Below are positions 1 to 64,000 of a stretch of 64,000 nucleotides of DNA, piece after piece. Positions within the stretch are counted from its first letter, which is position 1; every line of letters begins with the position of its first letter. The notes beneath the pieces were generated by a model. The model made no database searches. It was not told the origin of the DNA and saw only the letters and a list, made by a program, of their open reading frames with translations. The stretch is from a bacterium (GTDB taxonomy: Bacteria > Campylobacterota > Campylobacteria > Campylobacterales > Sulfurimonadaceae), in the NCBI GenBank assembly GCA_018822665.1, contig JAHJJX010000019.1:124001-188000 (forward strand). Reading direction: 5' to 3'. A program made the translations under genes and the position numbers.

Positions 1-465
1 GAAGGTTATAGATACCACTTTACAGGTCTTCACCATGATAGAAAAGGATTCCCAACTGAAGAGATTGAAACTTGCAGAAAATTAATTCAAAGATTAGAAG
101 ACAAAGTTGAACTACATAAAGATGAACTTGAATCTTATGAAGAATTTATGATGGATGATGCTGATATAATGATTATCGCTTATGGTTCAGTTTCACTTGC
201 CGCTAAAGAGTCAATAAGACACTTAAGAAAAGAAGGTATTAAAGCTGGTTTATTCAGACCGATTACTATCTGGCCTTCACCAGCTGAAAAAATAAAAGAG
301 CATACAGATAAAATTGAAAAAGTTCTCGTTGTTGAGCTCAATATTGGTCAATACCACAGTGAAATTCAACGTGCTGCAGCAAGACTTGATATAGCTGGTT
401 TATTTAAAGTAAACGGCAGACCAATATCTCCTTATGAGATTGTAAATAAAGTAAAGGAATTATAA
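1..465 (+). CDS. oorA: 2-oxoglutarate:acceptor oxidoreductase alpha subunit, 3' part
   Basis: The reading frame is open from the first base of the window, so the gene begins upstream; about 154 C-terminal residues are visible. It matches the C-terminal half of OorA, a subunit of the thiamine-diphosphate, CoA-dependent enzyme that interconverts 2-oxoglutarate and succinyl-CoA with ferredoxin or flavodoxin. It is followed at one-base spacing by oorB and then oorC, the oorDABC order known in Campylobacter and Helicobacter. An internal ATG at 148 is not the start, because homologous sequence continues upstream. In an autotrophic relative this enzyme would run in the CO2-fixing direction of the reductive TCA cycle (inference). 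Confidence 0.9.
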   Translation, partial: EGYRYHFTGLHHDRKGFPTEEIETCRKLIQRLEDKVELHKDELESYEEFMMDDADIMIIAYGSVSLAAKESIRHLRKEGIKAGLFRPITIWPSPAEKIKEHTDKIEKVLVVELNIGQYHSEIQRAAARLDIAGLFKVNGRPISPYEIVNKVKEL

Positions 466-466
466 G

Positions 467-1324
467 ATGGCATTTAATTATGATAAATATTTAAGACTTG
501 AAAAGATGCCAACACTTTGGTGTTGGGGTTGTGGTGACGGTGTTATTCTTAAAGCGTTTGTAAGAGCTGTTGAAAAAATGGGTATACCTCAGGATGATAT
601 ATGTGTTGTATCTGGGATTGGTTGTTCTGGAAGATTTTCATCATATGTAGATTTTAATACTGTTCATACAACGCATGGCAGAACTATAGCTTATGCGACT
701 GGTATTAAATTGGCTTGCCCAACTAAGTATGTGATTTGTGTTGCTGGTGACGGTGATGCACTTGCAATTGGCGGTAATCATACTATTCACGGCTGTAGAA
801 GAAATATAGATATGACAATGATTGTTATAAACAACTTTATTTATGGCTTAACTAATTCACAAACTTCTCCGACTACACCAAAAGGTATGTGGACTGTTTC
901 TCAAAAAGCAGGTAATATTGACCCGACTTTTGATACATGTAAACTGGCTATCGCTGCAGGAGCTTCATTTGTTGCTCGTGAGTCTATGCTTGACCCTAAA
1001 AAGTTAGAAAAAGCAATAATTAAGGCGATTGAACATAAAGGTTTCTCAATGATGGAAGTTCTTTCAAACTGTCATATTAACCTAGGTAGAAAAAATAAAA
1101 TGGTTTCTGCTATGGAAAATCTTGCATGGATAGATAGTATTACTACTCCTAAAAAGAAATATGACGCAATGACACCAGAAGAACGACTAAACTTATTGCC
1201 TACAGGTATTTTACATCAAGATACTGAAGCTGATGAATATTGTGATATGTATGCAGAGATTCAAAAAGTTCATCAGGGTGCAAGAAAGTCAATCACTCAA
1301 GATGACTTTGCGAAAAAAATATAA
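467..1324 (+). CDS. oorB: 2-oxoglutarate:acceptor oxidoreductase beta subunit
   Basis: This 285 aa protein has the beta-subunit hallmarks: an N-terminal CWGCG cysteine motif near residue 20 and the thiamine diphosphate/Mg2+ signature GDGDALAIGGNH near residues 94-105, followed by NNFIYGLT. It carries the TPP active site and electron-transfer cysteines of the OorDABC complex. The ATG lies one base after the oorA stop and the stop is 9 bp before oorC, so the three genes are co-transcribed. Length and motifs agree with the OorB rather than the PorB branch because of the adjoining OorA and OorC types; a general 2-oxoacid:ferredoxin oxidoreductase is the alternative. Confidence 0.93.
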   Translation: MAFNYDKYLRLEKMPTLWCWGCGDGVILKAFVRAVEKMGIPQDDICVVSGIGCSGRFSSYVDFNTVHTTHGRTIAYATGIKLACPTKYVICVAGDGDALAIGGNHTIHGCRRNIDMTMIVINNFIYGLTNSQTSPTTPKGMWTVSQKAGNIDPTFDTCKLAIAAGASFVARESMLDPKKLEKAIIKAIEHKGFSMMEVLSNCHINLGRKNKMVSAMENLAWIDSITTPKKKYDAMTPEERLNLLPTGILHQDTEADEYCDMYAEIQKVHQGARKSITQDDFAKKI

Positions 1325-1333
1325 GGAAACACT

Positions 1334-1891
1334 ATGGCTAAAACATTAATGAGATTTACAGGTGTTGGCGGACAAGGTGTTCTTCTTGCTGGTGAAATCT
1401 TTGCAGCTGCAAAGATTAAAACTGGCGGTCATGGACTAAAAACAGCAACATATACATCACAAGTACGTGGTGGACCAACTGTTGTTGATATTCAGCTTGA
1501 TGATGAAGAAATTTATTATCCGTATGCTAACGATGGTGAGATTGGTTTTATGCTTTCGGTTGCTGATATGAGCTATAAGTTGTTTAAAAATGGTGTTAAA
1601 CCAGGAGGGACAATAGTTGTTGATCCTAACCTTGTTCACCCAACTGATGAAGATAGAAAAAAATGGCATATTCATGAGATACCAATTATTACTATAGCAA
1701 AAGAAGAGGTTGGTAATGTTATTACTCAATCTGTTGTTGCACTTGCAATTGCAAATACAATGATGAACGCTATTGATAAAACAGCTCTTATTGACACTAT
1801 GTTATCAAAAGTACCAGCTAAAGTTCATGCAGTAAATAAAATTGCTTATGAACTTGGTGAAAAATATGCTAGAGCGGTAATGGATAAATAA
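1334..1891 (+). CDS. oorC: 2-oxoglutarate:acceptor oxidoreductase gamma subunit
   Basis: This 185 aa protein belongs to the gamma-domain family of ketoacid oxidoreductases. The N-terminal glycine-rich stretch FTGVGGQGVLLAGE (residues 8-21) and the following YTSQVRGGPT are typical. It is the last gene of the oor operon: AAGGAAA lies upstream of the ATG and a strong terminator begins 13 bp after the stop. Its role is structural and catalytic support of the OorAB core. Confidence 0.92.
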   Translation: MAKTLMRFTGVGGQGVLLAGEIFAAAKIKTGGHGLKTATYTSQVRGGPTVVDIQLDDEEIYYPYANDGEIGFMLSVADMSYKLFKNGVKPGGTIVVDPNLVHPTDEDRKKWHIHEIPIITIAKEEVGNVITQSVVALAIANTMMNAIDKTALIDTMLSKVPAKVHAVNKIAYELGEKYARAVMDK

Positions 1892-1903
1892 TCCGTTACC
1901 CTC

Positions 1904-1937
1904 AAAAAGACAACACATAAAGTGTTGTCTTTTTTTA
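1904..1937 (+). terminator. Rho-independent terminator of oorABC
   Basis: The arms AAAAAGACAACAC and GTGTTGTCTTTTT form a 13 bp stem around a 5-base loop, followed by further T residues. It sits 13 bp after the oorC stop. The symmetrical A and T ends may also let it serve the converging TetR gene. Confidence 0.92.
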
Positions 1938-1991
1938 AATCTTCAATATAATATTAAATAATATCTAGATAGACTCACATATTATTTGATA

Positions 1992-2609
1992 TTAACTTTT
2001 AATACTTTCCCAAAAAAAATCTACATGCTTTTCAAACTGTGTTGATAAACTTGTTGTTGATATTGAATCATATCGCATAAGCGTAATTTGAAGTCTAATG
2101 TAAAATAGGGTGGATAAAAATTCATACGACATTATCATTGGGTCAGATGAGCGAATTAATGTATTTTGCATCATAATAAAAAATCCTTCAGACAGTACTT
2201 TTATATTTTTGTTATGAAATTCATTCATAAACTGCTCTCTAATATCTTTATTTTGCAACAATTCAATAAGAAGTATTCTAAACATGCTTTCGTTGTATTT
2301 ATCAAATGTAAGTAGTTTATACTGCATAGCAAACTTATGTAAAAAAGCTTTTCCTTTCATTGCACTTTCTCTTATTTCACCATCATTAAATGAGAAGGGT
2401 GAAGAAAACATATCCTTAGCAACTTCAAGAAAAATTTCCTCTTTATTCATATAGTGATTATATATAGCACTTTCCCTAATCCCTACATTAGATGCAATTT
2501 TTCTAACACTTGTACCCTTGTAGCCATACTCAGAGAATAGGGCTTTAGAGACTTTTAATATTTTTTCTTTTGTTCCGGTTCTCTTATGAACCATCGTATT
2601 ATCGGACAT
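1992..2609 (-). CDS. TetR/AcrR-family transcriptional regulator
   Basis: This 205 aa protein has an N-terminal TetR DNA-binding domain (residues about 12-60). The helix-turn-helix is recognisable in VRKIASNVGIRESAIYNHY followed by MNKEEIF. The rest is a divergent alpha-helical ligand/dimerisation domain. The start is preceded by AAAGG about 8 bases upstream. The upstream region carries four operator-like repeats overlapping the likely promoter, which suggests autoregulation. No efflux pump or other obvious target gene is adjacent, so the ligand and regulon are unknown. Confidence 0.88.
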   Translation of the reverse strand: MSDNTMVHKRTGTKEKILKVSKALFSEYGYKGTSVRKIASNVGIRESAIYNHYMNKEEIFLEVAKDMFSSPFSFNDGEIRESAMKGKAFLHKFAMQYKLLTFDKYNESMFRILLIELLQNKDIREQFMNEFHNKNIKVLSEGFFIMMQNTLIRSSDPMIMSYEFLSTLFYIRLQITLMRYDSISTTSLSTQFEKHVDFFWESIKS

Positions 2610-2628
2610 CGCACAGCCTTTTTATAAA

Positions 2629-2740
2629 ATGAACACTTGTTAATTGAAGTGTAATTATATATGAACACTTGTTAATTTAAACTTATGTGAATATGAACAC
2701 TTGTTAGTACTATTGAAAAGTAAAATGAACGATTGTTCTT
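2629..2740. promoter_or_regulatory. Four operator-like repeats with exact 32 bp period
   Basis: The repeats begin at 2629, 2661, 2693 and 2725. The first three read ATGAACACTTGTTA (plus AT or GT) and the fourth ATGAACGATTGTTC. Each is a partly palindromic GAAC-n4-GTTM box of the kind bound by TetR-family dimers. The spacing is 32 bp in all three intervals, about three helical turns. They lie between the TetR gene and rnpB and overlap the presumed TetR promoter. Binding by this regulator is inferred from position. Confidence 0.75.
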
Positions 2741-2785
2741 CTTTTTTAAAAACATACATTAAAGGAAAAATTGAGTACTATTTCG

Positions 2786-3104
2786 CAGGCACAACAGATA
2801 GTGACTTGTTAAATCAAGAGGAAAGTCCGAGCTGCTGTAAGACAGTGTTCCATTTAACGAATGGCCGTAGAAATACGAGGGAAAGTGCAACAGAAAATAA
2901 ACTTCCATTTTATATGGTAAAGGTGAAAAGGCGGTGTAAGAGACCACCAGTTTCTATAGTAATGTAGAAAGCTTGTAAACCCAACATGGCAGCAAGAAAC
3001 AGATGGTTAGCGTCTTACAAGGCTATTGTTTCGCTAGAGATACTATGTAAATAGTATAGTAGATTAATGCTATCAAAACAAAACTCGGCTTATAGTTGTG
3101 CCTA
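2786..3104 (+). ncRNA. rnpB: RNase P RNA, class A
   Basis: The conserved core AGAGGAAAGTCCGAGC (2817-2832), GAAAGTGCAACAGAAA (about 2881) and the 3' element ACAAAACTCGGCTTATAG (about 3077-3094) are hallmarks of bacterial RNase P RNA. The ends are set by the P1 helix: AGGCACAAC at 2787-2795 pairs with GTTGTGCCT at 3095-3103, giving about 318 nt. A TACTAT -10-like hexamer lies at 2776-2781. The RNA is the catalytic part of RNase P, which matures tRNA 5' ends. Open frames across this stretch are not genes. Confidence 0.96.
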
Positions 3105-3152
3105 ACATGACAATGTGTCGCTTTGTTATTTTATTCGCAGATTCAAATTATT

Positions 3153-4502
3153 TTATAAATACGTTATGATTTCTGAGATGCTTGGGTGTGCATGAATAAT
3201 TTCTTTTAGCTCTGTAATTGTTAGCTTTTTTTCTATAGCTAAAACAAATTCATGAATGATTTCTGTAGCGTCAACCCCAATAATACTTGCCCCCAATACT
3301 GTATTGCTTTCCACACAAACTATTACTTTTGCAAACCCTATATCATCTCCATATATTTTAGCTTTTGCATTGACTTTAAATAATGCTTTATTGATTCCAA
3401 TCTCTTTACCTTGCTCTTTTGCCTCTTTTTCGTTTAATCCACAACTCGCAATTTGAGGATGCGTAAAAATAGTGGATGGTGTAATATGAGTATTTATTTT
3501 GGACCCTCTATTAACAATATTATGTGCGGCAATCTTTGCTTCTGCGTAGGCGGTGTGTGCGTAGGAAGGTGTGTTTATACAATCACCTATAGCGTAAATA
3601 TGATCTTGTGAAGTCTTGAATGATGGATTAACACAGATGAATCCATTCTCATATTGTTCAATATTTGCATTTTTTAGATTCAAGCCTTGCGTGTTTGGCA
3701 CTCTGCCAACAGCGCAAAGAACCAGCTCACATATAATGGATTCTGCTGAATCTAAAAGTAGCTCCACGCTGTTGTCTTTAAGATTTACTTTTTCAATATT
3801 TGCAGAGATAATTACATCTATACTTGATTTTTTAAATGCACGAAGCAGTGCTTTTGATACATCTTCATCTTCGCTGGAGAGTAGTTGTGCGCCACGCCCT
3901 ATAAGAGTGGTTTTGACACCAAAAGAGCTGAAAAATGTGGCAAATTCACATGCAATTGGGCCGGTTCCTATGATAGATATAGATTTTGGAAGATTATTTA
4001 ACTCAAACACCTCATTGCTAGAGATGATAAACCTGGAGTCCAAAGGCAGCTGCGGTAATTCTCGAGCTTTTGAACCTGTCGCTATGATGCATTTGCAAAA
4101 TTCTATATGTTCACCATTTACTTCAATTGTTTGAGCATCCACAAAACTAGCCGTTGCGTAAAGAATCTCTACATGAGAATGCTCAAGCATCCATAAAACA
4201 CCTGTACGAATCTCTGTTATGAGTTCTATTGTTTTTTCTTGAAGCTGTTTGAGGTTCAAACCTTTAAAATCCAAATGAAGACCTAGTTCTTTATAGTGTG
4301 GGATTTGAGATACCAAAGAAGCACTCTCAAGATAGTTTTTTGTTGGAATGCACCCTACATTCAAGCAAGTGCCGCCGATATGCTCTTTGGATTTGTCGAT
4401 AAGTAAAGTTTTTACACCGACTTTGCCTAACTCGAGTGCCGCTTGATAGCCTCCTGGGCCTGCACCGATAACCACAACCTCATATTGTTTCATATTAAAC
4501 AC
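3153..4502 (-). CDS. lpd: Dihydrolipoyl dehydrogenase (E3)
   Basis: This 449 aa flavoprotein has FAD-binding GAGPGGYQAAL (residues about 13-23), the redox-active disulfide GGTCLNVGCIPTK (about 43-55), NAD-binding GTGPIACEFA, a second FAD motif AIGDC, and the C-terminal catalytic HAHPSISE. It reoxidises dihydrolipoamide on the E2 of a 2-oxoacid dehydrogenase. It has no N-terminal lipoyl domain. Its start overlaps the end of lipA by 8 bp. It is the last gene of an lplA-lipA-lpd operon divergent from the genes for E1 and E2. Confidence 0.95.
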   Translation of the reverse strand: MFNMKQYEVVVIGAGPGGYQAALELGKVGVKTLLIDKSKEHIGGTCLNVGCIPTKNYLESASLVSQIPHYKELGLHLDFKGLNLKQLQEKTIELITEIRTGVLWMLEHSHVEILYATASFVDAQTIEVNGEHIEFCKCIIATGSKARELPQLPLDSRFIISSNEVFELNNLPKSISIIGTGPIACEFATFFSSFGVKTTLIGRGAQLLSSEDEDVSKALLRAFKKSSIDVIISANIEKVNLKDNSVELLLDSAESIICELVLCAVGRVPNTQGLNLKNANIEQYENGFICVNPSFKTSQDHIYAIGDCINTPSYAHTAYAEAKIAAHNIVNRGSKINTHITPSTIFTHPQIASCGLNEKEAKEQGKEIGINKALFKVNAKAKIYGDDIGFAKVIVCVESNTVLGASIIGVDATEIIHEFVLAIEKKLTITELKEIIHAHPSISEIITYL

Positions 4503-5355
4503 CTTCTCTTAGATACTCTTGCGCCATATAGCTACTTCTTGTATATGGTGAACTTTTAATATAGGAGAATCCCATCTCCATGCCTGCTTCTCGCAAATGC
4601 TCAAATCGTACAGGATGAACGTATTCTACCACAGCTTCATGGCTCTTTGATGGAGCCAAGTATTGGCCGATGCTTAAAAGTCTGCAGTCAACATTTATGA
4701 GATCCTGCATAAGAGATTTTATCTCTTCATCGCTTTCCCCGAGCCCGAGCATGATACCACTTTTTACAACAACGGTCGGATTGAAAGAGCGGAGTAAGTG
4801 TAACACTCTCAGTGAACGTGCATAATCAGCTCCGCTTCGTATATGATAAAGACGCGGTACGGTTTCTAGGTTATGACCGATTATTTCCGCACCGCTCATT
4901 GCTACTTGTCTCAGTGCCTCTTTATTTTCTTTCATATCAGGAATGAGCAGCTCTACAACGATGGAATCATCCATTCTTTTGATAGCATGCACGTTTTTGC
5001 AAAAATGTTCCGCTCCGCCGTCATTCAAGTCATCCCGAGTAGGGCTTGTAAGTACCACATGCCGAAGTCCAAGATGCTTGACGGTTTGTGCAATATTATT
5101 TGGCTCATTCACATCCGGAGTCATCGCTTTGCCCTTATCTACTGCGCAAAAGCTGCAAGCACGGGTACAAATTGTGCCAAGTATTAAAAAAGTAGCCTGT
5201 TTTTTAGAAAAGCATTCGCTGATATTTGGGCACATCGCCTCTTGACAGATTGTATTGACGCGCGTATCCCTAAACATCAACTCCAGCTCTTGATTTATGC
5301 TCGGTGTAATTTTTTTACGCAACCATTCCGGCTTAAATTTCATTATGTTTGGCAT
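4495..5355 (-). CDS. lipA: Lipoyl synthase
   Basis: This 286 aa radical-SAM enzyme inserts two sulfurs into protein-bound octanoyl groups. Both iron-sulfur clusters are visible: the auxiliary-cluster cysteines C37, C42 and C48 and the radical-SAM triad C63-x3-C67-x2-C70. The C-terminal RSSY motif of LipA is present near residue 270. It overlaps lpd downstream by 8 bp and lplA upstream by 23 bp. The partner E2 (10090-11295) is lipoylated, so the locus is self-contained for cofactor assembly. Confidence 0.96.
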   Translation of the reverse strand: MPNIMKFKPEWLRKKITPSINQELELMFRDTRVNTICQEAMCPNISECFSKKQATFLILGTICTRACSFCAVDKGKAMTPDVNEPNNIAQTVKHLGLRHVVLTSPTRDDLNDGGAEHFCKNVHAIKRMDDSIVVELLIPDMKENKEALRQVAMSGAEIIGHNLETVPRLYHIRSGADYARSLRVLHLLRSFNPTVVVKSGIMLGLGESDEEIKSLMQDLINVDCRLLSIGQYLAPSKSHEAVVEYVHPVRFEHLREAGMEMGFSYIKSSPYTRSSYMAQEYLREGV

Positions 5356-6124
5356 TTATATTCCACCTTTCTTGACTATATTTATGCATTAAAAGCGCAT
5401 CGGCACTGCTTTGTTCTGATTTTTGCATGGAATCATCTATAAGATTAGCTTCAAAGCTTTGAACAAAGGCTTCCCTGAGCAACAAAACAAATTCCTTATC
5501 TGCCGTTTTTTGTCCTGTTTTATCTAAAGCAGCCGCATGCTTCAAACCAGATTCTTCTAAAAAAACATCTTTAAAGACTTCATTGTTGATACTCATCGGT
5601 ATGGAGCCATGCTGAAAAAGTGTTTTAGAAGTGTATCGTTGAGCGTTTGCGCCCATCTTTTTACCATCAATTATAATATCATAAGGTTCATGGGCCGCCA
5701 TGCAGATATTTGACTTTGAACTGTTTAAATTTAATTCAGAGGCGAAGTTGGCATTGAGCCCTAATTTTTTATAAAATTCTATAAGAAACCGACAGAGATA
5801 ACGATAACTTTCCTTTACTCCAACATTTTTTAAACTCTCTCGAGGCAAAATCAATGAATAAGACAAATCTCCGCCGTGAATCAATATTCCACCCCCAGTC
5901 ATGCGACGAACATACGAGAGGTTTTGTTTATGAAGATTATGTAAATCAACGCTCTCACAGATATTTGAAAATCGTCCAAGACTAATCGATGGCTCCCATC
6001 TGTAAAGGCGAAAAATTGGTAAGTCATCTTTTTTAAAATTTTGCAAAAGAGCTTCATCGACCGCCATATTGTATCTTGCAGTTGCAAGTCCTGTATCGAT
6101 TAGTCGCCATTTTTGAAGATGAAT
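5333..6124 (-). CDS. lplA: Lipoate-protein ligase/octanoyltransferase family, probable AUU start
   Basis: The protein has the LplA/LipM signatures RRMTGGGILIHGGDLSYS and the lysine motif DGKKMGANAQR; the family attaches lipoate or octanoate to E2 lysines. The first ATG is at 6067 and gives 244 aa, but the frame upstream encodes WRLIDTGLATARYN, the normal LplA N-terminus, and no ATG, GTG or TTG precedes it. An ATT codon at 6122-6124 lies in frame, 6 bases after a perfect AAGGAG at 6131-6136; starting there gives 263 aa. I therefore place the start at 6124. The ligase could also be a LipM-type octanoyltransferase feeding LipA. Confidence 0.85.
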   Translation of the reverse strand: MHLQKWRLIDTGLATARYNMAVDEALLQNFKKDDLPIFRLYRWEPSISLGRFSNICESVDLHNLHKQNLSYVRRMTGGGILIHGGDLSYSLILPRESLKNVGVKESYRYLCRFLIEFYKKLGLNANFASELNLNSSKSNICMAAHEPYDIIIDGKKMGANAQRYTSKTLFQHGSIPMSINNEVFKDVFLEESGLKHAAALDKTGQKTADKEFVLLLREAFVQSFEANLIDDSMQKSEQSSADALLMHKYSQERWNINAKHNEI

Positions 6125-6136
6125 GATAAGCTCCTT

Positions 6137-6379
6137 CGTTCTTTTATGTTTTGCATTATGCCATGATTTGAAAAGTTTGGCAGTTATAATTTTGAGTTTT
6201 ACTTATATTCGTCTTGGCATGTGGAAACGTTTTGACTGTGATGTCTTGGCATGTGGAACGAGTTCAAGCTTTTTACTTGAGAAATAGACATATTTATAAA
6301 TAACTAAACTTAAGCATTATAGAATACGTTATCATGTTGCTAAGCCAAAAATCTGAAACAGACTTATAAAGGATGTGAG
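6137..6379. promoter_or_regulatory. Divergent promoter region with tandem 13 bp words
   Basis: This 243 bp gap separates the lplA and acs operons and must hold both promoters. TATAGAAT near 6317 and similar AT-rich hexamers are possible -10 elements. Two exact TTGGCATGTGGAA words (6214, 6246) lie in the middle at 32 bp spacing, each preceded by C. AAGGA about 7 bp before the acs ATG is its ribosome-binding site. Confidence 0.5.
6214..6258 (+). repeat. Two exact TTGGCATGTGGAA words in tandem
   Basis: Copies at 6214-6226 and 6246-6258 read in the same direction, start to start 32 bp, and both have the extended form GTCTTGGCATGTGGAA. They are intergenic, between lplA and acs. They are the first members of the dispersed word family in this window. 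Confidence 0.9.
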
Positions 6380-8131
6380 ATGAAAGAGAAGTGGATTGAA
6401 AAAAACATAACTGATTTTGTTGTTGAGCCAAACTTATTGGATTATTCACATGAATATGAAAGATTTGATTGGAAAGATGTTGCAAGTGCTTTTGATGGAC
6501 TTCCATCAGGTGGATTAAATATCGCCCATGAAGCTATTGACAGGCACGCAAACGGTACTTTGGCAGAAAAAGTGGCTTTGTTATGGCTTTGTGAAGACGG
6601 TCATCAAAAAAAATATACTTTTTCACAGATGAAAAAAGAGAGTGCAAAATTTGCAAATATACTTAGCTCTTTGGGTCTTGTAAAAGGTGAGAGAGTTTTT
6701 ACGCTCTCCACACGGCTTCCAGAGCTGTATATCGCTGCTATAGGCATACTGAAAAACTTAAATGTTCTCTGTCCTTTGTTTTCACAGTTTGGACCGCAAC
6801 CAATACTTCAGCGTATGCAAAGGGGTGATGCAAAAGTCCTTTTGACAACTAAAAAACTCTTTGAAAAAAAAATCACCCCTATACTGAACGAACTTCCTGA
6901 ACTTCTATATGTGTTGCTGATTGATGTTGAGGAGGATGAAAGTACACAAGTGCTTTCTCTGCCACGCTTAATGCAAAGCGCATCTGATACATTTGAAATT
7001 CCCCATACCCAACCAGAAGACATGTCTATACTCCATTTTACAAGTGGTACTACAGGTATGCCAAAGGGCGTTGTACACGTGCATAAGGCTGTTTACACCC
7101 ACTGGATGAGTGGGAAATACGCACTTGATTTACATCCAAATGACGTTTATTGGTGTACGGCAGACCCCGGTTGGGTAACAGGAACTTCATACGGAATTAT
7201 TACGCCTTGGATACATGGAGTTACAAATATTGTAGATGAGGCTGAATTTGATGCGGCCAGGTGGTATAAAATACTACAAGATGAAAAGGTAAGTATTTGG
7301 TACACCGCACCTACGGCAATTCGCCGCCTTATGAGAATAAATTCCCAACCGACGAAGGAGTATGACCTTTCTCATCTTCGCCTTATCCAGAGCGTGGGAG
7401 AACCGTTAAATCCGGAAGCTGTTATCTGGGGCAAGGAGAAACTAAAACTGCCTATCCATGATAATTGGTGGCAAACGGAGACGGGCGGAATAATGATATC
7501 TAATCTAATTTCTCAGACTATCCGTCCCGGTTCTATGGGTAGACCACTCCCCGGCATAAAAGCAGGAATCCTTCGTGTTAACGATGATGGAAGCGTAACG
7601 GAGATTACAGAAGCAAACAAAGAGGGTGACTTGGCTCTTAAAGTTGGCTGGCCATCGATGTTCCGAGCTTATTTGCATGCGCAGGAAAAATACGACAAAT
7701 CTTTTATAGGGGAATGGTATATTTCCGGTGATTTGGCATACAAAGATGAAGACGGTTATTTTTGGTTTGTGGGACGTGCAGATGATATTATCAAAACTTC
7801 CGGGCACATGGTGGGTCCTTTTGAAGTGGAAAGCACGCTCATGGAGCATCCCGCCGTTGCAGAAGCCGGAGTTATCGGTAAACCGGATGAGATGATAGGA
7901 CAATTGGTAAAAGCTTTTATCTCACTCAAGACAGGTTTTGAACCAAGCGAAGAACTTAAGCGTGAGCTGATTGGTTTTGGGCGTAAAAAACTAGGCACCG
8001 CGGTAGCACCAAAAGAGATAGAGTTCCAAGAAAATCTGCCAAAGACTAGAAGTGGAAAGATTATGCGAAGACTGCTTAAAGCAAGAGAGATGGGATTACC
8101 TGAGGGTGACACCTCAACACTAGAAGATTAA
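6380..8131 (+). CDS. acsA: AMP-forming acyl-CoA (acetyl-CoA) synthetase
   Basis: This 583 aa ANL-superfamily enzyme activates a carboxylate via an acyl-adenylate. The AMP-binding P-loop-like motif [13 protein letters not shown] is at residues about 217-229, the YxxTE-like motif appears as WWQTETGG, and the C-terminal catalytic lysine motif is [10 protein letters not shown] near residue 560. Length and overall pattern fit the AcsA type of acetate-CoA ligase. It is the first gene of a plus-strand operon ending with the radical SAM gene and is spaced 10 bp from pdhA. It could supply acetyl-CoA from acetate alongside the dehydrogenase, or use another short acid. Confidence 0.85.
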
Positions 8132-8141
8132 AGGAGCTGTA

Positions 8142-9116
8142 ATGGAACTTGATTTGATGAAAGCTAAAGAGTTTTACCATAAGATGCTTTTGATTCGACG
8201 CTTTGAAGAGAGGTGCGTGGAGCTTTACTCCAATCAAAAGATTCGCGGTTTTTTACATCTTTATATCGGTGAAGAGGCAATAGCCGTTGCTCTGATGGAT
8301 GCACTCACTAAAGAAGATGCCGTTCTTGCTACTTACAGAGAGCACGGATATGCGCTTGCGCGTGGAGTTAGTTGTGAAAGCATAATGGCTGAAATGTTTG
8401 GAAAAGTTGAAGGATGCTCACGAGGGCGGGGCGGTTCTATGCATCTCTTTGATGCTTCTGCGCGCTTTTATGGCGGCAGTGCCATTGTCGCCGGCGCCCT
8501 GCCGCTTGCTGTAGGTATGGCGCTTGCAGACAAGATGCAAAAACGAAATAGAGTTACAGTCTGTGTTTTTGGCGATGGTGCCGTGGCTGAAGGAGAATTT
8601 CATGAGTCTTTAAATCTAGCTGCTTTGTGGAAATTGCCAGTTTTATTTGTTTGTGAAAATAATCTTTATGCTATGGGTACGGCTTTAAAATATACAGAAT
8701 CAGAGACAGAAATCTATAAAAAAGCAGCTTCATACAAAATTTCTTCAAAACAGATTGACGGTATGAGTGTGATAGAAGTGGCCAAGGCTGCAAAGAGAGC
8801 TGTTGAAGATATTAAAGATGGAAATGGACCTGTATTCTTAGAGTGCCTTACTTACCGTTTTCGTGCCCATTCTATGTTTGATGCAGAACTTTACCGTGAA
8901 AAAGCAGAAGTAATTGAGTGGAAGAAAAAAGATCCTCTCCTTGTGTTTGAAAATAGACTTAAAGAGATTGGATTATGGTCCGAGGTAGATGCAACAGCGA
9001 TAGAAGATGCAATAAAAACGGCCATAGATAAAGCGGTTGAATTTGCCGAAAACGGTACGCTTGAAGCACTGGAAGATTTAGAAAAATTTGTCTATTCTGA
9101 GGTGAGTCATGGATAA
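8142..9116 (+). CDS. pdhA: 2-oxoacid (pyruvate/acetoin) dehydrogenase E1 alpha
   Basis: This 324 aa E1 alpha subunit carries the TPP-binding motif [15 protein letters not shown]...ENN (residues about 145-178) and the phosphorylation-loop motif [16 protein letters not shown] is typical of both pyruvate and acetoin dehydrogenases. Its stop overlaps the start of the beta gene by 8 bp. Substrate cannot be fixed from sequence; pyruvate is the conservative choice and acetoin the main alternative. Confidence 0.88.
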
Positions 9117-10089
9117 CACTACTACATATCGTGAAGCGGTCCGAGAGGCGATTCGCAAGGCAATGACTGAAAATGAGTCAGTTTTTTTAATGGGTGAAGA
9201 TGTTGGTCATTATGGCGGATGCTACGCAGTGAGCATGGGGCTTTTAGATGAGTTTGGCGCGCAACGCATCATTGATACACCGCTGAGCGAATCATCTTTT
9301 ACGGGAGCAGGAATCGGGGCGGCTTTAAATGGTATGCGTCCTATTGTAGAGATTATGACTGTTAATTTCAGCCTTTTGGCACTTGACCAGATTATGAATA
9401 ATGCCGCAACTCTGCTTCACATGTCAGGCGGGCAGTTGAATGTTCCTCTCGTTATCCGTATGGCAACGGGCGGCGGTAAACAATTGGCGGCTCAGCACTC
9501 TCATTCACTTGAGGGGTGGTTTGCCCATATACCGGGATTGAAAGTTTTAACACCTGCAACTGTGCAAGATGCGTATGATATGGTTGGACTGGCTCTTGCT
9601 GATCCTGACCCGGTACTTATTTTTGAAAATGCACTGCTCTATAACTCTAAAGGTTCCATTGATACACAAGGCACCCCTGTACCTATTGGAAAAGCGCTCA
9701 TCCATAAAGCCGGTAAAGATATCAGTATTTTCACTTACGGCATAAGTCTTTTTAAAGCACTTGAAGCAGCTGAAGCCTTGGCAAAAGATGGAATTGATGT
9801 TGAAGTGATTGACTTGCGCTCTTTACGCCCCCTAGATGATGAAACGGTTATGAATTCTGTTAAAAAAACCCATAAAGTTATAATAGTAGATGAAGGGTGG
9901 AAATCCGGAAGTATTTCTGCTGAAATTATGGCACGTATAAATGAGCAGGCTTTTTATGAGTTGGATGCTCCTATGGCTCGTGTATGCACCGTTGAAGTTC
10001 CGCTTCCTTATGCCAAGCATCTTGAAGATGCAGCTTTGCCACAGCCACAGAAGATTGTTGATACGGCACGAACAATGATGGGGAAATAA
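9109..10089 (+). CDS. pdhB: 2-oxoacid dehydrogenase E1 beta
   Basis: This 326 aa transketolase-like subunit has [10 protein letters not shown] and [16 protein letters not shown] in the N-terminal half and the C-terminal transketolase domain with [11 protein letters not shown]. It forms the E1 heterotetramer with the overlapping upstream alpha subunit. The stop is immediately before the ATG of the E2 gene. Confidence 0.92.
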
Positions 10090-11295
10090 ATGAGTCAGTT
10101 TCTTATGCCGAGTTTAGGCGCGGATATGGAGTCAGCCATCTTAATGGAATGGATGGTAAAAGAGGGCGATACTGTTACAAAAGGGCAGGTGATTGCGGAA
10201 GTTGAAACGAGCAAAGGTGTTATAGAAATTGAAGTTTTTGAAGACGGTATAGTTGAAAAGCTCCTTGTTGAACCGGAAACTGAATGTGCAGTGGGCATGC
10301 CTCTGGCCATAATTAAAGCAGGAGCTGATAATACTCTAAAAGCGATGAAGAAGATAGAAACTCAAACAATAGTAAAACATAACGCTGATACTTCTAAAAT
10401 AGAGCCCGATAAACAAAAGAAGATTATAGAAGCAAAAGAAGATAACATAGAGCAAGAAGAGCGTATTAAAATATCTCCGGTTGCCCGTAAAAGAGCACAA
10501 GAGCTTGGTGTTGATATTACTAAGCTTGATTCTAAAAAAGATGTTATTCATCTTAGTCAAATAGAAGCTCTCGGTACGATAAAAGTAAAAGCACCTGAAG
10601 CAGCAGAAAAAAAAGAAGAGACAAAAGAAAGAGATGGCATGCGTCAAGCAATAGCAGCTGCTATGAGCCGTTCAAACACCGAAATACCGCATTATTATCT
10701 CTCTACATCTATCAATATGACACCTGCGTTAGAATATTTGAAAGAATTAAATAAAAAGCGTAGTATCGAAGAAAGAATATTACCAATAGCTATGCTGGTT
10801 CGAGCCGTTGTATTGGCTTTAAAAGAAGTTCCGGAATTAAACGGTTTTTGGCAGGAAAACGGGCATCGCATGAGTAAAGAAATTCATCCTGGAATTGCGA
10901 TAGCATTGCGAAAAGGCGGGTTAATTACTCCTGCATTGCTAGATGCACAAAATATGGATATGTATAGTACCATGGAATTTTTAAGTGACTTGATAACACG
11001 AACCCGTTTAGGTAAACTTCGTTCTAGCGAGATGACAAAACAAACAATTACCATTACAAATCTTGGTGATTTGGGAGTAGAAAGTGTTTATGGAGTTATA
11101 TATCCTCCACAGCTTGCAATAATTGGCTTTGGAGCCATTGTCAATGCTCCGTGGGCGGAGGGTGATGCCTTGTGTGTAAGAAAAGTTATGCAAGCTACTT
11201 TGGCCGGCGACCATCGTGCAACAGATGGTCGCATCGGCGCACAATTTTTAGATAAAATAAATAAATTTTTGCAAAATCCACAGGAGTTACTATGA
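10090..11295 (+). CDS. pdhC: Dihydrolipoamide acyltransferase (E2)
   Basis: This 401 aa protein has three modules: a single lipoyl domain (1-75) with the acceptor lysine in VETSKGV (K at about 36), a peripheral-subunit-binding domain around residues 128-165 (ISPVARKRAQELGVDI), and the catalytic domain from about 185 ending with AGDHRATDGRIGAQF, where His and Asp of HxxxDG are the active-site residues. It transfers the acyl group from E1 to CoA. It is lipoylated presumably by the divergent LplA and LipA products. Confidence 0.94.
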   Translation: MSQFLMPSLGADMESAILMEWMVKEGDTVTKGQVIAEVETSKGVIEIEVFEDGIVEKLLVEPETECAVGMPLAIIKAGADNTLKAMKKIETQTIVKHNADTSKIEPDKQKKIIEAKEDNIEQEERIKISPVARKRAQELGVDITKLDSKKDVIHLSQIEALGTIKVKAPEAAEKKEETKERDGMRQAIAAAMSRSNTEIPHYYLSTSINMTPALEYLKELNKKRSIEERILPIAMLVRAVVLALKEVPELNGFWQENGHRMSKEIHPGIAIALRKGGLITPALLDAQNMDMYSTMEFLSDLITRTRLGKLRSSEMTKQTITITNLGDLGVESVYGVIYPPQLAIIGFGAIVNAPWAEGDALCVRKVMQATLAGDHRATDGRIGAQFLDKINKFLQNPQELL

Positions 11296-11537
11296 CAAAA
11301 GATGAAATTAAAAGTGCTATTATTAAAGAAATTTTAGAAATAGCCCCAGATATAGAAGAGAGTGAGATAGAAAATGATAAAAACATACAGCGCTCTTTAG
11401 AGATTGATTCATTTGATTTTTTAAAAATACTTACTGCCATGAATGCACAAGTTGGAATAGAAGTTCCTGAAGCGGACTATTCTCAAGTTGATACTGTAGA
11501 GCATATGGTTGAGTACTTTTTAAAACGGCTGGAATAA
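11292..11537 (+). CDS. Stand-alone acyl carrier protein in the dehydrogenase operon
   Basis: This 81 aa acidic protein has the ACP fold with the phosphopantetheine attachment site EIDSFDF (Ser40) and a helix-II context like ACP. It overlaps the E2 stop by 4 bp (ATGA), so it is translationally coupled to the dehydrogenase. It is not next to fatty-acid synthesis genes. A plausible job is presenting octanoyl or another acyl chain to the lipoylation machinery or to the adjacent acyl-CoA synthetase; that is inference from context. Confidence 0.88.
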   Translation: MTKDEIKSAIIKEILEIAPDIEESEIENDKNIQRSLEIDSFDFLKILTAMNAQVGIEVPEADYSQVDTVEHMVEYFLKRLE

Positions 11538-11552
11538 AAAGAGGAGGATGCG

Positions 11553-12578
11553 ATGTCTCACATAGCATGGCTAAGCAAAAAACTAAGCAGTGGCAAGATT
11601 TTATGTCAAGCATGTTCACAATCGTGCAAACTAGAAGAGGGTGAATATGGAATTTGCGGTGTAAGAAAAGTTGAACTCGGTGAACTTCGACTACTTGTGT
11701 ACGGGCTGGCGGCGGCTGTTAATATTGACCCTGTGGAAAAAAAACCGATGTTTCATTTCCTGCCCCAAAGCAGAGCTTTTTCGGTAGGTACGGTTGGATG
11801 CAATTTTTCATGTAAATTTTGTCAAAATTATGAAATATCACAATATCCAAAAGAACATGGACATCAGATTATTGGGCAAGAACTTTCACCAAAACGTATA
11901 GTAGAATATGCTATAGAAAATAAATGTGAATCCATAGCATACACCTATAACGAGCCCATAGTATTTTTTGAATACACGTATGACACAGCGAAGCTTGCAC
12001 ATGAAAAAGGTCTTAAAAATATATATGTTACAAGCGGATTTGAAACTAAAAAGGCTATCGATTTACTTGCCCCATACATTGATGGGATGAATATAGATAT
12101 AAAAAGCTTTAATGACAAGTTTTATAGAGAGATTTGCGGGGCCAGATTAAAGCCGGTTCTTGAAGCGGTTAAATATGCTTATGAGAAAGGAATTTGGGTA
12201 GAAATAACAACTTTACTTATTCAGGGGAAAAATGATTCTGACGAAGAGATTCGCAATATTGCTAAATTTATAGCACAAATTGACACATCTATGCCCTGGC
12301 ATCTCTCGGCATTTCATCCAATGTATAAAATGCTTGACGTTCCTTGTACTCCGGAATCTACTTTGCATAGAGCTTATCAAATAGGACAGGAAGAGGGACT
12401 AAAGTATGTATATGTCGGAAATATAGATGATGAAGATTATGAATCAACTTACTGCCCAAGCTGTAAGAAAAGAGTTATTGATCGCCGCGGTCATATTGGA
12501 CAATATGTAATTAATAAACTCAAAGAAAAAGGAATATGTCCATACTGTTCTTATCGGATTGAAGGTATATTTGATTAA
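11553..12578 (+). CDS. amrS: AmmeMemoRadiSam-system radical SAM protein
   Basis: This 341 aa protein has an N-terminal cysteine pair region (CQACSQSC), then the radical-SAM triad C83-x3-C87-x2-C90 in GCNFSCKFCQNYEIS, and a C-terminal CPSCKKR...CPYCSYR zinc or cluster-like region. It matches the pyruvate-formate-lyase-activase-like protein of the AmmeMemoRadiSam set. AGGAGG lies just upstream of its start. Partner genes (AMMECR1 and Memo) are not in the window. It is the last host gene before the prophage repeat, 7 bp away. Confidence 0.87.
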   Translation: MSHIAWLSKKLSSGKILCQACSQSCKLEEGEYGICGVRKVELGELRLLVYGLAAAVNIDPVEKKPMFHFLPQSRAFSVGTVGCNFSCKFCQNYEISQYPKEHGHQIIGQELSPKRIVEYAIENKCESIAYTYNEPIVFFEYTYDTAKLAHEKGLKNIYVTSGFETKKAIDLLAPYIDGMNIDIKSFNDKFYREICGARLKPVLEAVKYAYEKGIWVEITTLLIQGKNDSDEEIRNIAKFIAQIDTSMPWHLSAFHPMYKMLDVPCTPESTLHRAYQIGQEEGLKYVYVGNIDDEDYESTYCPSCKKRVIDRRGHIGQYVINKLKEKGICPYCSYRIEGIFD

Positions 12579-12585
12579 ATATACC

Positions 12586-12607
12586 TTCAAGAGAATTTAC
12601 ATTATGT
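12586..12607. repeat. Left attachment repeat of the prophage
   Basis: The 22 bp repeat begins TTCAAGAGAATTTACATTAT and is identical to 23244-23265. It continues here as GAATT. It lies 7 bp after the stop of amrS. Confidence 0.9.
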
Positions 12608-12796
12608 GAATTAGCTTTTAGTCTTAAGGTTCATATAAACTTAAACGGGGTAAAATTGCAGGATAAACAGCAATTAATACCTTTAATTAGGTTTAGCAAA
12701 AAATATCTGTTTTGTAAGCTAGTTACGAGATTAGGGCGGTCTTCCAAACCTTTAAAGCCTTACTTTTGTGTTTCACTTAGTGCATGTTATTATTAT

Positions 12797-13015
12797 TTAA
12801 CTTAAGTCTCCCTTTTTTTCACAATATTCAATAAAATCATCATCACTCAGTAACTTCATACAGACTACTTTTAATATATCATTCCTACTATACTTTGTTT
12901 TTCTGTTGAGTTCTTTTAATTGAATCTTCATTATTTCCATTTCAGAATCTGTGATATACATACCAATTGAGTGTCTTTTTTTATGAATTATATTTTTTTC
13001 ATAAGTTTTTTTCAT
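12797..13015 (-). CDS. Small ribbon-helix-helix-like protein of the prophage
   Basis: A start at 13015 gives 72 aa. This ATG overlaps the TGA of the upstream Rep-like gene (ATGA) and has AGGAA upstream, so it is preferred to the longer frame from 13063. The sequence MYITDSEMEIMK followed by RNDILKVVCMKLL resembles an Arc/MetJ-like ribbon-helix-helix. It is translationally coupled to the 115 aa gene. Autoregulation or copy control is possible but not shown. Confidence 0.6.
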   Translation of the reverse strand: MKKTYEKNIIHKKRHSIGMYITDSEMEIMKIQLKELNRKTKYSRNDILKVVCMKLLSDDDFIEYCEKKGDLS

Positions 13016-13359
13016 AAGTTCTTTTCCTGTTCTTTTGCAAGTAAATAATCTGAATAAATCCATATTACACGATGGTAATATTTATCATATAATTTACCTT
13101 TCTTAACATGCCTCTCTATGTGAATCCATTCATTTTCTTGTAAGGCTTTTAATGCCCTTTCTATGGCTCTTGTGGTCTTATTTATACTACTGGCTAATCT
13201 ATCGTTTTCATAGCATATAAAACCTCGAGAACCAGCTTTATATTTTATGTAACCGTAAAGAAATTTATAAGCGTCATCTATCTCTTTAGATAATGCCAGT
13301 TCTGTAGGTATAGACAAATATTCTGGTTCTTTATCTTCATAATATAAATTCAATTGCAA
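13012..13359 (-). CDS. Short winged-helix Rep-like protein, paralogue of the 288 aa protein
   Basis: This 115 aa protein aligns by eye over its whole length with the N-terminal half of the protein at 22261-23127. Shared blocks are ELALSKEI/NLALSSEI, YKFLYGYI/YKFLYAYI, SRGF/TRGYM, WIHI...VKKG-LY and RVIWIYSDYL/RVIWVYSDYL. The pattern LASSINKTTRAIERALKAL looks like a winged-helix recognition segment as in plasmid initiators. Iteron-like repeats lie 59-125 bp upstream of its start, so it may bind them as initiator or regulator (inference). Confidence 0.7.
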   Translation of the reverse strand: MQLNLYYEDKEPEYLSIPTELALSKEIDDAYKFLYGYIKYKAGSRGFICYENDRLASSINKTTRAIERALKALQENEWIHIERHVKKGKLYDKYYHRVIWIYSDYLLAKEQEKNL

Positions 13360-13417
13360 CTCGCTTTATTTATCTGCATGAACTATAACACAAAAGCCCT
13401 AAAATACGAATTTTTAA

Positions 13418-13484
13418 ATAAAGTTCATGTGTGAACTTCAATAAAGTTCATCTGTGAACTTGTATAAAGTTCACTTGTGAACCT
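13418..13484. repeat. Three iteron-like palindromic repeats, 23 bp period
   Basis: Units start at 13418, 13441 and 13464. Each is ATAAA followed by a palindrome GTTCAnnTGTGAAC, nearly identical in 21 positions. They sit just upstream of the 115 aa Rep-like gene. The arrangement fits plasmid iterons or a multi-site operator. Confidence 0.8.
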
Positions 13485-13955
13485 CACCTTACTTATTAAA
13501 GATTCTCAACTTAAAAAGAATAAAATTAAATAAATCCTATATCCTTTTAAAAAGTTTGAAATTTGAAAAAATGCGCCAAGAGCCAAAAAGGAAACAGCAG
13601 AGCCGTTTTTTATTTGATTTGATGCCTGCGGCGCTATGAGGAAACAGCAGAGCTGTTTTTCATTTGGTCGCTACGCTCCTGATTGTCGCTAATCCCTCCT
13701 AAGGTCGGGGCTCTATGCGGCTAAAGATGCACATGTGGAAAGTTTGAGTTTCTTTTTTTGCTTATAGGGGGGGGATGTCTGGTCGGCTGTCTGTTTGGCT
13801 AAAGAGCAGCTTTTAAATAGCTGTCAGATTAATTTTGCGTAGGGTAGGGCTTCTTTTTATGCTAAAGATAAGCATTTCCCTATGGTTGAAGCTTTTTTGT
13901 GTTTAAGAGCCATTTACGGCGGTTATTTTTGTGGATTATTTGCGCGCGATTTTTT
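13485..13955. other. Non-coding, hairpin-rich stretch of the prophage; candidate origin/packaging region
   Basis: I see no convincing gene here. From about 13570 the base composition is visibly more GC-rich than the flanks. It holds a 27 bp direct repeat pair, a run of eight G near 13769, and several short inverted repeats. Filamentous phages keep their replication origins and packaging signal as hairpins in one large intergenic region, and this is the only such region in the element. Confidence 0.5.
13590..13666. repeat. Direct repeat pair, each with a hairpin
   Basis: GGAAACAGCAGAGC begins at 13590 and again at 13640, exactly 50 bp apart, and the two copies stay alike for 27 bp. In the second copy AAACAGC-AGA-GCTGTTT is a perfect 7 bp stem followed by T residues; the first copy has one mismatch. 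Confidence 0.8.
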
Positions 13956-14126
13956 TTATTTGAAGAAGTTGAAGCCGCGACCGGCAATTTTTCCGTAAAT
14001 TCTGCGTCCGGCTCTTTGGATGAGTGGTTTGGCTGTTCCGGTCGTGAATGCTTTTGCGATTGCGCTAAAGTCGCCGAGGTATTTTGCAGCTGAGTAAAGA
14101 AGTGATCTAATTTTGCTAACTGTCAT
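13956..14126 (-). CDS. Small basic protein, 56 aa, unannotated
   Basis: The frame starts ATG at 14126 with GAGGG 8 bases upstream and ends TAA. The product begins MTVSKIRSLLYSAAKYLGDF and continues with KAFTTGTAKPLIQRAGRRIYGKIAGRG, ending FNFFK. It is strongly basic. It resembles a class of 45-60 aa proteins with an SLLYxxAKxLGD start that I recall from many bacterial and mobile genomes and whose function is unknown. Its base composition is much richer in G and C than neighbouring phage genes, which suggests separate acquisition. Confidence 0.8.
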   Translation of the reverse strand: MTVSKIRSLLYSAAKYLGDFSAIAKAFTTGTAKPLIQRAGRRIYGKIAGRGFNFFK

Positions 14127-14237
14127 TTTGTGTCCCTCGTTTTTTTTGTTTCGTATTGTAGCGGTTTAAGTTTTTAAAAGTCAATGTATATGTAATAAAA
14201 AATATGTGTGTGATTATATATATACTTAAATAAATAA

Positions 14238-14243
14238 TATAAT
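14238..14243 (+). promoter_or_regulatory. -10 element (TATAAT) upstream of the 171 aa gene
   Basis: A consensus TATAAT lies in an AT-rich stretch 150 bp before the GTG start. Five TGTATACA boxes lie just downstream, so the promoter looks repressible. No clear -35 is seen. Confidence 0.5.
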
Positions 14244-14265
14244 AGGGTTAGTGGTTTTTGGTCTC

Positions 14266-14372
14266 TGTATACATGATTTGTATACAGAAATTTTAATCAT
14301 TAAAAGCCTGTTTTTAGGGCTTTGTTTTTTAAGAAAACTACGTGTATACACGTGTATACATGAGTGTATACA
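14266..14372. promoter_or_regulatory. Five TGTATACA operator-like boxes
   Basis: Perfect 8 bp palindromes TGTATACA begin at 14266, 14279, 14343, 14353 and 14365, forming a pair and a triplet at 10-13 bp spacing, about one helical turn. They lie in the leader of the plus-strand gene at 14393. They are probably binding sites for a phage regulator, perhaps the gene's own HTH product. Confidence 0.75.
14303..14330 (+). terminator. Terminator-like hairpin in the leader (possible attenuator)
   Basis: AAAGCC and GGCTTT pair around a 9-base loop and are followed by GTTTTTT. The hairpin lies between the two clusters of TGTATACA boxes and before the GTG start, so it could attenuate transcription. It contains the element-specific 12-mer AAAGCCCTAAAA on the minus strand. 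Confidence 0.6.
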
Positions 14373-14392
14373 CGATATTTGAGAGGTAATAA

Positions 14393-14908
14393 GTGCTAGA
14401 ACTAGTAAAAAAAGCTCATATGCTAAAAAGCCAGGGCATGAGCATGACAGAGATTGAAAGTGATATCGGTATAGCTAGAGCATATATACCTAAGCTCCTT
14501 GAGTTATATGAAGAAATGGAAGCCGCGCCGGTTAAATCTAACGCTGCCGATTATGTATGCATACGCAAACAAAAATATATTCTCTTGAGTCTCAAGATAC
14601 AACACAAGTTAAATGATATGCGCCTGGAGTATGCCAAGCATAAGAAAATACTCGTGAGAGAGAAAAGCAAGCTGATCAACGCTAAATACAGTTTGGGCGA
14701 TAAGAGGGCGATTATTGAAGAACTGGAGCAAAAGCAGTTAATGCTAAATATTACAAGTTCAAATCTAAATCATGCCGAGGACGGTTACGAGTATATCAAG
14801 CAGGAATGGAATTACACTAAAGGAATTTATTTTCTATACGGCATGGGTTTTATAATGACTATAGCTATAATTTACGGTAACTTTTTTGGGAAGATTATGA
14901 TTAGCTAG
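14393..14908 (+). CDS. HTH / coiled-coil / membrane-anchored protein of the prophage
   Basis: This 171 aa product starts at GTG after AGAGG. Residues 1-40 look like a helix-turn-helix (SQGMSMTEIESDIGIARAYIPKLLELY). Residues about 55-140 are charged and helical, probably coiled coil. A single membrane segment lies near the C-terminus (FLYGMGFIMTIAIIYG). It is the only sizeable plus-strand gene of the element. A membrane-tethered regulator is one reading; I do not recognise the family. Confidence 0.7.
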   Translation: MLELVKKAHMLKSQGMSMTEIESDIGIARAYIPKLLELYEEMEAAPVKSNAADYVCIRKQKYILLSLKIQHKLNDMRLEYAKHKKILVREKSKLINAKYSLGDKRAIIEELEQKQLMLNITSSNLNHAEDGYEYIKQEWNYTKGIYFLYGMGFIMTIAIIYGNFFGKIMIS

Positions 14909-15189
14909 CAGTTCTTGTTATGTTGTTCATATGTATCATGATCGCAGATACAAACTAAATCAGATATATTATTTTCAAAGCTGAGCAAAACTCGATATTT
15001 TGTGCCAACAACTCTTATTGAGTGTCTTGTTTTATCTCTTTTGCAATTTATTTTTTTAAAATTCATATTTGGTGTTACTGTGTCATTTTTTAACGCATCT
15101 ATCGTTTTATCTATTTTTGTAAGCAGCTGAGCTTGATTTTTAAATCGTTTTTTTGAAGTAATGTAAGTCTTTGTTTCATTAACTTGCAT
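14905..15189 (-). CDS. RelE/ParE-family toxin-like protein
   Basis: This 94 aa protein has the basic C-terminal core of RelE-type ribonucleases: RHSIRVVGTKYRVLLSFENN followed by LVCICDHDTYEQHNKN, with a His near the end. The N-terminus is helical and Lys-rich. Its start overlaps the upstream 137 aa gene by 11 bp, the usual toxin-antitoxin coupling. Its stop meets the end of the convergent 171 aa gene. Toxin activity is inferred from the fold signature. Confidence 0.72.
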   Translation of the reverse strand: MQVNETKTYITSKKRFKNQAQLLTKIDKTIDALKNDTVTPNMNFKKINCKRDKTRHSIRVVGTKYRVLLSFENNISDLVCICDHDTYEQHNKNC

Positions 15190-15592
15190 CTAGTTCCCTG
15201 ACAAGGCGCATTTGTTTAGCTTCAAGGAAACCTATTTCTACCGGTGTTGTAACTAATGTTGTGTATAGCTCATCAACTGACTTATACAATTCCTTGAATG
15301 CATCTGATTTATCTTTGAATGCTTCAAGTGTATTGAGCAGTCTTTTTATCTTGATAGCATTTTTATCCATGTAATAATCTATCTCATCATAATTTAATGA
15401 TTCCAAATTTGCCGGCTCAACTTCGAGTTCTGTTAAAAAGTTTTGCAGTTCATTGTTTTGTTGTCTTATGATCAGTATTATTTCTAAGAGTAGTTGATTT
15501 GAAAAATCTTTAATCCCATCTTTAAACAAATTTATGGCTATGTTTAGCAATGATGGAGATAGAGAGATATCTGTATTTATTCCATTTATCAT
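15179..15592 (-). CDS. Putative antitoxin partner of the RelE-like protein
   Basis: This 137 aa acidic, helical protein (start MINGINTDISLSPSLLNIAI) precedes and overlaps the toxin-like gene. Its N-terminal part resembles small antitoxin-like phage or plasmid proteins but it is longer than most RelB types. The assignment rests mainly on coupling to the RelE-like gene. GAGGA precedes the start. Confidence 0.5.
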   Translation of the reverse strand: MINGINTDISLSPSLLNIAINLFKDGIKDFSNQLLLEIILIIRQQNNELQNFLTELEVEPANLESLNYDEIDYYMDKNAIKIKRLLNTLEAFKDKSDAFKELYKSVDELYTTLVTTPVEIGFLEAKQMRLVRELDAS

Positions 15593-15624
15593 GATTGTAT
15601 CCTCTTTTCATTTCGTGTATTATA

Positions 15625-16338
15625 TCATATCTTCGTGCATGCATATATAATAAGTAAGTGCAGCGGATAGAATGCATAAAAGTAATATTTGTTAATCCTT
15701 GGCATGTGGAAACTTACATTTATATAATATATTATAACTAGAGAAATAACTGCTGCCAAAGCATACACCATACTAAAATTAATTAAAATCGTGCTTATTA
15801 ATAAAAGTGGAAGCAAATATTTATATTCATATACGTAATACAATAAAATTATTGTGGTAAGTCCAAAGAAAAAATATCCGGTCAAAATTGAAAGTATAAT
15901 ACTTATGCTTAAAATAAATGTAGAAATAAAATAAAATAAAATCGTTAAGTTGTATGTTTTATCTCTAAAGACAAAATAATATATGTGGCCGTCCTTGAGG
16001 TTTTTAATTGCATCTATACTCAAAAGTCCTAGAAGTAAAAGAAACAATATGTTAAAAAAAGAAGTATCTCCTAAAACCAACATGAAAGGGCCTTGAGATA
16101 TAATCGCCCATGTTAAAAGTCTTAACTTGTAAGCCGTTTTATCCTTGGTGTTATATCTGTAGTTATACGCCAGGACAAAAATAAAACCAATTAAAGCAAA
16201 TCTACCGATAAATCTAAAAGTTTCGTGCCCTTCATATATTACCCCAACATGGTCTATAAGCATGCTAATTATGGATAGATATTTTATTATTTCAATAGTT
16301 GGTTTAGTCTTATATAATTTACTATATAGTATTTTCAT
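15625..16338 (-). CDS. TraX-like integral membrane protein
   Basis: This 237 aa protein is almost entirely hydrophobic, with about eight membrane segments. It contains the TraX-family pattern IKYLSIISMLIDHVG near residue 20-34, followed by FRFIGRFALIGFIFVLAYNY. TraX acetylates F-pilin. Here it is coupled to the secretin by an ATGA overlap inside a filamentous phage, so modification of coat or host pilin is a reasonable guess. The C-terminus (FHMPRINKYYF) is encoded by a copy of the 13 bp word. Confidence 0.78.
   Translation of the reverse strand: MKILYSKLYKTKPTIEIIKYLSIISMLIDHVGVIYEGHETFRFIGRFALIGFIFVLAYNYRYNTKDKTAYKLRLLTWAIISQGPFMLVLGDTSFFNILFLLLLGLLSIDAIKNLKDGHIYYFVFRDKTYNLTILFYFISTFILSISIILSILTGYFFFGLTTIILLYYVYEYKYLLPLLLISTILINFSMVYALAAVISLVIIYYINVSFHMPRINKYYFYAFYPLHLLIIYACTKI
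15699..15711 (+). repeat. Exact 13 bp word inside the TraX-like gene
   Basis: The only exact copy within the prophage. It is read antisense to the gene, encoding FHMPR. Confidence 0.9.
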
Positions 16339-17678
16339 TTTTTTATCTCTTCTTTTATTTGTGGCAACTGTGTTATTTCGCCATCTTGTACAATGTCGGC
16401 CGACAGCTGCAATACGAGCATGTTTTCATCATTTTTTTCTTTTTTAAAGCTAAATAGCACCCCTAAATAAGGGATATCTCGCAAAAAAGGAATACCGCCT
16501 TTTATTATAGAGTCGGTCTTACGATTTAAGCCTGCAAGGTCGACTTTATCCCCCGGCTTGATAATTAGTTCGTTGGTTAGTTCCCTCTTTATCGTAATAA
16601 TCTGGTTTTGTCCTGGGTCATAATTTTCCACATCGTTTATATTTAAATTCAATTTTAAATATATCATGCCGGTTCTAAATTGGCTAAAATTAATATCTAA
16701 AATCAGGCCAGTTTCCTTGTTTATGTAAGAACTAGAAGTTGTAGTGTTGGTATTGCTTACTTGCGTTGTATCTGTGCGGATAGGGTAGGTCTTACCCTCG
16801 ATTAACTTAGAACTTTTGCCCTCGTACAGTAAAACACTTGGCTCTGCTGTAATTTTGGCTTTACCTTTTTTCTCCAGGGCAGTTATGGCAGCAGATAGAC
16901 TAAAAGTATTTTCTGGAATTGTTAAAGAAGCATCGATGGCTCCTAGGTTAATTATTCCGCTACTAGAGGAAGTGCTACCGCCTAAAGTTGCAGTTCCGAT
17001 TTGGCCAGACAATCCTAAATCTGTAGAATATTCCTTAAGCGCATCTGTGCTAACTTCATAAATTTTTACTTTAACACGTATTCGTGTAGGTTTAAAATCC
17101 ATGGAATCTATTATGCTGCGCATTACCTGCGGCACGAACTCGTCTTTGTAAGTTACGCTAATCGTTTTATTATCTAGCACGGTAATAGCATAATTAATAC
17201 GCTCCTCCGTTTCTTCTACTTGTGTAGTAGAATTATTTGCCCCGGATTTTCTTTCTTCAAAGGGAGTTATTTCCTGTTTGTGATTTTTCATTTTAATGGT
17301 TTTTATATTTCTAAAATATCCTTTAAGGATTTCTTCTGTATTTTCTTTAATCTGCTTGGTGTCTGCAAATTTAATATTAAAAATCTCTATTTTATTAATT
17401 AGCAGGTCTTCTTTAGATTTTATAATATAGTAGTTATTACTTTTTTTTTGCAATATAAAACCATTAGAATCTAGCAATTCTTGAAGTACCTCTATACTTA
17501 CTTGTTTATCAATTTCTTTGTTAATATAAAAATTAAACTCTTTTTCTATATTTTTATCTGTAGCAATATTTATATCGTTTTGTATGGAAACAATATTAAC
17601 ATAATCTTGTATTTTTAAATTGTTATAGTCTGCAAATAAATTACATATTATTAAAGCTGTTATTATAATTTTTTTCAT
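16335..17678 (-). CDS. Phage secretin (pIV-like outer-membrane export channel)
   Basis: A start at 17678 has GGAGG 9 bases upstream and gives 447 aa beginning with a signal peptide (MKKIIITALIICNLFA). The N-terminal N-domains are followed by the C-terminal secretin domain: LIEGKTYPIRT, ETGLILDIN and KPGDKVDLAGL...GGIPFLRDIPYLGVLFSF are characteristic. Like pIV of Ff phages it would form the outer-membrane pore through which virions leave. Many inoviruses borrow a host secretin; this one carries its own. Confidence 0.93.
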   Translation of the reverse strand: MKKIIITALIICNLFADYNNLKIQDYVNIVSIQNDINIATDKNIEKEFNFYINKEIDKQVSIEVLQELLDSNGFILQKKSNNYYIIKSKEDLLINKIEIFNIKFADTKQIKENTEEILKGYFRNIKTIKMKNHKQEITPFEERKSGANNSTTQVEETEERINYAITVLDNKTISVTYKDEFVPQVMRSIIDSMDFKPTRIRVKVKIYEVSTDALKEYSTDLGLSGQIGTATLGGSTSSSSGIINLGAIDASLTIPENTFSLSAAITALEKKGKAKITAEPSVLLYEGKSSKLIEGKTYPIRTDTTQVSNTNTTTSSSYINKETGLILDINFSQFRTGMIYLKLNLNINDVENYDPGQNQIITIKRELTNELIIKPGDKVDLAGLNRKTDSIIKGGIPFLRDIPYLGVLFSFKKEKNDENMLVLQLSADIVQDGEITQLPQIKEEIKK

Positions 17679-18894
17679 TTTTTTCGCCTCCAATAGATAG
17701 TTTATTTATTGTTTCTTTGGTTAGCTCATAATAAACTTTTAATGTGCCGTCGTTGTTTTTATCGAAAGCCATTGGCTGGTCTTCTTCCTCGAGCATACGT
17801 TCAAAGGTATTAAATTTAAATTTTTTGTTTGTTTTTTGATGAATTATTGTCGTGCCAATTATTAAAAAAATTTCTGTGCTCTTAAGCAAATCATCTTTTT
17901 TAATTTCATTTTTTTTTGTGGTGTTAACATCAATAATTTTTTGCGATTTAACAACTTCTACTTCATTTTGATGTGTAAAATTCCCTAAACCAACTTTACC
18001 GGCTATACCAAGAACCAATATTCCTGCGAGCAGTTTCATTATTATTTTCGCAAAGTGTGATTTGGCAATTACTTTTCCACCGGAGTTGTAGAGATTAAAA
18101 ACAACTTCTTTGGCCTTGAGCGTTTTTGATTCAAGCTTGTTATCTCCAGAGAACGATATCCAACCTCCAGAATAGATTTTATAGCTAAACATATCAGAGC
18201 GCCAACGCATTATGGGATTAATCGCTCTAATGCTATAACTTGCCAGTTGACACACTGCAAAATTAAACATTTTATGATCTTGAGATATAAGCAAGTAATC
18301 CTGCCCGTGATAGTGTCTATGATAAGAGAGTAGGCGACGCAACTCTTTTGCCATGCCTTGACCAAAAAAGTTATGTGCTTCATCAATTACGAATAGGCAA
18401 TTAGTAAAACCGTTCTTTTCAAATTCCGGCATGGTGTATTGTATAAATTCGGGATCAAGTACGGCATGTGGATCTTCTATAGTTTGCAGCAGCTTTAAAT
18501 CATCAGATTCAAAAATCTCTATATTATTTATCGGATTGGCGCTTAATCTTTTTTCATCCTCTTGGTTGTTAAAAATAGGCTTGTAAGTAATATCTTTGTT
18601 TTCAACTATCTCAACATCAAAAACAATATCTTGCGGTAGCTTGTATTGATAGCGTTTTTCATAGCGTAGGTACTGCTTAAGCTCCCATTCCCAAATCTTT
18701 GTTATCTTGGCCATGTCTAAGATTTCAACGTATTTATTGGGCTTCATGCCCTCTATATTTGTAAATATCTTTGTATATTTGTATGTGCTGCCGGATATTT
18801 CCGCATGATGCATTTTTTTAATATGTTTCCAAATCTCATGGACTGCGTAGTAAGTTTTTCCGGCTCCCTGAAGTCCAACAAGTAAGTTAATCAA
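17641..18894 (-). CDS. zot: Zot/pI-family assembly ATPase
   Basis: The cytoplasmic N-terminal domain carries Walker A GLQGAGKT (residues 6-13 from the chosen start) and Walker B LFVIDEAH. A single membrane segment (AKIIMKLLAGILVLGIAGKVG) precedes a periplasmic C-terminal domain, the topology of pI and Zot proteins. I place the start at the TTG at 18894, which overlaps the upstream stop (TTGA) and puts the Walker motif at the usual distance from the N-terminus; a TTG at 18927 is an alternative. It powers membrane assembly of the virion with the downstream secretin. Confidence 0.93.
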   Translation of the reverse strand: MINLLVGLQGAGKTYYAVHEIWKHIKKMHHAEISGSTYKYTKIFTNIEGMKPNKYVEILDMAKITKIWEWELKQYLRYEKRYQYKLPQDIVFDVEIVENKDITYKPIFNNQEDEKRLSANPINNIEIFESDDLKLLQTIEDPHAVLDPEFIQYTMPEFEKNGFTNCLFVIDEAHNFFGQGMAKELRRLLSYHRHYHGQDYLLISQDHKMFNFAVCQLASYSIRAINPIMRWRSDMFSYKIYSGGWISFSGDNKLESKTLKAKEVVFNLYNSGGKVIAKSHFAKIIMKLLAGILVLGIAGKVGLGNFTHQNEVEVVKSQKIIDVNTTKKNEIKKDDLLKSTEIFLIIGTTIIHQKTNKKFKFNTFERMLEEEDQPMAFDKNNDGTLKVYYELTKETINKLSIGGEKNEKNYNNSFNNM

Positions 18895-19118
18895 CGTAAA
18901 TAGTCCAGGAGCTTGTTTGTGAACCAACCGGCAATAAAAAGAGATACGAATACGTTTACCGCATGGAGTATTCCAAATTTACAAATAAAATATTGAGAGG
19001 TGGCAGAAAAAGAAGATATGCTTATCATGCTGCCGAATAGTCCTTGTATGTAATCGATTAAAAAATATAAAATAGTTGCGAAAATTCCAATCGTTAATAA
19101 TTTTGTTACTATGCCCAT
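18891..19118 (-). CDS. Small membrane protein, pVI/DUF2523-like position
   Basis: This 75 aa hydrophobic protein has two or three membrane segments (LTIGIFATILYFLIDYI and HAVNVFVSLFIAGWF). It lies between the adhesin and Zot, exactly where inoviruses encode the pVI-type minor coat protein. It starts one base after the adhesin stop. Confidence 0.78.
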   Translation of the reverse strand: MGIVTKLLTIGIFATILYFLIDYIQGLFGSMISISSFSATSQYFICKFGILHAVNVFVSLFIAGWFTNKLLDYLR

Positions 19119-19119
19119 C

Positions 19120-21129
19120 TTATTTCCTAAATACGCTAATTAGGCCCATAAAAGTGGCTATAAGAAGCAAAAGTGTTTTTATAGGCTCATACATGCCATT
19201 GCCCATATTTTTATCCATAATTTTAAGAGGATTTTCTATTTCAAAACCCATAAATATAATAGTTGCTGCGAAATTTGGTGCACCACAAGCATCGATATCG
19301 AACACATTAACACCCTTGCCATATTGTTCTATTATTTTGGATTTAAGGGTGTCAATGCCCCAGCCTTCGGATTTATTGTTATCTGTGTTGTTTTCGTCTG
19401 TGTTGTTTTCGTCTGCTCCAAGTTTGTCATTTATTTCTTTTAAAAGTTTATTTGTTGTGTTAAGGTCTGCTTCAATATCCTCAAATCCATTCTCTGTTGT
19501 ATTTATTAATTTGTTTATCTTATCTAATATATCTTTTTGCGTAGACTCTTGCGCTATTTTGTCTAATTTAGTATTACTAACAGTATTTTGGTTAATAATT
19601 TGGTCTAATCTATCTGTAATAGGCTTTAAATCTGTGGTTGTTTTTGCTGTAGTCGTAGTTACTTCTCCGGTAGAGCTTGTAGAAGTACTTGTAGTTGTTG
19701 CTGGTGTCTCTGTAGTTGTGCTTATCGTTGTTGGTGTGGTCGTAGCGCTTGTAATTTGTGTAGAATTGGTCGTTGTAATATTATTAATTGTGTTTAACGT
19801 ATTGTACGTGGTTGTGGCAGTTCCACTAGTGGTAGTACCATTATTGTTCATTGTCGGCGCTGTAATATTTTTTATAATATAATCTACATTGCTAAGATTA
19901 TTAACTTCACTAAAATCATTTTTTACTGTAGGCGTAGTTAGTACACTTGTTGGTATAACTATTATTTGCTTAGAGCCATCTGCATAAGTTGTTTCTGCTT
20001 CAATTATTTCTTCTTTAAAAGTTACTTTTTTAGTGTCTTCTATTGTAGATATCTTATTGCCCTGTGTATCCGTGGTATTCGTTACCTCCGCACTTTCCGT
20101 GCCAAAGTTTAAAGTCGTCGGATTAACCATAATGCCTTGTTCCGTAGATGCTGCGTTGTCGTTAAGTTCTGTGTTTACTTCTACGGTATATGTGTCGCCC
20201 CATGTCTCGTTTGCAATTCCAAGATGCAGACCGGCACTAAGACCTAAACCGGCCAGACCACCAGAACCTATAACGGCAGTAGCTGCGCCGACTGTTCCTA
20301 TTACAATAGAGCCAATACTTAACCATCTATGTATTTCTCTGTCTAATATGTCGTTATATATGGTGCCGTTTATTGGGATATTAGGGATTTTTAAACCATT
20401 TTTATCTATTGTAAAACAAGTGCCGTGCTCTGTATTACAAAACTGTAAACTACCATTATTATAAGTAAAACGTGTTACACCAGGCATATCCGGAATAGGG
20501 TAAGTTTCAACCAAATCTGGAAAAACTGAAGGCAAAACACATTTAAAAATATTAGGTCTTACGGTTTCTTTTATTTCACCTTCTTTACAAATTGGCGAAT
20601 CTCCAACTAAACTAAAAGGACCATTTGGATCACAAGTTGCGCAACCTAAATTTGTATATTTATAAGTTAAAATTTCCTGCATTGCCGAACGGCAACCTTC
20701 CAAAAGTGCATAATCTTCTAAACGTGTACCTTCAATTGTGCAAGGACATTCACATGTATTCATATTTAAGGCTTCACCATCAGAACAAATCGGTGCTGAC
20801 GCAATAACAGTTCCAGTATTAGCAGCATAATAATTAAATGAAACTATAGTAATATTGTCTTGAACTCTAATACAAGAAACAGCCTGATAATCATAATATA
20901 AAAAATTCTTTTTAGCCCAAATAAGCCAAATATCTTTTTGAGCTTGACAAGTTCCTTCATGGTCTGTTGGAGATGTACCATAATTAGAATGATACAAATT
21001 AACACCAGGATTTAAAGTATAAGAGACTTCTATTGTTTTACATTCAGTATTAAAATTCGGACCAAATACAACAGAAAAAAGAGAAGAATTAAAAATAAAA
21101 AAAAATACAAAAATTAATAATAATTTCAT
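19120..21129 (-). CDS. Filamentous-phage adsorption protein (pIII/TspB-like)
   Basis: This 669 aa protein has a signal peptide (MKLLLIFVFFFIFNSSLFS), an N-terminal Cys-rich region with CECPC and CATCDPNGP blocks, a Gly-rich hydrophobic stretch near residues 270-300, and a Thr/Ser-rich low-complexity linker at about residues 425-500. A coiled-coil-like segment and a C-terminal membrane anchor (TLLLLIATFMGLISVF) follow. This is the architecture of pIII-like or TspB-like adhesins that bind the host receptor and cap the virion. Its start overlaps the preceding gene (ATGA). Confidence 0.88.
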   Translation of the reverse strand: MKLLLIFVFFFIFNSSLFSVVFGPNFNTECKTIEVSYTLNPGVNLYHSNYGTSPTDHEGTCQAQKDIWLIWAKKNFLYYDYQAVSCIRVQDNITIVSFNYYAANTGTVIASAPICSDGEALNMNTCECPCTIEGTRLEDYALLEGCRSAMQEILTYKYTNLGCATCDPNGPFSLVGDSPICKEGEIKETVRPNIFKCVLPSVFPDLVETYPIPDMPGVTRFTYNNGSLQFCNTEHGTCFTIDKNGLKIPNIPINGTIYNDILDREIHRWLSIGSIVIGTVGAATAVIGSGGLAGLGLSAGLHLGIANETWGDTYTVEVNTELNDNAASTEQGIMVNPTTLNFGTESAEVTNTTDTQGNKISTIEDTKKVTFKEEIIEAETTYADGSKQIIVIPTSVLTTPTVKNDFSEVNNLSNVDYIIKNITAPTMNNNGTTTSGTATTTYNTLNTINNITTTNSTQITSATTTPTTISTTTETPATTTSTSTSSTGEVTTTTAKTTTDLKPITDRLDQIINQNTVSNTKLDKIAQESTQKDILDKINKLINTTENGFEDIEADLNTTNKLLKEINDKLGADENNTDENNTDNNKSEGWGIDTLKSKIIEQYGKGVNVFDIDACGAPNFAATIIFMGFEIENPLKIMDKNMGNGMYEPIKTLLLLIATFMGLISVFRK

Positions 21130-21257
21130 CTTCTAAAAGCTTCTTTTATTACTTTTAAGCCAACTATTACCGCTAAAACCGGTATGAATGCAAAAGTAGC
21201 AAAAGAGAAGGTAAAATTAAAAGCTGGAGAGCTTGTTAAATCTAATAACCACCACAT
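21126..21257 (-). CDS. 43 aa coat-like membrane protein
   Basis: The start at 21257 overlaps the upstream stop as TAATG and gives MWWLLDLTSSPAFNFTFSFA followed by a membrane helix and the basic end VIKEAFRR. A single helix with a basic C-terminus is typical of small inovirus coat proteins (pVII/pIX or a minor pVIII). A longer frame from 21398 lies out of frame inside the upstream gene and is unlikely. Confidence 0.75.
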   Translation of the reverse strand: MWWLLDLTSSPAFNFTFSFATFAFIPVLAVIVGLKVIKEAFRR

Positions 21258-21766
21258 TAAAAGTTTCCTAGTGTTAAAATAACGTATGTAACAGAGCCAT
21301 AAAGTGCTGCAGCTGTTAATAAACCGGCAACAGCCAAAAGAGCGTTTACAGCTTCGACACTCATCGAGAGATAGCCGGCCTGATAATAATCTGTGCACCG
21401 CCCCAACTCTCCTTCGTAACTTGTAGCACTTAGAGTATATGCTTCGTTATCGGAATTTTCTTGTGGCGCTAAAACTATTTTATAAAGTTTGTCGTCCAAG
21501 TTATTAATTTCCAAAACTGGGTCTTCCCCACATTCAGAAGCTTTAACATCTCCAAGTATTAAATATATGCAAGAATTAAACCGCCTACTATCCGCATCTA
21601 ATTCTAAAAAAATTGAGGAGCCCTTAATCGGTCTAAAACAATAGTGCTGGTTTCCTTCTGCAAAAACTTCGGTTCCGCCTCCATTCCAAACGCCATCGAT
21701 CGTTTGACTTTGAGAATAGAGGCTAGAGACTAACAGCCCCCCTATTATAAAAAAAGGGAGACGCAT
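21257..21766 (-). CDS. Secreted minor virion protein candidate, 169 aa
   Basis: The product has a signal peptide (MRLPFFIIGGLLVSSLYSQS), a globular part with five or six cysteines, and a C-terminal membrane helix (AVNALLAVAGLLTAAALYGSVTYVIL). It sits between the major coat gene and the 43 aa coat-like gene. I do not recognise a family; its place and topology suggest a minor tip protein. Confidence 0.75.
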   Translation of the reverse strand: MRLPFFIIGGLLVSSLYSQSQTIDGVWNGGGTEVFAEGNQHYCFRPIKGSSIFLELDADSRRFNSCIYLILGDVKASECGEDPVLEINNLDDKLYKIVLAPQENSDNEAYTLSATSYEGELGRCTDYYQAGYLSMSVEAVNALLAVAGLLTAAALYGSVTYVILTLGNF

Positions 21767-21767
21767 A

Positions 21768-21968
21768 TTAAGAAGCTCTGCGAATTAGCTTAATTGCTAT
21801 AGTTACACCAGCAATCGCAATTACAAGAGCCAAAGCTAAACCAGCGAGAGCCCAAAAACCATCTGGTATTAAAGAGGTAGGCAGCGCAGACGCAAAATCT
21901 GTAGCCGCAGAAGCATGTTGTACCATTCCGAACATAATTGCAAATACTGCAATAATAAGTTTTAGCAT
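21768..21968 (-). CDS. Major coat protein precursor (pVIII-like)
   Basis: The start at 21968 gives 66 aa with AAAGGA 8 bases upstream. A signal peptide ending QHASA is followed by a mature part of about 44 residues: an acidic amphipathic start (ATDFASALPTSLIPDG), a hydrophobic helix rich in Ala, Leu and Val, and a basic tail IKLIRRAS. This is the canonical inovirus major coat design. A near copy of the 13 bp word (TTaGCATGTGGAA, 21962-21974) covers its ribosome-binding/start region. Confidence 0.92.
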   Translation of the reverse strand: MLKLIIAVFAIMFGMVQHASAATDFASALPTSLIPDGFWALAGLALALVIAIAGVTIAIKLIRRAS

Positions 21969-22036
21969 GTGGAAAATCCTTTTTTGCACAATTTGTGCTA
22001 TAATTTGTTTGTTGTGTGCCTTGGGGGTTTTTGCTC

Positions 22037-22249
22037 TCAAGTACTTTCCTCTTTCTTTTTTCCCCTCTTTTCAAGATAAATTTCTTGTAACTCTTTAACT
22101 AAAGTTCTCATACGAGAGATATTAAAATGGCTCATGTCGTCATTTTTATTTAGTTGATATTTAGCAAGTTCGCATATGCTTTCAATTTCTTTTATAGTGT
22201 CAAACAATTCTTTAGTTTTCGTTTTCCTCCCTGGAATTATAGTAATCAT
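22037..22249 (-). CDS. 70 aa prophage protein, possibly pV-like
   Basis: This short, Lys/Glu-rich protein (start MITIIPGRKTKTKELFDTIK) is encoded between the Rep-like gene and the coat gene. GGATT-type spacing from a ribosome site in AGGAGG at about 22256 supports the start. In inoviruses this slot often holds the ssDNA-binding protein, but the predicted helical character does not look like an OB fold. Function unknown. Confidence 0.6.
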   Translation of the reverse strand: MITIIPGRKTKTKELFDTIKEIESICELAKYQLNKNDDMSHFNISRMRTLVKELQEIYLEKRGKKKEEST

Positions 22250-22260
22250 TTCAATCCTCC

Positions 22261-23127
22261 TTATCTTATAATCTGGTCCTGGTTAGCGAACATCCATTGC
22301 CATAGCTCTATGGCATTATCGCCGTCCATTGTTATTGGTTGATCGTCTTCATTAATGCGCATCATTAGACCGAGACCATTTACGGTGTATTTAATGTCAT
22401 CACGAACAACTACTGTCTTATCGATAAATTCCTCCCTTATGAATTTCTGGAACTCGTCAAAGCGTTCAATCGTTTTTATGTATTTTTCTTGTGTGAGTTT
22501 TTTATTTGGTTTTTTGTGCTGCGCTGCGTAAAAGTCATACAGTTTTTTATATGCTACGTCCGCTTGAGCTTTGTTCATGTTCTGTATTTTGTAGCCCTCT
22601 TTCTCTGTTTTGATGTACTTAAACAGATACATATCTTCGGGGTTGATAGATATGCCTAAACTACCCATGTATTCCATCGTAGGGAAGAAGTAGAGCACCA
22701 GAGAGATAGCCGAGGCATCTAAGAGGGCGTTTGTAAATCTTTGTTTCCAGGTGTTAAACGGAAGAGGGCGCACGGCTCCGTAACCGCCTTTGTCTAGTGC
22801 TACCAAATAATCAGAGTAAACCCAGATTACACGGCGGAAGCTGCCGTGATATAAAGAGCCTTTCTTTACCCAGTTGTCGATATGGATCCATTTTGCCTCT
22901 GCTAGGGCAATCAAACCTCTTTTTATGAAATTAATGTCCTTATTCAGATGTGTTGCTAAAGTCTTGTTTTCAAACCACATATAGCCGCGAGTAGAACATC
23001 TGTAGCTTATATAAGCGTATAAAAATTTATAATCTGCATAAATTTCTGAGGACAAAGCCAAATTAGTTGGGATAACAAAATCTCTGGGTAAATCAATTTT
23101 TGGTGTTTTTTTATCTTCTTGACTCAT
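22261..23127 (-). CDS. Winged-helix replication-initiator-like protein
   Basis: This 288 aa protein has an N-terminal domain with NLALSSEI, YKFLYAYI, a winged-helix-like TLATHLNKDINFIKRGLIALAEAKWIHI, and RVIWVYSDYLVAL. The region resembles initiator-type DNA-binding proteins of plasmids. The C-terminal half is divergent. No HUH endonuclease motif (His-hydrophobic-His plus catalytic Tyr) typical of rolling-circle inovirus Rep is apparent. The N-terminal half is duplicated in the 115 aa gene at the other end. Two CTCGTTTAAGTTT repeats lie just upstream. Confidence 0.65.
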   Translation of the reverse strand: MSQEDKKTPKIDLPRDFVIPTNLALSSEIYADYKFLYAYISYRCSTRGYMWFENKTLATHLNKDINFIKRGLIALAEAKWIHIDNWVKKGSLYHGSFRRVIWVYSDYLVALDKGGYGAVRPLPFNTWKQRFTNALLDASAISLVLYFFPTMEYMGSLGISINPEDMYLFKYIKTEKEGYKIQNMNKAQADVAYKKLYDFYAAQHKKPNKKLTQEKYIKTIERFDEFQKFIREEFIDKTVVVRDDIKYTVNGLGLMMRINEDDQPITMDGDNAIELWQWMFANQDQIIR

Positions 23128-23133
23128 AAAAAC

Positions 23134-23200
23134 CTCGTTTAAGTTTCGAGACTAATTTTGTCAAACCTTAAGCCATTTTTTGTTATACTCGTTTAAGTTT
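23134..23200. repeat. CTCGTTTAAGTTT direct repeat pair upstream of the Rep-like gene
   Basis: Copies at 23134-23146 and 23188-23200 are 54 bp apart. An inverted partial copy (AAACTTAAACG, 12637-12647) lies just inside the left end, so in the circular phage all three would cluster around the junction. They are likely regulator or initiator sites. Confidence 0.65.
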
Positions 23201-23209
23201 TAAAAAACT

Positions 23210-23233
23210 AAAGCCCTAAAAGTAGGGGTTTTA
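23210..23233. terminator. Hairpin at the right end of the prophage
   Basis: AAAGCCCTA and TAGGGGTTT pair with one mismatch around AAAG, followed by TT. It lies 11 bp before the right attachment repeat. The 12-mer AAAGCCCTAAAA here also occurs at 13393-13404 and inverted at 14312-14323, only inside the element. Confidence 0.5.
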
Positions 23234-23243
23234 TAATGTAATT

Positions 23244-23265
23244 TTCAAGAGAATTTACATTATGT
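23244..23265. repeat. Right attachment repeat, dif-like
   Basis: This is the identical 22 bp partner of 12586-12607. It continues into TTATGTTAACC, so its right arm matches the XerD-binding half of E. coli dif (TTATGTTAA), with a six-base spacer TTTACA and a left arm ending AGAA. This is the arrangement expected of a Xer site. Confidence 0.85.
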
Positions 23266-23299
23266 TAACCAATATAAAATATTTGAAGTGGAGTAATGC

Positions 23300-23509
23300 A
23301 TGAATAGAAAAAAACAACTAATTGAAGATATCCAAAATCTTTTAAACACTTACGATGATATTAATGCTACGTTTATAAATCCGGATTTACTTGAGTTTAT
23401 GGATGAAAAAACTTTAATAAGTGTAATTGACTCCTTATTAACACAAAAAGAAGAATCTAAAGAGTCTGATATGGAGTGGTTGGAAAATTTTAAAAAATAC
23501 GATTCATAA
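23300..23509 (+). CDS. Hypothetical protein, 69 aa
   Basis: The small acidic, helical product (MNRKKQLIEDIQNLLNTYDD at the start) lies just outside the right prophage repeat. GGAG lies 7 bases before the ATG. I do not recognise a family. It could be a host gene next to the integration site or cargo of an earlier insertion. Confidence 0.6.
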   Translation: MNRKKQLIEDIQNLLNTYDDINATFINPDLLEFMDEKTLISVIDSLLTQKEESKESDMEWLENFKKYDS

Positions 23510-23639
23510 ATAGATTGTGAGTAAACAAGATAAAAATATTTATATTAATAATTATTTAACACATCCTATTCTTCTATTTAATAAACATCAAATTTTTTGT
23601 TTATGTTTGTTTATGTTACGTTTGTTTCCAAAAACTGTA

Positions 23640-23645
23640 TATAAT
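23640..23645 (+). promoter_or_regulatory. -10 element of the response-regulator gene
   Basis: TATAAT lies 29 bp before the ATG at 23674. Upstream is a TTTGTTTATG-type repeat (about 23596-23629), possibly a binding site. AGGAT precedes the start codon. Confidence 0.55.
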
Positions 23646-23673
23646 GCTTAAAATTATTAAATAGGATATAAAA

Positions 23674-24219
23674 ATGGGAAATGTAGATTTAGTACAACTA
23701 ACTGGGCAGACAAAAAAATTAACAGCGATGATAGTTGAGGATGAAAAAGTAACGAATGAGCTTTTAAGTTCTACTTTTAAAAACTTCTTTTCGGATGTTC
23801 ACTCATGCTTTAACGGTGATGAGGCGCTACGTACGTACAATAAAGTAAAACCGGATGTTGTTTTTGTAGATATTATTATGGCTGGAATGGATGGTATTGA
23901 GTTGTCTCGCAGAATTCGTGAGATTGACCCTACGCAGATAATTATTGTAATTTCTGCTAGTAATGATATAGAAAAGATTTCTGAATCAATAGAAGTTGGT
24001 GTAAATAGTTTTATTCAAAAACCGATTGACACTAAAAAAATTATAGAGCTTTTGACAAGTGTAATTTCGATGATAGCAAAAAAGAAAAAAATAGAAACTA
24101 AAACATTTTCAATTTCGCTTCCGTTGGATATTTATGAATTGGTAAATGATAATGCAAAAGCTGAGAGTATTTCTAAGAATGCTGTAATCATTAGAGCACT
24201 TCGTGGATTTTATGAATAG
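23674..24219 (+). CDS. Response regulator with ribbon-helix-helix output domain
   Basis: Residues 15-135 form a receiver domain: acidic pair E22-D23, phospho-acceptor D66 in FVDIIMAGMDG, conserved Ser/Ala after strand 4 and K116 in QKPID. Residues about 140-181 (ETKTFSISLPLDIYELVNDN, then AESISKNAVIIRALRGFYE) look like an Arc/CopG ribbon-helix-helix rather than the usual OmpR or NarL winged or tetra-helical output. It has its own promoter; no histidine kinase is adjacent. Confidence 0.85.
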   Translation: MGNVDLVQLTGQTKKLTAMIVEDEKVTNELLSSTFKNFFSDVHSCFNGDEALRTYNKVKPDVVFVDIIMAGMDGIELSRRIREIDPTQIIIVISASNDIEKISESIEVGVNSFIQKPIDTKKIIELLTSVISMIAKKKKIETKTFSISLPLDIYELVNDNAKAESISKNAVIIRALRGFYE

Positions 24220-24234
24220 ATAGTTTTCCTAAAA

Positions 24235-24300
24235 TTCCTGAGCTTTTTATCTATTTAATTATTTTTTAAGAAAATTATCTATATAATTTCGGCTCAGGAA
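24235..24300. repeat. 9 bp inverted repeat framing the tRNA promoter
   Basis: TTCCTGAGC (24235-24243) and GCTCAGGAA (24292-24300) are perfect inverted copies 48 bp apart. The TATAAT -10 element of tRNA-Glu (24282-24287) lies just inside the right arm. The left arm is close to the response-regulator stop. Confidence 0.65.
24282..24287 (+). promoter_or_regulatory. -10 element of tRNA-Glu
   Basis: Consensus TATAAT lies in an AT-rich stretch about 72 bp before the mature tRNA end. The transcript probably also reaches gltX, since no terminator is seen between them. Confidence 0.55.
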
Positions 24301-24358
24301 AATAAGGAACGAATTTTTTGCATAGCAAATTTTTCTTTACTACTTAAATACTGAAAGT

Positions 24359-24433
24359 GGCCCCATCGTCTAGCGGTCAGGATCCATGGTTTTCATCCAT
24401 GTTACAGGAGTTCAATTCTCCTTGGGGTCACCA
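24359..24433 (+). tRNA. tRNA-Glu (anticodon TTC)
   Basis: The 75-base gene folds as a cloverleaf: acceptor GGCCCCA pairs with TGGGGTC, anticodon stem CATGG/CCATG with loop TTTTCAT (anticodon TTC), T stem GGAG/CTCC with TTCAATT. The CCA end is encoded. It lies directly upstream of a glutamyl-tRNA synthetase gene. Confidence 0.97.
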
Positions 24434-24521
24434 CTTACTTACACTAAAAATAAAATCAGCAAAAAGAACTTTATTAGCAAAAATCTGTTAAAATTCCAAA
24501 AAATAATATTTAGGATTTTTA

Positions 24522-25820
24522 ATGTTAAGATTTGCACCTAGCCCAACCGGTGATATGCATATAGGCAATTTAAGAGTTGCTCTATTCAACTACATTGTTT
24601 CAAAGCAAAGAAAAGAAGATTTACTTGTTAGAATTGAAGATACTGATAAAGAAAGAAATATTGAAGGCAAAGATCAGGAAATACTTGAAATTTTAGGTCT
24701 TTTTGGTATAGAATATTCTCAGGTTATCTATCAAAGTCAAAATCATCGTTTTCATTCAGCGATGGCATTGCAATTATTACATGATAAAAAAGCGTTTAGC
24801 TGTTTTTGTTCTCCCCAATGGCTTGAAAAAAAAAGAGAAGAGTCAAAAGAAAATAAAATTGCTTATAGATACGATAACGCATGTGAAAATCTGCCTGCAG
24901 AATTAGTAATAGATAATATGAATCCTTTTACTATCAGAATTAAAAAACCAGATGAAACAATAGTTATTCAAGACTACATTAAAGGTAAAGTCAGTTTTGA
25001 GCCTGATGAAGTTGATAGTTTTATAATTATGAGACAAGAAAAAACTCCTACTTACAACTTTGCTTGTGCAGTTGATGATATGCTTGGCGATATCTCTTTG
25101 GTTATTCGAGGAGAAGACCATATGAGTAATACTCCAAAACAGATACTGATTCGAAATTCTCTTGGATATTCTAAAAATATAGAATACGCTCATTTACCTA
25201 TTATTTTGAATGATGAAGGTAAAAAAATGAGCAAAAGAGATGATGCTTCGAGTGTTAAATGGCTTTTAGAAGAGGGTTATTTACCAAGTGCTATCTCCAA
25301 TTATTTAATACTTATAGGAAATAAGCCTCCAAAAGAGATTTTCGATATAAAAGAAGCTGTAGAATGGTTTAGACTGGAAAATATATCCAAGTCCCCTGCT
25401 CGCTTTGATATTGATAAGTTGAAATTTATAAATCGTGAACATTTAAAAAATCTGGATTCTAAAGAGTTGTCAAGATATGTAGGTTTTGCGGACACTGAAA
25501 TCGGTGAACTTGCTAAAGTTTATTTGGAAGAAGCCGGAACAACAAAAGAGCTGAGAGCAAAAATACAAGCTATTTTTGCACAAAAAGCGATTCCTCAAGA
25601 GTTTGAAGAGCAGGCTAAGGTTATGGCTGGAACTATCAAAAATGCACCTTTTTTTGAGGAGTACGAAGGTTTTAAAAATTATATTATGAAAGAATCAGGA
25701 TTAAAGGGTAAAAATTTCTTCAAACCTTTGCGTCTATTACTAACCGGTGCTGAACATGGTCCGGATGTTGCTGAAATTTATAAATATTTGAAAAACTATA
25801 TAGGGGAAATTATAAAATGA
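24522..25820 (+). CDS. gltX: Glutamyl-tRNA synthetase, GltX2-like
   Basis: This 432 aa class I synthetase has the HIGH-type motif [14 protein letters not shown] near the N-terminus and KMSKRDD near residue 235. Campylobacterota have two paralogues: GltX1 for tRNA-Glu and GltX2, which mischarges tRNA-Gln for later amidation by GatCAB. The short length and the start [18 protein letters not shown] fit GltX2. It follows tRNA-Glu and overlaps the next gene by 4 bp. Confidence 0.92.
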
Positions 25821-26101
25821 GTGCTTTAACAGAGATTATTCAAGGTTTGGGGTCCATACTCCTTAGTTTAATAAATATTTACATTTGGGTGATTATCGTT
25901 GCGGCTCTTTTAAGTTTTGTTAATCCAGATCCATATAACCCTATTGTACAGTTTTTACGCAGGATTACACAACCGGCGTATAATTTAGTAAGAAGGTATA
26001 TAAAAACAAATTTCAATGGTTTGGATTTGGCACCTCTTATTATCATTATAGCTTTGCAAATTATGACTGTAATTATTAGTGCCGCATTAAAATCAATTTA
26101 A
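25817..26101 (+). CDS. YggT-family membrane protein
   Basis: This 94 aa protein has two membrane segments with the YggT signature [17 protein letters not shown] between them. The family is linked to envelope or cell-division roles and osmotic response, with no fixed biochemical function. It overlaps gltX by 4 bp (ATGA) and is 6 bp before the lytic transglycosylase. Confidence 0.9.
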
Positions 26102-26107
26102 AAGTAT

Positions 26108-27727
26108 ATGTTTAAATTCATTTTTTTATTATCTTTTACATTGGCATGTGCAAATGCTGAAATAACCTTGGAAGATATCACTTCCAAGCCACCAAGCCGT
26201 GCTAAAAATTTTATGATTTGGCAATATTTAAATCAAGATATAAGCCCAAAAGAGGCCGATGAAGCATTTTATCAAATTGATGGTGTAAGTGATAATCTTT
26301 TAAATACTTATGCAAAAAAGAGCAATAAAAACGAAATTATAGAGACTCTCACATGCATGAAACAAACAAATTTATTGGAAATTAAAGATAAAGATTGTTT
26401 GGAATTGGCTATAACTCCCTCTAAAACACTCAGTATGACAAAAGAACAAAGAGAGGTTCTTGTTGAAAAAATAGATTCCAAAATAGTTAAAGAATGGCTG
26501 AAAATTCAAAGCGAGCCAAACTCTCTCAAAGCGTATGAGCCCTACTCCGCAAATGCCATATTGACATTATTTAACAGCTCTACGCAGTCTTATAGAAGAG
26601 AAAAATTAAATATATTTTTAGATGATTCTTTTTTGAATAAACTGTCATCTTCTTGGAAAATTTCGCAGTTTATACAAATCATTGTTAACGATGACACATT
26701 AGACAAACTGCAAATTTCACTTTTAAACCTTGATGGAACAAAATTAAATTCTCAAAATAATTTTCTCTTGGCGCTTAATCATCTGAAGCATTCAAGCAAT
26801 AAAGTTGCATTAAAGTATTTTGAATTGTCTCTTAAGAAAGCTACAAATAAAATGGATGTAGACAAAAATAATTTTTGGATGTATAAAACAACAGACGATA
26901 AAAAATATTTAAATCAACTTTTGCTAAGTATGGATATTAATATTTACTCACTTTATGCGTATGAGATAATGAATAAAAAAATTGAAAATTACTTTACTTC
27001 TGTTAAGACGACTGATCAAAAGTCTGAAAAAAATCTAGATGACCCATTTGATTTGATTTATATTTTAGATGAAATCAAATCAACCCCTAAAAGTAAATTA
27101 TTTGATTTAGCCTCAGCATATAATCAAAAAGACATGGTCGCTATACAAACAATAATACTTGAAAAAGCTTATGATTATAAAATACATGGATTTGTCATGC
27201 CTTATGATCAATATTTAAATGATGTGTCTAATGAAGAAAAAGCCTTTATTTATGCAATTATGAAACAAGAAAGTCACCTGATTCCCTCCGCCATATCTCG
27301 TTCATACGCTCTTGGTCTCATGCAGATAATGCCTTTTCTTGTGGACTCAATAAGCAAGAACTATAAAGAGCCTATCCGTACGTATAGCGATATGTTTATA
27401 CCAAAGAATAATCTAAACTACGCTCTGGAACATCTGGCTTGGATGCGAAAATCTTTATACCATCCTCTTTTTATGGCGTATGCCTATAATGGCGGCATGG
27501 GATTTTTCAAAAGACATCTTCTTGATGGCGCATTTAATGAAGGAAAATACGAGCCATTTTTAAGCATGGAACTCATGGCAAATGCTGAAAGCCGAGAATA
27601 TGGTAAAAAAGTTTTAGCGAATTACGTTATGTATAGAAAGATTTTGGGGGAAAGTATTTCTATTGTTCATCTTTTTGATATATTAACGCAACCGAAGAAG
27701 ACTGACCGCTTTCGAGTACAAGGCTAA
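26108..27727 (+). CDS. slt: Soluble-type lytic murein transglycosylase
   Basis: This 539 aa periplasmic enzyme has a signal peptide (MFKFIFLLSFTLACANA), a long helical superhelix domain and a C-terminal SLT domain. Catalytic Glu lies in IMKQESHLIPSAISRSYALGLMQIMP, and AYNGG follows. It cleaves peptidoglycan glycan strands to anhydro-muropeptides. Its 3' end overlaps the convergent lipoprotein gene by 68 bp. Confidence 0.93.
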   Translation: MFKFIFLLSFTLACANAEITLEDITSKPPSRAKNFMIWQYLNQDISPKEADEAFYQIDGVSDNLLNTYAKKSNKNEIIETLTCMKQTNLLEIKDKDCLELAITPSKTLSMTKEQREVLVEKIDSKIVKEWLKIQSEPNSLKAYEPYSANAILTLFNSSTQSYRREKLNIFLDDSFLNKLSSSWKISQFIQIIVNDDTLDKLQISLLNLDGTKLNSQNNFLLALNHLKHSSNKVALKYFELSLKKATNKMDVDKNNFWMYKTTDDKKYLNQLLLSMDINIYSLYAYEIMNKKIENYFTSVKTTDQKSEKNLDDPFDLIYILDEIKSTPKSKLFDLASAYNQKDMVAIQTIILEKAYDYKIHGFVMPYDQYLNDVSNEEKAFIYAIMKQESHLIPSAISRSYALGLMQIMPFLVDSISKNYKEPIRTYSDMFIPKNNLNYALEHLAWMRKSLYHPLFMAYAYNGGMGFFKRHLLDGAFNEGKYEPFLSMELMANAESREYGKKVLANYVMYRKILGESISIVHLFDILTQPKKTDRFRVQG

Positions 27728-28151
27728 GCTTTTTGGATGATTCTTTAAAAGCAACAATATAGTATCTATTCCATTCACTCTCAACAGATGCTAAATGGGA
27801 AAATTTGTTGGCATGTGGAAGCTGTTTTATTTTTATAGGCAGTTTGCCGTTAAGCTTGAGTGCTAACTTAACGTCTTCAAAAGAGTTGGGATCATACATC
27901 TCTTGCTTGTCTTTTAAATATAAATATACAAAAAAATATTCATGCTGATTGTATGCATCAGGGTAAACTTCATTTAAATATATTGCAGAAAAAATCCCGT
28001 TTACTTTTGTACCGTTTTTTATTTTACTGCTTTGTATGCTTGAAGAAGCTAGCTCTTGTTGTATATTCATATTGAATTTTGTAAAGGCATTTTGATGAGA
28101 ACAGCCACTCAAAAGGAAAAGAAAAGTAAAAGTGGCAAAAAAAGATTTCAT
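27660..28151 (-). CDS. Putative lipoprotein, 163 aa
   Basis: A lipoprotein signal peptide (FLFLLSGC) gives an acylated Cys near residue 17. The rest is a beta-rich domain of unknown function. The last 23 codons run antisense through the end of slt, an unusually long convergent overlap. An exact copy of the 13 bp word (27808-27820) encodes LPHAN. The start is followed upstream by a typical AT-rich promoter gap. Confidence 0.8.
   Translation of the reverse strand: MKSFFATFTFLFLLSGCSHQNAFTKFNMNIQQELASSSIQSSKIKNGTKVNGIFSAIYLNEVYPDAYNQHEYFFVYLYLKDKQEMYDPNSFEDVKLALKLNGKLPIKIKQLPHANKFSHLASVESEWNRYYIVAFKESSKKLSLVLESGQSSSVALIYQKDEQ
27808..27820 (+). repeat. Exact 13 bp word inside a lipoprotein gene
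   Basis: Antisense to the 27660-28151 gene, encoding LPHAN. Confidence 0.9.
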
Positions 28152-28258
28152 ATATTTCCCTGATAATTAGCTCAAAGAATTATATCTTTAAAAGCATTAA
28201 ACAACTTTTTAATGACTATTTTGTATAATCACTTAAATTTTAAAATAAAGTACTACAA

Positions 28259-28762
28259 TTGAAAAAAAGATTAGCAGTTGCGTTTACGGGGCCATCAAAT
28301 AGCGGTAAAACTACTATCATATTGAAGGTTGCAAGAAAACTCATCCACGAGCATGGCAGGGAAGTTGCTATTATCAAACATGATCCCAAAGATAAAGCCA
28401 GATTTGATGTTGAGGGAAAGGACAGTTATAAGTTTTCCGACACAGGCGCCGAAGTGATTGTCACCTCCCCTAGCCGAACAACTTATTTTTCTCAAAGAAA
28501 CAAAGATTTGGATGCGATGATAAAACTTTTTGACTCGTTTGATATTTTACTCGTTGAAGGGCTGAAAAACCTACCGCTCCCAAGAATTAGTATATTTAGA
28601 AATTCACTTGACAGTGATTATTTTCCATTTATGAATGCGCTAGCTATTGATGAGAGTATCAATACCGATGATTACAAAATACCAAAAGATATTGATATTT
28701 TAGACCTAAATAATCCAGATGAAGTTATATCTTGGATATTAAAAAATGCAAAGGAAGTTTAA
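28259..28762 (+). CDS. mobB: Molybdopterin-guanine dinucleotide biosynthesis protein B
   Basis: This 167 aa GTPase starts at TTG and carries the P-loop [11 protein letters not shown] (residues 10-20), IIKHDPK, and [13 protein letters not shown] typical of MobB. It assists MobA in attaching GMP to molybdopterin for enzymes such as nitrate or formate oxidoreductases. The stop overlaps the fbp start (TAATG). Confidence 0.92.
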
Positions 28763-29607
28763 TGAGAGATATATTTGATGCAATTCAAAGAAGTGCGATA
28801 AGAATAAAAGACGCTATTGACGTGAAAGATATAGGGTATTCACAAAAAGAAAATAGTTCTGGTGAAACACAGCTTCAGCTAGATATTCAATGTGACTTGA
28901 TAATAGAAGAAGAGTTGTCAAAAGTGCTTTCAGTTCATACAATTGCCAGTGAAGAAAAAGAGCATGAGATGCATATTCGTGAAAATGGAAAATATTTTAT
29001 TGCCTACGACCCACTTGACGGTTCATCGCTCATTGATGTCAATCTTAGCGTAGGTTCGATTTTTGGTATTTATGAAGAAAAGTGGGGGGCCAAAAACATG
29101 GTAGCTTCATGCTACGTGGTGTACGGACCTAGGGTTGAGATGGTTTTTGCTGAAAATAAAACAAAATTATACTTGCTTCAAGCCGGAGTATTTGAATTTG
29201 TAAAAGAGATTCATTTAAATGAAAAAGGGAAGTTGAACGCTCCGGGCGGTACACAGCAAAACTGGCAACCGTATCACAAAGAACTTGTAGATAGTTTTTT
29301 TGCTGAGGGTTACCGTTTGAGATATTCAGGCGGCATGGTTCCGGACTTGCATCAGATTTTATTAAAAGGCGGAGGACTTTTTAGTTATCCTGCTACCTCA
29401 GATAAGCCTGAGGGCAAACTCCGCAAACTTTTTGAGGTGTTTCCTTTTGCCTTTATCTTTAAAATTGCCGGCGGGGATGCTATTGATGGAGTGAGTGAAG
29501 ATCTTATGAGTCTTTCGCATGATCATATTCATGGAACATCTCCTTGCTTTTTTGGTTCAAAGTATGAAATAGCAAGAGTAAAAGAAGTTTATGCAAGACA
29601 AAGATAA
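28762..29607 (+). CDS. fbp: Fructose-1,6-bisphosphatase, class I
   Basis: This 281 aa enzyme has the metal-binding signature [13 protein letters not shown] near residue 92, and [14 protein letters not shown]. It hydrolyses fructose-1,6-bisphosphate in gluconeogenesis, as required in an autotroph. The start ATG at 28762 shares bases with the mobB stop; an earlier in-frame ATG at 28732 lies inside mobB and is not needed. Confidence 0.95.
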
Positions 29608-29782
29608 ATTTGAACTTCATCTTGATGAAATGATAATAAAAATACAAATGTGTCAAGTGAAAAAAGATTTGAAAAGCTGTAGTGTTTGTGAACATTATTT
29701 GGATTGTGAGCTTAGAAGCGATTATGTAAAATCAGTTTATAACAGCATGTCCAAAGGTGAGACAGGCGGATTTGAATTTTAA
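29591..29782 (+). CDS. Small cysteine-rich conserved protein
   Basis: This 63 aa protein contains four cysteines ([17 protein letters not shown]) and ends [15 protein letters not shown] recall similar proteins in Campylobacterota, where the tail is strongly conserved. The Cys pattern suggests metal or cluster binding. It overlaps the end of fbp by 17 bp, so it is co-transcribed with fbp and metG. Confidence 0.82.
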
Positions 29783-29820
29783 AAGCAAGTAGATATAAAT
29801 AGAAATCAAGGACAAAACAA

Positions 29821-31758
29821 TTGAGTAAATATATTACAACACCAATATACTATGTTAACGGCGAAGCCCATATCGGGCATGCGTATACTACATTTATAGC
29901 AGATACAATGACTCGATATGAAAAGCTAAAAGGTGAAGATGCATATTTTTTAACGGGAACAGATGAGCATGGTCAGAAGATTGAAGAATCGGCTGCAAAA
30001 AATGGTAAACCTACTCAAGAGTTTGCAAACGAGATAAGTGCTTCATTTAAAAATTTGTGGGATGAATTTGAAATTAGCTATGACAAATTTATCAGAACAA
30101 CCGATGAAGACCATAAAAAAGGTGTTCAAAAAGCTTTTGAAGTTATGTATGCTAAAGGTGATATATATAAAGATTTTTATGAGGGGCATTATTGTGTCAG
30201 TTGTGAAACATTTTTTCCTGAAACCCAATTAGTGGACGGTGAATTTTGTCCTGATTGCGGCAGAAGCACGAGCATTGTTAAAGAGGAAAGCTACTTTTTT
30301 AAACTCTCAAAATATGAACCTGCCCTTTTGAAGTATTATACCGATAATCCGGATTTCATTTTACCGCGCTCACGTGCAAATGAAGTTATAAATTTTGTAA
30401 AAGGCGGATTAAGAGATCTCTCAGTCACAAGAACATCTTTCAGCTGGGGCGTAAAAATGCCTGAGTCCATGAATGACGATAAGCATGTTATGTATGTTTG
30501 GCTGGATGCGCTTATGAATTATATTACAGCATTAGGCTACGGAAAAGATGATGCAAATATGCGTTATTGGCCCGCATCCACTCAATTTGTGGGTAAAGAT
30601 ATTCTAAGGTTTCATGCTATTTACTGGCCTGCATTTTTAATGAGCCTTGATTTACCTCTTCCAGAACATATCGGTGCACACGGGTGGTGGACGAGAGATG
30701 GGGAAAAAATGAGCAAATCCAAGGGTAATGTCATCTCTCCAAAACAAGTTGCAGATGCTTATGGCGTTGAAAATTTGAGATATTTTATGCTGAGAGAGGT
30801 CCCTTTTGGTCAAGATGGAGATTTTTCCCAAAGAGCATTTATAGACAGAATCAACTCAGAACTTAGCAATGATTTAGGCAATCTTTTAAATCGTATTATA
30901 GGTATGAGCGGAAAATATTCTGACTTTGAGATAGATAGCGTTGATGTTTTGAAGTACCATACAAAAGAGATTGAAGCGATGAATATTGTTTTAGATTCAC
31001 TTGATTCTTTCATGAAAAACATGCAGACACATAGATATTTGGAAGAACTTTGGAAATTATTTGCAATAGGAAATAAAGCCATTGAAGAACATGCTCCATG
31101 GGTAAAAATGAAAGAAGACAGAAAAGATGAAGCACTTGCAACAGTGGCTTTGGTTGCCAACATACTTGCAAAAGCTGCCGTGATGCTTCATCCTGTAATG
31201 CCACGAACCACGAACACCATAGCGGATGCCCTTCATTTTAAAATAGACCATGATAGCTATAAAGATTTGATTTTAGAAAAAAATCTTTTAGAATTATTTA
31301 ATATTAAAGTAGTGCCGCCTCTTTTTCCTCGTGTTGAAGAGCCTTTAATGCCTGAAGCGCCTAAAGCTATGCCGGATGATAAACCAAACGATCAGATGAA
31401 AGAAGATTTAAAGGCAAAAAGAGAAGATGATAATCTTATAGAGATTGGACAGTTCTTTGAAACATCTTTAAAAGTCGGTATTGTTGTAGAAGCTGAGGAA
31501 GTTCCAAAAAGTAAAAAACTGTTAAAACTTCAAGTTGATATTGGTGAAGATAAACCAAGACAGGTTATAGCCGGAATAAAAGAATTTTATTCTGCCGAGT
31601 CACTTTTAAACACGCAAGTTTGTGTTGTTGCAAATCTTAAACCGGCTAAACTTATGGGAATGCTTTCCGAGGGAATGCTTCTTGCTGCCAAGGACGAAGA
31701 TGGTTTATGTTTAATAAGACCGGAAAAACCTAAAAAAGCGGGCACACCTATTGGATGA
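29821..31758 (+). CDS. metG: Methionyl-tRNA synthetase
   Basis: This 645 aa class I enzyme starts at TTG. It has TTPIYYVNGEAHIGHAY (HIGH region), a CVSCETFF...CPDCGR zinc knuckle near residues 125-147, and GEKMSKSKGN near residue 295. A C-terminal EMAP/Trbp111-type tRNA-binding domain starts about residue 545. Its stop overlaps the start of the MurF-like gene. Confidence 0.96.
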   Translation: MSKYITTPIYYVNGEAHIGHAYTTFIADTMTRYEKLKGEDAYFLTGTDEHGQKIEESAAKNGKPTQEFANEISASFKNLWDEFEISYDKFIRTTDEDHKKGVQKAFEVMYAKGDIYKDFYEGHYCVSCETFFPETQLVDGEFCPDCGRSTSIVKEESYFFKLSKYEPALLKYYTDNPDFILPRSRANEVINFVKGGLRDLSVTRTSFSWGVKMPESMNDDKHVMYVWLDALMNYITALGYGKDDANMRYWPASTQFVGKDILRFHAIYWPAFLMSLDLPLPEHIGAHGWWTRDGEKMSKSKGNVISPKQVADAYGVENLRYFMLREVPFGQDGDFSQRAFIDRINSELSNDLGNLLNRIIGMSGKYSDFEIDSVDVLKYHTKEIEAMNIVLDSLDSFMKNMQTHRYLEELWKLFAIGNKAIEEHAPWVKMKEDRKDEALATVALVANILAKAAVMLHPVMPRTTNTIADALHFKIDHDSYKDLILEKNLLELFNIKVVPPLFPRVEEPLMPEAPKAMPDDKPNDQMKEDLKAKREDDNLIEIGQFFETSLKVGIVVEAEEVPKSKKLLKLQVDIGEDKPRQVIAGIKEFYSAESLLNTQVCVVANLKPAKLMGMLSEGMLLAAKDEDGLCLIRPEKPKKAGTPIG

Positions 31759-32750
31759 GATTAGAAAATATCCTTGCACTTACTCATGGAAAGCTTATAA
31801 ATGAGCCCTTTGTAAATAGTTTTGAAAATATTGTTTTTGAAGTAAAAGCAATTAAGAGGGGGGACCTTTTTATTGCTTTTGATGAAAAAGAGATACAAAC
31901 AGCTGTAATGAATGGAGCGTATGGTGTTATTTTTGACAAACCAACACAAATAAGCGATAATGAAATTGCCTGGATTAAAGTTCAAGACACTGAAGATGCA
32001 TTAAGAAGGCTTTTGCGCTTTCGACTGATAGAAAAAGAGGTTGTTGTTTATGAGTGTAATGAGATTATTTTAAAACTTGCTTTGCAGGTCATTACTGAAG
32101 TGAATTTTATTGTACTTCACGGAAATATAAAATCTATATCCAAGTCTCTTTGGCATGTGGAAAATAATTCCACCCTCCTCTTCTGCCCTACGCTCTGCAA
32201 TAAAGATATTTTTACAAATATTAAAACCCTTCCTAAAACTGCCATAGAACCTATTGCGATAATGGAACAAACTTTATTTGAAACATCCTTTATTTATGAC
32301 AATATTTTTTACGAAAGACAATTGATTTCACCATTTTTCATACCTTATTTAGAAGAACTGCTTCATCTTTATAAAAGTTTGAAAATTAACTACAGACTTA
32401 GAAAATTTACCCCGATAGAGCATTTTGAAGCAGTTTTTACCAATAAGAATTTTGAAATAAAAGAGTTCGGCACCAGCGATAAAGTGCTTATTTTTGAACC
32501 AAACACAAATTTAATCAAAAGTGAAATAACATTTTTGCAAAAACAAGCGAACTGGGCGAAAACAATTTATATCATTCCACATGCCATAGAACATGAAAAA
32601 AATCACAACATATTTACCTATAAAAACGAAAAAGAAATCACCAGTCTACTCAAGCACAATACTTTTCATTTTGCACTTATAGTAGGCGTAGACAAATCCA
32701 TACTCAACAAACCGCTCTCAAACCAAAGACAACTAACCTTGGATTTTTAA
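31755..32750 (+). CDS. MurF N-terminal-domain-like protein without ATPase motif
   Basis: The first 90 residues look like the substrate-binding domain of MurE/MurF ligases (VKAIKRGDLFIAFDEKE, AVMNGAYGVIFDKP). The expected ATP-binding GTNGKT loop is missing; in its place is ITEVNFIVLHGNIKSISKSL. The remaining domain keeps a ligase-like length but no catalytic motif that I can see. It is probably a degenerate or repurposed ligase. Two copies of the 13 bp word family lie inside it (32150 and 32575). Confidence 0.65.
   Translation: MRLENILALTHGKLINEPFVNSFENIVFEVKAIKRGDLFIAFDEKEIQTAVMNGAYGVIFDKPTQISDNEIAWIKVQDTEDALRRLLRFRLIEKEVVVYECNEIILKLALQVITEVNFIVLHGNIKSISKSLWHVENNSTLLFCPTLCNKDIFTNIKTLPKTAIEPIAIMEQTLFETSFIYDNIFYERQLISPFFIPYLEELLHLYKSLKINYRLRKFTPIEHFEAVFTNKNFEIKEFGTSDKVLIFEPNTNLIKSEITFLQKQANWAKTIYIIPHAIEHEKNHNIFTYKNEKEITSLLKHNTFHFALIVGVDKSILNKPLSNQRQLTLDF
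32150..32162 (+). repeat. Exact 13 bp word inside the MurF-like gene
   Basis: Sense to the gene; encodes LWHVEN. A second member, TGGCATGTGGAA, lies at 32575-32586 on the minus strand and encodes IPHAIE. Confidence 0.9.
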
Positions 32751-32920
32751 AACACGGGCACTCTTGATTATACATCACGAAACTCCTCTCTAGATTGTGG
32801 ATATTCTAATCCTATGAAGCTTAAATATTAGTTCCTTTGATTTTTGAGAAACTTATTTAAAAAGCTATAATAAGATTTTAAATTTAATATAGAAACTTCG
32901 TACAGCAGTTAAGGTGTAAT
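32751..32920. other. Intergenic region before the TRAP binding protein
   Basis: This 170 bp gap should hold the promoter of the 32921 gene; TATAATAAG at about 32866 is a likely -10 element. I see no RNA gene or repeat in it. Confidence 0.4.
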
Positions 32921-34054
32921 ATGAACCGTAGAGATTTTTTAACAACAGCTACAACAGCTTCGGCGGCACTAGCCCTAGGTGGGTGTAACGATAGTAACCG
33001 CCAGGCAATAGATTATTCAAAACATCCACATGCCAAGGAAAACGATACCAAAAGAGTGAATGTAAACAGAAATAAAAAAACTATTATCAAGCTTGCTACG
33101 AGCTGGCCCGCACATTTTCCGATAATGGGAACGGGTGTTGAGAATTTTGCACAAAGAGTTCAGGATGTGAGCGGCGGAAGTTTAGAAATAAAACTCTATC
33201 CAAAAAATACTCTCGTTCCTGCATTGGCCGTTTTTGATGCGGCAAGCAGCGGTCAGATAGATGCTTTTCATTCGGGGCCGTATTACTGGAAAGGAAAAAA
33301 CTCTGCCTTTTCACTTTACAGCGGAATTCCTTTTGGTTTTACCGCAGAAGAGATTAACTCTTGGATGCTCTTTGGCGGAGGGATGGAACTTTGGAGAGAA
33401 CAATACGCTATATATAATCTTCACCCATTTATGGGTGGAAACACTAATATTCAGATGGGTGGATGGTTTAGAAAACCTATCACTTCAATCGAAGATATGC
33501 AAGGTCTGAAAATGCGTATTCCAGGTTTAGGCGGTGAAGTTTTTTCAAAAATGGGGGTAAATCCCGTACTCTTACCCGCAGGAGAGATATATACATCTCT
33601 CGAACGCGGTGTTATAGATGCTACAGAATGGGTCGGACCGGCACTGGATATGAAAATGGGTTTTTATAAAGTAGCACCGTATTATTACTCCGGATGGCAC
33701 GAACCGGGTTCTATTTTAGAACTAACCTTTAACAAACAATTTTGGAATAAACTTGCATTTGAACATCAGGCTATTGTTGAAGTTGCATCAAGCGAAATGA
33801 ATGCAAATATGACATACGAATTTCATGCCCAGAATATACAAGCATTACAGAAGCTTAAAGAACTAAACATTACTCTGCTTCACTATCCAAAAGATGTTAT
33901 CGCTGCAGGTAAAAAGGCTTTAAGTGAAGTTTTGCAAGAGCTTAGCGACAAAAATAGCGATTTCAAAAAAGTCTATGCTTCGATTGAGAATCATTTAAAA
34001 CTTTCTAAAGAATGGAGCGATACGAGCCTGAGATACTTTTTAAATGAAAGATAG
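32921..34054 (+). CDS. TRAP-type transporter substrate-binding protein (orphan)
   Basis: This 377 aa protein has a twin-arginine signal (MNRRDFLTTATTASAALALG) ending in a lipobox-like GGC. The DctP domain follows, with LATSWPAHFP, FAQRVQDVSGGSLEIKLYP and PGLGGEVFSKMGVNPVLLPAGEIYTSLERGVIDATEWVG. It binds an organic acid in the periplasm, probably with bound metal as in the TakP type. No DctQ or DctM membrane genes are adjacent. A near copy of the 13 bp word lies at 33025. Confidence 0.88.
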   Translation: MNRRDFLTTATTASAALALGGCNDSNRQAIDYSKHPHAKENDTKRVNVNRNKKTIIKLATSWPAHFPIMGTGVENFAQRVQDVSGGSLEIKLYPKNTLVPALAVFDAASSGQIDAFHSGPYYWKGKNSAFSLYSGIPFGFTAEEINSWMLFGGGMELWREQYAIYNLHPFMGGNTNIQMGGWFRKPITSIEDMQGLKMRIPGLGGEVFSKMGVNPVLLPAGEIYTSLERGVIDATEWVGPALDMKMGFYKVAPYYYSGWHEPGSILELTFNKQFWNKLAFEHQAIVEVASSEMNANMTYEFHAQNIQALQKLKELNITLLHYPKDVIAAGKKALSEVLQELSDKNSDFKKVYASIENHLKLSKEWSDTSLRYFLNER

Positions 34055-34092
34055 TAGAGATTCGCAATAAAAATTACAACACGGGAAATTAT

Positions 34093-35313
34093 TTGAAAAA
34101 AATATTTGTTATAACAGTTCTGCTCCAAACACTGCTTTTTGCTTCTTTTAGCGGTGTTCTTGTTGATAAAAAGACCATGAAACCTATTGTTAATGCAATT
34201 ATAAGTGATTCTAAGCAGAGTATAAAATCTGGTGAAAAAGGCTTGTTTGATATACAAAGCGATGAAGATATTTATCATGTGAAAGCTTATGGATACAGAC
34301 CTTATAAGTTTAATAAAAATCATAATTCAAAGAAACTTGGATTAGAATCCATTAATATCAAAGCACTGTATCTCACTTTTTGGGGTGCGAGTAATAATTC
34401 GCAGACATCAAAAAATGTTCTGAAGATTATAGAAGAAACGAATGTAAATGCTGTTGTTGTGGATGTTAAAAATGAGTATGGTTCAACCTCTTTTCTAACA
34501 TCTTTTGAGCAGGCAAACAGTTATGGTGCGCATAGAGATAGGACAAATAGAGATATTCAGAAGTTTATAGCAACAATGAAGGCAAAAAATATTTATACGA
34601 TTGCCAGAATTGTTGTTTTTAAAGATGAACTTCAAGCCTCAAATAATCCAGATTATGCTATTAAAAATCAAGAAGGAGAAATTTGGAGAAATCATGATGA
34701 TATGGCTTGGGTTGACCCATTTGATAAACGTTCTCATGACTACACTGTTTCTATTGCGGAAGAAGCCGCAAAAGTAGGGTTTGATGAGATAAATTTTGAT
34801 TATATAAGGTTTCCTGCAAAAGATAATCTCAAACTCTCTAAGCATAATACAGAAAAAAATCGTGTGGAGGCAATAAGTCAATTTCTCCAAACAGCACAAA
34901 ACAGACTGAGAAAGTATGGTGTTTTCATTTCAGTGGATACATACGGAAATATTTGCTGGAGCGATGATGACAATAATATAGGCCAAAGAGTGGACTCCTT
35001 GGAAAAATATGCCGATTATCTTTCTCCTATGCTCTATCCGTCCGGATTTGCAAGCGGTTCTTTTTATTTTCAATATCCTTCTGAACATCCACATGCCGTG
35101 ATATACAGAAGTATAAAAAATATTCATGATAGGATTGACCCGTGCAGGGTAAGGCCATGGCTTCAGTACTTTCAAGACTATGCACATAAAAAAAGAGAAT
35201 ATAAAAAGTTTGAAATTAATGAACAGATGCGGGCCAGTGACGATATCAACACAAGCGGCTGGATGATGTGGTCACCATCGAGCAAATATCATCTGAGTTA
35301 TTTTAAAAAATAG
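34093..35313 (+). CDS. Putative glycoside hydrolase (DUF4015 family), secreted
   Basis: This 406 aa product starts at TTG and has a signal peptide (MKKIFVITVLLQTLLFASFS). A short beta-rich segment is followed by a TIM-barrel-like domain with KALYLTFWGASNN, VVVDVKNEYGS, FDEINFDYIRFP and DYLSPMLYPSGF, matching the putative glycoside hydrolase family. Substrate unknown. Confidence 0.82.
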   Translation: MKKIFVITVLLQTLLFASFSGVLVDKKTMKPIVNAIISDSKQSIKSGEKGLFDIQSDEDIYHVKAYGYRPYKFNKNHNSKKLGLESINIKALYLTFWGASNNSQTSKNVLKIIEETNVNAVVVDVKNEYGSTSFLTSFEQANSYGAHRDRTNRDIQKFIATMKAKNIYTIARIVVFKDELQASNNPDYAIKNQEGEIWRNHDDMAWVDPFDKRSHDYTVSIAEEAAKVGFDEINFDYIRFPAKDNLKLSKHNTEKNRVEAISQFLQTAQNRLRKYGVFISVDTYGNICWSDDDNNIGQRVDSLEKYADYLSPMLYPSGFASGSFYFQYPSEHPHAVIYRSIKNIHDRIDPCRVRPWLQYFQDYAHKKREYKKFEINEQMRASDDINTSGWMMWSPSSKYHLSYFKK

Positions 35314-35809
35314 TGTATCTAAAATGGAGAAAGCTTAAAATAGATTCCATATCTTTAATGACTTTTTCCATAATCAAACCTTCCTCTGTGCCGCTAAAAA
35401 GCCTTGCCATTACATAGCCATTGCTAAGACCGATAAAAACTCTTCCGTCACTTTTTTCATACACAGAAATACTTAGCGGCATTTTTACGGACATAAATTT
35501 ACTATTATCAGAGCGTAGCATTTGGCTTGAATATTTTGCATTGCAAAATTTGATGATTTTTACCTTGCCTGCATCCTCTGCGACATGTTTGAGTATTTCT
35601 GCCTGTTGGTCTATTACATCGGTTACATGCCACCCTTCTTGGGCGTTGATGCGCTTACTAAGAATTTCAACCGTTTTTTCAAAACTATAAGCTACACGCA
35701 CTTCTTTAAAAAGTATGCTCGGTGCCGCAAATTTTAAGGCTAAGGCTACAAACAGCGCTCCAAAAACTACACCTAGAATTATTCCGACAGAAATTGCTTT
35801 TTTATCCAT
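35303..35809 (-). CDS. DUF302-family membrane-anchored protein
   Basis: A start at 35809 with AGGAG 12 bases upstream gives 168 aa: an N-terminal membrane anchor (ISVGIILGVVFGALFVALAL), then the DUF302 fold with AYSFEKTVEILSKRINAQEGW and MPLSISVYEKSDGRVFIGLSNG. The longer frame from 35935 would overlap the upstream transporter. DUF302 proteins are often found near respiratory or sulfur genes; role unknown. Confidence 0.78.
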   Translation of the reverse strand: MDKKAISVGIILGVVFGALFVALALKFAAPSILFKEVRVAYSFEKTVEILSKRINAQEGWHVTDVIDQQAEILKHVAEDAGKVKIIKFCNAKYSSQMLRSDNSKFMSVKMPLSISVYEKSDGRVFIGLSNGYVMARLFSGTEEGLIMEKVIKDMESILSFLHFRYTIF

Positions 35810-35810
35810 T

Positions 35811-36776
35811 TTATTCTTTCTCCTCTCTACAAAGTTTATCTTTTTTAACAGCCTCAAGTGTTTTCCATGTAACGAAACCAACAACAAAAGTAGTGAGGAG
35901 TAAAAACATGTACGAACCGTAATAAAGCAAAGCATTTTTAAATGCCATATTTAACAAGATTGTTGCAATTGTAATTGCTGCCAGTGGGAAAGTATAAGCC
36001 CACCATGAAATAAAGAACTCTTCTCTATCGTATCTCTTCATCATAAAAACAAGCAAAAAGAATGTTGCAAGCGCAATAAAATATAAAAACATACTAAACA
36101 TATCGATGCTTCCATAGCTCATTCGAAAGTAACTTATAAATGCCACTGCCGGAGGAGCTATAAAAATAAAAAGTGTCGGTATCAGTTTTTTTGCCATGGG
36201 ATGATGGAAAATAATTCTGTACATAACTAAAGTAAAAAGAACGAACCAAAAAAATAAACCAATTGAAAAAAAGAAAACTGAAATAAAGACGGGTGCGGCA
36301 TCTACACCTACAACCGGAACTAAAACATTACCGACAATCGGAATAAACCAAGCTGGATTGCTATGCACCTCTTTAAATTCATTATTTATCCAAAAACTTA
36401 AAATATTGAGAGTAAAGTACAGCTGCAGAGGAGTTCCAATGTACCAAAACACTAAAGATACAGTTGGAGCATAATCATAATAAGCGATGGAGACCAATAA
36501 AAAACTAATAGAGATTGTTGCCATGAATGCACTTTTTATCGGGTGTAAAAACTCTTTTTTAACGGCTTGGGGATATTTTAGAAATTTGAGCAAGTATGTA
36601 GTAAAAATAAGTAAAAAAAGTAAAGTATCTATCAAAAGAAAAACTTCATAAATTATATAAGGAGCGCCGAGTATGTGATACGCTTTTGCAAAAGCGATGC
36701 TCAACCCCGAGACACCCATTACAACTGCAAAAAGTTGTACCGGAAAAAATTCTAACGAGCGTTGTTTTATTTGCAT
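35811..36776 (-). CDS. SLAC1/TehA-family transporter
   Basis: This 321 aa protein has about ten membrane segments and the TDT-family pattern including LSIAFAKAYHILGAP and NPAWFIPIVGNVLVPVVG. Members export anions, C4-dicarboxylates, sulfite or tellurite-related ions. The DUF302 gene follows 1 bp after its stop. Substrate cannot be told. Confidence 0.85.
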   Translation of the reverse strand: MQIKQRSLEFFPVQLFAVVMGVSGLSIAFAKAYHILGAPYIIYEVFLLIDTLLFLLIFTTYLLKFLKYPQAVKKEFLHPIKSAFMATISISFLLVSIAYYDYAPTVSLVFWYIGTPLQLYFTLNILSFWINNEFKEVHSNPAWFIPIVGNVLVPVVGVDAAPVFISVFFFSIGLFFWFVLFTLVMYRIIFHHPMAKKLIPTLFIFIAPPAVAFISYFRMSYGSIDMFSMFLYFIALATFFLLVFMMKRYDREEFFISWWAYTFPLAAITIATILLNMAFKNALLYYGSYMFLLLTTFVVGFVTWKTLEAVKKDKLCREEKE

Positions 36777-36884
36777 GTCCTTCCTTGGTATTATAAGGTA
36801 AGTTTATTTATAAAAGAAGTATATATTATTTTTACTGATTAAAAAATTAAATGAGTTACGCATAAGGGAGATGGAGTTTACTTA

Positions 36885-37541
36885 TCAAACAATATGCGTA
36901 CTTTTTAATTCGTATCTTAAAAACTTGGAAGAAGGTAGGTAGTTTTGAACTAAATCATGAAATTTTTTTGAATGATTCATATATACGAGATGCGCTAGTT
37001 CGTGTACAATTACATAGTCAATAAGTTCTTTTTTGATTTTAATAAGTTCTGTGTTGAGTGTTATAGTTTTGTTTGAACTGCAACTGCCCCATCTGCTTCT
37101 CATTTTCTTAAATTTTATCTCTTTATAATCAAGACGCATAACCTGTGCAAAATATGCAATTCGGGGGGTTAAATATTTATTTGCATAGTGTTTGTAAAAG
37201 TTGTCATAGCACTTTAAGATATTTTGATGAGAGTCAACCCTAAGCTTATCAATAAATAATCTTAAATCCTCTGCCTCATCAACGTCAATACTGTAAATTT
37301 CTCCAAACAGCAGAACTTCATCTTCAAAGTTGATTCGTTTTGGTGGATTTTGCTGGGTTTTTAAAAGCTGTTTGCGTATCCATTCCTCTTTTTCGATGAG
37401 AAGATTCGTTATAAAATCCTGAGACACTCTTGGTGTTTTTAGAATAATCTTGGCATGTGGAAGTACACTTATATAACTATTTTTTAAATTTGATTTACAA
37501 ATATGTTCTATCTTTAAATTTTTAAATATAATTTCATTCAT
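36885..37541 (-). CDS. YgjP/SprT-like metallopeptidase-fold protein
   Basis: This 218 aa protein has the zinc motif VIVHELAHLVYMNHSKKFHDLV near the C-terminus, preceded by MRSRWGSCSSNKTITLNTEL, the signature of the YgjP (DUF45) family. It overlaps queC by 8 bp. A copy of the 13 bp word (37450) encodes LPHAK. Confidence 0.9.
   Translation of the reverse strand: MNEIIFKNLKIEHICKSNLKNSYISVLPHAKIILKTPRVSQDFITNLLIEKEEWIRKQLLKTQQNPPKRINFEDEVLLFGEIYSIDVDEAEDLRLFIDKLRVDSHQNILKCYDNFYKHYANKYLTPRIAYFAQVMRLDYKEIKFKKMRSRWGSCSSNKTITLNTELIKIKKELIDYVIVHELAHLVYMNHSKKFHDLVQNYLPSSKFLRYELKSTHIV
37450..37462 (+). repeat. Exact 13 bp word inside the YgjP-like gene
   Basis: Antisense to the gene, encoding LPHAK. 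The 11 bp core recurs at 37608-37618 on the other strand, within queC. Confidence 0.9.
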
Positions 37542-38214
37542 AAATAATCGGGTCTTTTACTCCGGCTAATTTAAATCCATTAAGCCTTAATCTGCAACTG
37601 TCACATATTCCACATGCCGACTCTTCATTTTTATAACAGCTCCAAGTAAGCTCGAGCGGGACATGAAGCTCTAAGGCTTTTTGAACTATTTGAGATTTTT
37701 TAAGATGCACTAATGGCATTTTTATCTCTATATTTGTTTCATCTTTTGTACCAAGATTTATACTTTGCTGCATACTTTTTATATACGATTCTCTACAATC
37801 GGGATAGCCGCTGCTATCCTCTTCAACCACACCTATGCATATCACTTCCGCCCCTTCTTTTTCGGCAATGGCCGCCGCCATACTTAAAAAGATTCCATTT
37901 CTAAAAGGAACATAAGTAACGGGTACGCCCTTTTCTATCCCTCTTGTCGGTACTTCTATTGTTTTATCCGTCAAAGCTGATGCGCCAAGCTGTTTAAAAA
38001 AATCCAAATCCAATACATATTTATTTGAAGTATTCAATGCGGTACATATCGCATGAAAACACTCCAACTCTTTTGTTTGCGTTCTCTGGTCATAATTAAA
38101 ATGAAGTGCGATTATCTCATAATTATCATTTTGCATCATGTATGCACCAAGCGTTGAATCCATTCCGCCACTCATCACACACACGGCTTTTTTTCTTTTT
38201 ATTTGTTTATTCAT
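37534..38214 (-). CDS. queC: 7-cyano-7-deazaguanine synthase
   Basis: This 226 aa enzyme makes preQ0 for queuosine. It shows the PP-loop SGGMDSTLGAYM near the N-terminus and the zinc-binding C-terminal SCYKNEESACGICDSCRLR with four cysteines. The 11 bp word at 37608-37618 encodes SACGI within this site, so it is partly constrained by protein function here. Confidence 0.95.
   Translation of the reverse strand: MNKQIKRKKAVCVMSGGMDSTLGAYMMQNDNYEIIALHFNYDQRTQTKELECFHAICTALNTSNKYVLDLDFFKQLGASALTDKTIEVPTRGIEKGVPVTYVPFRNGIFLSMAAAIAEKEGAEVICIGVVEEDSSGYPDCRESYIKSMQQSINLGTKDETNIEIKMPLVHLKKSQIVQKALELHVPLELTWSCYKNEESACGICDSCRLRLNGFKLAGVKDPIIYE
37608..37618 (-). repeat. 11 bp word inside queC
   Basis: GGCATGTGGAA on the minus strand encodes the ACGI part of the zinc-binding loop, so this copy could be protein-driven. 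Confidence 0.8.
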
Positions 38215-38308
38215 AAATATATTTTAGCATAGATAACAATTTATTTTAATCTATTTTAAATGAAACAAGCAATACAATGTACATAAAGTTAAAAAAAAAG
38301 GATTTGTT

Positions 38309-38488
38309 ATGGATGTATCAACTTCGAGCAGTGCCGTGAGTTCTACTCACGTAGAAGCTATGAAAAAAGCTATGCAAGTACAAGAACAGGCTATTTTAAA
38401 AGCACTTGAGAGCGCTCAAGAACAGTCTAAACAACTAAGTAGCGCACAAAAAACAGGAATGGGAATATCCTTAGACATTAAGTCTTAA
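38309..38488 (+). CDS. Small YjfB-like putative motility protein, 59 aa
   Basis: ATG at 38309 follows AAGGA at 7 bases. The product MDVSTSSSAVSSTHVEAMKK continues with AMQVQEQAILKALESAQE and ends QKTGMGISLDIKS. The Gln-rich helix and the GMGI-LDI end fit the YjfB-like small putative motility proteins. It is a single gene between queC and ybeY. Confidence 0.85.
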   Translation: MDVSTSSSAVSSTHVEAMKKAMQVQEQAILKALESAQEQSKQLSSAQKTGMGISLDIKS

Positions 38489-38567
38489 TATTCTCAAGCC
38501 TTACAACACATACTTTCTTGTATGTGTTATTGAGTAAAAATAAGCCCCATTCGATATAATCCCGCTT

Positions 38568-38987
38568 ATGATTGAATTAGATAACAGAACCTCACTTGAA
38601 ATTAATGAAAGTATTCTCAATACGATAGCTTCATCGCTCACGAACAAAGAGATAGAGCTTATCATTACGACAAATGAAGAGATACGAGGCATAAATAAAG
38701 AGTTTAGAGGTATCGATAAAGATACGGATGTTTTGAGTTTTCCTTATGAAGAGATGCCTATGTCACCGCTTGGAAGCATAGTGATTTCTTCTTGGCATGT
38801 GGAAGCAAAAGCCAAAGAGCTGGGGCATGAAAACAGTGATGAATGTGCCCTGCTCTTTATACATGGATTGCTCCATTTATTGGGATTTGACCATGAAGTT
38901 GATCATGGTGAGATGAGAGAAGAAGAGGCAAAGCTCATCAAAAAATATAATTTGCCGGAAAGTTTAATTATAAGAACACAAGGATAA
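38568..38987 (+). CDS. ybeY: Endoribonuclease YbeY
   Basis: This 139 aa protein has the zinc motif HGLLHLLGFDHEVDH, matching YbeY, and the DTDVLSFPYEE block. It acts in 16S rRNA 3' maturation and ribosome quality control. It is coupled to the downstream antiporter gene at 2 bp spacing. An exact copy of the 13 bp word (38792) encodes SWHVEA. Confidence 0.95.
   Translation: MIELDNRTSLEINESILNTIASSLTNKEIELIITTNEEIRGINKEFRGIDKDTDVLSFPYEEMPMSPLGSIVISSWHVEAKAKELGHENSDECALLFIHGLLHLLGFDHEVDHGEMREEEAKLIKKYNLPESLIIRTQG
38792..38804 (+). repeat. Exact 13 bp word inside ybeY
   Basis: Sense to the gene, encoding SWHVEA. Confidence 0.9.
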
Positions 38988-38989
38988 TA

Positions 38990-39919
38990 ATGGATTTTGT
39001 AATATTTATAGCTGCAATGTCAGCTCTGATTTATGGGGCTGATTTTATTATAAAAGAGTCCGAGAGAATCGCTCTGCATTTTAACATCTCCCATTTTGTC
39101 ATTGGTGCTACCCTTGTAGCTTTTGGAACTTCTTTACCGGAGATGGCAGCCTCTATGATGGCTTCTGCGCAAGGTAAAAGCGACATGGCCGTAGCAAATG
39201 TTGTCGGTAGTGTAATTTTCAATATTACCCTTGTTTTAGGAGTTGTATTTTTCATATCTAAAAAAATGGTTCCAAACAGAGACCTTTTTTCGCTTGACAG
39301 TGCATGGGTTATTATTCCTTTAGTACTGTTTTTTATCATGGTTCAAGACGGTGAAATCGGCAGAATTGACGGAATGCTCTATTTGCTTCTGATGGTGTCT
39401 TATCTTATTTTCTTATTTAAAAATGCGAGAGAGGATTTAGAAGGGGATATAGATGAGGAGCTGATAAAAGAGAAATTCAAATGGGGTAAAACAATTTTAC
39501 TTTTGGCAATCGGATTTATTTTAACTATCGGCGGTGCGAACTTTGTCGTAGAGAGCGGGACAAACATAGCAAGAACTTTTGGTGTGAGCGAATGGCTTAT
39601 AGGTCTTTTTCTTATTGCGCTTGGAACTTCTTTACCTGAATTGGTAGTCTCTATAGTTGCTATAAAAAAAGGAAATGCAGAGATGAGCATTGGAAATATT
39701 ATAGGTTCTAATGTTGCAAACTTTTCTATGGTTTTAGGTTCTGCATCATTGTTAAGTCCATTAACTATCGATCTAATCGCTACAAAATTTGATATGCTCA
39801 TTATGGTAGCCGCTTCTATTGCGCTTGTATTTATCCTGGCAAATAAACTTTATAACAAAGCCGGGGCAATATTTTTACTTATAATCTTGGCTCTTTTCAT
39901 ACAAAATTCTGTTTTGTAA
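38990..39919 (+). CDS. Calcium/sodium (cation) antiporter, CaCA/YrbG type
   Basis: This 309 aa membrane protein contains the duplicated alpha repeats of the CaCA superfamily: LVAFGTSLPEMAASMMA with NVVGSVIFNITLVLG, and IALGTSLPELVVSIVA with NIIGSNVANFSMVLG. It exchanges Ca2+ or Na+ across the inner membrane. A hairpin follows 12 bp after the stop. Confidence 0.92.
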   Translation: MDFVIFIAAMSALIYGADFIIKESERIALHFNISHFVIGATLVAFGTSLPEMAASMMASAQGKSDMAVANVVGSVIFNITLVLGVVFFISKKMVPNRDLFSLDSAWVIIPLVLFFIMVQDGEIGRIDGMLYLLLMVSYLIFLFKNAREDLEGDIDEELIKEKFKWGKTILLLAIGFILTIGGANFVVESGTNIARTFGVSEWLIGLFLIALGTSLPELVVSIVAIKKGNAEMSIGNIIGSNVANFSMVLGSASLLSPLTIDLIATKFDMLIMVAASIALVFILANKLYNKAGAIFLLIILALFIQNSVL

Positions 39920-39930
39920 ATTGATATTTT

Positions 39931-39962
39931 TCAAATCAAAGTGAGAAAAAACTTTGATTTGA
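39931..39962 (+). terminator. Hairpin after the antiporter gene
   Basis: TCAAATCAAAGT and ACTTTGATTTGA form a perfect 12 bp stem around an 8-base loop. There is no long T run, so termination is likely but not certain. Confidence 0.7.
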
Positions 39963-40040
39963 AGATATCATAAAACTAATTTCGCTATCATCTTAACGAT
40001 TAAGACTCTTCATTCTTAAAAAATTATTTAGGAAGCATAC

Positions 40041-41081
40041 ATGACAGAAAAAATTGGACTCTCCCCTGGAACAGCAGTTTATACAGGATATATCGAAGAA
40101 AAAGAGCCTGATATAACCATTGTTAGATATGATGCTGCCAATATAGAAGTGGGTGATTATCGTTCCTTGGATGAAGTTCAACGCATTTGTTCCGGCCTTG
40201 ATGATACAACAAAATCCTGGATACATATCGAACCAATCAGTGATTCGGGCACTATTGCACGGCTAAGCGATTTTTTTGGCTTACACTCTTTAGTTGTGGA
40301 AGATATATTATCGGTGAATCATCGACCAAAAATAGAAGAGTATGATGAATATAGTTTTATTATCATAAAATATGCTCAGTATGAAGAGGGTGAATTGATT
40401 TTTTATCAAATTGCACTTGTATTAAAAGAAAAACAAATTATAAGTTTTGCTGACAAATCACCGAATAAGTTTGATATGGTAAACAAACGCCTCGAAAAAG
40501 CAGACTCACGCATTCGAAAAGGTGACAGCGAATATCTTTTCCTTGCACTGATAGATTATGTTATTGACCACTATTTTTTAGTGCTAGAGAGCATAAGCGA
40601 AGAGATAGAAGAACTTGAAGAAGAGATACTCTACAATCCTACAAAAGAGAGCATTGAGCATGTGCATCATCTCAAACGCAATTTAATGAACTTGAAAAAA
40701 TCTATATGGCCAATGCGTGAAGTCATCAATACTTTGCTGCAATCAGATAGAATCAAGCAAGAATATCACATCTATTATAGGGATGTTTATGACCATGTGA
40801 TTGATATTATCGATATTATCGAAGGCTATAGAGATACAATCTCTGGATTTTTGGATATTTATCTTTCAACATTAAGCAATAGAATGAACGAGATAATGAA
40901 AACATTATCCATCATAGCGACAATTTTTATTCCACTCTCATTCTTGACCGGCTACTTTGGTATGAATTTTAAATATGAAACAATTTTAGAATCTCAAAGT
41001 GCTTATATGTGGTCTAATATTTTAATGATTTCTATACCCGTAGCATTGCTCATCTATTTTAAGCTTCGTAAGTGGTTTTAA
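40041..41081 (+). CDS. corA: CorA-family magnesium/cobalt transporter
   Basis: This 346 aa protein has the long cytoplasmic domain and two C-terminal membrane helices with the YFGMNF motif (GMN selectivity filter) between them. It mediates Mg2+ influx. AGGAAG precedes the ATG. The gene converges on mrdA, with only 16 bp between the stops. Confidence 0.94.
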   Translation: MTEKIGLSPGTAVYTGYIEEKEPDITIVRYDAANIEVGDYRSLDEVQRICSGLDDTTKSWIHIEPISDSGTIARLSDFFGLHSLVVEDILSVNHRPKIEEYDEYSFIIIKYAQYEEGELIFYQIALVLKEKQIISFADKSPNKFDMVNKRLEKADSRIRKGDSEYLFLALIDYVIDHYFLVLESISEEIEELEEEILYNPTKESIEHVHHLKRNLMNLKKSIWPMREVINTLLQSDRIKQEYHIYYRDVYDHVIDIIDIIEGYRDTISGFLDIYLSTLSNRMNEIMKTLSIIATIFIPLSFLTGYFGMNFKYETILESQSAYMWSNILMISIPVALLIYFKLRKWF

Positions 41082-41097
41082 GTTTTTCATAATAATT

Positions 41098-42882
41098 TCA
41101 CTTTTGAATATATTCAAGCTCTAAGAGTTTGTCATATATTTTTGAAACAATTCCGCCGGCTGCCGCTCCACCGTGTCCGCCGTGTTCTATCATAGCTGAA
41201 ACTATATACTGGGGATTTTTATATGGACCGTATGTCGTAAACCAAGCATGCGAACGGCTGTAGTATTCCATTTCATGCTCCAACTCTCTATCTTTAATAT
41301 CTTGTAAAATTGAAACAACCTGAGCAGTACCTGTTTTTCCGGCAATAGTTATTTTTGAGTGTACATAATTCGTAGCCGTACCCTTTGGATAATTACAAAC
41401 TTCAAACATTGCTTCTTGTATAAGAGGGAGCTTCTTTTTTTCATCGTCATTTAAAATATCTTGTATTTTTGATTCATAGGGATGATTTCCAATTATTTTA
41501 GCGACATGAGGAGTCGGAAGTTTTCCTGTTGCCATCAAAGCGGTGAAAGTTGCCATTTGCAGCGGTGTAACCAAAAAATCTCCTTGCCCAATGGACGTAT
41601 TGACGGTTTCACCTATGTACCATGGACGATTGTATTTACTTCTCTTCCACTCTCTAGATGGAACCGTGCCGATAAATTCATTTGGCAAATCTATACCTGT
41701 TTTTTGCCCCAATCCATATCTTAACAGGCCTTCACTCATTTTTTTTATTCCTACTTTTATGCTTCCCTTGTAAAAATAGTCATCACAGCTTTCTCTAATT
41801 GCTTTTTTTAATTCTGTATTTCCGTGCCCATCTTTTTTCCAGCACCTGAATATTCTATTTCCTAAAGGCATAGATGAAACACAATCAACATTCCAGCTTG
41901 GACTAATATCATTGGTGAGATAAATCAGACCCATTCCGGTTTTTATTGTTGAACCCGGAGGATACAGACCATTTATGAGTTTGTTGGTAAATGGTTTGTC
42001 CAGACTGCTGGAGAGCTTTTTCCACATCTCGTGGGTAACCCCCGAAACAAATGTATTGAGATCATATTCAGGATAACTGCTGGCGGCCAAAATGGAGCCG
42101 TTAATATCCATAACAACAATAGCCCCCGCCTTGCCTGTAAACAATGAAGATATATATTGTTGAAGTTCAATATCTATTCCAAGCATTAGCTTCGTGTCTT
42201 CAGTTGCAGGCTGGTAAGAAAGCTCCTCTATCTCTTGATTATTGGCATTCACTTTTATCTCTCTTTGACCTACTTCCCCTTGCAGATAATCATTATAATA
42301 GTTTTCAGCGCCTGTTTTTCCGGTATATCCAATAAGCTCAAGCACTCTGTTGTTTTGTATATCTTTTTTGTTCGCACGCGATACATAACCAATAATATGT
42401 GCGGCGATATCACCATAAGGATAATACCTTTTAGGTGCGGGAATAATTTTCAGATTTTCTCTCAAATTGAGTATTGAGTAAAAAGGCATGATATCTTCAT
42501 ACGATATGAAAGGCACGATATCTATGTAGTTATGATTATAATAAGAATCTTTCTTTTTATAATCTTTGATAAGCGTATCTTTGTCTAAACTTGGCATTAA
42601 ACGAGTCAGAGTGTCCAGTTCTTCTTCAAATATATGTATGTTTTTACTTAATAAAAGATGGGGTTTGAGTTGTATTTTAAAACCTAACTTATTGATGGCG
42701 ATAGGTTTATTATTTCTATCTACTATCTCACCTCTCACGGGAGCTATGCTTTCAGTTCTTATTGTGTTGTTCTGAGAGAGTTGTGTATAATAAATATTTG
42801 ACTCAACTGCCAAAAAAAACACTCTGACGATAAGTGCAAGCCAAATAGCAATGAAAAGACCTAATATAAATTTAATTTTCAT
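41098..42882 (-). CDS. mrdA: Penicillin-binding protein 2 (elongasome transpeptidase)
   Basis: This 594 aa protein has an N-terminal membrane anchor, a dimerisation domain (APVRGEIVDRNNKPIA), and the transpeptidase domain with YPPGSTIKTG (active Ser), SxN-like SCDDYF and KTGTAQV. It cross-links side-wall peptidoglycan in rod elongation. It overlaps the upstream membrane-protein gene by 4 bp. Confidence 0.95.
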   Translation of the reverse strand: MKIKFILGLFIAIWLALIVRVFFLAVESNIYYTQLSQNNTIRTESIAPVRGEIVDRNNKPIAINKLGFKIQLKPHLLLSKNIHIFEEELDTLTRLMPSLDKDTLIKDYKKKDSYYNHNYIDIVPFISYEDIMPFYSILNLRENLKIIPAPKRYYPYGDIAAHIIGYVSRANKKDIQNNRVLELIGYTGKTGAENYYNDYLQGEVGQREIKVNANNQEIEELSYQPATEDTKLMLGIDIELQQYISSLFTGKAGAIVVMDINGSILAASSYPEYDLNTFVSGVTHEMWKKLSSSLDKPFTNKLINGLYPPGSTIKTGMGLIYLTNDISPSWNVDCVSSMPLGNRIFRCWKKDGHGNTELKKAIRESCDDYFYKGSIKVGIKKMSEGLLRYGLGQKTGIDLPNEFIGTVPSREWKRSKYNRPWYIGETVNTSIGQGDFLVTPLQMATFTALMATGKLPTPHVAKIIGNHPYESKIQDILNDDEKKKLPLIQEAMFEVCNYPKGTATNYVHSKITIAGKTGTAQVVSILQDIKDRELEHEMEYYSRSHAWFTTYGPYKNPQYIVSAMIEHGGHGGAAAGGIVSKIYDKLLELEYIQK

Positions 42883-43349
42883 AATATACTCACAATAAAG
42901 AATTCTAGCACTATATAGTAAATTATATAGTAATCAAAGCTAGGAAGCGGAAGTAAAAATATTTGGGATATAAATGTATGAAAAATTAAAAATCCTATGT
43001 AAGAAAGCAGGACATACGAGATTTTAATACATGCCTGACAATTGAAATTTTGAATCAATTTAGGCATAACAAATTTATAGATAATGACGAAATAAAGTAT
43101 GGAACTAAAAAGCAGATACCCCTTCTCTGCTTCAAAAATAACGAAACAAAAGGAGATTACAAGAATGGATATGAAATCATTTTTATTTAAGGCATTTGAA
43201 AACAAAACAAAGAGTACGGCAAAAAGTGGCGGTAAAAACAGGTAAACACTGCTTAAGCTTTCATATACTGCAAAGAGCGCAATATATAAAAAATAGACTA
43301 AAGGTTCTTTATCAGTGATACTTCGTTGCATATTGGAAAGTGTTTGCAT
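42879..43349 (-). CDS. Membrane protein upstream of PBP2, possibly MreD-like
   Basis: This 156 aa protein has five or six hydrophobic segments and no recognised motif. MreD is commonly encoded next to mrdA and has this size and topology, so MreD is the leading guess. Its 5' end overlaps the acetyltransferase gene by 52 bp (or 34 bp from the ATG at 43331). Confidence 0.55.
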   Translation of the reverse strand: MQTLSNMQRSITDKEPLVYFLYIALFAVYESLSSVYLFLPPLFAVLFVLFSNALNKNDFISILVISFCFVIFEAEKGYLLFSSILYFVIIYKFVMPKLIQNFNCQACIKISYVLLSYIGFLIFHTFISQIFLLPLPSFDYYIIYYIVLEFFIVSIL

Positions 43350-43759
43350 TTTATACAGTCGGCCCAGATTTTATGTTCTGGCAAAGACTCTTTTGGGATT
43401 TCTACAAAATCCAATCTTTCAAAAAATGCTTTTTTGTAAGTCAAACACAGTACTTTTTGAACTCCTAAAGATAAAGCTTCATCAAGAGATTTTTTGACTA
43501 AACCCTCTCCGATTTTTTGACCTCTTAAACTTTCTTCTACAACTAAAGATCTAATTTCTGCAAGTGAGGCCGCATGGATGTGAAGAGCACAAAAACCAAC
43601 CAAGCAACCATCTTTTAATGCTAATGTGTAAGATCTTATATTTGTTGCAATTTCATCATCGCTTCTATGCAAAATAACACCTGACTCAACATCCGGCTGC
43701 ACTAACTTTTGCATAGCCTGTATATTGCTGAGATGCGCTTTTTTATACTCAATGTTCAT
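43298..43759 (-). CDS. N-acetyltransferase, ArgA/ArgO-like
   Basis: A start at 43759, overlapping engB with GGAAG upstream, gives 153 aa. GNAT features are SLVVEESLRGQKIGEGLV (acetyl-CoA loop). The C-terminal HKIWADCIKCKHFPICNEV Cys-containing tail is shared with short ArgA-like N-acetylglutamate synthases. It would acetylate glutamate to start arginine synthesis; other amine substrates are possible. Confidence 0.72.
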   Translation of the reverse strand: MNIEYKKAHLSNIQAMQKLVQPDVESGVILHRSDDEIATNIRSYTLALKDGCLVGFCALHIHAASLAEIRSLVVEESLRGQKIGEGLVKKSLDEALSLGVQKVLCLTYKKAFFERLDFVEIPKESLPEHKIWADCIKCKHFPICNEVSLIKNL

Positions 43760-44366
43760 CTGCTTCCTTTTGTAAAATATCATAAATAATCTTTGTTGCT
43801 TTGGCTATTCCCTTTTTTTTAGAACTGGAAATCATAATGGCATGTGGAAATTCTTTGAGTAATGCATTTTGCTCTTTTTGATTGAGCTTATCTATTTTAG
43901 TAAAAATTTGTAAGATGTATTGATTCTCTTTGCAATTTTCAAGTAAAAATTCACGCACGGACGTATCTATGTCTAAATGCGGATGCCTGCAATCCACAAG
44001 ATGTATAAAAAGTTTAATCTGCTCCCTTTGTGAAATATAGTCGGTTAAATTTTTCTCCCAGTCGTATTTAATGGATTTTGAAACTTTTGCATAACCGAAA
44101 CCCGGCAAATCGACAAATTTGGAGGTGCTTTTTTCAGAAGTTTCTCTATTGATAAAAGTGACATCAAAATAGTTTATGAGTCTTGTTTTACCGGGCGTTG
44201 AAGATACTTTTGCTAAGCCCTTATGGTTTGTGAGTGCGTTGAGTAATGAACTTTTGCCTGCATTTGAACGAGCCATAAAGACAACTTCATTTTGCTCAGG
44301 CGAGTCAGGTGCTTTTAAAATATTTGGGGCTGATGTTATAAACTTTGCATCTACTATTTCTACCAT
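43749..44366 (-). CDS. engB: Ribosome-biogenesis GTPase EngB/YsxC
   Basis: This 205 aa GTPase has G1 ARSNAGKSSLLNAL, G3 DLPGFGYA and G4 TKID. It assists 50S subunit assembly. It starts 2 bp after the lptA stop. The word TGGCATGTGGAA at 43838 encodes FPHAI. Confidence 0.96.
   Translation of the reverse strand: MVEIVDAKFITSAPNILKAPDSPEQNEVVFMARSNAGKSSLLNALTNHKGLAKVSSTPGKTRLINYFDVTFINRETSEKSTSKFVDLPGFGYAKVSKSIKYDWEKNLTDYISQREQIKLFIHLVDCRHPHLDIDTSVREFLLENCKENQYILQIFTKIDKLNQKEQNALLKEFPHAIMISSSKKKGIAKATKIIYDILQKEADEH
43838..43849 (+). repeat. 12 bp word inside engB
   Basis: TGGCATGTGGAA preceded by A; antisense to engB, encoding FPHAI. Confidence 0.88.
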
Positions 44367-44368
44367 TG

Positions 44369-44842
44369 TTATTTTTCTTCCTCTTTTATTTTAAAAATCA
44401 TAATCACAGGGTCTGATTTGGCACCTTTTGCATAGGCTTTGCCTTCAATTGTTTTTAAAACAACCGCATCACCGATAATCTCTTTTCTATCATCCGTTTG
44501 CTGAAGATGTACATTTTTAAAAAAATGATATTCTTTTTTTTGCGGCAAATAAATAACTTCTTGGGATACACCTTTGTATGTTGGCCCCTGCTGCGTTTTA
44601 ATATAAAAAGAAACATTTCCTTTTGCAACAAACTTTGTCGGCTGATGATCGGCATCTGTATAAATAGTTACTTTAGAAGCATTTAATTCATCACTGCCCT
44701 TAATAATATTGACATTTCCTTCAAATGTAGATATCCCGGCTTTTTCATCACCGTTAAACAAGTCTGCTTTTATTTTTAGCTCATCTGAAATTAAAATTGA
44801 TGTAAAAAACAGTATTAAAAATGTTAAAAATTTCATAATCAT
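44369..44842 (-). CDS. lptA: Lipopolysaccharide transport periplasmic protein
   Basis: This 157 aa protein has a signal peptide (MIMKFLTFLILFFTSILIS) and the OstA-like beta-jellyroll fold typical of LptA, with DLFNGDEKAGISTFEGNVNI. It forms the bridge that carries LPS across the periplasm. It overlaps lptC by 4 bp. Confidence 0.9.
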   Translation of the reverse strand: MIMKFLTFLILFFTSILISDELKIKADLFNGDEKAGISTFEGNVNIIKGSDELNASKVTIYTDADHQPTKFVAKGNVSFYIKTQQGPTYKGVSQEVIYLPQKKEYHFFKNVHLQQTDDRKEIIGDAVVLKTIEGKAYAKGAKSDPVIMIFKIKEEEK

Positions 44843-45354
44843 TTCTCCTCTAGTGTGTATTGTGCAATAACATTTTTTGATTTTGTCGTATTTAAAGAAT
44901 TGTTATACACAAGAGAACTGCCGGTTATTTTGTCTGTCCCTCTATATGCGATAAAATCTTTATCGGTAAAAGCAATTTTTGTTTTTTTATTATAGGTCGC
45001 TTCTTGTGTTTGAAATACTAAACCATCTTCTCTACTGTATGTAACGTCACCCCGAAGGCTTATGACATCATCTTTATAAAGACCGTTATTTGCGCTCATA
45101 TTCGCTATGTATACTTTTGAATTATCTGTATAATTTAAGTTTTCAACTTCATATCTATTGTTAAATCGAATCGCTTTGAGCCCCTTCATGATAGTGCTCA
45201 AACCCTCATTGTTTAATTCAAAAAGGGTAAAAGACGAGAGTTCAAATAAGGGAACATCAATAAATTTCTGTTTTTTAATGTCCAATGGTTTAAATAAAAA
45301 AAATATCATCATTAAACCAAGAGAGACAATTAAAAAAAATACATTTATATTCAT
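44839..45354 (-). CDS. lptC: LPS export component LptC
   Basis: The ATG at 45354 overlaps the kdsC TGA (ATGA) and gives 171 aa: one N-terminal membrane helix and a periplasmic beta domain with ANNGLYKDDVISLRGDVTYS, matching LptC. It hands LPS from the LptBFG extractor to LptA. Confidence 0.87.
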   Translation of the reverse strand: MNINVFFLIVSLGLMMIFFLFKPLDIKKQKFIDVPLFELSSFTLFELNNEGLSTIMKGLKAIRFNNRYEVENLNYTDNSKVYIANMSANNGLYKDDVISLRGDVTYSREDGLVFQTQEATYNKKTKIAFTDKDFIAYRGTDKITGSSLVYNNSLNTTKSKNVIAQYTLEEK

Positions 45355-45845
45355 ATCCAAACAGCCATAAACTCTTCTCTTTGCCCGTTTTCATCAACCA
45401 AAAAATCTATCATCTCTCTCACTGCGCCATCTCCGCCATTTTTTGATAATACAACATCCACGATAGTTTTTATCTCTTTTGATCCATTTCTTGGGGTGAA
45501 GCTTTTACCTACAAGGTTTAACATATGAAAATCATTTAAATCATCGCCAATCGCGGCAACTTCTTCAAGACTTAAATGAAGAGAGCTTATTAACTCTTTT
45601 AAAACTCTATCCTTATCTTTTATGCCCTGAAAAAGATGCTCTACTCCCAGTTCTTTTGCTCTACGCTCAACTATTTTTGAATTTCTCCCGGTTATAATGG
45701 CTACCTGATTTCCGATTTTCACCCAAGTGCTTATTCCGAGTCCATCTTTTATATTAAAACTTTTTCCCTCATTAGCGTCGTTTGTATAAGTAATTTTACC
45801 ATCAGTTAAACAACCGTCAACGTCCAATACAATCAGTTTTATCAT
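45351..45845 (-). CDS. kdsC: 3-deoxy-D-manno-octulosonate 8-phosphate phosphatase
   Basis: This 164 aa HAD phosphatase has VLDVDGCLTDG (nucleophile Asp) and AIGDDLNDFHML. It produces free KDO for the LPS core, consistent with lptC and lptA downstream. It overlaps hisB by 4 bp. Confidence 0.94.
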   Translation of the reverse strand: MIKLIVLDVDGCLTDGKITYTNDANEGKSFNIKDGLGISTWVKIGNQVAIITGRNSKIVERRAKELGVEHLFQGIKDKDRVLKELISSLHLSLEEVAAIGDDLNDFHMLNLVGKSFTPRNGSKEIKTIVDVVLSKNGGDGAVREMIDFLVDENGQREEFMAVWI

Positions 45846-46414
45846 AAGACATCTTTAGTGCTAGGAATGCCGACTCTTTCATTTTTTGTAATTGCACGGC
45901 GAATAGCTACGGCAAGAGATTTAAATGCCGCTTCTATCAAGTGATGCTTATTTTTTCCTCTTTGTGCGATGATATGGGTACTTATTCTTGCATTAAAAAC
46001 GAAAGCTTTAAAGAACTCTTCAACAAGTTCAACATCAAAGGACCCAACCTTGCCTGCAATATCCACTTCATAAATCAAAAAAGGCCTATTGCTAAGATCC
46101 AAATCACAACTTACACATGCCTCATCCATCACTATATTTGCACTGCCAAATCTTTCTATGCCTTCAACCGGGTAAATGGCATCGGCAATTAAAGAGCCGA
46201 GAACAATTCCGATATCTTCAACGCTGTGGTGATCGTCAATGTGCGTATCACCTTTGCATCTTATGTCTAAATCGATGAGAGAGTGTTTTGAAAAACTCTC
46301 AAGCATGTGATCTAAAAATGCAACCCCTGTCTTAATATCGCTTTTTCCGACACCGTATAAGTTGAGTGAAATTGTTATATCCGTTTCTTTGGTTGTTCTA
46401 CTTTTAGTTATCAT
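45842..46414 (-). CDS. hisB: Imidazoleglycerol-phosphate dehydratase
   Basis: This 190 aa enzyme has two metal-binding repeats, FLDHMLESFSKHS...DIDDHHSVEDIG and ISTHIIAQRGKNKHHLIEAAFKSL. It catalyses the sixth step of histidine synthesis. It is embedded in an envelope operon, 2 bp after rlpA. Confidence 0.96.
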   Translation of the reverse strand: MITKSRTTKETDITISLNLYGVGKSDIKTGVAFLDHMLESFSKHSLIDLDIRCKGDTHIDDHHSVEDIGIVLGSLIADAIYPVEGIERFGSANIVMDEACVSCDLDLSNRPFLIYEVDIAGKVGSFDVELVEEFFKAFVFNARISTHIIAQRGKNKHHLIEAAFKSLAVAIRRAITKNERVGIPSTKDVL

Positions 46415-46416
46415 AA

Positions 46417-47235
46417 TTAATCCTTTCTTACTATAAATGAGTTTTTAAAATTACCTTGAGCCATATAATCTCTGGCTTCTTCTTCACTTTTAAATCCTGT
46501 AAGCCAAACTTTAAAAATTCTGCCTTTACCATTTTCCATGTCTTTAATTATGGTTTTGTAGCTATCCGTATTATCATAAGTTTCTTGAGTTTTCAAGGCC
46601 CCTTCTATCTTTGAAAAAGATGCTATCTGCAGAGCAAAACTTCCATCATAACTCTCTCGCGGTGAATCTTGCAGTTCTTGTATTGATGGTATATTTTTTT
46701 TACCCTTAGTTTCAAAGCCTAAAATTTCAATAGTAACGGGTGCTGTGCCGGGTGCCAACATCTTAATTTTGCTAGCAGCAGTTTTTGACAAGTCAATAAT
46801 TCTCGTAGCAATAAACGGACCTCTGTCGTTAATTCTAACAACAGTACTCAGTCCGTTGCTAGAATTCGTTACTTTTACTATTGTATTCATTGGCAAAGTT
46901 TTATGTGCGGCAGTCATATCGTGCATATTGTAAACTTCACCGTTTGATGTTAGTTTACCGTGAAAAGTGGGACCATACCAACTTGCATTCCCGCTAAATT
47001 CATCACCAACGCTCACAACAGTCGGACAATATTTTATACCTCTGACCTCATAAGGTCGCATCGTAGGATGCGTATATGTTTTTCTGTCCATTTTTGAATT
47101 GTGGTCATTTTTATCATCTGAATACGTTTTTTCCGCCTGTGAGCCGTTTTGTGAGTATGTTCTTGCCCCTCTTGTACTACAAGCAGTGAAAAAAACTAGA
47201 GATACGAGTATTGAAAAAATAAAAAGCTTATTCAT
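46417..47235 (-). CDS. rlpA: RlpA-family septal lytic transglycosylase
   Basis: This 272 aa lipoprotein (VSLVFFTACS) has the double-psi beta-barrel domain (GNASWYGPTFHGKLTSNGE, VRINDRGPFIATRIIDLS) and a C-terminal SPOR domain (FALQIASFSKIEGA). It cleaves denuded glycan strands at division. It overlaps mltD by 8 bp. Confidence 0.93.
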   Translation of the reverse strand: MNKLFIFSILVSLVFFTACSTRGARTYSQNGSQAEKTYSDDKNDHNSKMDRKTYTHPTMRPYEVRGIKYCPTVVSVGDEFSGNASWYGPTFHGKLTSNGEVYNMHDMTAAHKTLPMNTIVKVTNSSNGLSTVVRINDRGPFIATRIIDLSKTAASKIKMLAPGTAPVTIEILGFETKGKKNIPSIQELQDSPRESYDGSFALQIASFSKIEGALKTQETYDNTDSYKTIIKDMENGKGRIFKVWLTGFKSEEEARDYMAQGNFKNSFIVRKD

Positions 47236-48457
47236 TTATTTTGAGCCTATCGCCAATTTTTATAAAATTTGTTGTTAAACGATTTTGAAGTTTGATATTT
47301 TGAACGCTCACCTTATAATTCTTAGAGATAGACTCCAAAGTGTCACCGCTTTTAACCATATAATAGTGTTTTGTATTGACTTTTGAAGCAATCTGTTTAT
47401 TTTCAATCGGAATAATCAGTTTTTGATTAGGTCGCAAATAAGAATTTTTAAGTTTATTAAAGTCCATAAGCACTTTATAGGAAACTCCGTATTGTTTCCC
47501 GATATACAAGAGATTTTCTCCCTTGGAAACTATATGTATTTTATAAATATTTTTAATCGGTTCGGAGTTATATTTTTGTTTAAATTCGGCCAGTTTAATA
47601 TAGGGAATATAGATATCATACTCAGAATTGTAAGGCGGAACAAAATCATATTTTAAGTGCCTGTTTAATTTTTGTAAATTTTCTAAAGGTATTTCAAGAA
47701 CCTCGGAAACTCTTTTTAATGATTCCCCTCTTGAGACTTGCACGGTAGAAACCGAATAAGCATTGGCTCTATTGAGGAGATGCTCGTATTCACTTTTTAA
47801 CAAAAACTGCTCATCGTTGCCTAGCATCGCAAGCGCAACAACTTTTCTTATATAAAGTCGGCTTTCTTTAGGAATATATTTTTTATCTTCATCAAGCAAA
47901 ACAGCCAATTCATCACTTCCTGCGTGTCTTATAGCTTGATTTACACGTCCGCCGCCACAGTTGTACGCTATGGCAGCCAAATACCATTTACCGAATCTTT
48001 TATATAAATTTGACAAATACTTTGCTGCAGCCTCTGTTGATTTTATTAAATCTCTTCTCTCATCCACATATTCATCAATGTTGAGTCCGTAATATTTAGC
48101 AGTATCGGGCATAAACTGCCAAAGTCCTGATGCCCTTTTACTCGAATAGGCTTTATTTGAAAAATTGGATTCTGCCATTGCTAAAAATAAAAATTCCGGG
48201 GGTACATTATATTGTGTTAAAATATTTTTTATTGCAGGAATAAAAAGATACGCTTCATCCATAGCCGCAAAAAAGCTCTCATTTTTGTATAAATTGCTGA
48301 TTTTAGTTTTCATATCGTTCATTATCGGATCATATAAAAATGAAGCCTCAATATCAAAAGATTCTAAAAGTGCAACCTCTTTATTATGATTTGATGTGTA
48401 AGTAAGGTTTGCACTCAAAATCATAGGCACAAGCAAGAGTAAAAAATATTTAAGCAT
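47228..48457 (-). CDS. mltD: Membrane-bound lytic transglycosylase D-like, LysM repeats
   Basis: This 409 aa protein has a signal peptide, an SLT domain with catalytic Glu in MAESNFSNKAYSSKRASGLWQFMP, and three C-terminal LysM repeats that bind peptidoglycan (the last two are clear: HIVSKGENLLYIGKQYGVS and YMVKSGDTLESISKNYKVS). Confidence 0.94.
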   Translation of the reverse strand: MLKYFLLLLVPMILSANLTYTSNHNKEVALLESFDIEASFLYDPIMNDMKTKISNLYKNESFFAAMDEAYLFIPAIKNILTQYNVPPEFLFLAMAESNFSNKAYSSKRASGLWQFMPDTAKYYGLNIDEYVDERRDLIKSTEAAAKYLSNLYKRFGKWYLAAIAYNCGGGRVNQAIRHAGSDELAVLLDEDKKYIPKESRLYIRKVVALAMLGNDEQFLLKSEYEHLLNRANAYSVSTVQVSRGESLKRVSEVLEIPLENLQKLNRHLKYDFVPPYNSEYDIYIPYIKLAEFKQKYNSEPIKNIYKIHIVSKGENLLYIGKQYGVSYKVLMDFNKLKNSYLRPNQKLIIPIENKQIASKVNTKHYYMVKSGDTLESISKNYKVSVQNIKLQNRLTTNFIKIGDRLKINE

Positions 48458-48531
48458 AATAATCTTTATTTATTGAAATTTAAAGCTTCCATTTTATCTA
48501 AAATATGTTAAATTTATTGTAAATTTTGTTT

Positions 48532-48544
48532 TTCCACATGCCAA
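48532..48544 (-). repeat. Exact 13 bp word, intergenic
   Basis: TTGGCATGTGGAA on the minus strand, between tatD and mltD and 12 bp past the tatD stop. Confidence 0.9.
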
Positions 48545-48555
48545 GCAGTGTGATA

Positions 48556-49332
48556 TTAAGAAATATTAAATAACCTTTTTGCGTTTTCTGTGGTTATTTC
48601 ATTGATGTCTTGAGTAGAAATTTCTAATAATTCTGCCATTTTATCAACAATATACCTAGTATACAAAGGTTCATTTCTCTGCCCGCGGTAGGGCATTGGA
48701 GTTAAGTATGGTCCATCTGTTTCAATCAACAGTCTGGCATGTGGAATTTTTGGTAAAACGTTAAGTAGTTTTTTTGCATTTTTAAAGGTTAAAACTCCCC
48801 CTATTCCAAAATAGAAATTTTCATTTGCAAGACTTAACAACTCTTCATCTGCATTGTAGCAGTGCAATACTCCACCGACCTCTTTTGCATTATGCTTTAG
48901 AAGCAGCTCTTTTGAATCTCTTGAAGCATCCCGAATATGAACTATAAGCGGTTTTTTGTACTTTTTTGCCAATTCTATTTGTGCGGAAAAAATCTCTTTT
49001 TGTTTTAACTTCTCGTTTTCTTTGTCGTGTGCAGTTCCCTCGAGTCTAAAGTAATCCAGTCCGCATTCACCTATGGCGACACATTTTTCATGACAAACAT
49101 ATTTTTCAAAATCAAGTGTTTTAAAGGAATCCATATCATAAGGATGGACGCCAACCGCAAAAAAAACATCATCATGTTTTTGTGAAATTAAAACAGCTTT
49201 TTCAAGCGTTTCAGGATTCGCACCGGGGATGATAAATCTTTGTACCCCACCCTCTCTTGCTCTGTTTAACACTTCGTCCAAGTCATCATCGTATCTGTCG
49301 TCGTCTAAATGTATATGCGTATCTATTGTCAT
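48556..49332 (-). CDS. tatD: TatD-family metal-dependent DNase
   Basis: This 258 aa amidohydrolase-fold enzyme has DTHIHLDD, AIGECGLDYFR, KPLIVHIRDA, GVLHCYN and LIETDGPYLTP, the full set of TatD metal ligands. It acts as a 3'-5' DNase or in DNA repair. The word at 48735 encodes IPHAR in it. Its ATG immediately follows the small-protein stop. Confidence 0.95.
   Translation of the reverse strand: MTIDTHIHLDDDRYDDDLDEVLNRAREGGVQRFIIPGANPETLEKAVLISQKHDDVFFAVGVHPYDMDSFKTLDFEKYVCHEKCVAIGECGLDYFRLEGTAHDKENEKLKQKEIFSAQIELAKKYKKPLIVHIRDASRDSKELLLKHNAKEVGGVLHCYNADEELLSLANENFYFGIGGVLTFKNAKKLLNVLPKIPHARLLIETDGPYLTPMPYRGQRNEPLYTRYIVDKMAELLEISTQDINEITTENAKRLFNIS
48735..48746 (+). repeat. 12 bp word inside tatD
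   Basis: TGGCATGTGGAA preceded by C; antisense to the gene, encoding IPHAR. The next copy, 48532, is 203 bp away in the other orientation. Confidence 0.88.
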
Positions 49333-49503
49333 TTATATCTCTTTTTTTTGCTGTTTTAAATTTTTAACATATTTAATATTTTTTATCATCAGGTAGATGA
49401 AAAATAGTGAAGCAAATAAAGAACCAAGAGAAAGCAAAAGGTTATTGCTAATAAGAAAATTGTAACTTAGTACAAATAAAACAATAGAAATTATTAAACA
49501 CAT
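49333..49503 (-). CDS. Small two-helix membrane protein, 56 aa
   Basis: ATG at 49503 lies within the end of recN and the TAA is directly followed by the ATG of tatD. The product (MCLIISIVLFVLSYNFLISN, then LLLSLGSLFASLFFIYLMIK) has two membrane segments and a basic tail (KNIKYVKNLKQQKKEI). Exact fit between two coupled genes supports translation. Function unknown. Confidence 0.78.
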   Translation of the reverse strand: MCLIISIVLFVLSYNFLISNNLLLSLGSLFASLFFIYLMIKNIKYVKNLKQQKKEI

Positions 49504-51035
49504 TTACTCGCCTCCAGAAGCTCTTTTGCAAAGTTTTTAGCTTCGGTGGAGATACTGTCTCCGCTGATAATCCTTGCTATCTCGTCTACTCTGTTTTCAA
49601 AATTGAGTTCGCTCACAAAAGAGTCATTGCCATTTTTATGAACTAAAAAGTGTTGATTACCCATGGAAGTGAGTTGCGGTTGATGAGAGATAACAAAAAT
49701 TTGAAAATGTTTTGACAACTCTCTTAAAACTTTTGCAACACTCATCGACTCCTCCCCGCTTAAATTGGCATCAATCTCATCAAGCATTAAAACGCCGCCA
49801 TTTTTGTTCATAAACTCTGATTTTAGCGCTAAAACAGCAAGTCTCAGCCTGTTAAATTCTCCCGTACTCACTTTTTGAAGTTCTGTATTATTTAACTTTA
49901 ATGCTATTTCATCTTTTCCATAGAGGCTGTACTCAATCTCGTTCATTGCTACTTCTGCTTCTCTTAGGTAAAGTTCTTTGAGATATTTGTTGAGATCATC
50001 ATTAAAAGATTTCAGTTCCACATGCCGTAAATCCGTCAGATTTTGTGCCATTTTTTTCACTTTTTTATCTAACATGGCATTTTGTTTTACAAGGTCACCT
50101 TTTTTAATTTCAATATTTTCATATTCGGCAAGTTCTATTTTTTTTTGCTCTTTGTAAGCCAAAGCTTCCTCTATGCTTCCGTATCTTCTTTTTAATCCGC
50201 TCAGCTCTTCTATACGGTTTAGCACCTCTTCAATGTCTATGTCATCGAGGGCGCTGAATCTTTCTTGTGCATTATCAAAAATATTTCGCAGTTCATTCAT
50301 GGCATCGTCAAAAAATGAACTATTTAAATCCAAAGAATCTAAAGCATTAAAGACATGATGTTCGTTTTCAAAAATAGTATTTGCCAAAGATATATTTTCG
50401 AGTACTTTTTCTTTTTTGGAAAGCTCTTTTTTTATTTCGCTCAGTTGCGTATCTTCTGAGATTTTTGGTGCTATATCTTCTATTTTTTTAATTTCAAAAC
50501 TTGCAAATTCTTTGAGTTCTACTATTCTTTTTTCTTCTTCATCTATTTTTTTCAGTTCTGACTTTACTGCTTTATACTCTAAAAAAGTTTCTTTGTATTC
50601 ATTTTTAAGTGTTTGAATATCGTAAGATTTATTTTGAATTCTATTGTCCAAAATGGATATTAAGTTCTCATTTTCAAAGTCGCTGAAATCTTTTAAACTC
50701 AAGTGTCTTAAATAATTTGAATTTAAATCTAGCATTGATTTTTTAGAAACACTTTGATTGTTTATAAAATATCTTGATTTTTCTTTTCTTATATGTTTAA
50801 AAACATTTATTTCATCATTTTCTATCCCTATCTCTTGCGCATCAAGTTCCCATGTTACACTTGATTCGCATAAGCTTGCTTCACAACTGCTTGCACCAAG
50901 TGATGAAAGTATAGAGTTCATAAGTATGGATTTTCCGCTTCCGCTTGGACCTGTAAAAACGACAAGTCCACATGCCAAGTTCAATTCAGCCTCTTTAAAA
51001 CTAAGATAATCTTTTAAATAAAACCTTTCAATCAA
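49494..51035 (-). CDS. recN: DNA repair protein RecN (short form)
   Basis: This 513 aa SMC-like ATPase has Walker A GPSGSGKSILM, a central coiled coil (about residues 130-330), a signature region TGEFNRLRLAVLALK and Walker B VLMLDEIDANLSG. It acts in double-strand break repair. It carries two members of the word family (50016 and the near copy at 50967). It ends by overlapping the small membrane-protein gene. Confidence 0.94.
   Translation of the reverse strand: MIERFYLKDYLSFKEAELNLACGLVVFTGPSGSGKSILMNSILSSLGASSCEASLCESSVTWELDAQEIGIENDEINVFKHIRKEKSRYFINNQSVSKKSMLDLNSNYLRHLSLKDFSDFENENLISILDNRIQNKSYDIQTLKNEYKETFLEYKAVKSELKKIDEEEKRIVELKEFASFEIKKIEDIAPKISEDTQLSEIKKELSKKEKVLENISLANTIFENEHHVFNALDSLDLNSSFFDDAMNELRNIFDNAQERFSALDDIDIEEVLNRIEELSGLKRRYGSIEEALAYKEQKKIELAEYENIEIKKGDLVKQNAMLDKKVKKMAQNLTDLRHVELKSFNDDLNKYLKELYLREAEVAMNEIEYSLYGKDEIALKLNNTELQKVSTGEFNRLRLAVLALKSEFMNKNGGVLMLDEIDANLSGEESMSVAKVLRELSKHFQIFVISHQPQLTSMGNQHFLVHKNGNDSFVSELNFENRVDEIARIISGDSISTEAKNFAKELLEASKCV
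50016..50026 (-). repeat. 11 bp word inside recN
   Basis: GGCATGTGGAA on the minus strand, encoding RHVEL. A near copy (TTGGCATGTGGAc, 50967-50979) lies further upstream in recN. Confidence 0.88.
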
Positions 51036-51037
51036 TT

Positions 51038-51892
51038 TTATTCTCCCCAGCTAAGCTTTTCTTTTAATACTTCAAAATAATTAAACTCTTCCCTGTGGAG
51101 AAGTTTTGCCCTTTTTGAAGCGAGTTTTATGTAAACACTTTCACCCTGCTCCAGCTCATGTATATCTTGCCCGTCTATAATCATCAATGCGGGATTATTA
51201 GGTGTTTTCATCTGTATAGAAAATGTACCGGGTAAAACTACCGGTCTTTGGGTGAGGGAGTGCGGACAAATCGGAGTAAGTGTGAAAACTTCAGTAAGAG
51301 GAAATAAAACAGGTCCCCCTGCAGATAAATTATAGGCTGTCGAGCCGGTTGGAGTTGATACGATAACACCGTCTCCATTATAAGTATTGAATGCTTTGGA
51401 GTCTACTAAAGTTTCTATTTTTATCATATTTGAAATAGAAGGACGCGTTAGGACGATGTCATTAAAAGCGTACATAATAACTTCTTCCCCATTTTTTATA
51501 ACGGTGGCTTCCAAAACAGCTCTCTCGTCTATTCTCACTTTTCCACATGCCAGATTCTTTACAAATTCATCAAGCTCATCCATGCTGACATCTGCCAAAA
51601 AACCAAGATTTCCGGCATATACGCCAAACACGGGAATGTTAAAATTGAAAGATCTTCGCACAGCAGAGATAAGAGTTCCGTCTCCTCCAAGCGTTACAAG
51701 AGCATCACAGTTTTTGCACAATAGATTAAAGTCCATCCCCATAACATCTATCATACCGCCGCTGATACTGTCTATATACACCTCTATATTGTATTTCTGA
51801 AATATCTTTTCAAGCTTAAAAAAACTACTTTTTAATTCTGGAGTTGAGGGTCTTAAAATTACACCAATTTTTTTAATAGTATTACTTTGCAA
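51038..51892 (-). CDS. nadK: NAD kinase
   Basis: This 284 aa enzyme has the catalytic TLGGDGTLISAVR (GGDG) and STPTGSTAYNLSAGGP. It phosphorylates NAD+ to NADP+. It is 2 bp before recN. The word at 51541 encodes LACGKV. Confidence 0.95.
   Translation of the reverse strand: MQSNTIKKIGVILRPSTPELKSSFFKLEKIFQKYNIEVYIDSISGGMIDVMGMDFNLLCKNCDALVTLGGDGTLISAVRRSFNFNIPVFGVYAGNLGFLADVSMDELDEFVKNLACGKVRIDERAVLEATVIKNGEEVIMYAFNDIVLTRPSISNMIKIETLVDSKAFNTYNGDGVIVSTPTGSTAYNLSAGGPVLFPLTEVFTLTPICPHSLTQRPVVLPGTFSIQMKTPNNPALMIIDGQDIHELEQGESVYIKLASKRAKLLHREEFNYFEVLKEKLSWGE
51541..51552 (-). repeat. 12 bp word inside nadK
   Basis: TGGCATGTGGAA preceded by C on the minus strand; encodes LACGK. Confidence 0.88.
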
Positions 51893-52079
51893 AATAACTC
51901 TTTTATAAATATTTTTGACGATTATACACTCTTGTAGATAAAAAACTAAAAATATTGCAAATTGCGGCGTAATGAAAAATTAGTGATATTTAGAACTTTT
52001 AAGAACATCGATTTTACTTCATAAGTATCTAAACTTATTTTAGATACAATCGCAAAAAAAATATTAGGACTCTATTTTT

Positions 52080-53834
52080 ATGAGAAGTCATTATTGTACA
52101 GATTTAAGTGAAGCAAACGTAGGACAGAATGTTGTTTTAGCTGGTTGGGCGAATAGTTATCGCGACCATGGCGGGATTATTTTTATTGATTTAAGAGATA
52201 AAAGTGGTTTGGTTCAGCTTACATGCGACCCCGAAGATGGTGCTGCAGCGCATAAAGTAGCCGATAGTATTCGTGATGAATTTGTTTTAATCGCCAAAGG
52301 AACTGTTCGTCTTCGCGGTGAGGGCTTAACAAATCCAAGACTCAAAACAGGTTCTATAGAAATTATAGTTAACGAGCTTATCATTGAAAACAAAAGCACT
52401 GCACTTCCGTTTGTTATAGGCGATAAAACTGTTGGGGAAGAAACAACACTTAAATATCGCTATTTGGAATTAAGAGACCCTGATTTATATGAAGTGTTTC
52501 GTCTTCGTTCCAAAGCAGCGATTGCAGCGAGAAACATCTTGGATGAAAATGGCTTTTTAGAAGTTGAGACTCCTATTTTAACTAAATCAACCCCTGAGGG
52601 TGCGAGAGATTATCTCGTTCCTTCTCGTGTGCATGATGGTCAGTTTTATGCGCTTCCACAGTCTCCGCAACTTTTTAAACAGCTTTTAATGGTTGGTGGA
52701 TTTGACAGATACTTCCAGATAGCAAAATGTTTTCGTGATGAAGATTTAAGAGCTGACAGACAGCCGGAATTTACCCAAATTGATGTCGAGATGAGTTTTT
52801 GTACTCAAGAAGATGTTATTAAAGTAGCAGAAGATTTGCTTAGCGCCATGTTTAAAGCCTGCAACGTTGATATTAAGCCGCCGTTTAACCGTATTACGCA
52901 CAATAACGCCATGGAATGGTATGGCTGTGATAAGCCGGATATGAGATACGACCTTAAAATGGTTGATGTTTTGGATATTTTCTCAAGATGCGATAATGAA
53001 ATTTTTACAAATATAGCAAAAGCTCCTCATACAAACCGCATTAAAGCTCTAAAAGTTCCTGGTGCTGATTTAGTATTTTCTAAACGAGAGATGAAAACTT
53101 TTGAAGATTTCGTACGAAAGTTTGGAGCGCATGGTCTTGGCTATTTTCAGATGAAAGAAGATGGACTCAAAGGTCCTCTTGTTAAATTCTTCTCTGAAGA
53201 AGATATCGCACTTATCATAGAGAGAACTGAACTTGAAGTGGGTGACGTTGTATTTTTTGGTGCAGGCGATAAGAAAACTGTCCTTGATTACATGGGAAGA
53301 CTAAGAATTTTTATAGCAGAGCATGAGAAGATGAATATCCTCGACAGAGACAGATTTGAATTTGTATGGGTAGTGGATTTTCCGATGTTCGAAGTTGAAG
53401 ATGGAAGAGTAAAAGCACTTCACCATCCTTTTACTATGCCTAAAGATACAGATAAAGAAAATATAGAAGATATTGAGTCTATTGCTTACGATATCGTTTT
53501 AAACGGTACTGAGCTTGGAGGCGGAAGTATCCGTATTCATAAGTCAGATGTACAAGAAGAGGTTTTTAAACTTCTTGGAATCGGAGAAGAAGAAGCACGG
53601 GAGAAATTCGGTTTCTTGTTGGATGCTCTTAAATTTGGCGCACCTCCACATGGCGGTTTTGCTATTGGATTTGACAGACTCATGATGCTTATTACCAAAA
53701 AATCAAGTATTCGTGATGTTATAGCATTTCCAAAAACACAAAAAGCTTCTTGTATTCTTACAAAAGCGCCAAGTGCGGTTGATAATAATCAACTAAGAGA
53801 TTTACACATTCGTCTACGCGAACAAGTAAAATAA
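52080..53834 (+). CDS. aspS: Aspartyl-tRNA synthetase
   Basis: This 584 aa class IIb enzyme has an N-terminal OB anticodon-binding domain ([22 protein letters not shown]), motif 2 [18 protein letters not shown] and motif 3 [12 protein letters not shown], with the bacterial GAD insertion between. Campylobacterota AspRS is usually non-discriminating, also charging tRNA-Asn. It is 8 bp from the downstream kinase. Confidence 0.96.
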
Positions 53835-53842
53835 TCATATAT

Positions 53843-54412
53843 ATGAAAAAACTATTCTTAATTATCGGAGCACCCGGCTCCGGTAAGACTACAGATGCAG
53901 AGTTAATAGCAGAGCAAAATGATGCAATAACACACTACTCTACCGGCGATATGTTAAGAGCAGAAGTCGCAAGCGGAAGTAAACTCGGCTCTGAAATAAA
54001 CAACTACATCTCAAAAGGGCTTATTGTTCCTATCAAAATTGCGATAGAGACTATTATAAACGCTATCAAGAATGCTCCTACAGACATCATCATCATAGAC
54101 GGCTATCCAAGAAGTATGGAACAGTTAAATGCTTTAAATGAATATCTACATGGTGACTCATCTTTAGAGCTTGAAAGCGTTATAGAAGTACATGTAAGCG
54201 AAGAAACTGCTCGTGAGAGAGTTCTAGGTCGTGCCCGTGGTGCTGATGACAACACGAAAGTATTTGATAACCGTATGAAGGTTTACGCAGAACCTTTGGC
54301 TGATATCCAAGCTTTTTATAATGCTAAAAATCTTTTACATGTAATTTCAGGCGAAGGGACTATTGAAGAGATAGTTTTGGAGATGGGAAGTTTTGTAAAA
54401 TCTAAAATCTAA
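53843..54412 (+). CDS. adk: Adenylate kinase, Campylobacterota type
   Basis: This 189 aa kinase has the P-loop [29 protein letters not shown] and IDGYPRSMEQL. It is the short form without the zinc/LID insertion and is encoded next to aspS, the position of the native adk in Campylobacter. It balances adenine nucleotides. A second, long-form adenylate kinase converges on it. Confidence 0.9.
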   Translation: MKKLFLIIGAPGSGKTTDAELIAEQNDAITHYSTGDMLRAEVASGSKLGSEINNYISKGLIVPIKIAIETIINAIKNAPTDIIIIDGYPRSMEQLNALNEYLHGDSSLELESVIEVHVSEETARERVLGRARGADDNTKVFDNRMKVYAEPLADIQAFYNAKNLLHVISGEGTIEEIVLEMGSFVKSKI

Positions 54413-54413
54413 C

Positions 54414-54438
54414 GTATCCAGAATCTTTCTCTGGATAC
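54414..54438. terminator. Bidirectional hairpin between the two adenylate kinase genes
   Basis: GTATCCAGA and TCTGGATAC form a perfect 9 bp stem around a 7-base loop, in the 34 bp between converging stop codons. Confidence 0.75.
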
Positions 54439-54446
54439 ATTGTGAA

Positions 54447-55298
<852 letters not shown>

Positions 55299-55595
55299 TT
55301 AGTCCTCATCTTCTTCGTCTTTAAATCCAAAGTCTTCGTCATCGCCCTTTTGAGCATCTAAAATATCATCTATGAGTTCTTTACACTCTTCTTCGTCAAT
55401 ATCACCGCTTTGTATGTCCGCTAAAACATCTTGAAGGTCAGCTTTAAACTCACGAAGCTCCTCTATCTCTTCCTTGGCATCAGCATTTGCATCTTTGCTC
55501 TCAGCAATCTCTGCAAAAATCTCATCTAGTCTTTCATCAATATCCGGAATAACGCTTTTGGTAATCAACTCTTTTAGTTTTTCTATGTATGACAT
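55299..55595 (-). CDS. Acidic conserved hypothetical protein, 98 aa
   Basis: The product is strongly acidic and helical, with an Asp/Glu-rich tail (GDDEDFGFKDEEDED). I recall similar small acidic proteins in Campylobacterota but no function. AGGAT precedes the start. Confidence 0.75.
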   Translation of the reverse strand: MSYIEKLKELITKSVIPDIDERLDEIFAEIAESKDANADAKEEIEELREFKADLQDVLADIQSGDIDEEECKELIDDILDAQKGDDEDFGFKDEEDED

Positions 55596-55689
55596 TTAAT
55601 CATCCTTAAATCAGTTGTAGAATAATACTCTATTTTATATGTCTAACACTATAATTTTAGTAGAATGTAAAAAAATTTGAGGAATAATT

Positions 55690-57588
55690 TTGAAATTAGC
55701 TTTATCAATAATACTTTTAACAAGCTCTGTTTATGCAACTATGTACGAGGGTTGCGCAAACAATAAAAAAGATGCGCTTTTTGAATTAAGCGGGAATATA
55801 AAATCCAAAATTCAAAGTAATTTTGAGCAAAATCTCAAGGTTGTAAACAATGACGAGAGTGTCGAAACCACGGTTTCATCTTACATAAATGCATCATCAA
55901 ACCTCTCTTTGGCAAACATACGCTATGAAAGAAAAAATGAAAATACAATATGTGCGTATGTGCAAAAAAGTGACCAGATAAAAAATACAAAAGAGATGTT
56001 AGACAAAGCTCTTTTATATGAAACGCAGAATCTTCCGAGTGATATTGATGAAAAAAGTAAAAAGCTTTCAAGCTGGATAGATGAAATAAAGCAGCTCGGA
56101 TTCCTGTTGCCCGTATTTATGGAGAACTCGCAGAAATATCAAAACATATTAAACAAAAAGGAAAAAGAGTTTACTGATTTATATACACAAACCCTTGCCC
56201 AGTCAGATTCTTTGGTATGGAGAGTTTGTGAGGAGAACCGAGAAAAAGCGAAAAAAGCTTTAAATAAAAAGCTCTTTAAAAATAAATCAAAATATGATAA
56301 AAAAGGGCTGCTTGCATCCATTTCATCTGTATTTAAGTCCGATGAAAAAGAGCTAATAGATTTATTTGAACAACAAGTAGCGTACATTAAAAAAGAGAAT
56401 AAAGAATGTGCCCTCATAAAAAAAGATGAACTTTTGGCAATCGCAAACAATATGAATGATGATGTAAAAAGATTTAATGAAAAAGTTTTAGAAAAAAATC
56501 CAAAAAAAAGATACAAACAGATAGAAAACTATTTTGAGCATTTAAATGTTGCAAAAGCGCTTATTGAACTTTACCCGAATGAATTTAATGATACTGATTT
56601 TACGAGGATTTCAAATGTCAAAGAGAACCTTGCAAATATAAAAAAAACAATTTATCCACAATTCGTTTTATTTCATATTAAGAGTGAGCAGGAGATTACA
56701 ATTAAGCTTGACAATAAAATAGTTGAGAACAATACAGAACATTATGTACCCCATGGGGAGCACAGTTATTTTATAACAACAAAAAACAAATGCCCTATTT
56801 CCGGAACTTTTACAACTGATTTATTTGAAGATAAAGATATTAAAGAAGATTTTTCATCCAACAATTTTCCAACAGTGCTGTTCGTAACAGATAAAGACCC
56901 AAATATTGTTGTTGATGGGAAATTAATGAAACCAAACATTGTTACACCGATTGAGAAATGCAGTGGCGAAGTGCGATTTGTTGTTAAATTTGCCGACCAG
57001 AATAAAGATGGCACACTTAGTTTATCTCCCGACAAAACGCATACAATTGAATTAAACTTTTTAACTCCTCAAGAATTGGCTGTATTTAGTGATGCAAAAA
57101 CAAAAAACTTTACTGCAAACAGCGGTATAAAATTTTCAGAATCATTAACGCCCGTTTTTAGCAAAAAGCTGGAATTTGTTCTCAAAGACACCACTATAAA
57201 TGGCGAACTGGAGTTGCATCCTAGAGGAAGTTTTAAGTATAAATCTAAAAATAATTTCATGGGAATTGATAGTTTTGAGTATGTTGTAAAAGCAAATGGG
57301 GAAACAAGTTCCCCAAAAGTTGTTAACATAACCGTAAATGATTCTAACGCACCAAAAGCTTTAATAACTCCTACGATTACAACTGATTTGAATTCTACAA
57401 AAGAGATAGAAAAGACAAGTGAAGTATTAAAAGAAAAATCTGTCCAAAATGACCTGGATGAAGAAAAATTTCAAAGATTTAAAGACTATGTGGACTCTCA
57501 GGAGCAAAATATTGAAAAGCTTCAAAAGCTCAAAGAGAAGTATCCCGATATGTTTGAAAGATTACTCAAAGAGAAATTGGGGAATTAG
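55690..57588 (+). CDS. Secreted protein of unknown function with C-terminal Ig/cadherin-like domain
   Basis: This 632 aa protein starts at TTG with a signal peptide (MKLALSIILLTSSVYATM). A Lys/Glu-rich helical region spans about residues 100-330 and a beta-rich part follows. A repeat-type domain ending SPKVVNITVNDSN resembles bacterial cadherin-like or Ig-like folds. The end is a coiled coil (QEQNIEKLQKLKEKYP). Surface or periplasmic structural role is likely. Confidence 0.72.
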   Translation: MKLALSIILLTSSVYATMYEGCANNKKDALFELSGNIKSKIQSNFEQNLKVVNNDESVETTVSSYINASSNLSLANIRYERKNENTICAYVQKSDQIKNTKEMLDKALLYETQNLPSDIDEKSKKLSSWIDEIKQLGFLLPVFMENSQKYQNILNKKEKEFTDLYTQTLAQSDSLVWRVCEENREKAKKALNKKLFKNKSKYDKKGLLASISSVFKSDEKELIDLFEQQVAYIKKENKECALIKKDELLAIANNMNDDVKRFNEKVLEKNPKKRYKQIENYFEHLNVAKALIELYPNEFNDTDFTRISNVKENLANIKKTIYPQFVLFHIKSEQEITIKLDNKIVENNTEHYVPHGEHSYFITTKNKCPISGTFTTDLFEDKDIKEDFSSNNFPTVLFVTDKDPNIVVDGKLMKPNIVTPIEKCSGEVRFVVKFADQNKDGTLSLSPDKTHTIELNFLTPQELAVFSDAKTKNFTANSGIKFSESLTPVFSKKLEFVLKDTTINGELELHPRGSFKYKSKNNFMGIDSFEYVVKANGETSSPKVVNITVNDSNAPKALITPTITTDLNSTKEIEKTSEVLKEKSVQNDLDEEKFQRFKDYVDSQEQNIEKLQKLKEKYPDMFERLLKEKLGN

Positions 57589-57592
57589 TACA

Positions 57593-58324
57593 ATGAATTT
57601 TTATGCTTTAATTATCGGGAGTGAAATTTTAAACGCGAGAAGGGAAGATAAGCATTTCAATTTTCTTCGCGCAGAGCTTCAAAAGTTCGGACATGAACTT
57701 TATGCTTCATTTATTCTTAAAGATGATGCGAAGCTGATTCAAAAGAGTTTCGAGCTTATTTTAAGCGATAGAAATTCAGTGCTGTTTTGTTTTGGCGGCA
57801 TCGGCTCAACACCCGATGATTTAACCAGAGAGATAGCAGCACGGGTTTTCACTTCAAAACCACTTGTTCGTCATAAAAAATTTGAGCAAGATATAATAGA
57901 TAAATTTGCTTCTGAAGCGTACCCGCATAGAATCCACATGGCAGACTTGCCCGAGCATTCTGCTCTGCTTTTTAATCCCATTAACAACATGTCGGGATTT
58001 AGTTTGCAAAACAGATTCTTTTTTACCCCCGGTTTTCCGTCTATGGCACATCCCATGATTCGTGATGTCATTCAAAAGTTTTTTTCAATATCGACGCAAA
58101 AATTCAGATGCACTTTGCTTGCCAATACGAGTGAGAATTCCCTTATAGCTGTAATGAAACAAATACCCGCACATATTGAACTTTCTTCTTTACCAATTTT
58201 CACTGATGGAAATGCTTCTGTTGAAATTTCGCTCAAGGGAGAAAACAAGAAAGAAGTGCAAAGCTATTTTCATCTTTTTATTGATGAACTGCATAAGATA
58301 AACATCCCTTTTACATTAATATAA
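57593..58324 (+). CDS. Molybdopterin-binding-domain protein, CinA N-terminal-like
   Basis: A start at 57593 (4 bp after the upstream stop) gives 243 aa. IIGSEILNARREDKHF and CFGGIGSTPDDLTREIAA are the MoCF/CinA N-domain pattern (GS-E-L, GG-GST-DD-T). The C-terminal amidase domain of full CinA is absent. The family includes competence-associated CinA and nicotinamide-nucleotide metabolism proteins; activity is not predictable here. Confidence 0.82.
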   Translation: MNFYALIIGSEILNARREDKHFNFLRAELQKFGHELYASFILKDDAKLIQKSFELILSDRNSVLFCFGGIGSTPDDLTREIAARVFTSKPLVRHKKFEQDIIDKFASEAYPHRIHMADLPEHSALLFNPINNMSGFSLQNRFFFTPGFPSMAHPMIRDVIQKFFSISTQKFRCTLLANTSENSLIAVMKQIPAHIELSSLPIFTDGNASVEISLKGENKKEVQSYFHLFIDELHKINIPFTLI

Positions 58325-58341
58325 ATCATACAAATGTCAAT

Positions 58342-58428
58342 ATGGGTACGCATAAATCAAGGATTTTATATGTGTTTGTTTGGTTATTGGTACTTTTATT
58401 GCTAATAGTTCTCATAGATGTTGTTTAG
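58342..58428 (+). CDS. Possible 28 aa membrane peptide
   Basis: The frame MGTHKSRILYVFVWLLVLLL ends IVLIDVV and encodes one hydrophobic helix with a basic N-terminus. No convincing ribosome-binding site precedes it, so it may be chance. Confidence 0.3.
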   Translation: MGTHKSRILYVFVWLLVLLLLIVLIDVV

Positions 58429-58500
58429 AGACTTTCTTTTATGAAAAAGAAAAAACGGGATACTATACAGCATTACACTTTTAAAATATAAGAGATAAAA

Positions 58501-59091
58501 ATGGCTATTAGAACGAACCATGTATTTAAAGGGCATAAAACGCTTCTTGGCAGCAGATATGTAACGTATGCAGAGATTGAACTTCCGACAAGGAGTGAAA
58601 TATTTTCTTATTCAAAAGATGGATTTGACTGGGGACACAGCGGCCCGTCTTCGATACAGCTTGCATTTTCAATACTTTTGCAGCTAAGCGATGAAGAGTT
58701 TGCAAAAAAAAATGCTCAAAAATTTACAACGGATATCATAAAGTATTTAAATAAAAAAGACTGGATTCTTAACACATCGGATGTTGTAGAATGGATAAAC
58801 AACAATAGGGATGTTTCACAAGAAGAGACGCAAAAGAAAGATTTATCAATACAAATAGTTAAAAAATCAAAAAAGAATGTTGTAAAAATTGTATGTAGCG
58901 AACTTGGTATTACACAAAAAAATCTTGCCGAAATACTAGAAGTTCCTGAGGGAACGGTAAGCAGTTGGGCTGTTAAAAATGAAATTCCTAGGCTTGGAAA
59001 AAAAGCAATAGAGTTTTATATGCTCAACAAAAAAAATCAGGATATAGTCGATAGCTATAAAAGTTTTTTAAAACTGCTTGATAATGCGTAA
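58501..59091 (+). CDS. DUF6166-like / HTH protein
   Basis: This 196 aa protein has an N-terminal domain with YSKDGFDWGHSGPSSIQLAFSILL, the DUF6166-like pattern, and a C-terminal helix-turn-helix (GITQKNLAEILEVPEGTVSSW). Such genes often lie in accessory clusters. It is followed 33 bp on by a ribbon-helix-helix gene. Confidence 0.7.
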   Translation: MAIRTNHVFKGHKTLLGSRYVTYAEIELPTRSEIFSYSKDGFDWGHSGPSSIQLAFSILLQLSDEEFAKKNAQKFTTDIIKYLNKKDWILNTSDVVEWINNNRDVSQEETQKKDLSIQIVKKSKKNVVKIVCSELGITQKNLAEILEVPEGTVSSWAVKNEIPRLGKKAIEFYMLNKKNQDIVDSYKSFLKLLDNA

Positions 59092-59124
59092 GGCCCCAAA
59101 GATTAATTATATAAAAGGTATGTC

Positions 59125-59316
59125 GTGAAACCAAAAGATGAAATTACAAGAAGTTTATTGATTGATAAAAAAACATGGGATGAATCTATGATGTACGCCA
59201 GAAACAGATATAAAATGAGTCTCAGCAAGGTTGTAGAGTCGCTTTTGCAAGAGTGGCTTGCAAAAGAGAAAAGAAAGCCTCTAGATAATGAAAAACAAGG
59301 TAAATTTTTTGATTAG
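59125..59316 (+). CDS. Ribbon-helix-helix-like small protein
   Basis: This 63 aa basic product starts at GTG (AAAGG upstream). ITRSLLIDKKTWDESMMYAR and SLSKVVESLLQEWL resemble CopG/Arc. It may regulate itself and its neighbour. Confidence 0.65.
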   Translation: MKPKDEITRSLLIDKKTWDESMMYARNRYKMSLSKVVESLLQEWLAKEKRKPLDNEKQGKFFD

Positions 59317-59318
59317 TA

Positions 59319-59822
59319 TCATCGCGCGTATCTTGTGTTTTTAGGATTGTTTTTATCAAAGTTGAGGATATTCAAAATACTTTTTTTATTCATTTTTCTT
59401 GCAAAATCTGTAGCCGTAAACCCTTTTACATCCCTAGCCTCTATGTTCGCTCCCTCAGCTAAAAGGGTTTTAGTGATCTCTACCCTTCCATAACATGCGG
59501 CCGCCATGAGCGGTGTAAAACCGCTTCTTCTCTTTGTTTTATTAATATCAATTCCGTGTTCTAGCAAATAATTGAAAAGGGCTATATTGTTATAAGTAAT
59601 GGACATGTCAAATATGCTTACACCCTCCTCATCAAAGTCGTGGATATCTGCACCGTTCTCTATAAGCAAGAAGAGAATATCTATGTCGCATCCACATCGT
59701 ATTCCACATGCCAGAATCGATTCTCCATGCTCATTCGTATCATTCACGTCAGCGCCATCTCTCATATACTTTTTAATACTCAAATAATCATTGTTTTTTA
59801 AAAATTCCAACCACTTATTCAT
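59319..59822 (-). CDS. Ankyrin-repeat protein
   Basis: A start at 59822 with AAGGA upstream gives 167 aa with about four ankyrin repeats (GADVNDTNEHGESILACGIRC, GADIHDFDEEGVSIFDMSI, GIDINKTKRRSGFTPLMAAA, GANIEARDVKGFTATDFA). It probably mediates protein binding. The word at 59702 encodes ILACGI in the first repeat. Confidence 0.88.
   Translation of the reverse strand: MNKWLEFLKNNDYLSIKKYMRDGADVNDTNEHGESILACGIRCGCDIDILFLLIENGADIHDFDEEGVSIFDMSITYNNIALFNYLLEHGIDINKTKRRSGFTPLMAAACYGRVEITKTLLAEGANIEARDVKGFTATDFARKMNKKSILNILNFDKNNPKNTRYAR
59702..59713 (-). repeat. 12 bp word inside the ankyrin gene
   Basis: TGGCATGTGGAA preceded by C on the minus strand; encodes LACGI. Confidence 0.88.
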
Positions 59823-59914
59823 AAATATCCTTCTCTTAGGCTTTAAGTATATATAAATACTCATTAGTAATATTTAAGTATAATGCCGCAATCAAAAACT
59901 TTAAGTGAGAATTC

Positions 59915-61114
59915 ATGGAAATAATTGAAACAGCAGATGCTTTTAAAGTATTAATAGAAAATATTAAATCATCAATACCTAATTACAAAAATCCTTTGGC
60001 GTTTGGTATTGCAAGGGTAGATTTAGGCCAGTTAAATGTAGATAAAACTCTTCAGGCGACTTATCCAATCATAAACTGGAATGAAAACTTCGGCAGTGCC
60101 GCTATTTTTATTCAAGCACTTTTGGAACAAGGGATAGAGGTTGATTTTACTCAAAGTGAATTTGTAAGCACTATCAATTTAGCCTTTTTAAAGAGTTGTC
60201 TCAATGCCTTTACTCCTTACTCTGACGAAGCTTATGGCGATGCTCACAAAAATATTCAAGTAGTATCTGCCCTTTATAATCAAATAATTAGCAGCGGAAG
60301 CTTGGAGGGCGAGTTTAAAGTAACATTTATTTTTAGCGATGAAGCACTTAAAAGCGTGGAAGCAACCTACCTAAAACTTTATGCTCTCTCCCAAGCAAAA
60401 GTTGAAATTAGAAGCATTAACTTAAATGGTGCATTTGGCGCATTGCCAAATGTTGCGTGGTCTAACGGCTCCCCAATAGAGCTGGAATACCTCAGAGAAT
60501 TTGAGATAGAATTAAAACTCTCCAATGAATACCCGCATATAGATTTTGTAGATAAATTTCCAAGATTTTTACAGCATATCATTCCGGCAGACAATACAAG
60601 AATCCTTGATACTTCAAAAGTGAGATTCGGAGCACAACTTGCAGCGGGAACAACTGTAATGCCGGGTGCTTCTTACATTAATTTTAATGCAGGAACAACG
60701 GGTTCTGTTATGGTTGAAGGAAGAATCTCAAGCTCAGCCATAGTCGGTGCAGGAAGTGATGTCGGCGGTGGAGCTTCTATACTCGGTGTTTTAAGCGGTA
60801 CAGACGGCAATCCTATTTCTGTAGGTAAAAATACTCTTCTTGGTGCAAACTCAACTTGCGGTATTCCACTGGGAGATGGCTGTATCATGGATGCAGGTAT
60901 TGCTATTTTAGAAGGCACTAAAGTTGCAATCAACTCGAAAGAACTTGCAAAAATCAAAGAGGTGAATAAAAATTTCATCCAAGAAGGTGAAGTTTTTAAA
61001 GCGAAAGATTTAGCAGGACTTCATGGTGTTCATTTCAGACAAAACTCACAAACGGGCGCGATTACCGCTTCTCGCTCAACAAGAGAAATTAAACTAAACG
61101 CAGAACTCCACTAA
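59915..61114 (+). CDS. dapD: Tetrahydrodipicolinate N-succinyltransferase, long form
   Basis: This 399 aa enzyme has an N-terminal globular part and C-terminal left-handed hexapeptide repeats (residues about 235-330, for example SSAIVGAGSDVGGGASILGVLSG). It succinylates tetrahydrodipicolinate in lysine/diaminopimelate synthesis. The length is the Campylobacterota type. A copy of the word and a hairpin follow the stop. Confidence 0.93.
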   Translation: MEIIETADAFKVLIENIKSSIPNYKNPLAFGIARVDLGQLNVDKTLQATYPIINWNENFGSAAIFIQALLEQGIEVDFTQSEFVSTINLAFLKSCLNAFTPYSDEAYGDAHKNIQVVSALYNQIISSGSLEGEFKVTFIFSDEALKSVEATYLKLYALSQAKVEIRSINLNGAFGALPNVAWSNGSPIELEYLREFEIELKLSNEYPHIDFVDKFPRFLQHIIPADNTRILDTSKVRFGAQLAAGTTVMPGASYINFNAGTTGSVMVEGRISSSAIVGAGSDVGGGASILGVLSGTDGNPISVGKNTLLGANSTCGIPLGDGCIMDAGIAILEGTKVAINSKELAKIKEVNKNFIQEGEVFKAKDLAGLHGVHFRQNSQTGAITASRSTREIKLNAELH

Positions 61115-61121
61115 TAAAACT

Positions 61122-61160
61122 TTGGCATGTGGAATTTCTGAGTTATCTTTGCTCAGAAAT
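61122..61160 (+). terminator. dapD terminator hairpin preceded by the 13 bp word
   Basis: The exact word TTGGCATGTGGAA at 61122-61134 lies 8 bp after the dapD stop. Directly after it, ATTTCTGAG (61134-61142) and CTCAGAAAT (61152-61160) form a 9 bp stem around a 9-base loop. Confidence 0.75.
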
Positions 61161-61334
61161 GAACTCCCTGCCTAGTTTTGAGATTTTATTTAACTTCTCA
61201 ACTTTCTCAAGTAAATAAACCAGACTTCTCTTAAAAACTCTTGCTTTGAATACATCAAAATAATATACTTTATATCTATAATCTAATTTTTATACATTTA
61301 GTACTAAAATCTTTGTGTACAAAAGGAGCGTTCT
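61161..61334. other. Intergenic region before the rod-like flagellar protein
   Basis: This 174 bp holds the probable promoter; TACTAAAAT near 61302 may be the -10 region. AAGGAG precedes the start at 61335. No gene is seen. Confidence 0.4.
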
Positions 61335-61640
61335 ATGAATATTTCAAATAACATTTCATCCATACAATCACATCAGACGATGATGAATACGAATGCAAAC
61401 AATGTTGCAAATGTAAATACAGAGGGGTTTATACCTCAAGATACAAGGATTTCAGAAAATGGAAATGTCCTCACAACAAACACCCGCAAAGCCGATGACA
61501 AGGGTTCTTCTAAGAGCCAGACAGATTTGGCAAAAGAGATTCCGGACCAACTTATAGCACTCAATGCAACGGCTGCGAACATCGGTGCAATCAAAACGCA
61601 AGATGAGATGCTAGGCTCGCTTTTAGATATAAAAGCCTAG
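61335..61640 (+). CDS. Flagellar rod/hook-like protein (FlgC-like fragment)
   Basis: This 101 aa protein starts with MNISNNISSIQSHQTMMNTNANNVANVNTEGF, broken here at the recognisable N-terminal flagellar rod signature ANNVANVNTEGF, and ends with a helical segment like rod C-termini. It lacks a large central domain, so it is smaller than FlgC or FlgB. A stand-alone paralogue of unknown role. Confidence 0.7.
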   Translation: MNISNNISSIQSHQTMMNTNANNVANVNTEGFIPQDTRISENGNVLTTNTRKADDKGSSKSQTDLAKEIPDQLIALNATAANIGAIKTQDEMLGSLLDIKA

Positions 61641-62941
61641 TTCTTTTGGGTCAAAATATTCATACTCTTTAAGTTTTTCAATATTTCACCCTCTTCATCG
61701 TAATTTTTTTGTTTTTTTCCAAGTTTCAGGGTGCTAAAAAGAGACTTCCCGATAACAACTCTGCCCTCAACCCCATTCTTTTTAGTTTTAACTCCCCATG
61801 TGTTATGAAAAATTATAATTTCATCGTTATAGCTGCCTACGTAAAGAACGATATGTCCTCTTTTATAAAGAAGCGTTTGAAAGGGTACAGCTTCTTTTTT
61901 TATTTGTTCTATCTTTTCATTATTACTTAAATTTTCAAGGCTGATAACTTTCCCTTTTCTGCTTTGCATTGAAGAATTTCTTGCTAACCATATCCCAAAC
62001 GGTGTAAATAAATCTCTAAGAGTTGATGAGCAATCTCTTTGTTCATACATTCCTCCCCATCCATAATTTGATGTGGATAATTCACCTATAATAAGCTCTA
62101 AATTAGTTTTATTTAAACTGAGTATTCCTTTTCGTGCTATCTCTTTGGATATCTTTACTTGTAAAAATTGTGCTTGATTATTTTTATAAGCCGAGACGGC
62201 AAGAACCGTATAGTTGTCATCATCTTCGTCCACCAATGCCAGCATCATTCCAATTTTTGAATAAAATAAAAAATTTCCCTCTTCGTTTGTTATCGGAATA
62301 TTCTCTTTTACAATAAAAACCTGTTGAGCGTTTTGCCATAAATCAGTATGCTCTTTTTCAATAAAAACCATTTCATCTGCTTGTATCCATCCATTGGCAA
62401 AACTGCTAAATACATAAATCCATTTTCTATCTTTAGAATAATGAGATACTAAAATTGGCTTATTCGCGCACACAGTGCTATTTTGCAGATAATCAAACGG
62501 GAAACCTTCCCCTGCAAGTGATGGATCTTTTAAAAGTGGTCTTATCGTAGGAAAGGCTCGAAGATTAACGTGTTTAATTGTAAGCGCTCGTTTATTTAGT
62601 GTTAAAAACGAATCAAAATTTGAGTTTTCGTACATTTCATCAAAAAACTTTTGTTCTAAGAGCTGTAAATTTTCACCATAACTTTTGCCAGTTCTATAAG
62701 AGCGAAACGGCCACTGAACCCCTTCTAGCGTCTCATTGGGTTTTTCAATATTCCACATACTGAAATAATACCTGTCGAATTCCTTTTGAACTTCGTAAAG
62801 AGTAACATTTTCATCTATATTTTTTGTAAAATATTTCACGTCCTGAGGTATATTTACCAAATCTTCTATCTCTATCTTTGCTTCTTTTGAAGAACAGCCA
62901 ACGAAGGTTAATATAACTAACACTGCAAATATATATTTCAA
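61637..62941 (-). CDS. Lipoprotein with SH3 and NlpC/P60 cysteine peptidase domain
   Basis: This 434 aa lipoprotein (VILTFVGCSSKE) has SH3-like domains and a C-terminal NlpC/P60 peptidase with catalytic Cys in EQRDCSSTLRDLFTPFGIWLARN and His in GHIVLYVG. It probably cuts peptidoglycan stem peptides. The 3' ends of this gene and the flagellar-like gene overlap by 4 bp. Confidence 0.85.
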   Translation of the reverse strand: MKYIFAVLVILTFVGCSSKEAKIEIEDLVNIPQDVKYFTKNIDENVTLYEVQKEFDRYYFSMWNIEKPNETLEGVQWPFRSYRTGKSYGENLQLLEQKFFDEMYENSNFDSFLTLNKRALTIKHVNLRAFPTIRPLLKDPSLAGEGFPFDYLQNSTVCANKPILVSHYSKDRKWIYVFSSFANGWIQADEMVFIEKEHTDLWQNAQQVFIVKENIPITNEEGNFLFYSKIGMMLALVDEDDDNYTVLAVSAYKNNQAQFLQVKISKEIARKGILSLNKTNLELIIGELSTSNYGWGGMYEQRDCSSTLRDLFTPFGIWLARNSSMQSRKGKVISLENLSNNEKIEQIKKEAVPFQTLLYKRGHIVLYVGSYNDEIIIFHNTWGVKTKKNGVEGRVVIGKSLFSTLKLGKKQKNYDEEGEILKNLKSMNILTQKN

Positions 62942-62955
62942 CTCAAAACCTCTTT

Positions 62956-63615
62956 CTAATCTACATCACCGAATCTGCTTACAACCCTGCCTATAACTTC
63001 AAATTCATTTGGATTTAATGTTTGCGTGGAGTAGACTTTATTGTCAGATATTATATCTATTTTTCCATCTATTCTCTGCTGCACCCTTTTGATAAACAAA
63101 CCTGCTTCTGTTCTAATAGTAAATATACCGCCGCGCTGAAGATCAGTTTTACCTCTATGTACAAAAACAATATCATTGTAACTAAATGTCGGCTCCATCG
63201 AATCGCCCGTCACATGAATGGCTTCTATATTTTTCAGTTCTTTTTCTCCTCCAAGCATAACAACAAACTGTTCCGGAATTTCAAGTTCTTCTACATCTTC
63301 ATATTCGTTTTCACTTCCGCCGCCTGCAGATGCATTGATATCACTAAAATATCTCACCATATAAAATTTATTGGTTGCATCTACCAAGCTTTCTGGCGAT
63401 TGACCGTAGAGAATCCAGTTTATAGAGATGGATCTTTTAGCACAGAAATCCAACAATTCATTAAAGGGAACCTTGTTTCTTTTTTTCATAGTCGCAAAAT
63501 TCATTTGTGTAATACCCAAAGTATCTGCAACATCCTTATCGAACACTTTTCTGCCGCTAAATTCAGAAGAAACTATACTTTTTATCTCTTCAACAATTTC
63601 TGAGAAACTATTCAT
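62956..63615 (-). CDS. S24-family (LexA/CI-like) repressor
   Basis: A start at 63615, six bases after GAGGAG, gives 219 aa. An N-terminal HTH (KDVADTLGITQMNFATMKKRNKVP) is followed by an S24 peptidase domain with catalytic Ser in VTGDSMEPTF and Lys in GLFIKRVQQ. Such proteins repress and self-cleave upon RecA activation. A stand-alone prophage-like or stress repressor; its targets are not in view. Confidence 0.88.
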   Translation of the reverse strand: MNSFSEIVEEIKSIVSSEFSGRKVFDKDVADTLGITQMNFATMKKRNKVPFNELLDFCAKRSISINWILYGQSPESLVDATNKFYMVRYFSDINASAGGGSENEYEDVEELEIPEQFVVMLGGEKELKNIEAIHVTGDSMEPTFSYNDIVFVHRGKTDLQRGGIFTIRTEAGLFIKRVQQRIDGKIDIISDNKVYSTQTLNPNEFEVIGRVVSRFGDVD

Positions 63616-63748
63616 TTTCAACTCCTCTTTTTTTTAAATTATAATCTATTTTATGTCATAAAGTCAAAATATTTATGACAAATTGCAATAATATAAAATA
63701 ATATTCTTAAAATGTGTAATATATACTAAATAATTTAAAGGATATGAA

Positions 63749-63832
63749 ATGAAAATGATAATTAAAAATGCAGAAAGTCTATTTGATAAATTTGAAAAAA
63801 GTATAGAAATCTGGGCAAAAAGAGTTTTCTAG
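63749..63832 (+). CDS. Possible 27 aa protein
   Basis: ATG at 63749 follows AAAGGA at 6 bases. The product MKMIIKNAESLFDKFEKSIE ends IWAKRVF and is amphipathic. It stops at TAG sharing CTAG with the convergent gene. Confidence 0.4.
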   Translation: MKMIIKNAESLFDKFEKSIEIWAKRVF

Positions 63833-63981
63833 GACTCCAAATTACCCGACTCGTATTTGTCTTTTTTTTCTTGCTCTTCTTTTTCTCTGGCTTCTGTTTT
63901 GGTTTTATGGTAACCCATGAAAACCCAAAAGAGAAACAGTACAAAGAGGAACATCATTATATTGTCAACAATAGGGCTCAT
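63829..63981 (-). CDS. Small single-helix membrane protein, 50 aa
   Basis: ATG at 63981 follows AAGGA by 7 bases. The product MSPIVDNIMMFLFVLFLFWV continues with FMGYHKTKTEAREKEEQEKKD and a short acidic tail: one membrane helix and a charged cytoplasmic segment, the look of a small accessory subunit of a membrane complex. Function unknown. Confidence 0.72.
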   Translation of the reverse strand: MSPIVDNIMMFLFVLFLFWVFMGYHKTKTEAREKEEQEKKDKYESGNLES

Positions 63982-64000
63982 ATATTTTCCTTAAATGAAG

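Follow-up and report, generated by a model that had tools for sequence, protein, structure and literature searches.

A dispersed word in Sulfurimonas genomes as a probable DNA uptake sequence

A 64 kb stretch of genome (the window) from a sulfur-oxidising bacterium of the genus Sulfurimonas (Campylobacterota) contains 18 copies of the short word GGCATGTGGAA, which raises the question of what this word does for the cell. Two families of Pseudomonadota, the Neisseriaceae and the Pasteurellaceae, are well known for their uptake words. A sequence-only reading of the window had likened the word to these, and its claims are followed here through the genome and its relatives.

Copies in the window and the genome

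All 18 copies counted earlier are present in the window (11 on the plus and 7 on the minus strand; Table 1), and GGCATGTGGAA did not occur at all in 100 dinucleotide shuffles. The starts given earlier were correct except for three on the minus strand, which were off by one and lie at 32575, 51541 and 59702. Half of the copies (9/18) extend to the 13-mer TTGGCATGTGGAA, the number originally reported. The 12 genic copies run six along and six opposite to the gene strand, with each of the three phases represented (FHMP, PHA, HVE, ACG), in line with the claim that the word is read in different frames. The proportion of intergenic copies, put at about one third, holds for the window (6/18) but not for 340 kb of the genome, where it is 20% of 98 copies, compared with 7.1% of bases.

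Table 1. Copies of GGCATGTGGAA in the window
Position	Strand	Location	Reading or remark
6216..6226	+	intergenic	within 13-mer TTGGCATGTGGAA at 6214-6226
6248..6258	+	intergenic	32 bp past copy at 6216
15701..15711	+	ORF 15625-16338 (-)	FHMP
27810..27820	+	ORF 27660-28151 (-)	LPHA
32152..32162	+	ORF 31755-32750 (+)	WHVE
32575..32585	-	ORF 31755-32750 (+)	IPHA
37452..37462	+	ORF 36885-37541 (-)	LPHA
37608..37618	-	ORF 37534-38214 (-)	SACG
38794..38804	+	ORF 38568-38987 (+)	WHVE
43839..43849	+	ORF 43749-44366 (-)	FPHA
48532..48542	-	intergenic	
48736..48746	+	ORF 48556-49332 (-)	IPHA
50016..50026	-	ORF 49494-51035 (-)	RHVE
51541..51551	-	ORF 51038-51892 (-)	LACG
55259..55269	-	intergenic	inverted pair, left arm
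55281..55291	+	intergenic	inverted pair, right arm; pairs with left arm in predicted hairpin
59702..59712	-	ORF 59319-59864 (-)	LACG
61124..61134	+	intergenic	

The genome (2,507,095 bases) holds 662 copies of GGCATGTGGAA, 328 forward and 334 reverse, and a single occurrence of the same word read backwards. The count is thus not near random, and the resulting density of one copy per 3.8 kb agrees with the one per 3-4 kb suggested from the window. The word ranks first among over-represented words in the 284 to 340 kb sampled, answering a check proposed from the window. Palindromes such as TTACATGTAA were scored on both strands in the over-representation counts and in the orientation and intergenic tests; one ranking omits the overlapping loci L153, L164, L189, L190, L307 and L064, and another counts L129/L307 and L064/L300 twice. 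The consensus is approximately YTTGGCATGTGGAA, about 13 nt long, and its flanks are nearly free of information, which bears out the statement that the copies do not belong to a longer repeat. C1, C5 and C6 are not represented among the first 100 places listed for GGCATGTGGAA. The longest word-free runs in two joined stretches measured 19.1 kb and, at a contig edge, 16.5 kb; such stretches are too few, and we therefore make no claim about foreign DNA.

Species limits and the words of relatives

The word is confined to some related species. Among 50 named genomes, nine carry at least 50 copies (range 50 to 946) and 41 carry 0 to 6, six species exceed 500 copies, and in a sample of the phylum (n = 397) only three genomes besides this one have more than six. 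The species in the analysis come from environmental samples, where a source is stated. Conservation at orthologous spots, a check also proposed from the window, was seen around recG when six strong bearers were compared: the 9-mer core GGCATGTGG is exactly kept in 73/123 ortholog comparisons (counted from both sides), and the rate for other 9-mers in these genes is 0.075. In eight relatives whose copy numbers are 83, 50 or no higher than 6, the core was kept in 0/182 comparisons. Among at least 120 viral stretches, the 80 loci listed each contain a 14-mer once, and GGCATGTGG occurs twice in four of these 80 and in none more often; none of the loci was identified as a virus of these hosts.

Sister Sulfurimonas carry mutually exclusive words of their own: CTGCGTTTA with up to 782 copies, CTCACGCA with 962 and 757, and TTAGCATC with up to 1,523. 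Intergenic enrichment was absent for CTGCGTTTA in two of three genomes (G485 and G482), for CTCACGCA and for TTAGCATCA (ratios 0 to 0.7; G500 gave a ratio of 2.2 on 15 copies), and for the variant TGGCATGTG in G474 (L136; 1/25 copies, ratio 0.8). At orthologous sites, TTAGCATC was kept in 8/81 comparisons, with no excess over the control. We infer that these words may be dialects of the same system.

Orientation, placement and competing explanations

Copies lie with and against the gene almost equally often (40/38 in this genome, G000; 20/22 in G454; 11/12 in G455), so the claimed lack of a gene-strand preference extends beyond the window. With local GC skew as a proxy for replication arms, leading and lagging copies number 50/48, 30/31 and 15/14 in the same genomes, and by this proxy a strand restriction relative to the replication origin is absent. 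The word is denser between genes than within them (ratios of 3.3, 3.6 and 2.9), and six inverted pairs, 12 to 17 bp from start to start, are among the first 100 places listed, with further pairs found. Intergenic excess and inverted pairs are both features of the neisserial DUS.

These data weigh on the idea of a Chi-like site for a recombination nuclease (AddAB/RecBCD), with a word that varies by species. Such a site would also be dispersed, mostly genic, species-specific and present in hundreds of copies, and the sister words of 8 to 9 nt without intergenic enrichment have lengths found among known Chi sites. The length of 11 to 13 nt, the intergenic excess together with the inverted pairs, and the lack of a replication orientation bias, copies being even by gene, skew proxy and strand, nevertheless make this very unlikely. 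Less likely again is a site for chromosome organisation or segregation, similar to KOPS, matS, parS or the target of a nucleoid protein: genome-wide dispersal and conservation of sites would suit it, but the skew proxy reveals no KOPS-type polarity, GGCATGTGGAA is present in all 15 pooled stretches of the genome and not in one region, and its replacement by other words in relatives would be unusual for something essential. A self-mark of a defence or restriction-modification system might explain why species-specific words are kept both in genes and between them; we regard it as extremely improbable, given that restriction sites are usually avoided and not amplified, and it offers no role for the inverted pairs. 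Just as improbable is a transcription terminator or the remnant of a mobile repeat, which the strong predicted hairpin of the pair 55259/55281 (-20.7 and -23.2 kcal/mol) would favour but which is disfavoured by the single genic copies, 79 of the 98 sampled copies being genic, few of them paired and nearly without shared flanking sequence.

Candidate machinery and comparison with known uptake words

The type IV pilus and ComEC genes to which the sequence-only reading had pointed are represented in the genome by a ComEC piece (PF03772, E 1.7e-24), ComEA (PF12836, E 1.2e-18) and pilins (nine N_methyl matches). The sequence-level properties tested, namely excess, top rank, both orientations, lack of bias, orthologous conservation, species restriction and the presence of ComEC, ComEA and pilins, matched what is expected of an uptake sequence, and for this reason we consider that YTTGGCATGTGGAA very probably serves a group of Sulfurimonas species as their DNA uptake sequence, with an apparently independent origin. 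In this model, a surface receptor carried on a pilus would favour DNA bearing YTTGGCATGTGGAA, which ComEA and ComEC would then import for recombination. Since word-bearing fragments would enter more often under this proposal, recombination may retain and spread the word where harm is small. Preferential uptake of word-bearing DNA is what we infer, and a pilin would be the receptor.

A candidate receptor is a minor pilin encoded next to the rRNA operon in relatives. In one related species (L226) this pilin is predicted to adopt a FimU/GspH/FimT fold (Z of 11.1 for FimU, 9.6 for EpsH, 7.8 for GspH and 7.0 for FimT), the best E from Foldseek alone being 0.025. The rRNA-adjacent pilin was not found in the assembly of the present genome. 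Legionella FimT binds DNA and is reported to lack sequence selectivity and to have a C-terminal GRxR motif (PMC8897410). The rRNA-adjacent pilin is similar to the FimT, FimU and GspH minor pilins in the predicted fold of L226, but its alignment (A2) has no conserved C-terminal GRxR and shows an internal GRP instead.

By tree congruence, no receptor candidate beats the species tree. The words require seven changes on the rRNA-adjacent pilin tree and five on the RecG tree (16 labelled genomes), and, with fewer labelled genomes, seven on the PilV tree (gene in 20/26 genomes) and six on the PilW tree (22/26); G458 has a further pilin copy, which was omitted, as were L235 and L243, where other pilins are found. 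In the pilin tree, CTGCGTTTA species of two RecG clades cluster with a CTCACGCA species while one CTGCGTTTA species (G495) sits apart, and among four strong bearers G455 pairs with G464 (95/93), whereas neither G453 nor G454 joins them. Two further candidates were set aside. The T2SS cluster (L095) is not specific, because pilin pairs of the same layout also occur in species with other words, and PriA-linked pilins, present in 25 of 28 genomes, show no straightforward association with the word; the remaining three stretches contain other pilins.

A wider proposal, which we hold to be possible rather than probable, is an independent uptake-word system throughout Sulfurimonas, in which mutually exclusive dialects that can be lost or switched act as barriers to gene exchange between species and the rRNA-adjacent pilin of FimU/GspH/FimT fold is the receptor. 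Its dialect words would be TTGGCATGTGGAA, CTGCGTTTA, TGCGTGAG, CTTAGCATCA, TTGCGTGTT and possibly CTACATGTA. All of them except CTACATGTA have GC[AG]T as a common core, as was spotted post hoc. Under the wider proposal, an example of dialect loss or switch would be LacPavin_0419_WC90_MAG_36_25, which has 83 copies versus 946 in LacPavin_0818_WC45_MAG_34_15, which of the relatives counted lies nearest to it in the RecG phylogeny. In LacPavin_0419_WC90_MAG_36_25 remnants of the word are still the top words, and its pilin groups (100/98) with that of a three-copy species without a strong word of its own.

The USS of the Pasteurellaceae, a naturally competent group, is a genome-wide uptake word with AT-rich flanking blocks. 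The Sulfurimonas word is likewise genome-wide but differs in sequence and shows no such blocks. Similar to the DUS of the Neisseriaceae, it is short, non-palindromic and present in hundreds of copies, and relatives carry other words; it differs in phylum and in sequence, with no ComP, the DUS receptor, among the genes identified. PMC3630211 gives eight DUS dialects with a common CTG core and, for four of them, 2,257 to 5,918 copies; compared with these counts, Sulfurimonas copies are fewer (50 to 946 in genomes with 50 or more), and its words diverge more among themselves than DUS dialects do. If the uptake reading is true, Sulfurimonas would add a third, apparently independent case of uptake words, in another phylum and with several words within one genus, so that strict preference for self-DNA would have arisen outside the Neisseriaceae and Pasteurellaceae, and many species could be compared for how uptake words originate, spread, switch and are lost.

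Abundance and placement of the word in the window genome

The 18 copies counted in the window by the sequence-only reading were all recovered at their starts, three of them differing by one base, and the proposed excess holds genome-wide, with 662 copies in 2,507,095 bases (44 contigs), split evenly between the strands, against one for the reversed control (the word read backwards). Under a Markov model, GGCATGTGGA(A) was the most over-represented word in the 284 to 340 kb of this genome sampled. In 340 kb, GGCATGTGG occurs 99 times, and these copies yield the consensus YTTGGCATGTGGAA, in which the two T are only partly kept (53% and 64%) and the last A reaches 78%. Almost no information lies past the consensus, save a weak T two bases on, in keeping with the earlier remark that flanks differ, and two relatives (29 and 63 copies) share much the same consensus.

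The claimed lack of strand preference was confirmed by gene in the window genome and two relatives (G000, G454 and G455), and orientation is likewise even by local GC skew, which serves as a stand-in for the replication arms. In these three genomes the intergenic density of the word is 2.9 to 3.6 times the genic density; G474 (locus L136) shows no such enrichment, with 1 of 25 copies intergenic. Inverted pairs with short loops recur.

Features with coordinates in the window genome (G000) and a relative (G489)
Location	Feature	Reading
Window, 55259/55281	Inverted pair of the word; predicted hairpin, about -21 to -23 kcal/mol	
L009 (G000:C4), 1-16490	16.5 kb stretch free of the word at a contig edge, with a HlyD-family protein and what seem to be further genes of type I secretion	Perhaps acquired DNA
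L095 (G000:C26:24001-44000)	T2SS cluster including pseudopilins, adjoining a large surface-like protein	
G489:C6:37945-38623	Further match to the rRNA-adjacent pilin, with in-frame stops	Likely pseudogene

Distribution and conservation among relatives

The window genome belongs to Sulfurimonas, phylum Campylobacterota. Among 397 genomes of the phylum, its own included, three others have more than six copies of the word (946, 734 and 50), all of the same genus, and a family sample of 101 genomes held no further one above six. Nine of 50 named genomes, a selection from 80 RecG loci that overlaps with the phylum sample, carry at least 50 copies (946, 734, 595, 573, 535, 152, 113, 83 and 50), and the remaining 41 carry 0 to 6; the genome with 734 is Sulfurimonas sp. 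CG01_land_8_20_14_3_00_36_23 (G289). On a RecG tree of 82 rows, made by a quick method and of modest support, the bearers fall into one 11-row group, except L125 (152 copies) and L136 (113), which are placed elsewhere; three more genomes sit in the group, one with a single copy, one with 4 and one uncounted. L136 favours the variant TGGCATGTG(G). The record L139, from the genome with 595 copies, is titled Sulfuricurvum and is placed among Sulfurimonas on this tree; the title is perhaps mislabelled.

Conservation at orthologous spots, another property under consideration, was borne out in the recG neighbourhood of six species with more than 500 copies: the 9-mer was exact in 73 of 123 ortholog comparisons (pairs counted from both sides, non-independent) versus a fraction of 0.075 for other 9-mers in the same genes. 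It was kept in 0 of 89 comparisons involving L124 (83 copies), L129 (50), L118 (1) and L123 (4), and in 0 of 182 once L127, L130, L133 and L149 (1 to 6 copies) were added. As background divergence is about equal in the high-copy and low-copy sets (~2.5 mismatches per 9-mer), the retention of the word in genomes rich in it exceeds what relatedness alone would produce.

Other words in sister Sulfurimonas

Further words were spotted as over-represented in samples, and whole-genome counts followed, in 60 genomes for each word. CTGCGTTTA has 143 to 782 copies in 12 genomes and 2 to 51 in the other 48 (reversed controls, 1 to 26), CTCACGCA has 962 and 757 in two and 2 to 75 in the other 58, and TTAGCATC has 344 to 1,523 in nine and 72 to 220 in the other 51, a background that we consider raised because these genomes are mostly above their own reversed controls. 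High counts of any two of the words CTGCGTTTA, CTCACGCA, TTAGCATC and GGCATGTGGAA never coincide in one genome, where high means reaching the lower bounds of the high groups for the first three and 50 for the last. Between species with the same word, the orthologous sites kept, set against the control fraction, numbered 80/135 versus 0.213 in one clade and 12/80 versus 0.105 in the other for CTGCGTTT, 34/95 versus 0.170 for CTCACGCA and 42/142 versus 0.108 for ACATGTA; TTAGCATC, with 8/81 versus 0.137, is not kept. Strands are about even, and a GC[AG]T core, a pattern spotted post hoc, is common to five of six word types. Since the sister words mostly show no intergenic enrichment, we regard them as likely, not certain, dialects, and for these words a Chi-like function is less easily dismissed.

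G129 (L058, L103, L109, L110, L242), G471/G186 (L038, L039, L111, L133, L234) and G328 (L028, L029, L114) show an excess of the near-palindrome TACATGTA(A/G), which was counted 24 times in ~85 kb of the first and 35 times in ~85 kb of the second, some palindromes being counted on both strands. In these genomes ACATGTA is kept at orthologous sites, as given above, and the near-palindrome may represent a further dialect or else the site of a regulator. With 10 occurrences in 21 kb (0.3 expected), AACACGCAA at L174 of Sulfurimonas sp. 4561-384_metabat2_scaf2bin.042 is perhaps a further word, and GTCATCCTGAA (6 in 40 kb of G254; L036, L037) and GGTACAAATGA (8 in 20 kb of G319; L062) are probably ordinary repeats.

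Competence genes, a candidate receptor and the reading of the word

ComEC and pilins, which the sequence-only reading suggested looking for, are present in the window genome: ComEC as a piece, and the pilins as a trio of small ones next to PriA and an operon of minor pilins adjoining RecG. ComEA is present as well. The T2SS cluster of L095 contains a secretin, an ATPase and an F protein. Paired pilins of the L095-type layout occur in some Sulfurimonas and are missing from others.

A candidate receptor is a lone pilin of ~180 to 235 aa, aligned from 16 relatives; of 39 further genomes, 18 give a full-length match (E below 1e-60), 2 a partial one, and 19 no match or only short N-terminal ones. 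It comes after a protein of 600 to 604 aa in all eight neighbourhoods read, with 16S rRNA on its other side in all four checked, and in G009 it adjoins comEA. The neighbour has CoA-ligase and citrate synthase domains and is read as a putative ATP-citrate lyase. Draft assemblies often break at rRNA. Neither pilin nor lyase-like protein was found in the assembly of the window genome, and for the pilin this need not mean absence, because its gene adjoins such a frequent break point. The structure model of the pilin (L226, pLDDT 86.5) matches FimU, EpsH, GspH and the DNA-binding FimT (PMC8897410), and the pilin tree backs a receptor role in part only. Two copies without stops are carried by G458 (C24 and C113).

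Literature searches, with preprints and most subscription journals outside their coverage, found, among the matches listed, no link between an uptake sequence and Campylobacterota or Sulfurimonas, and for the letters of the word the matches listed are on unrelated subjects. The best reading of the word, which we hold with considerable confidence, is that of a DNA uptake sequence: it would work like the DUS of the Neisseriaceae (PMC3630211), yet it is not classed in the neisserial DUS family.
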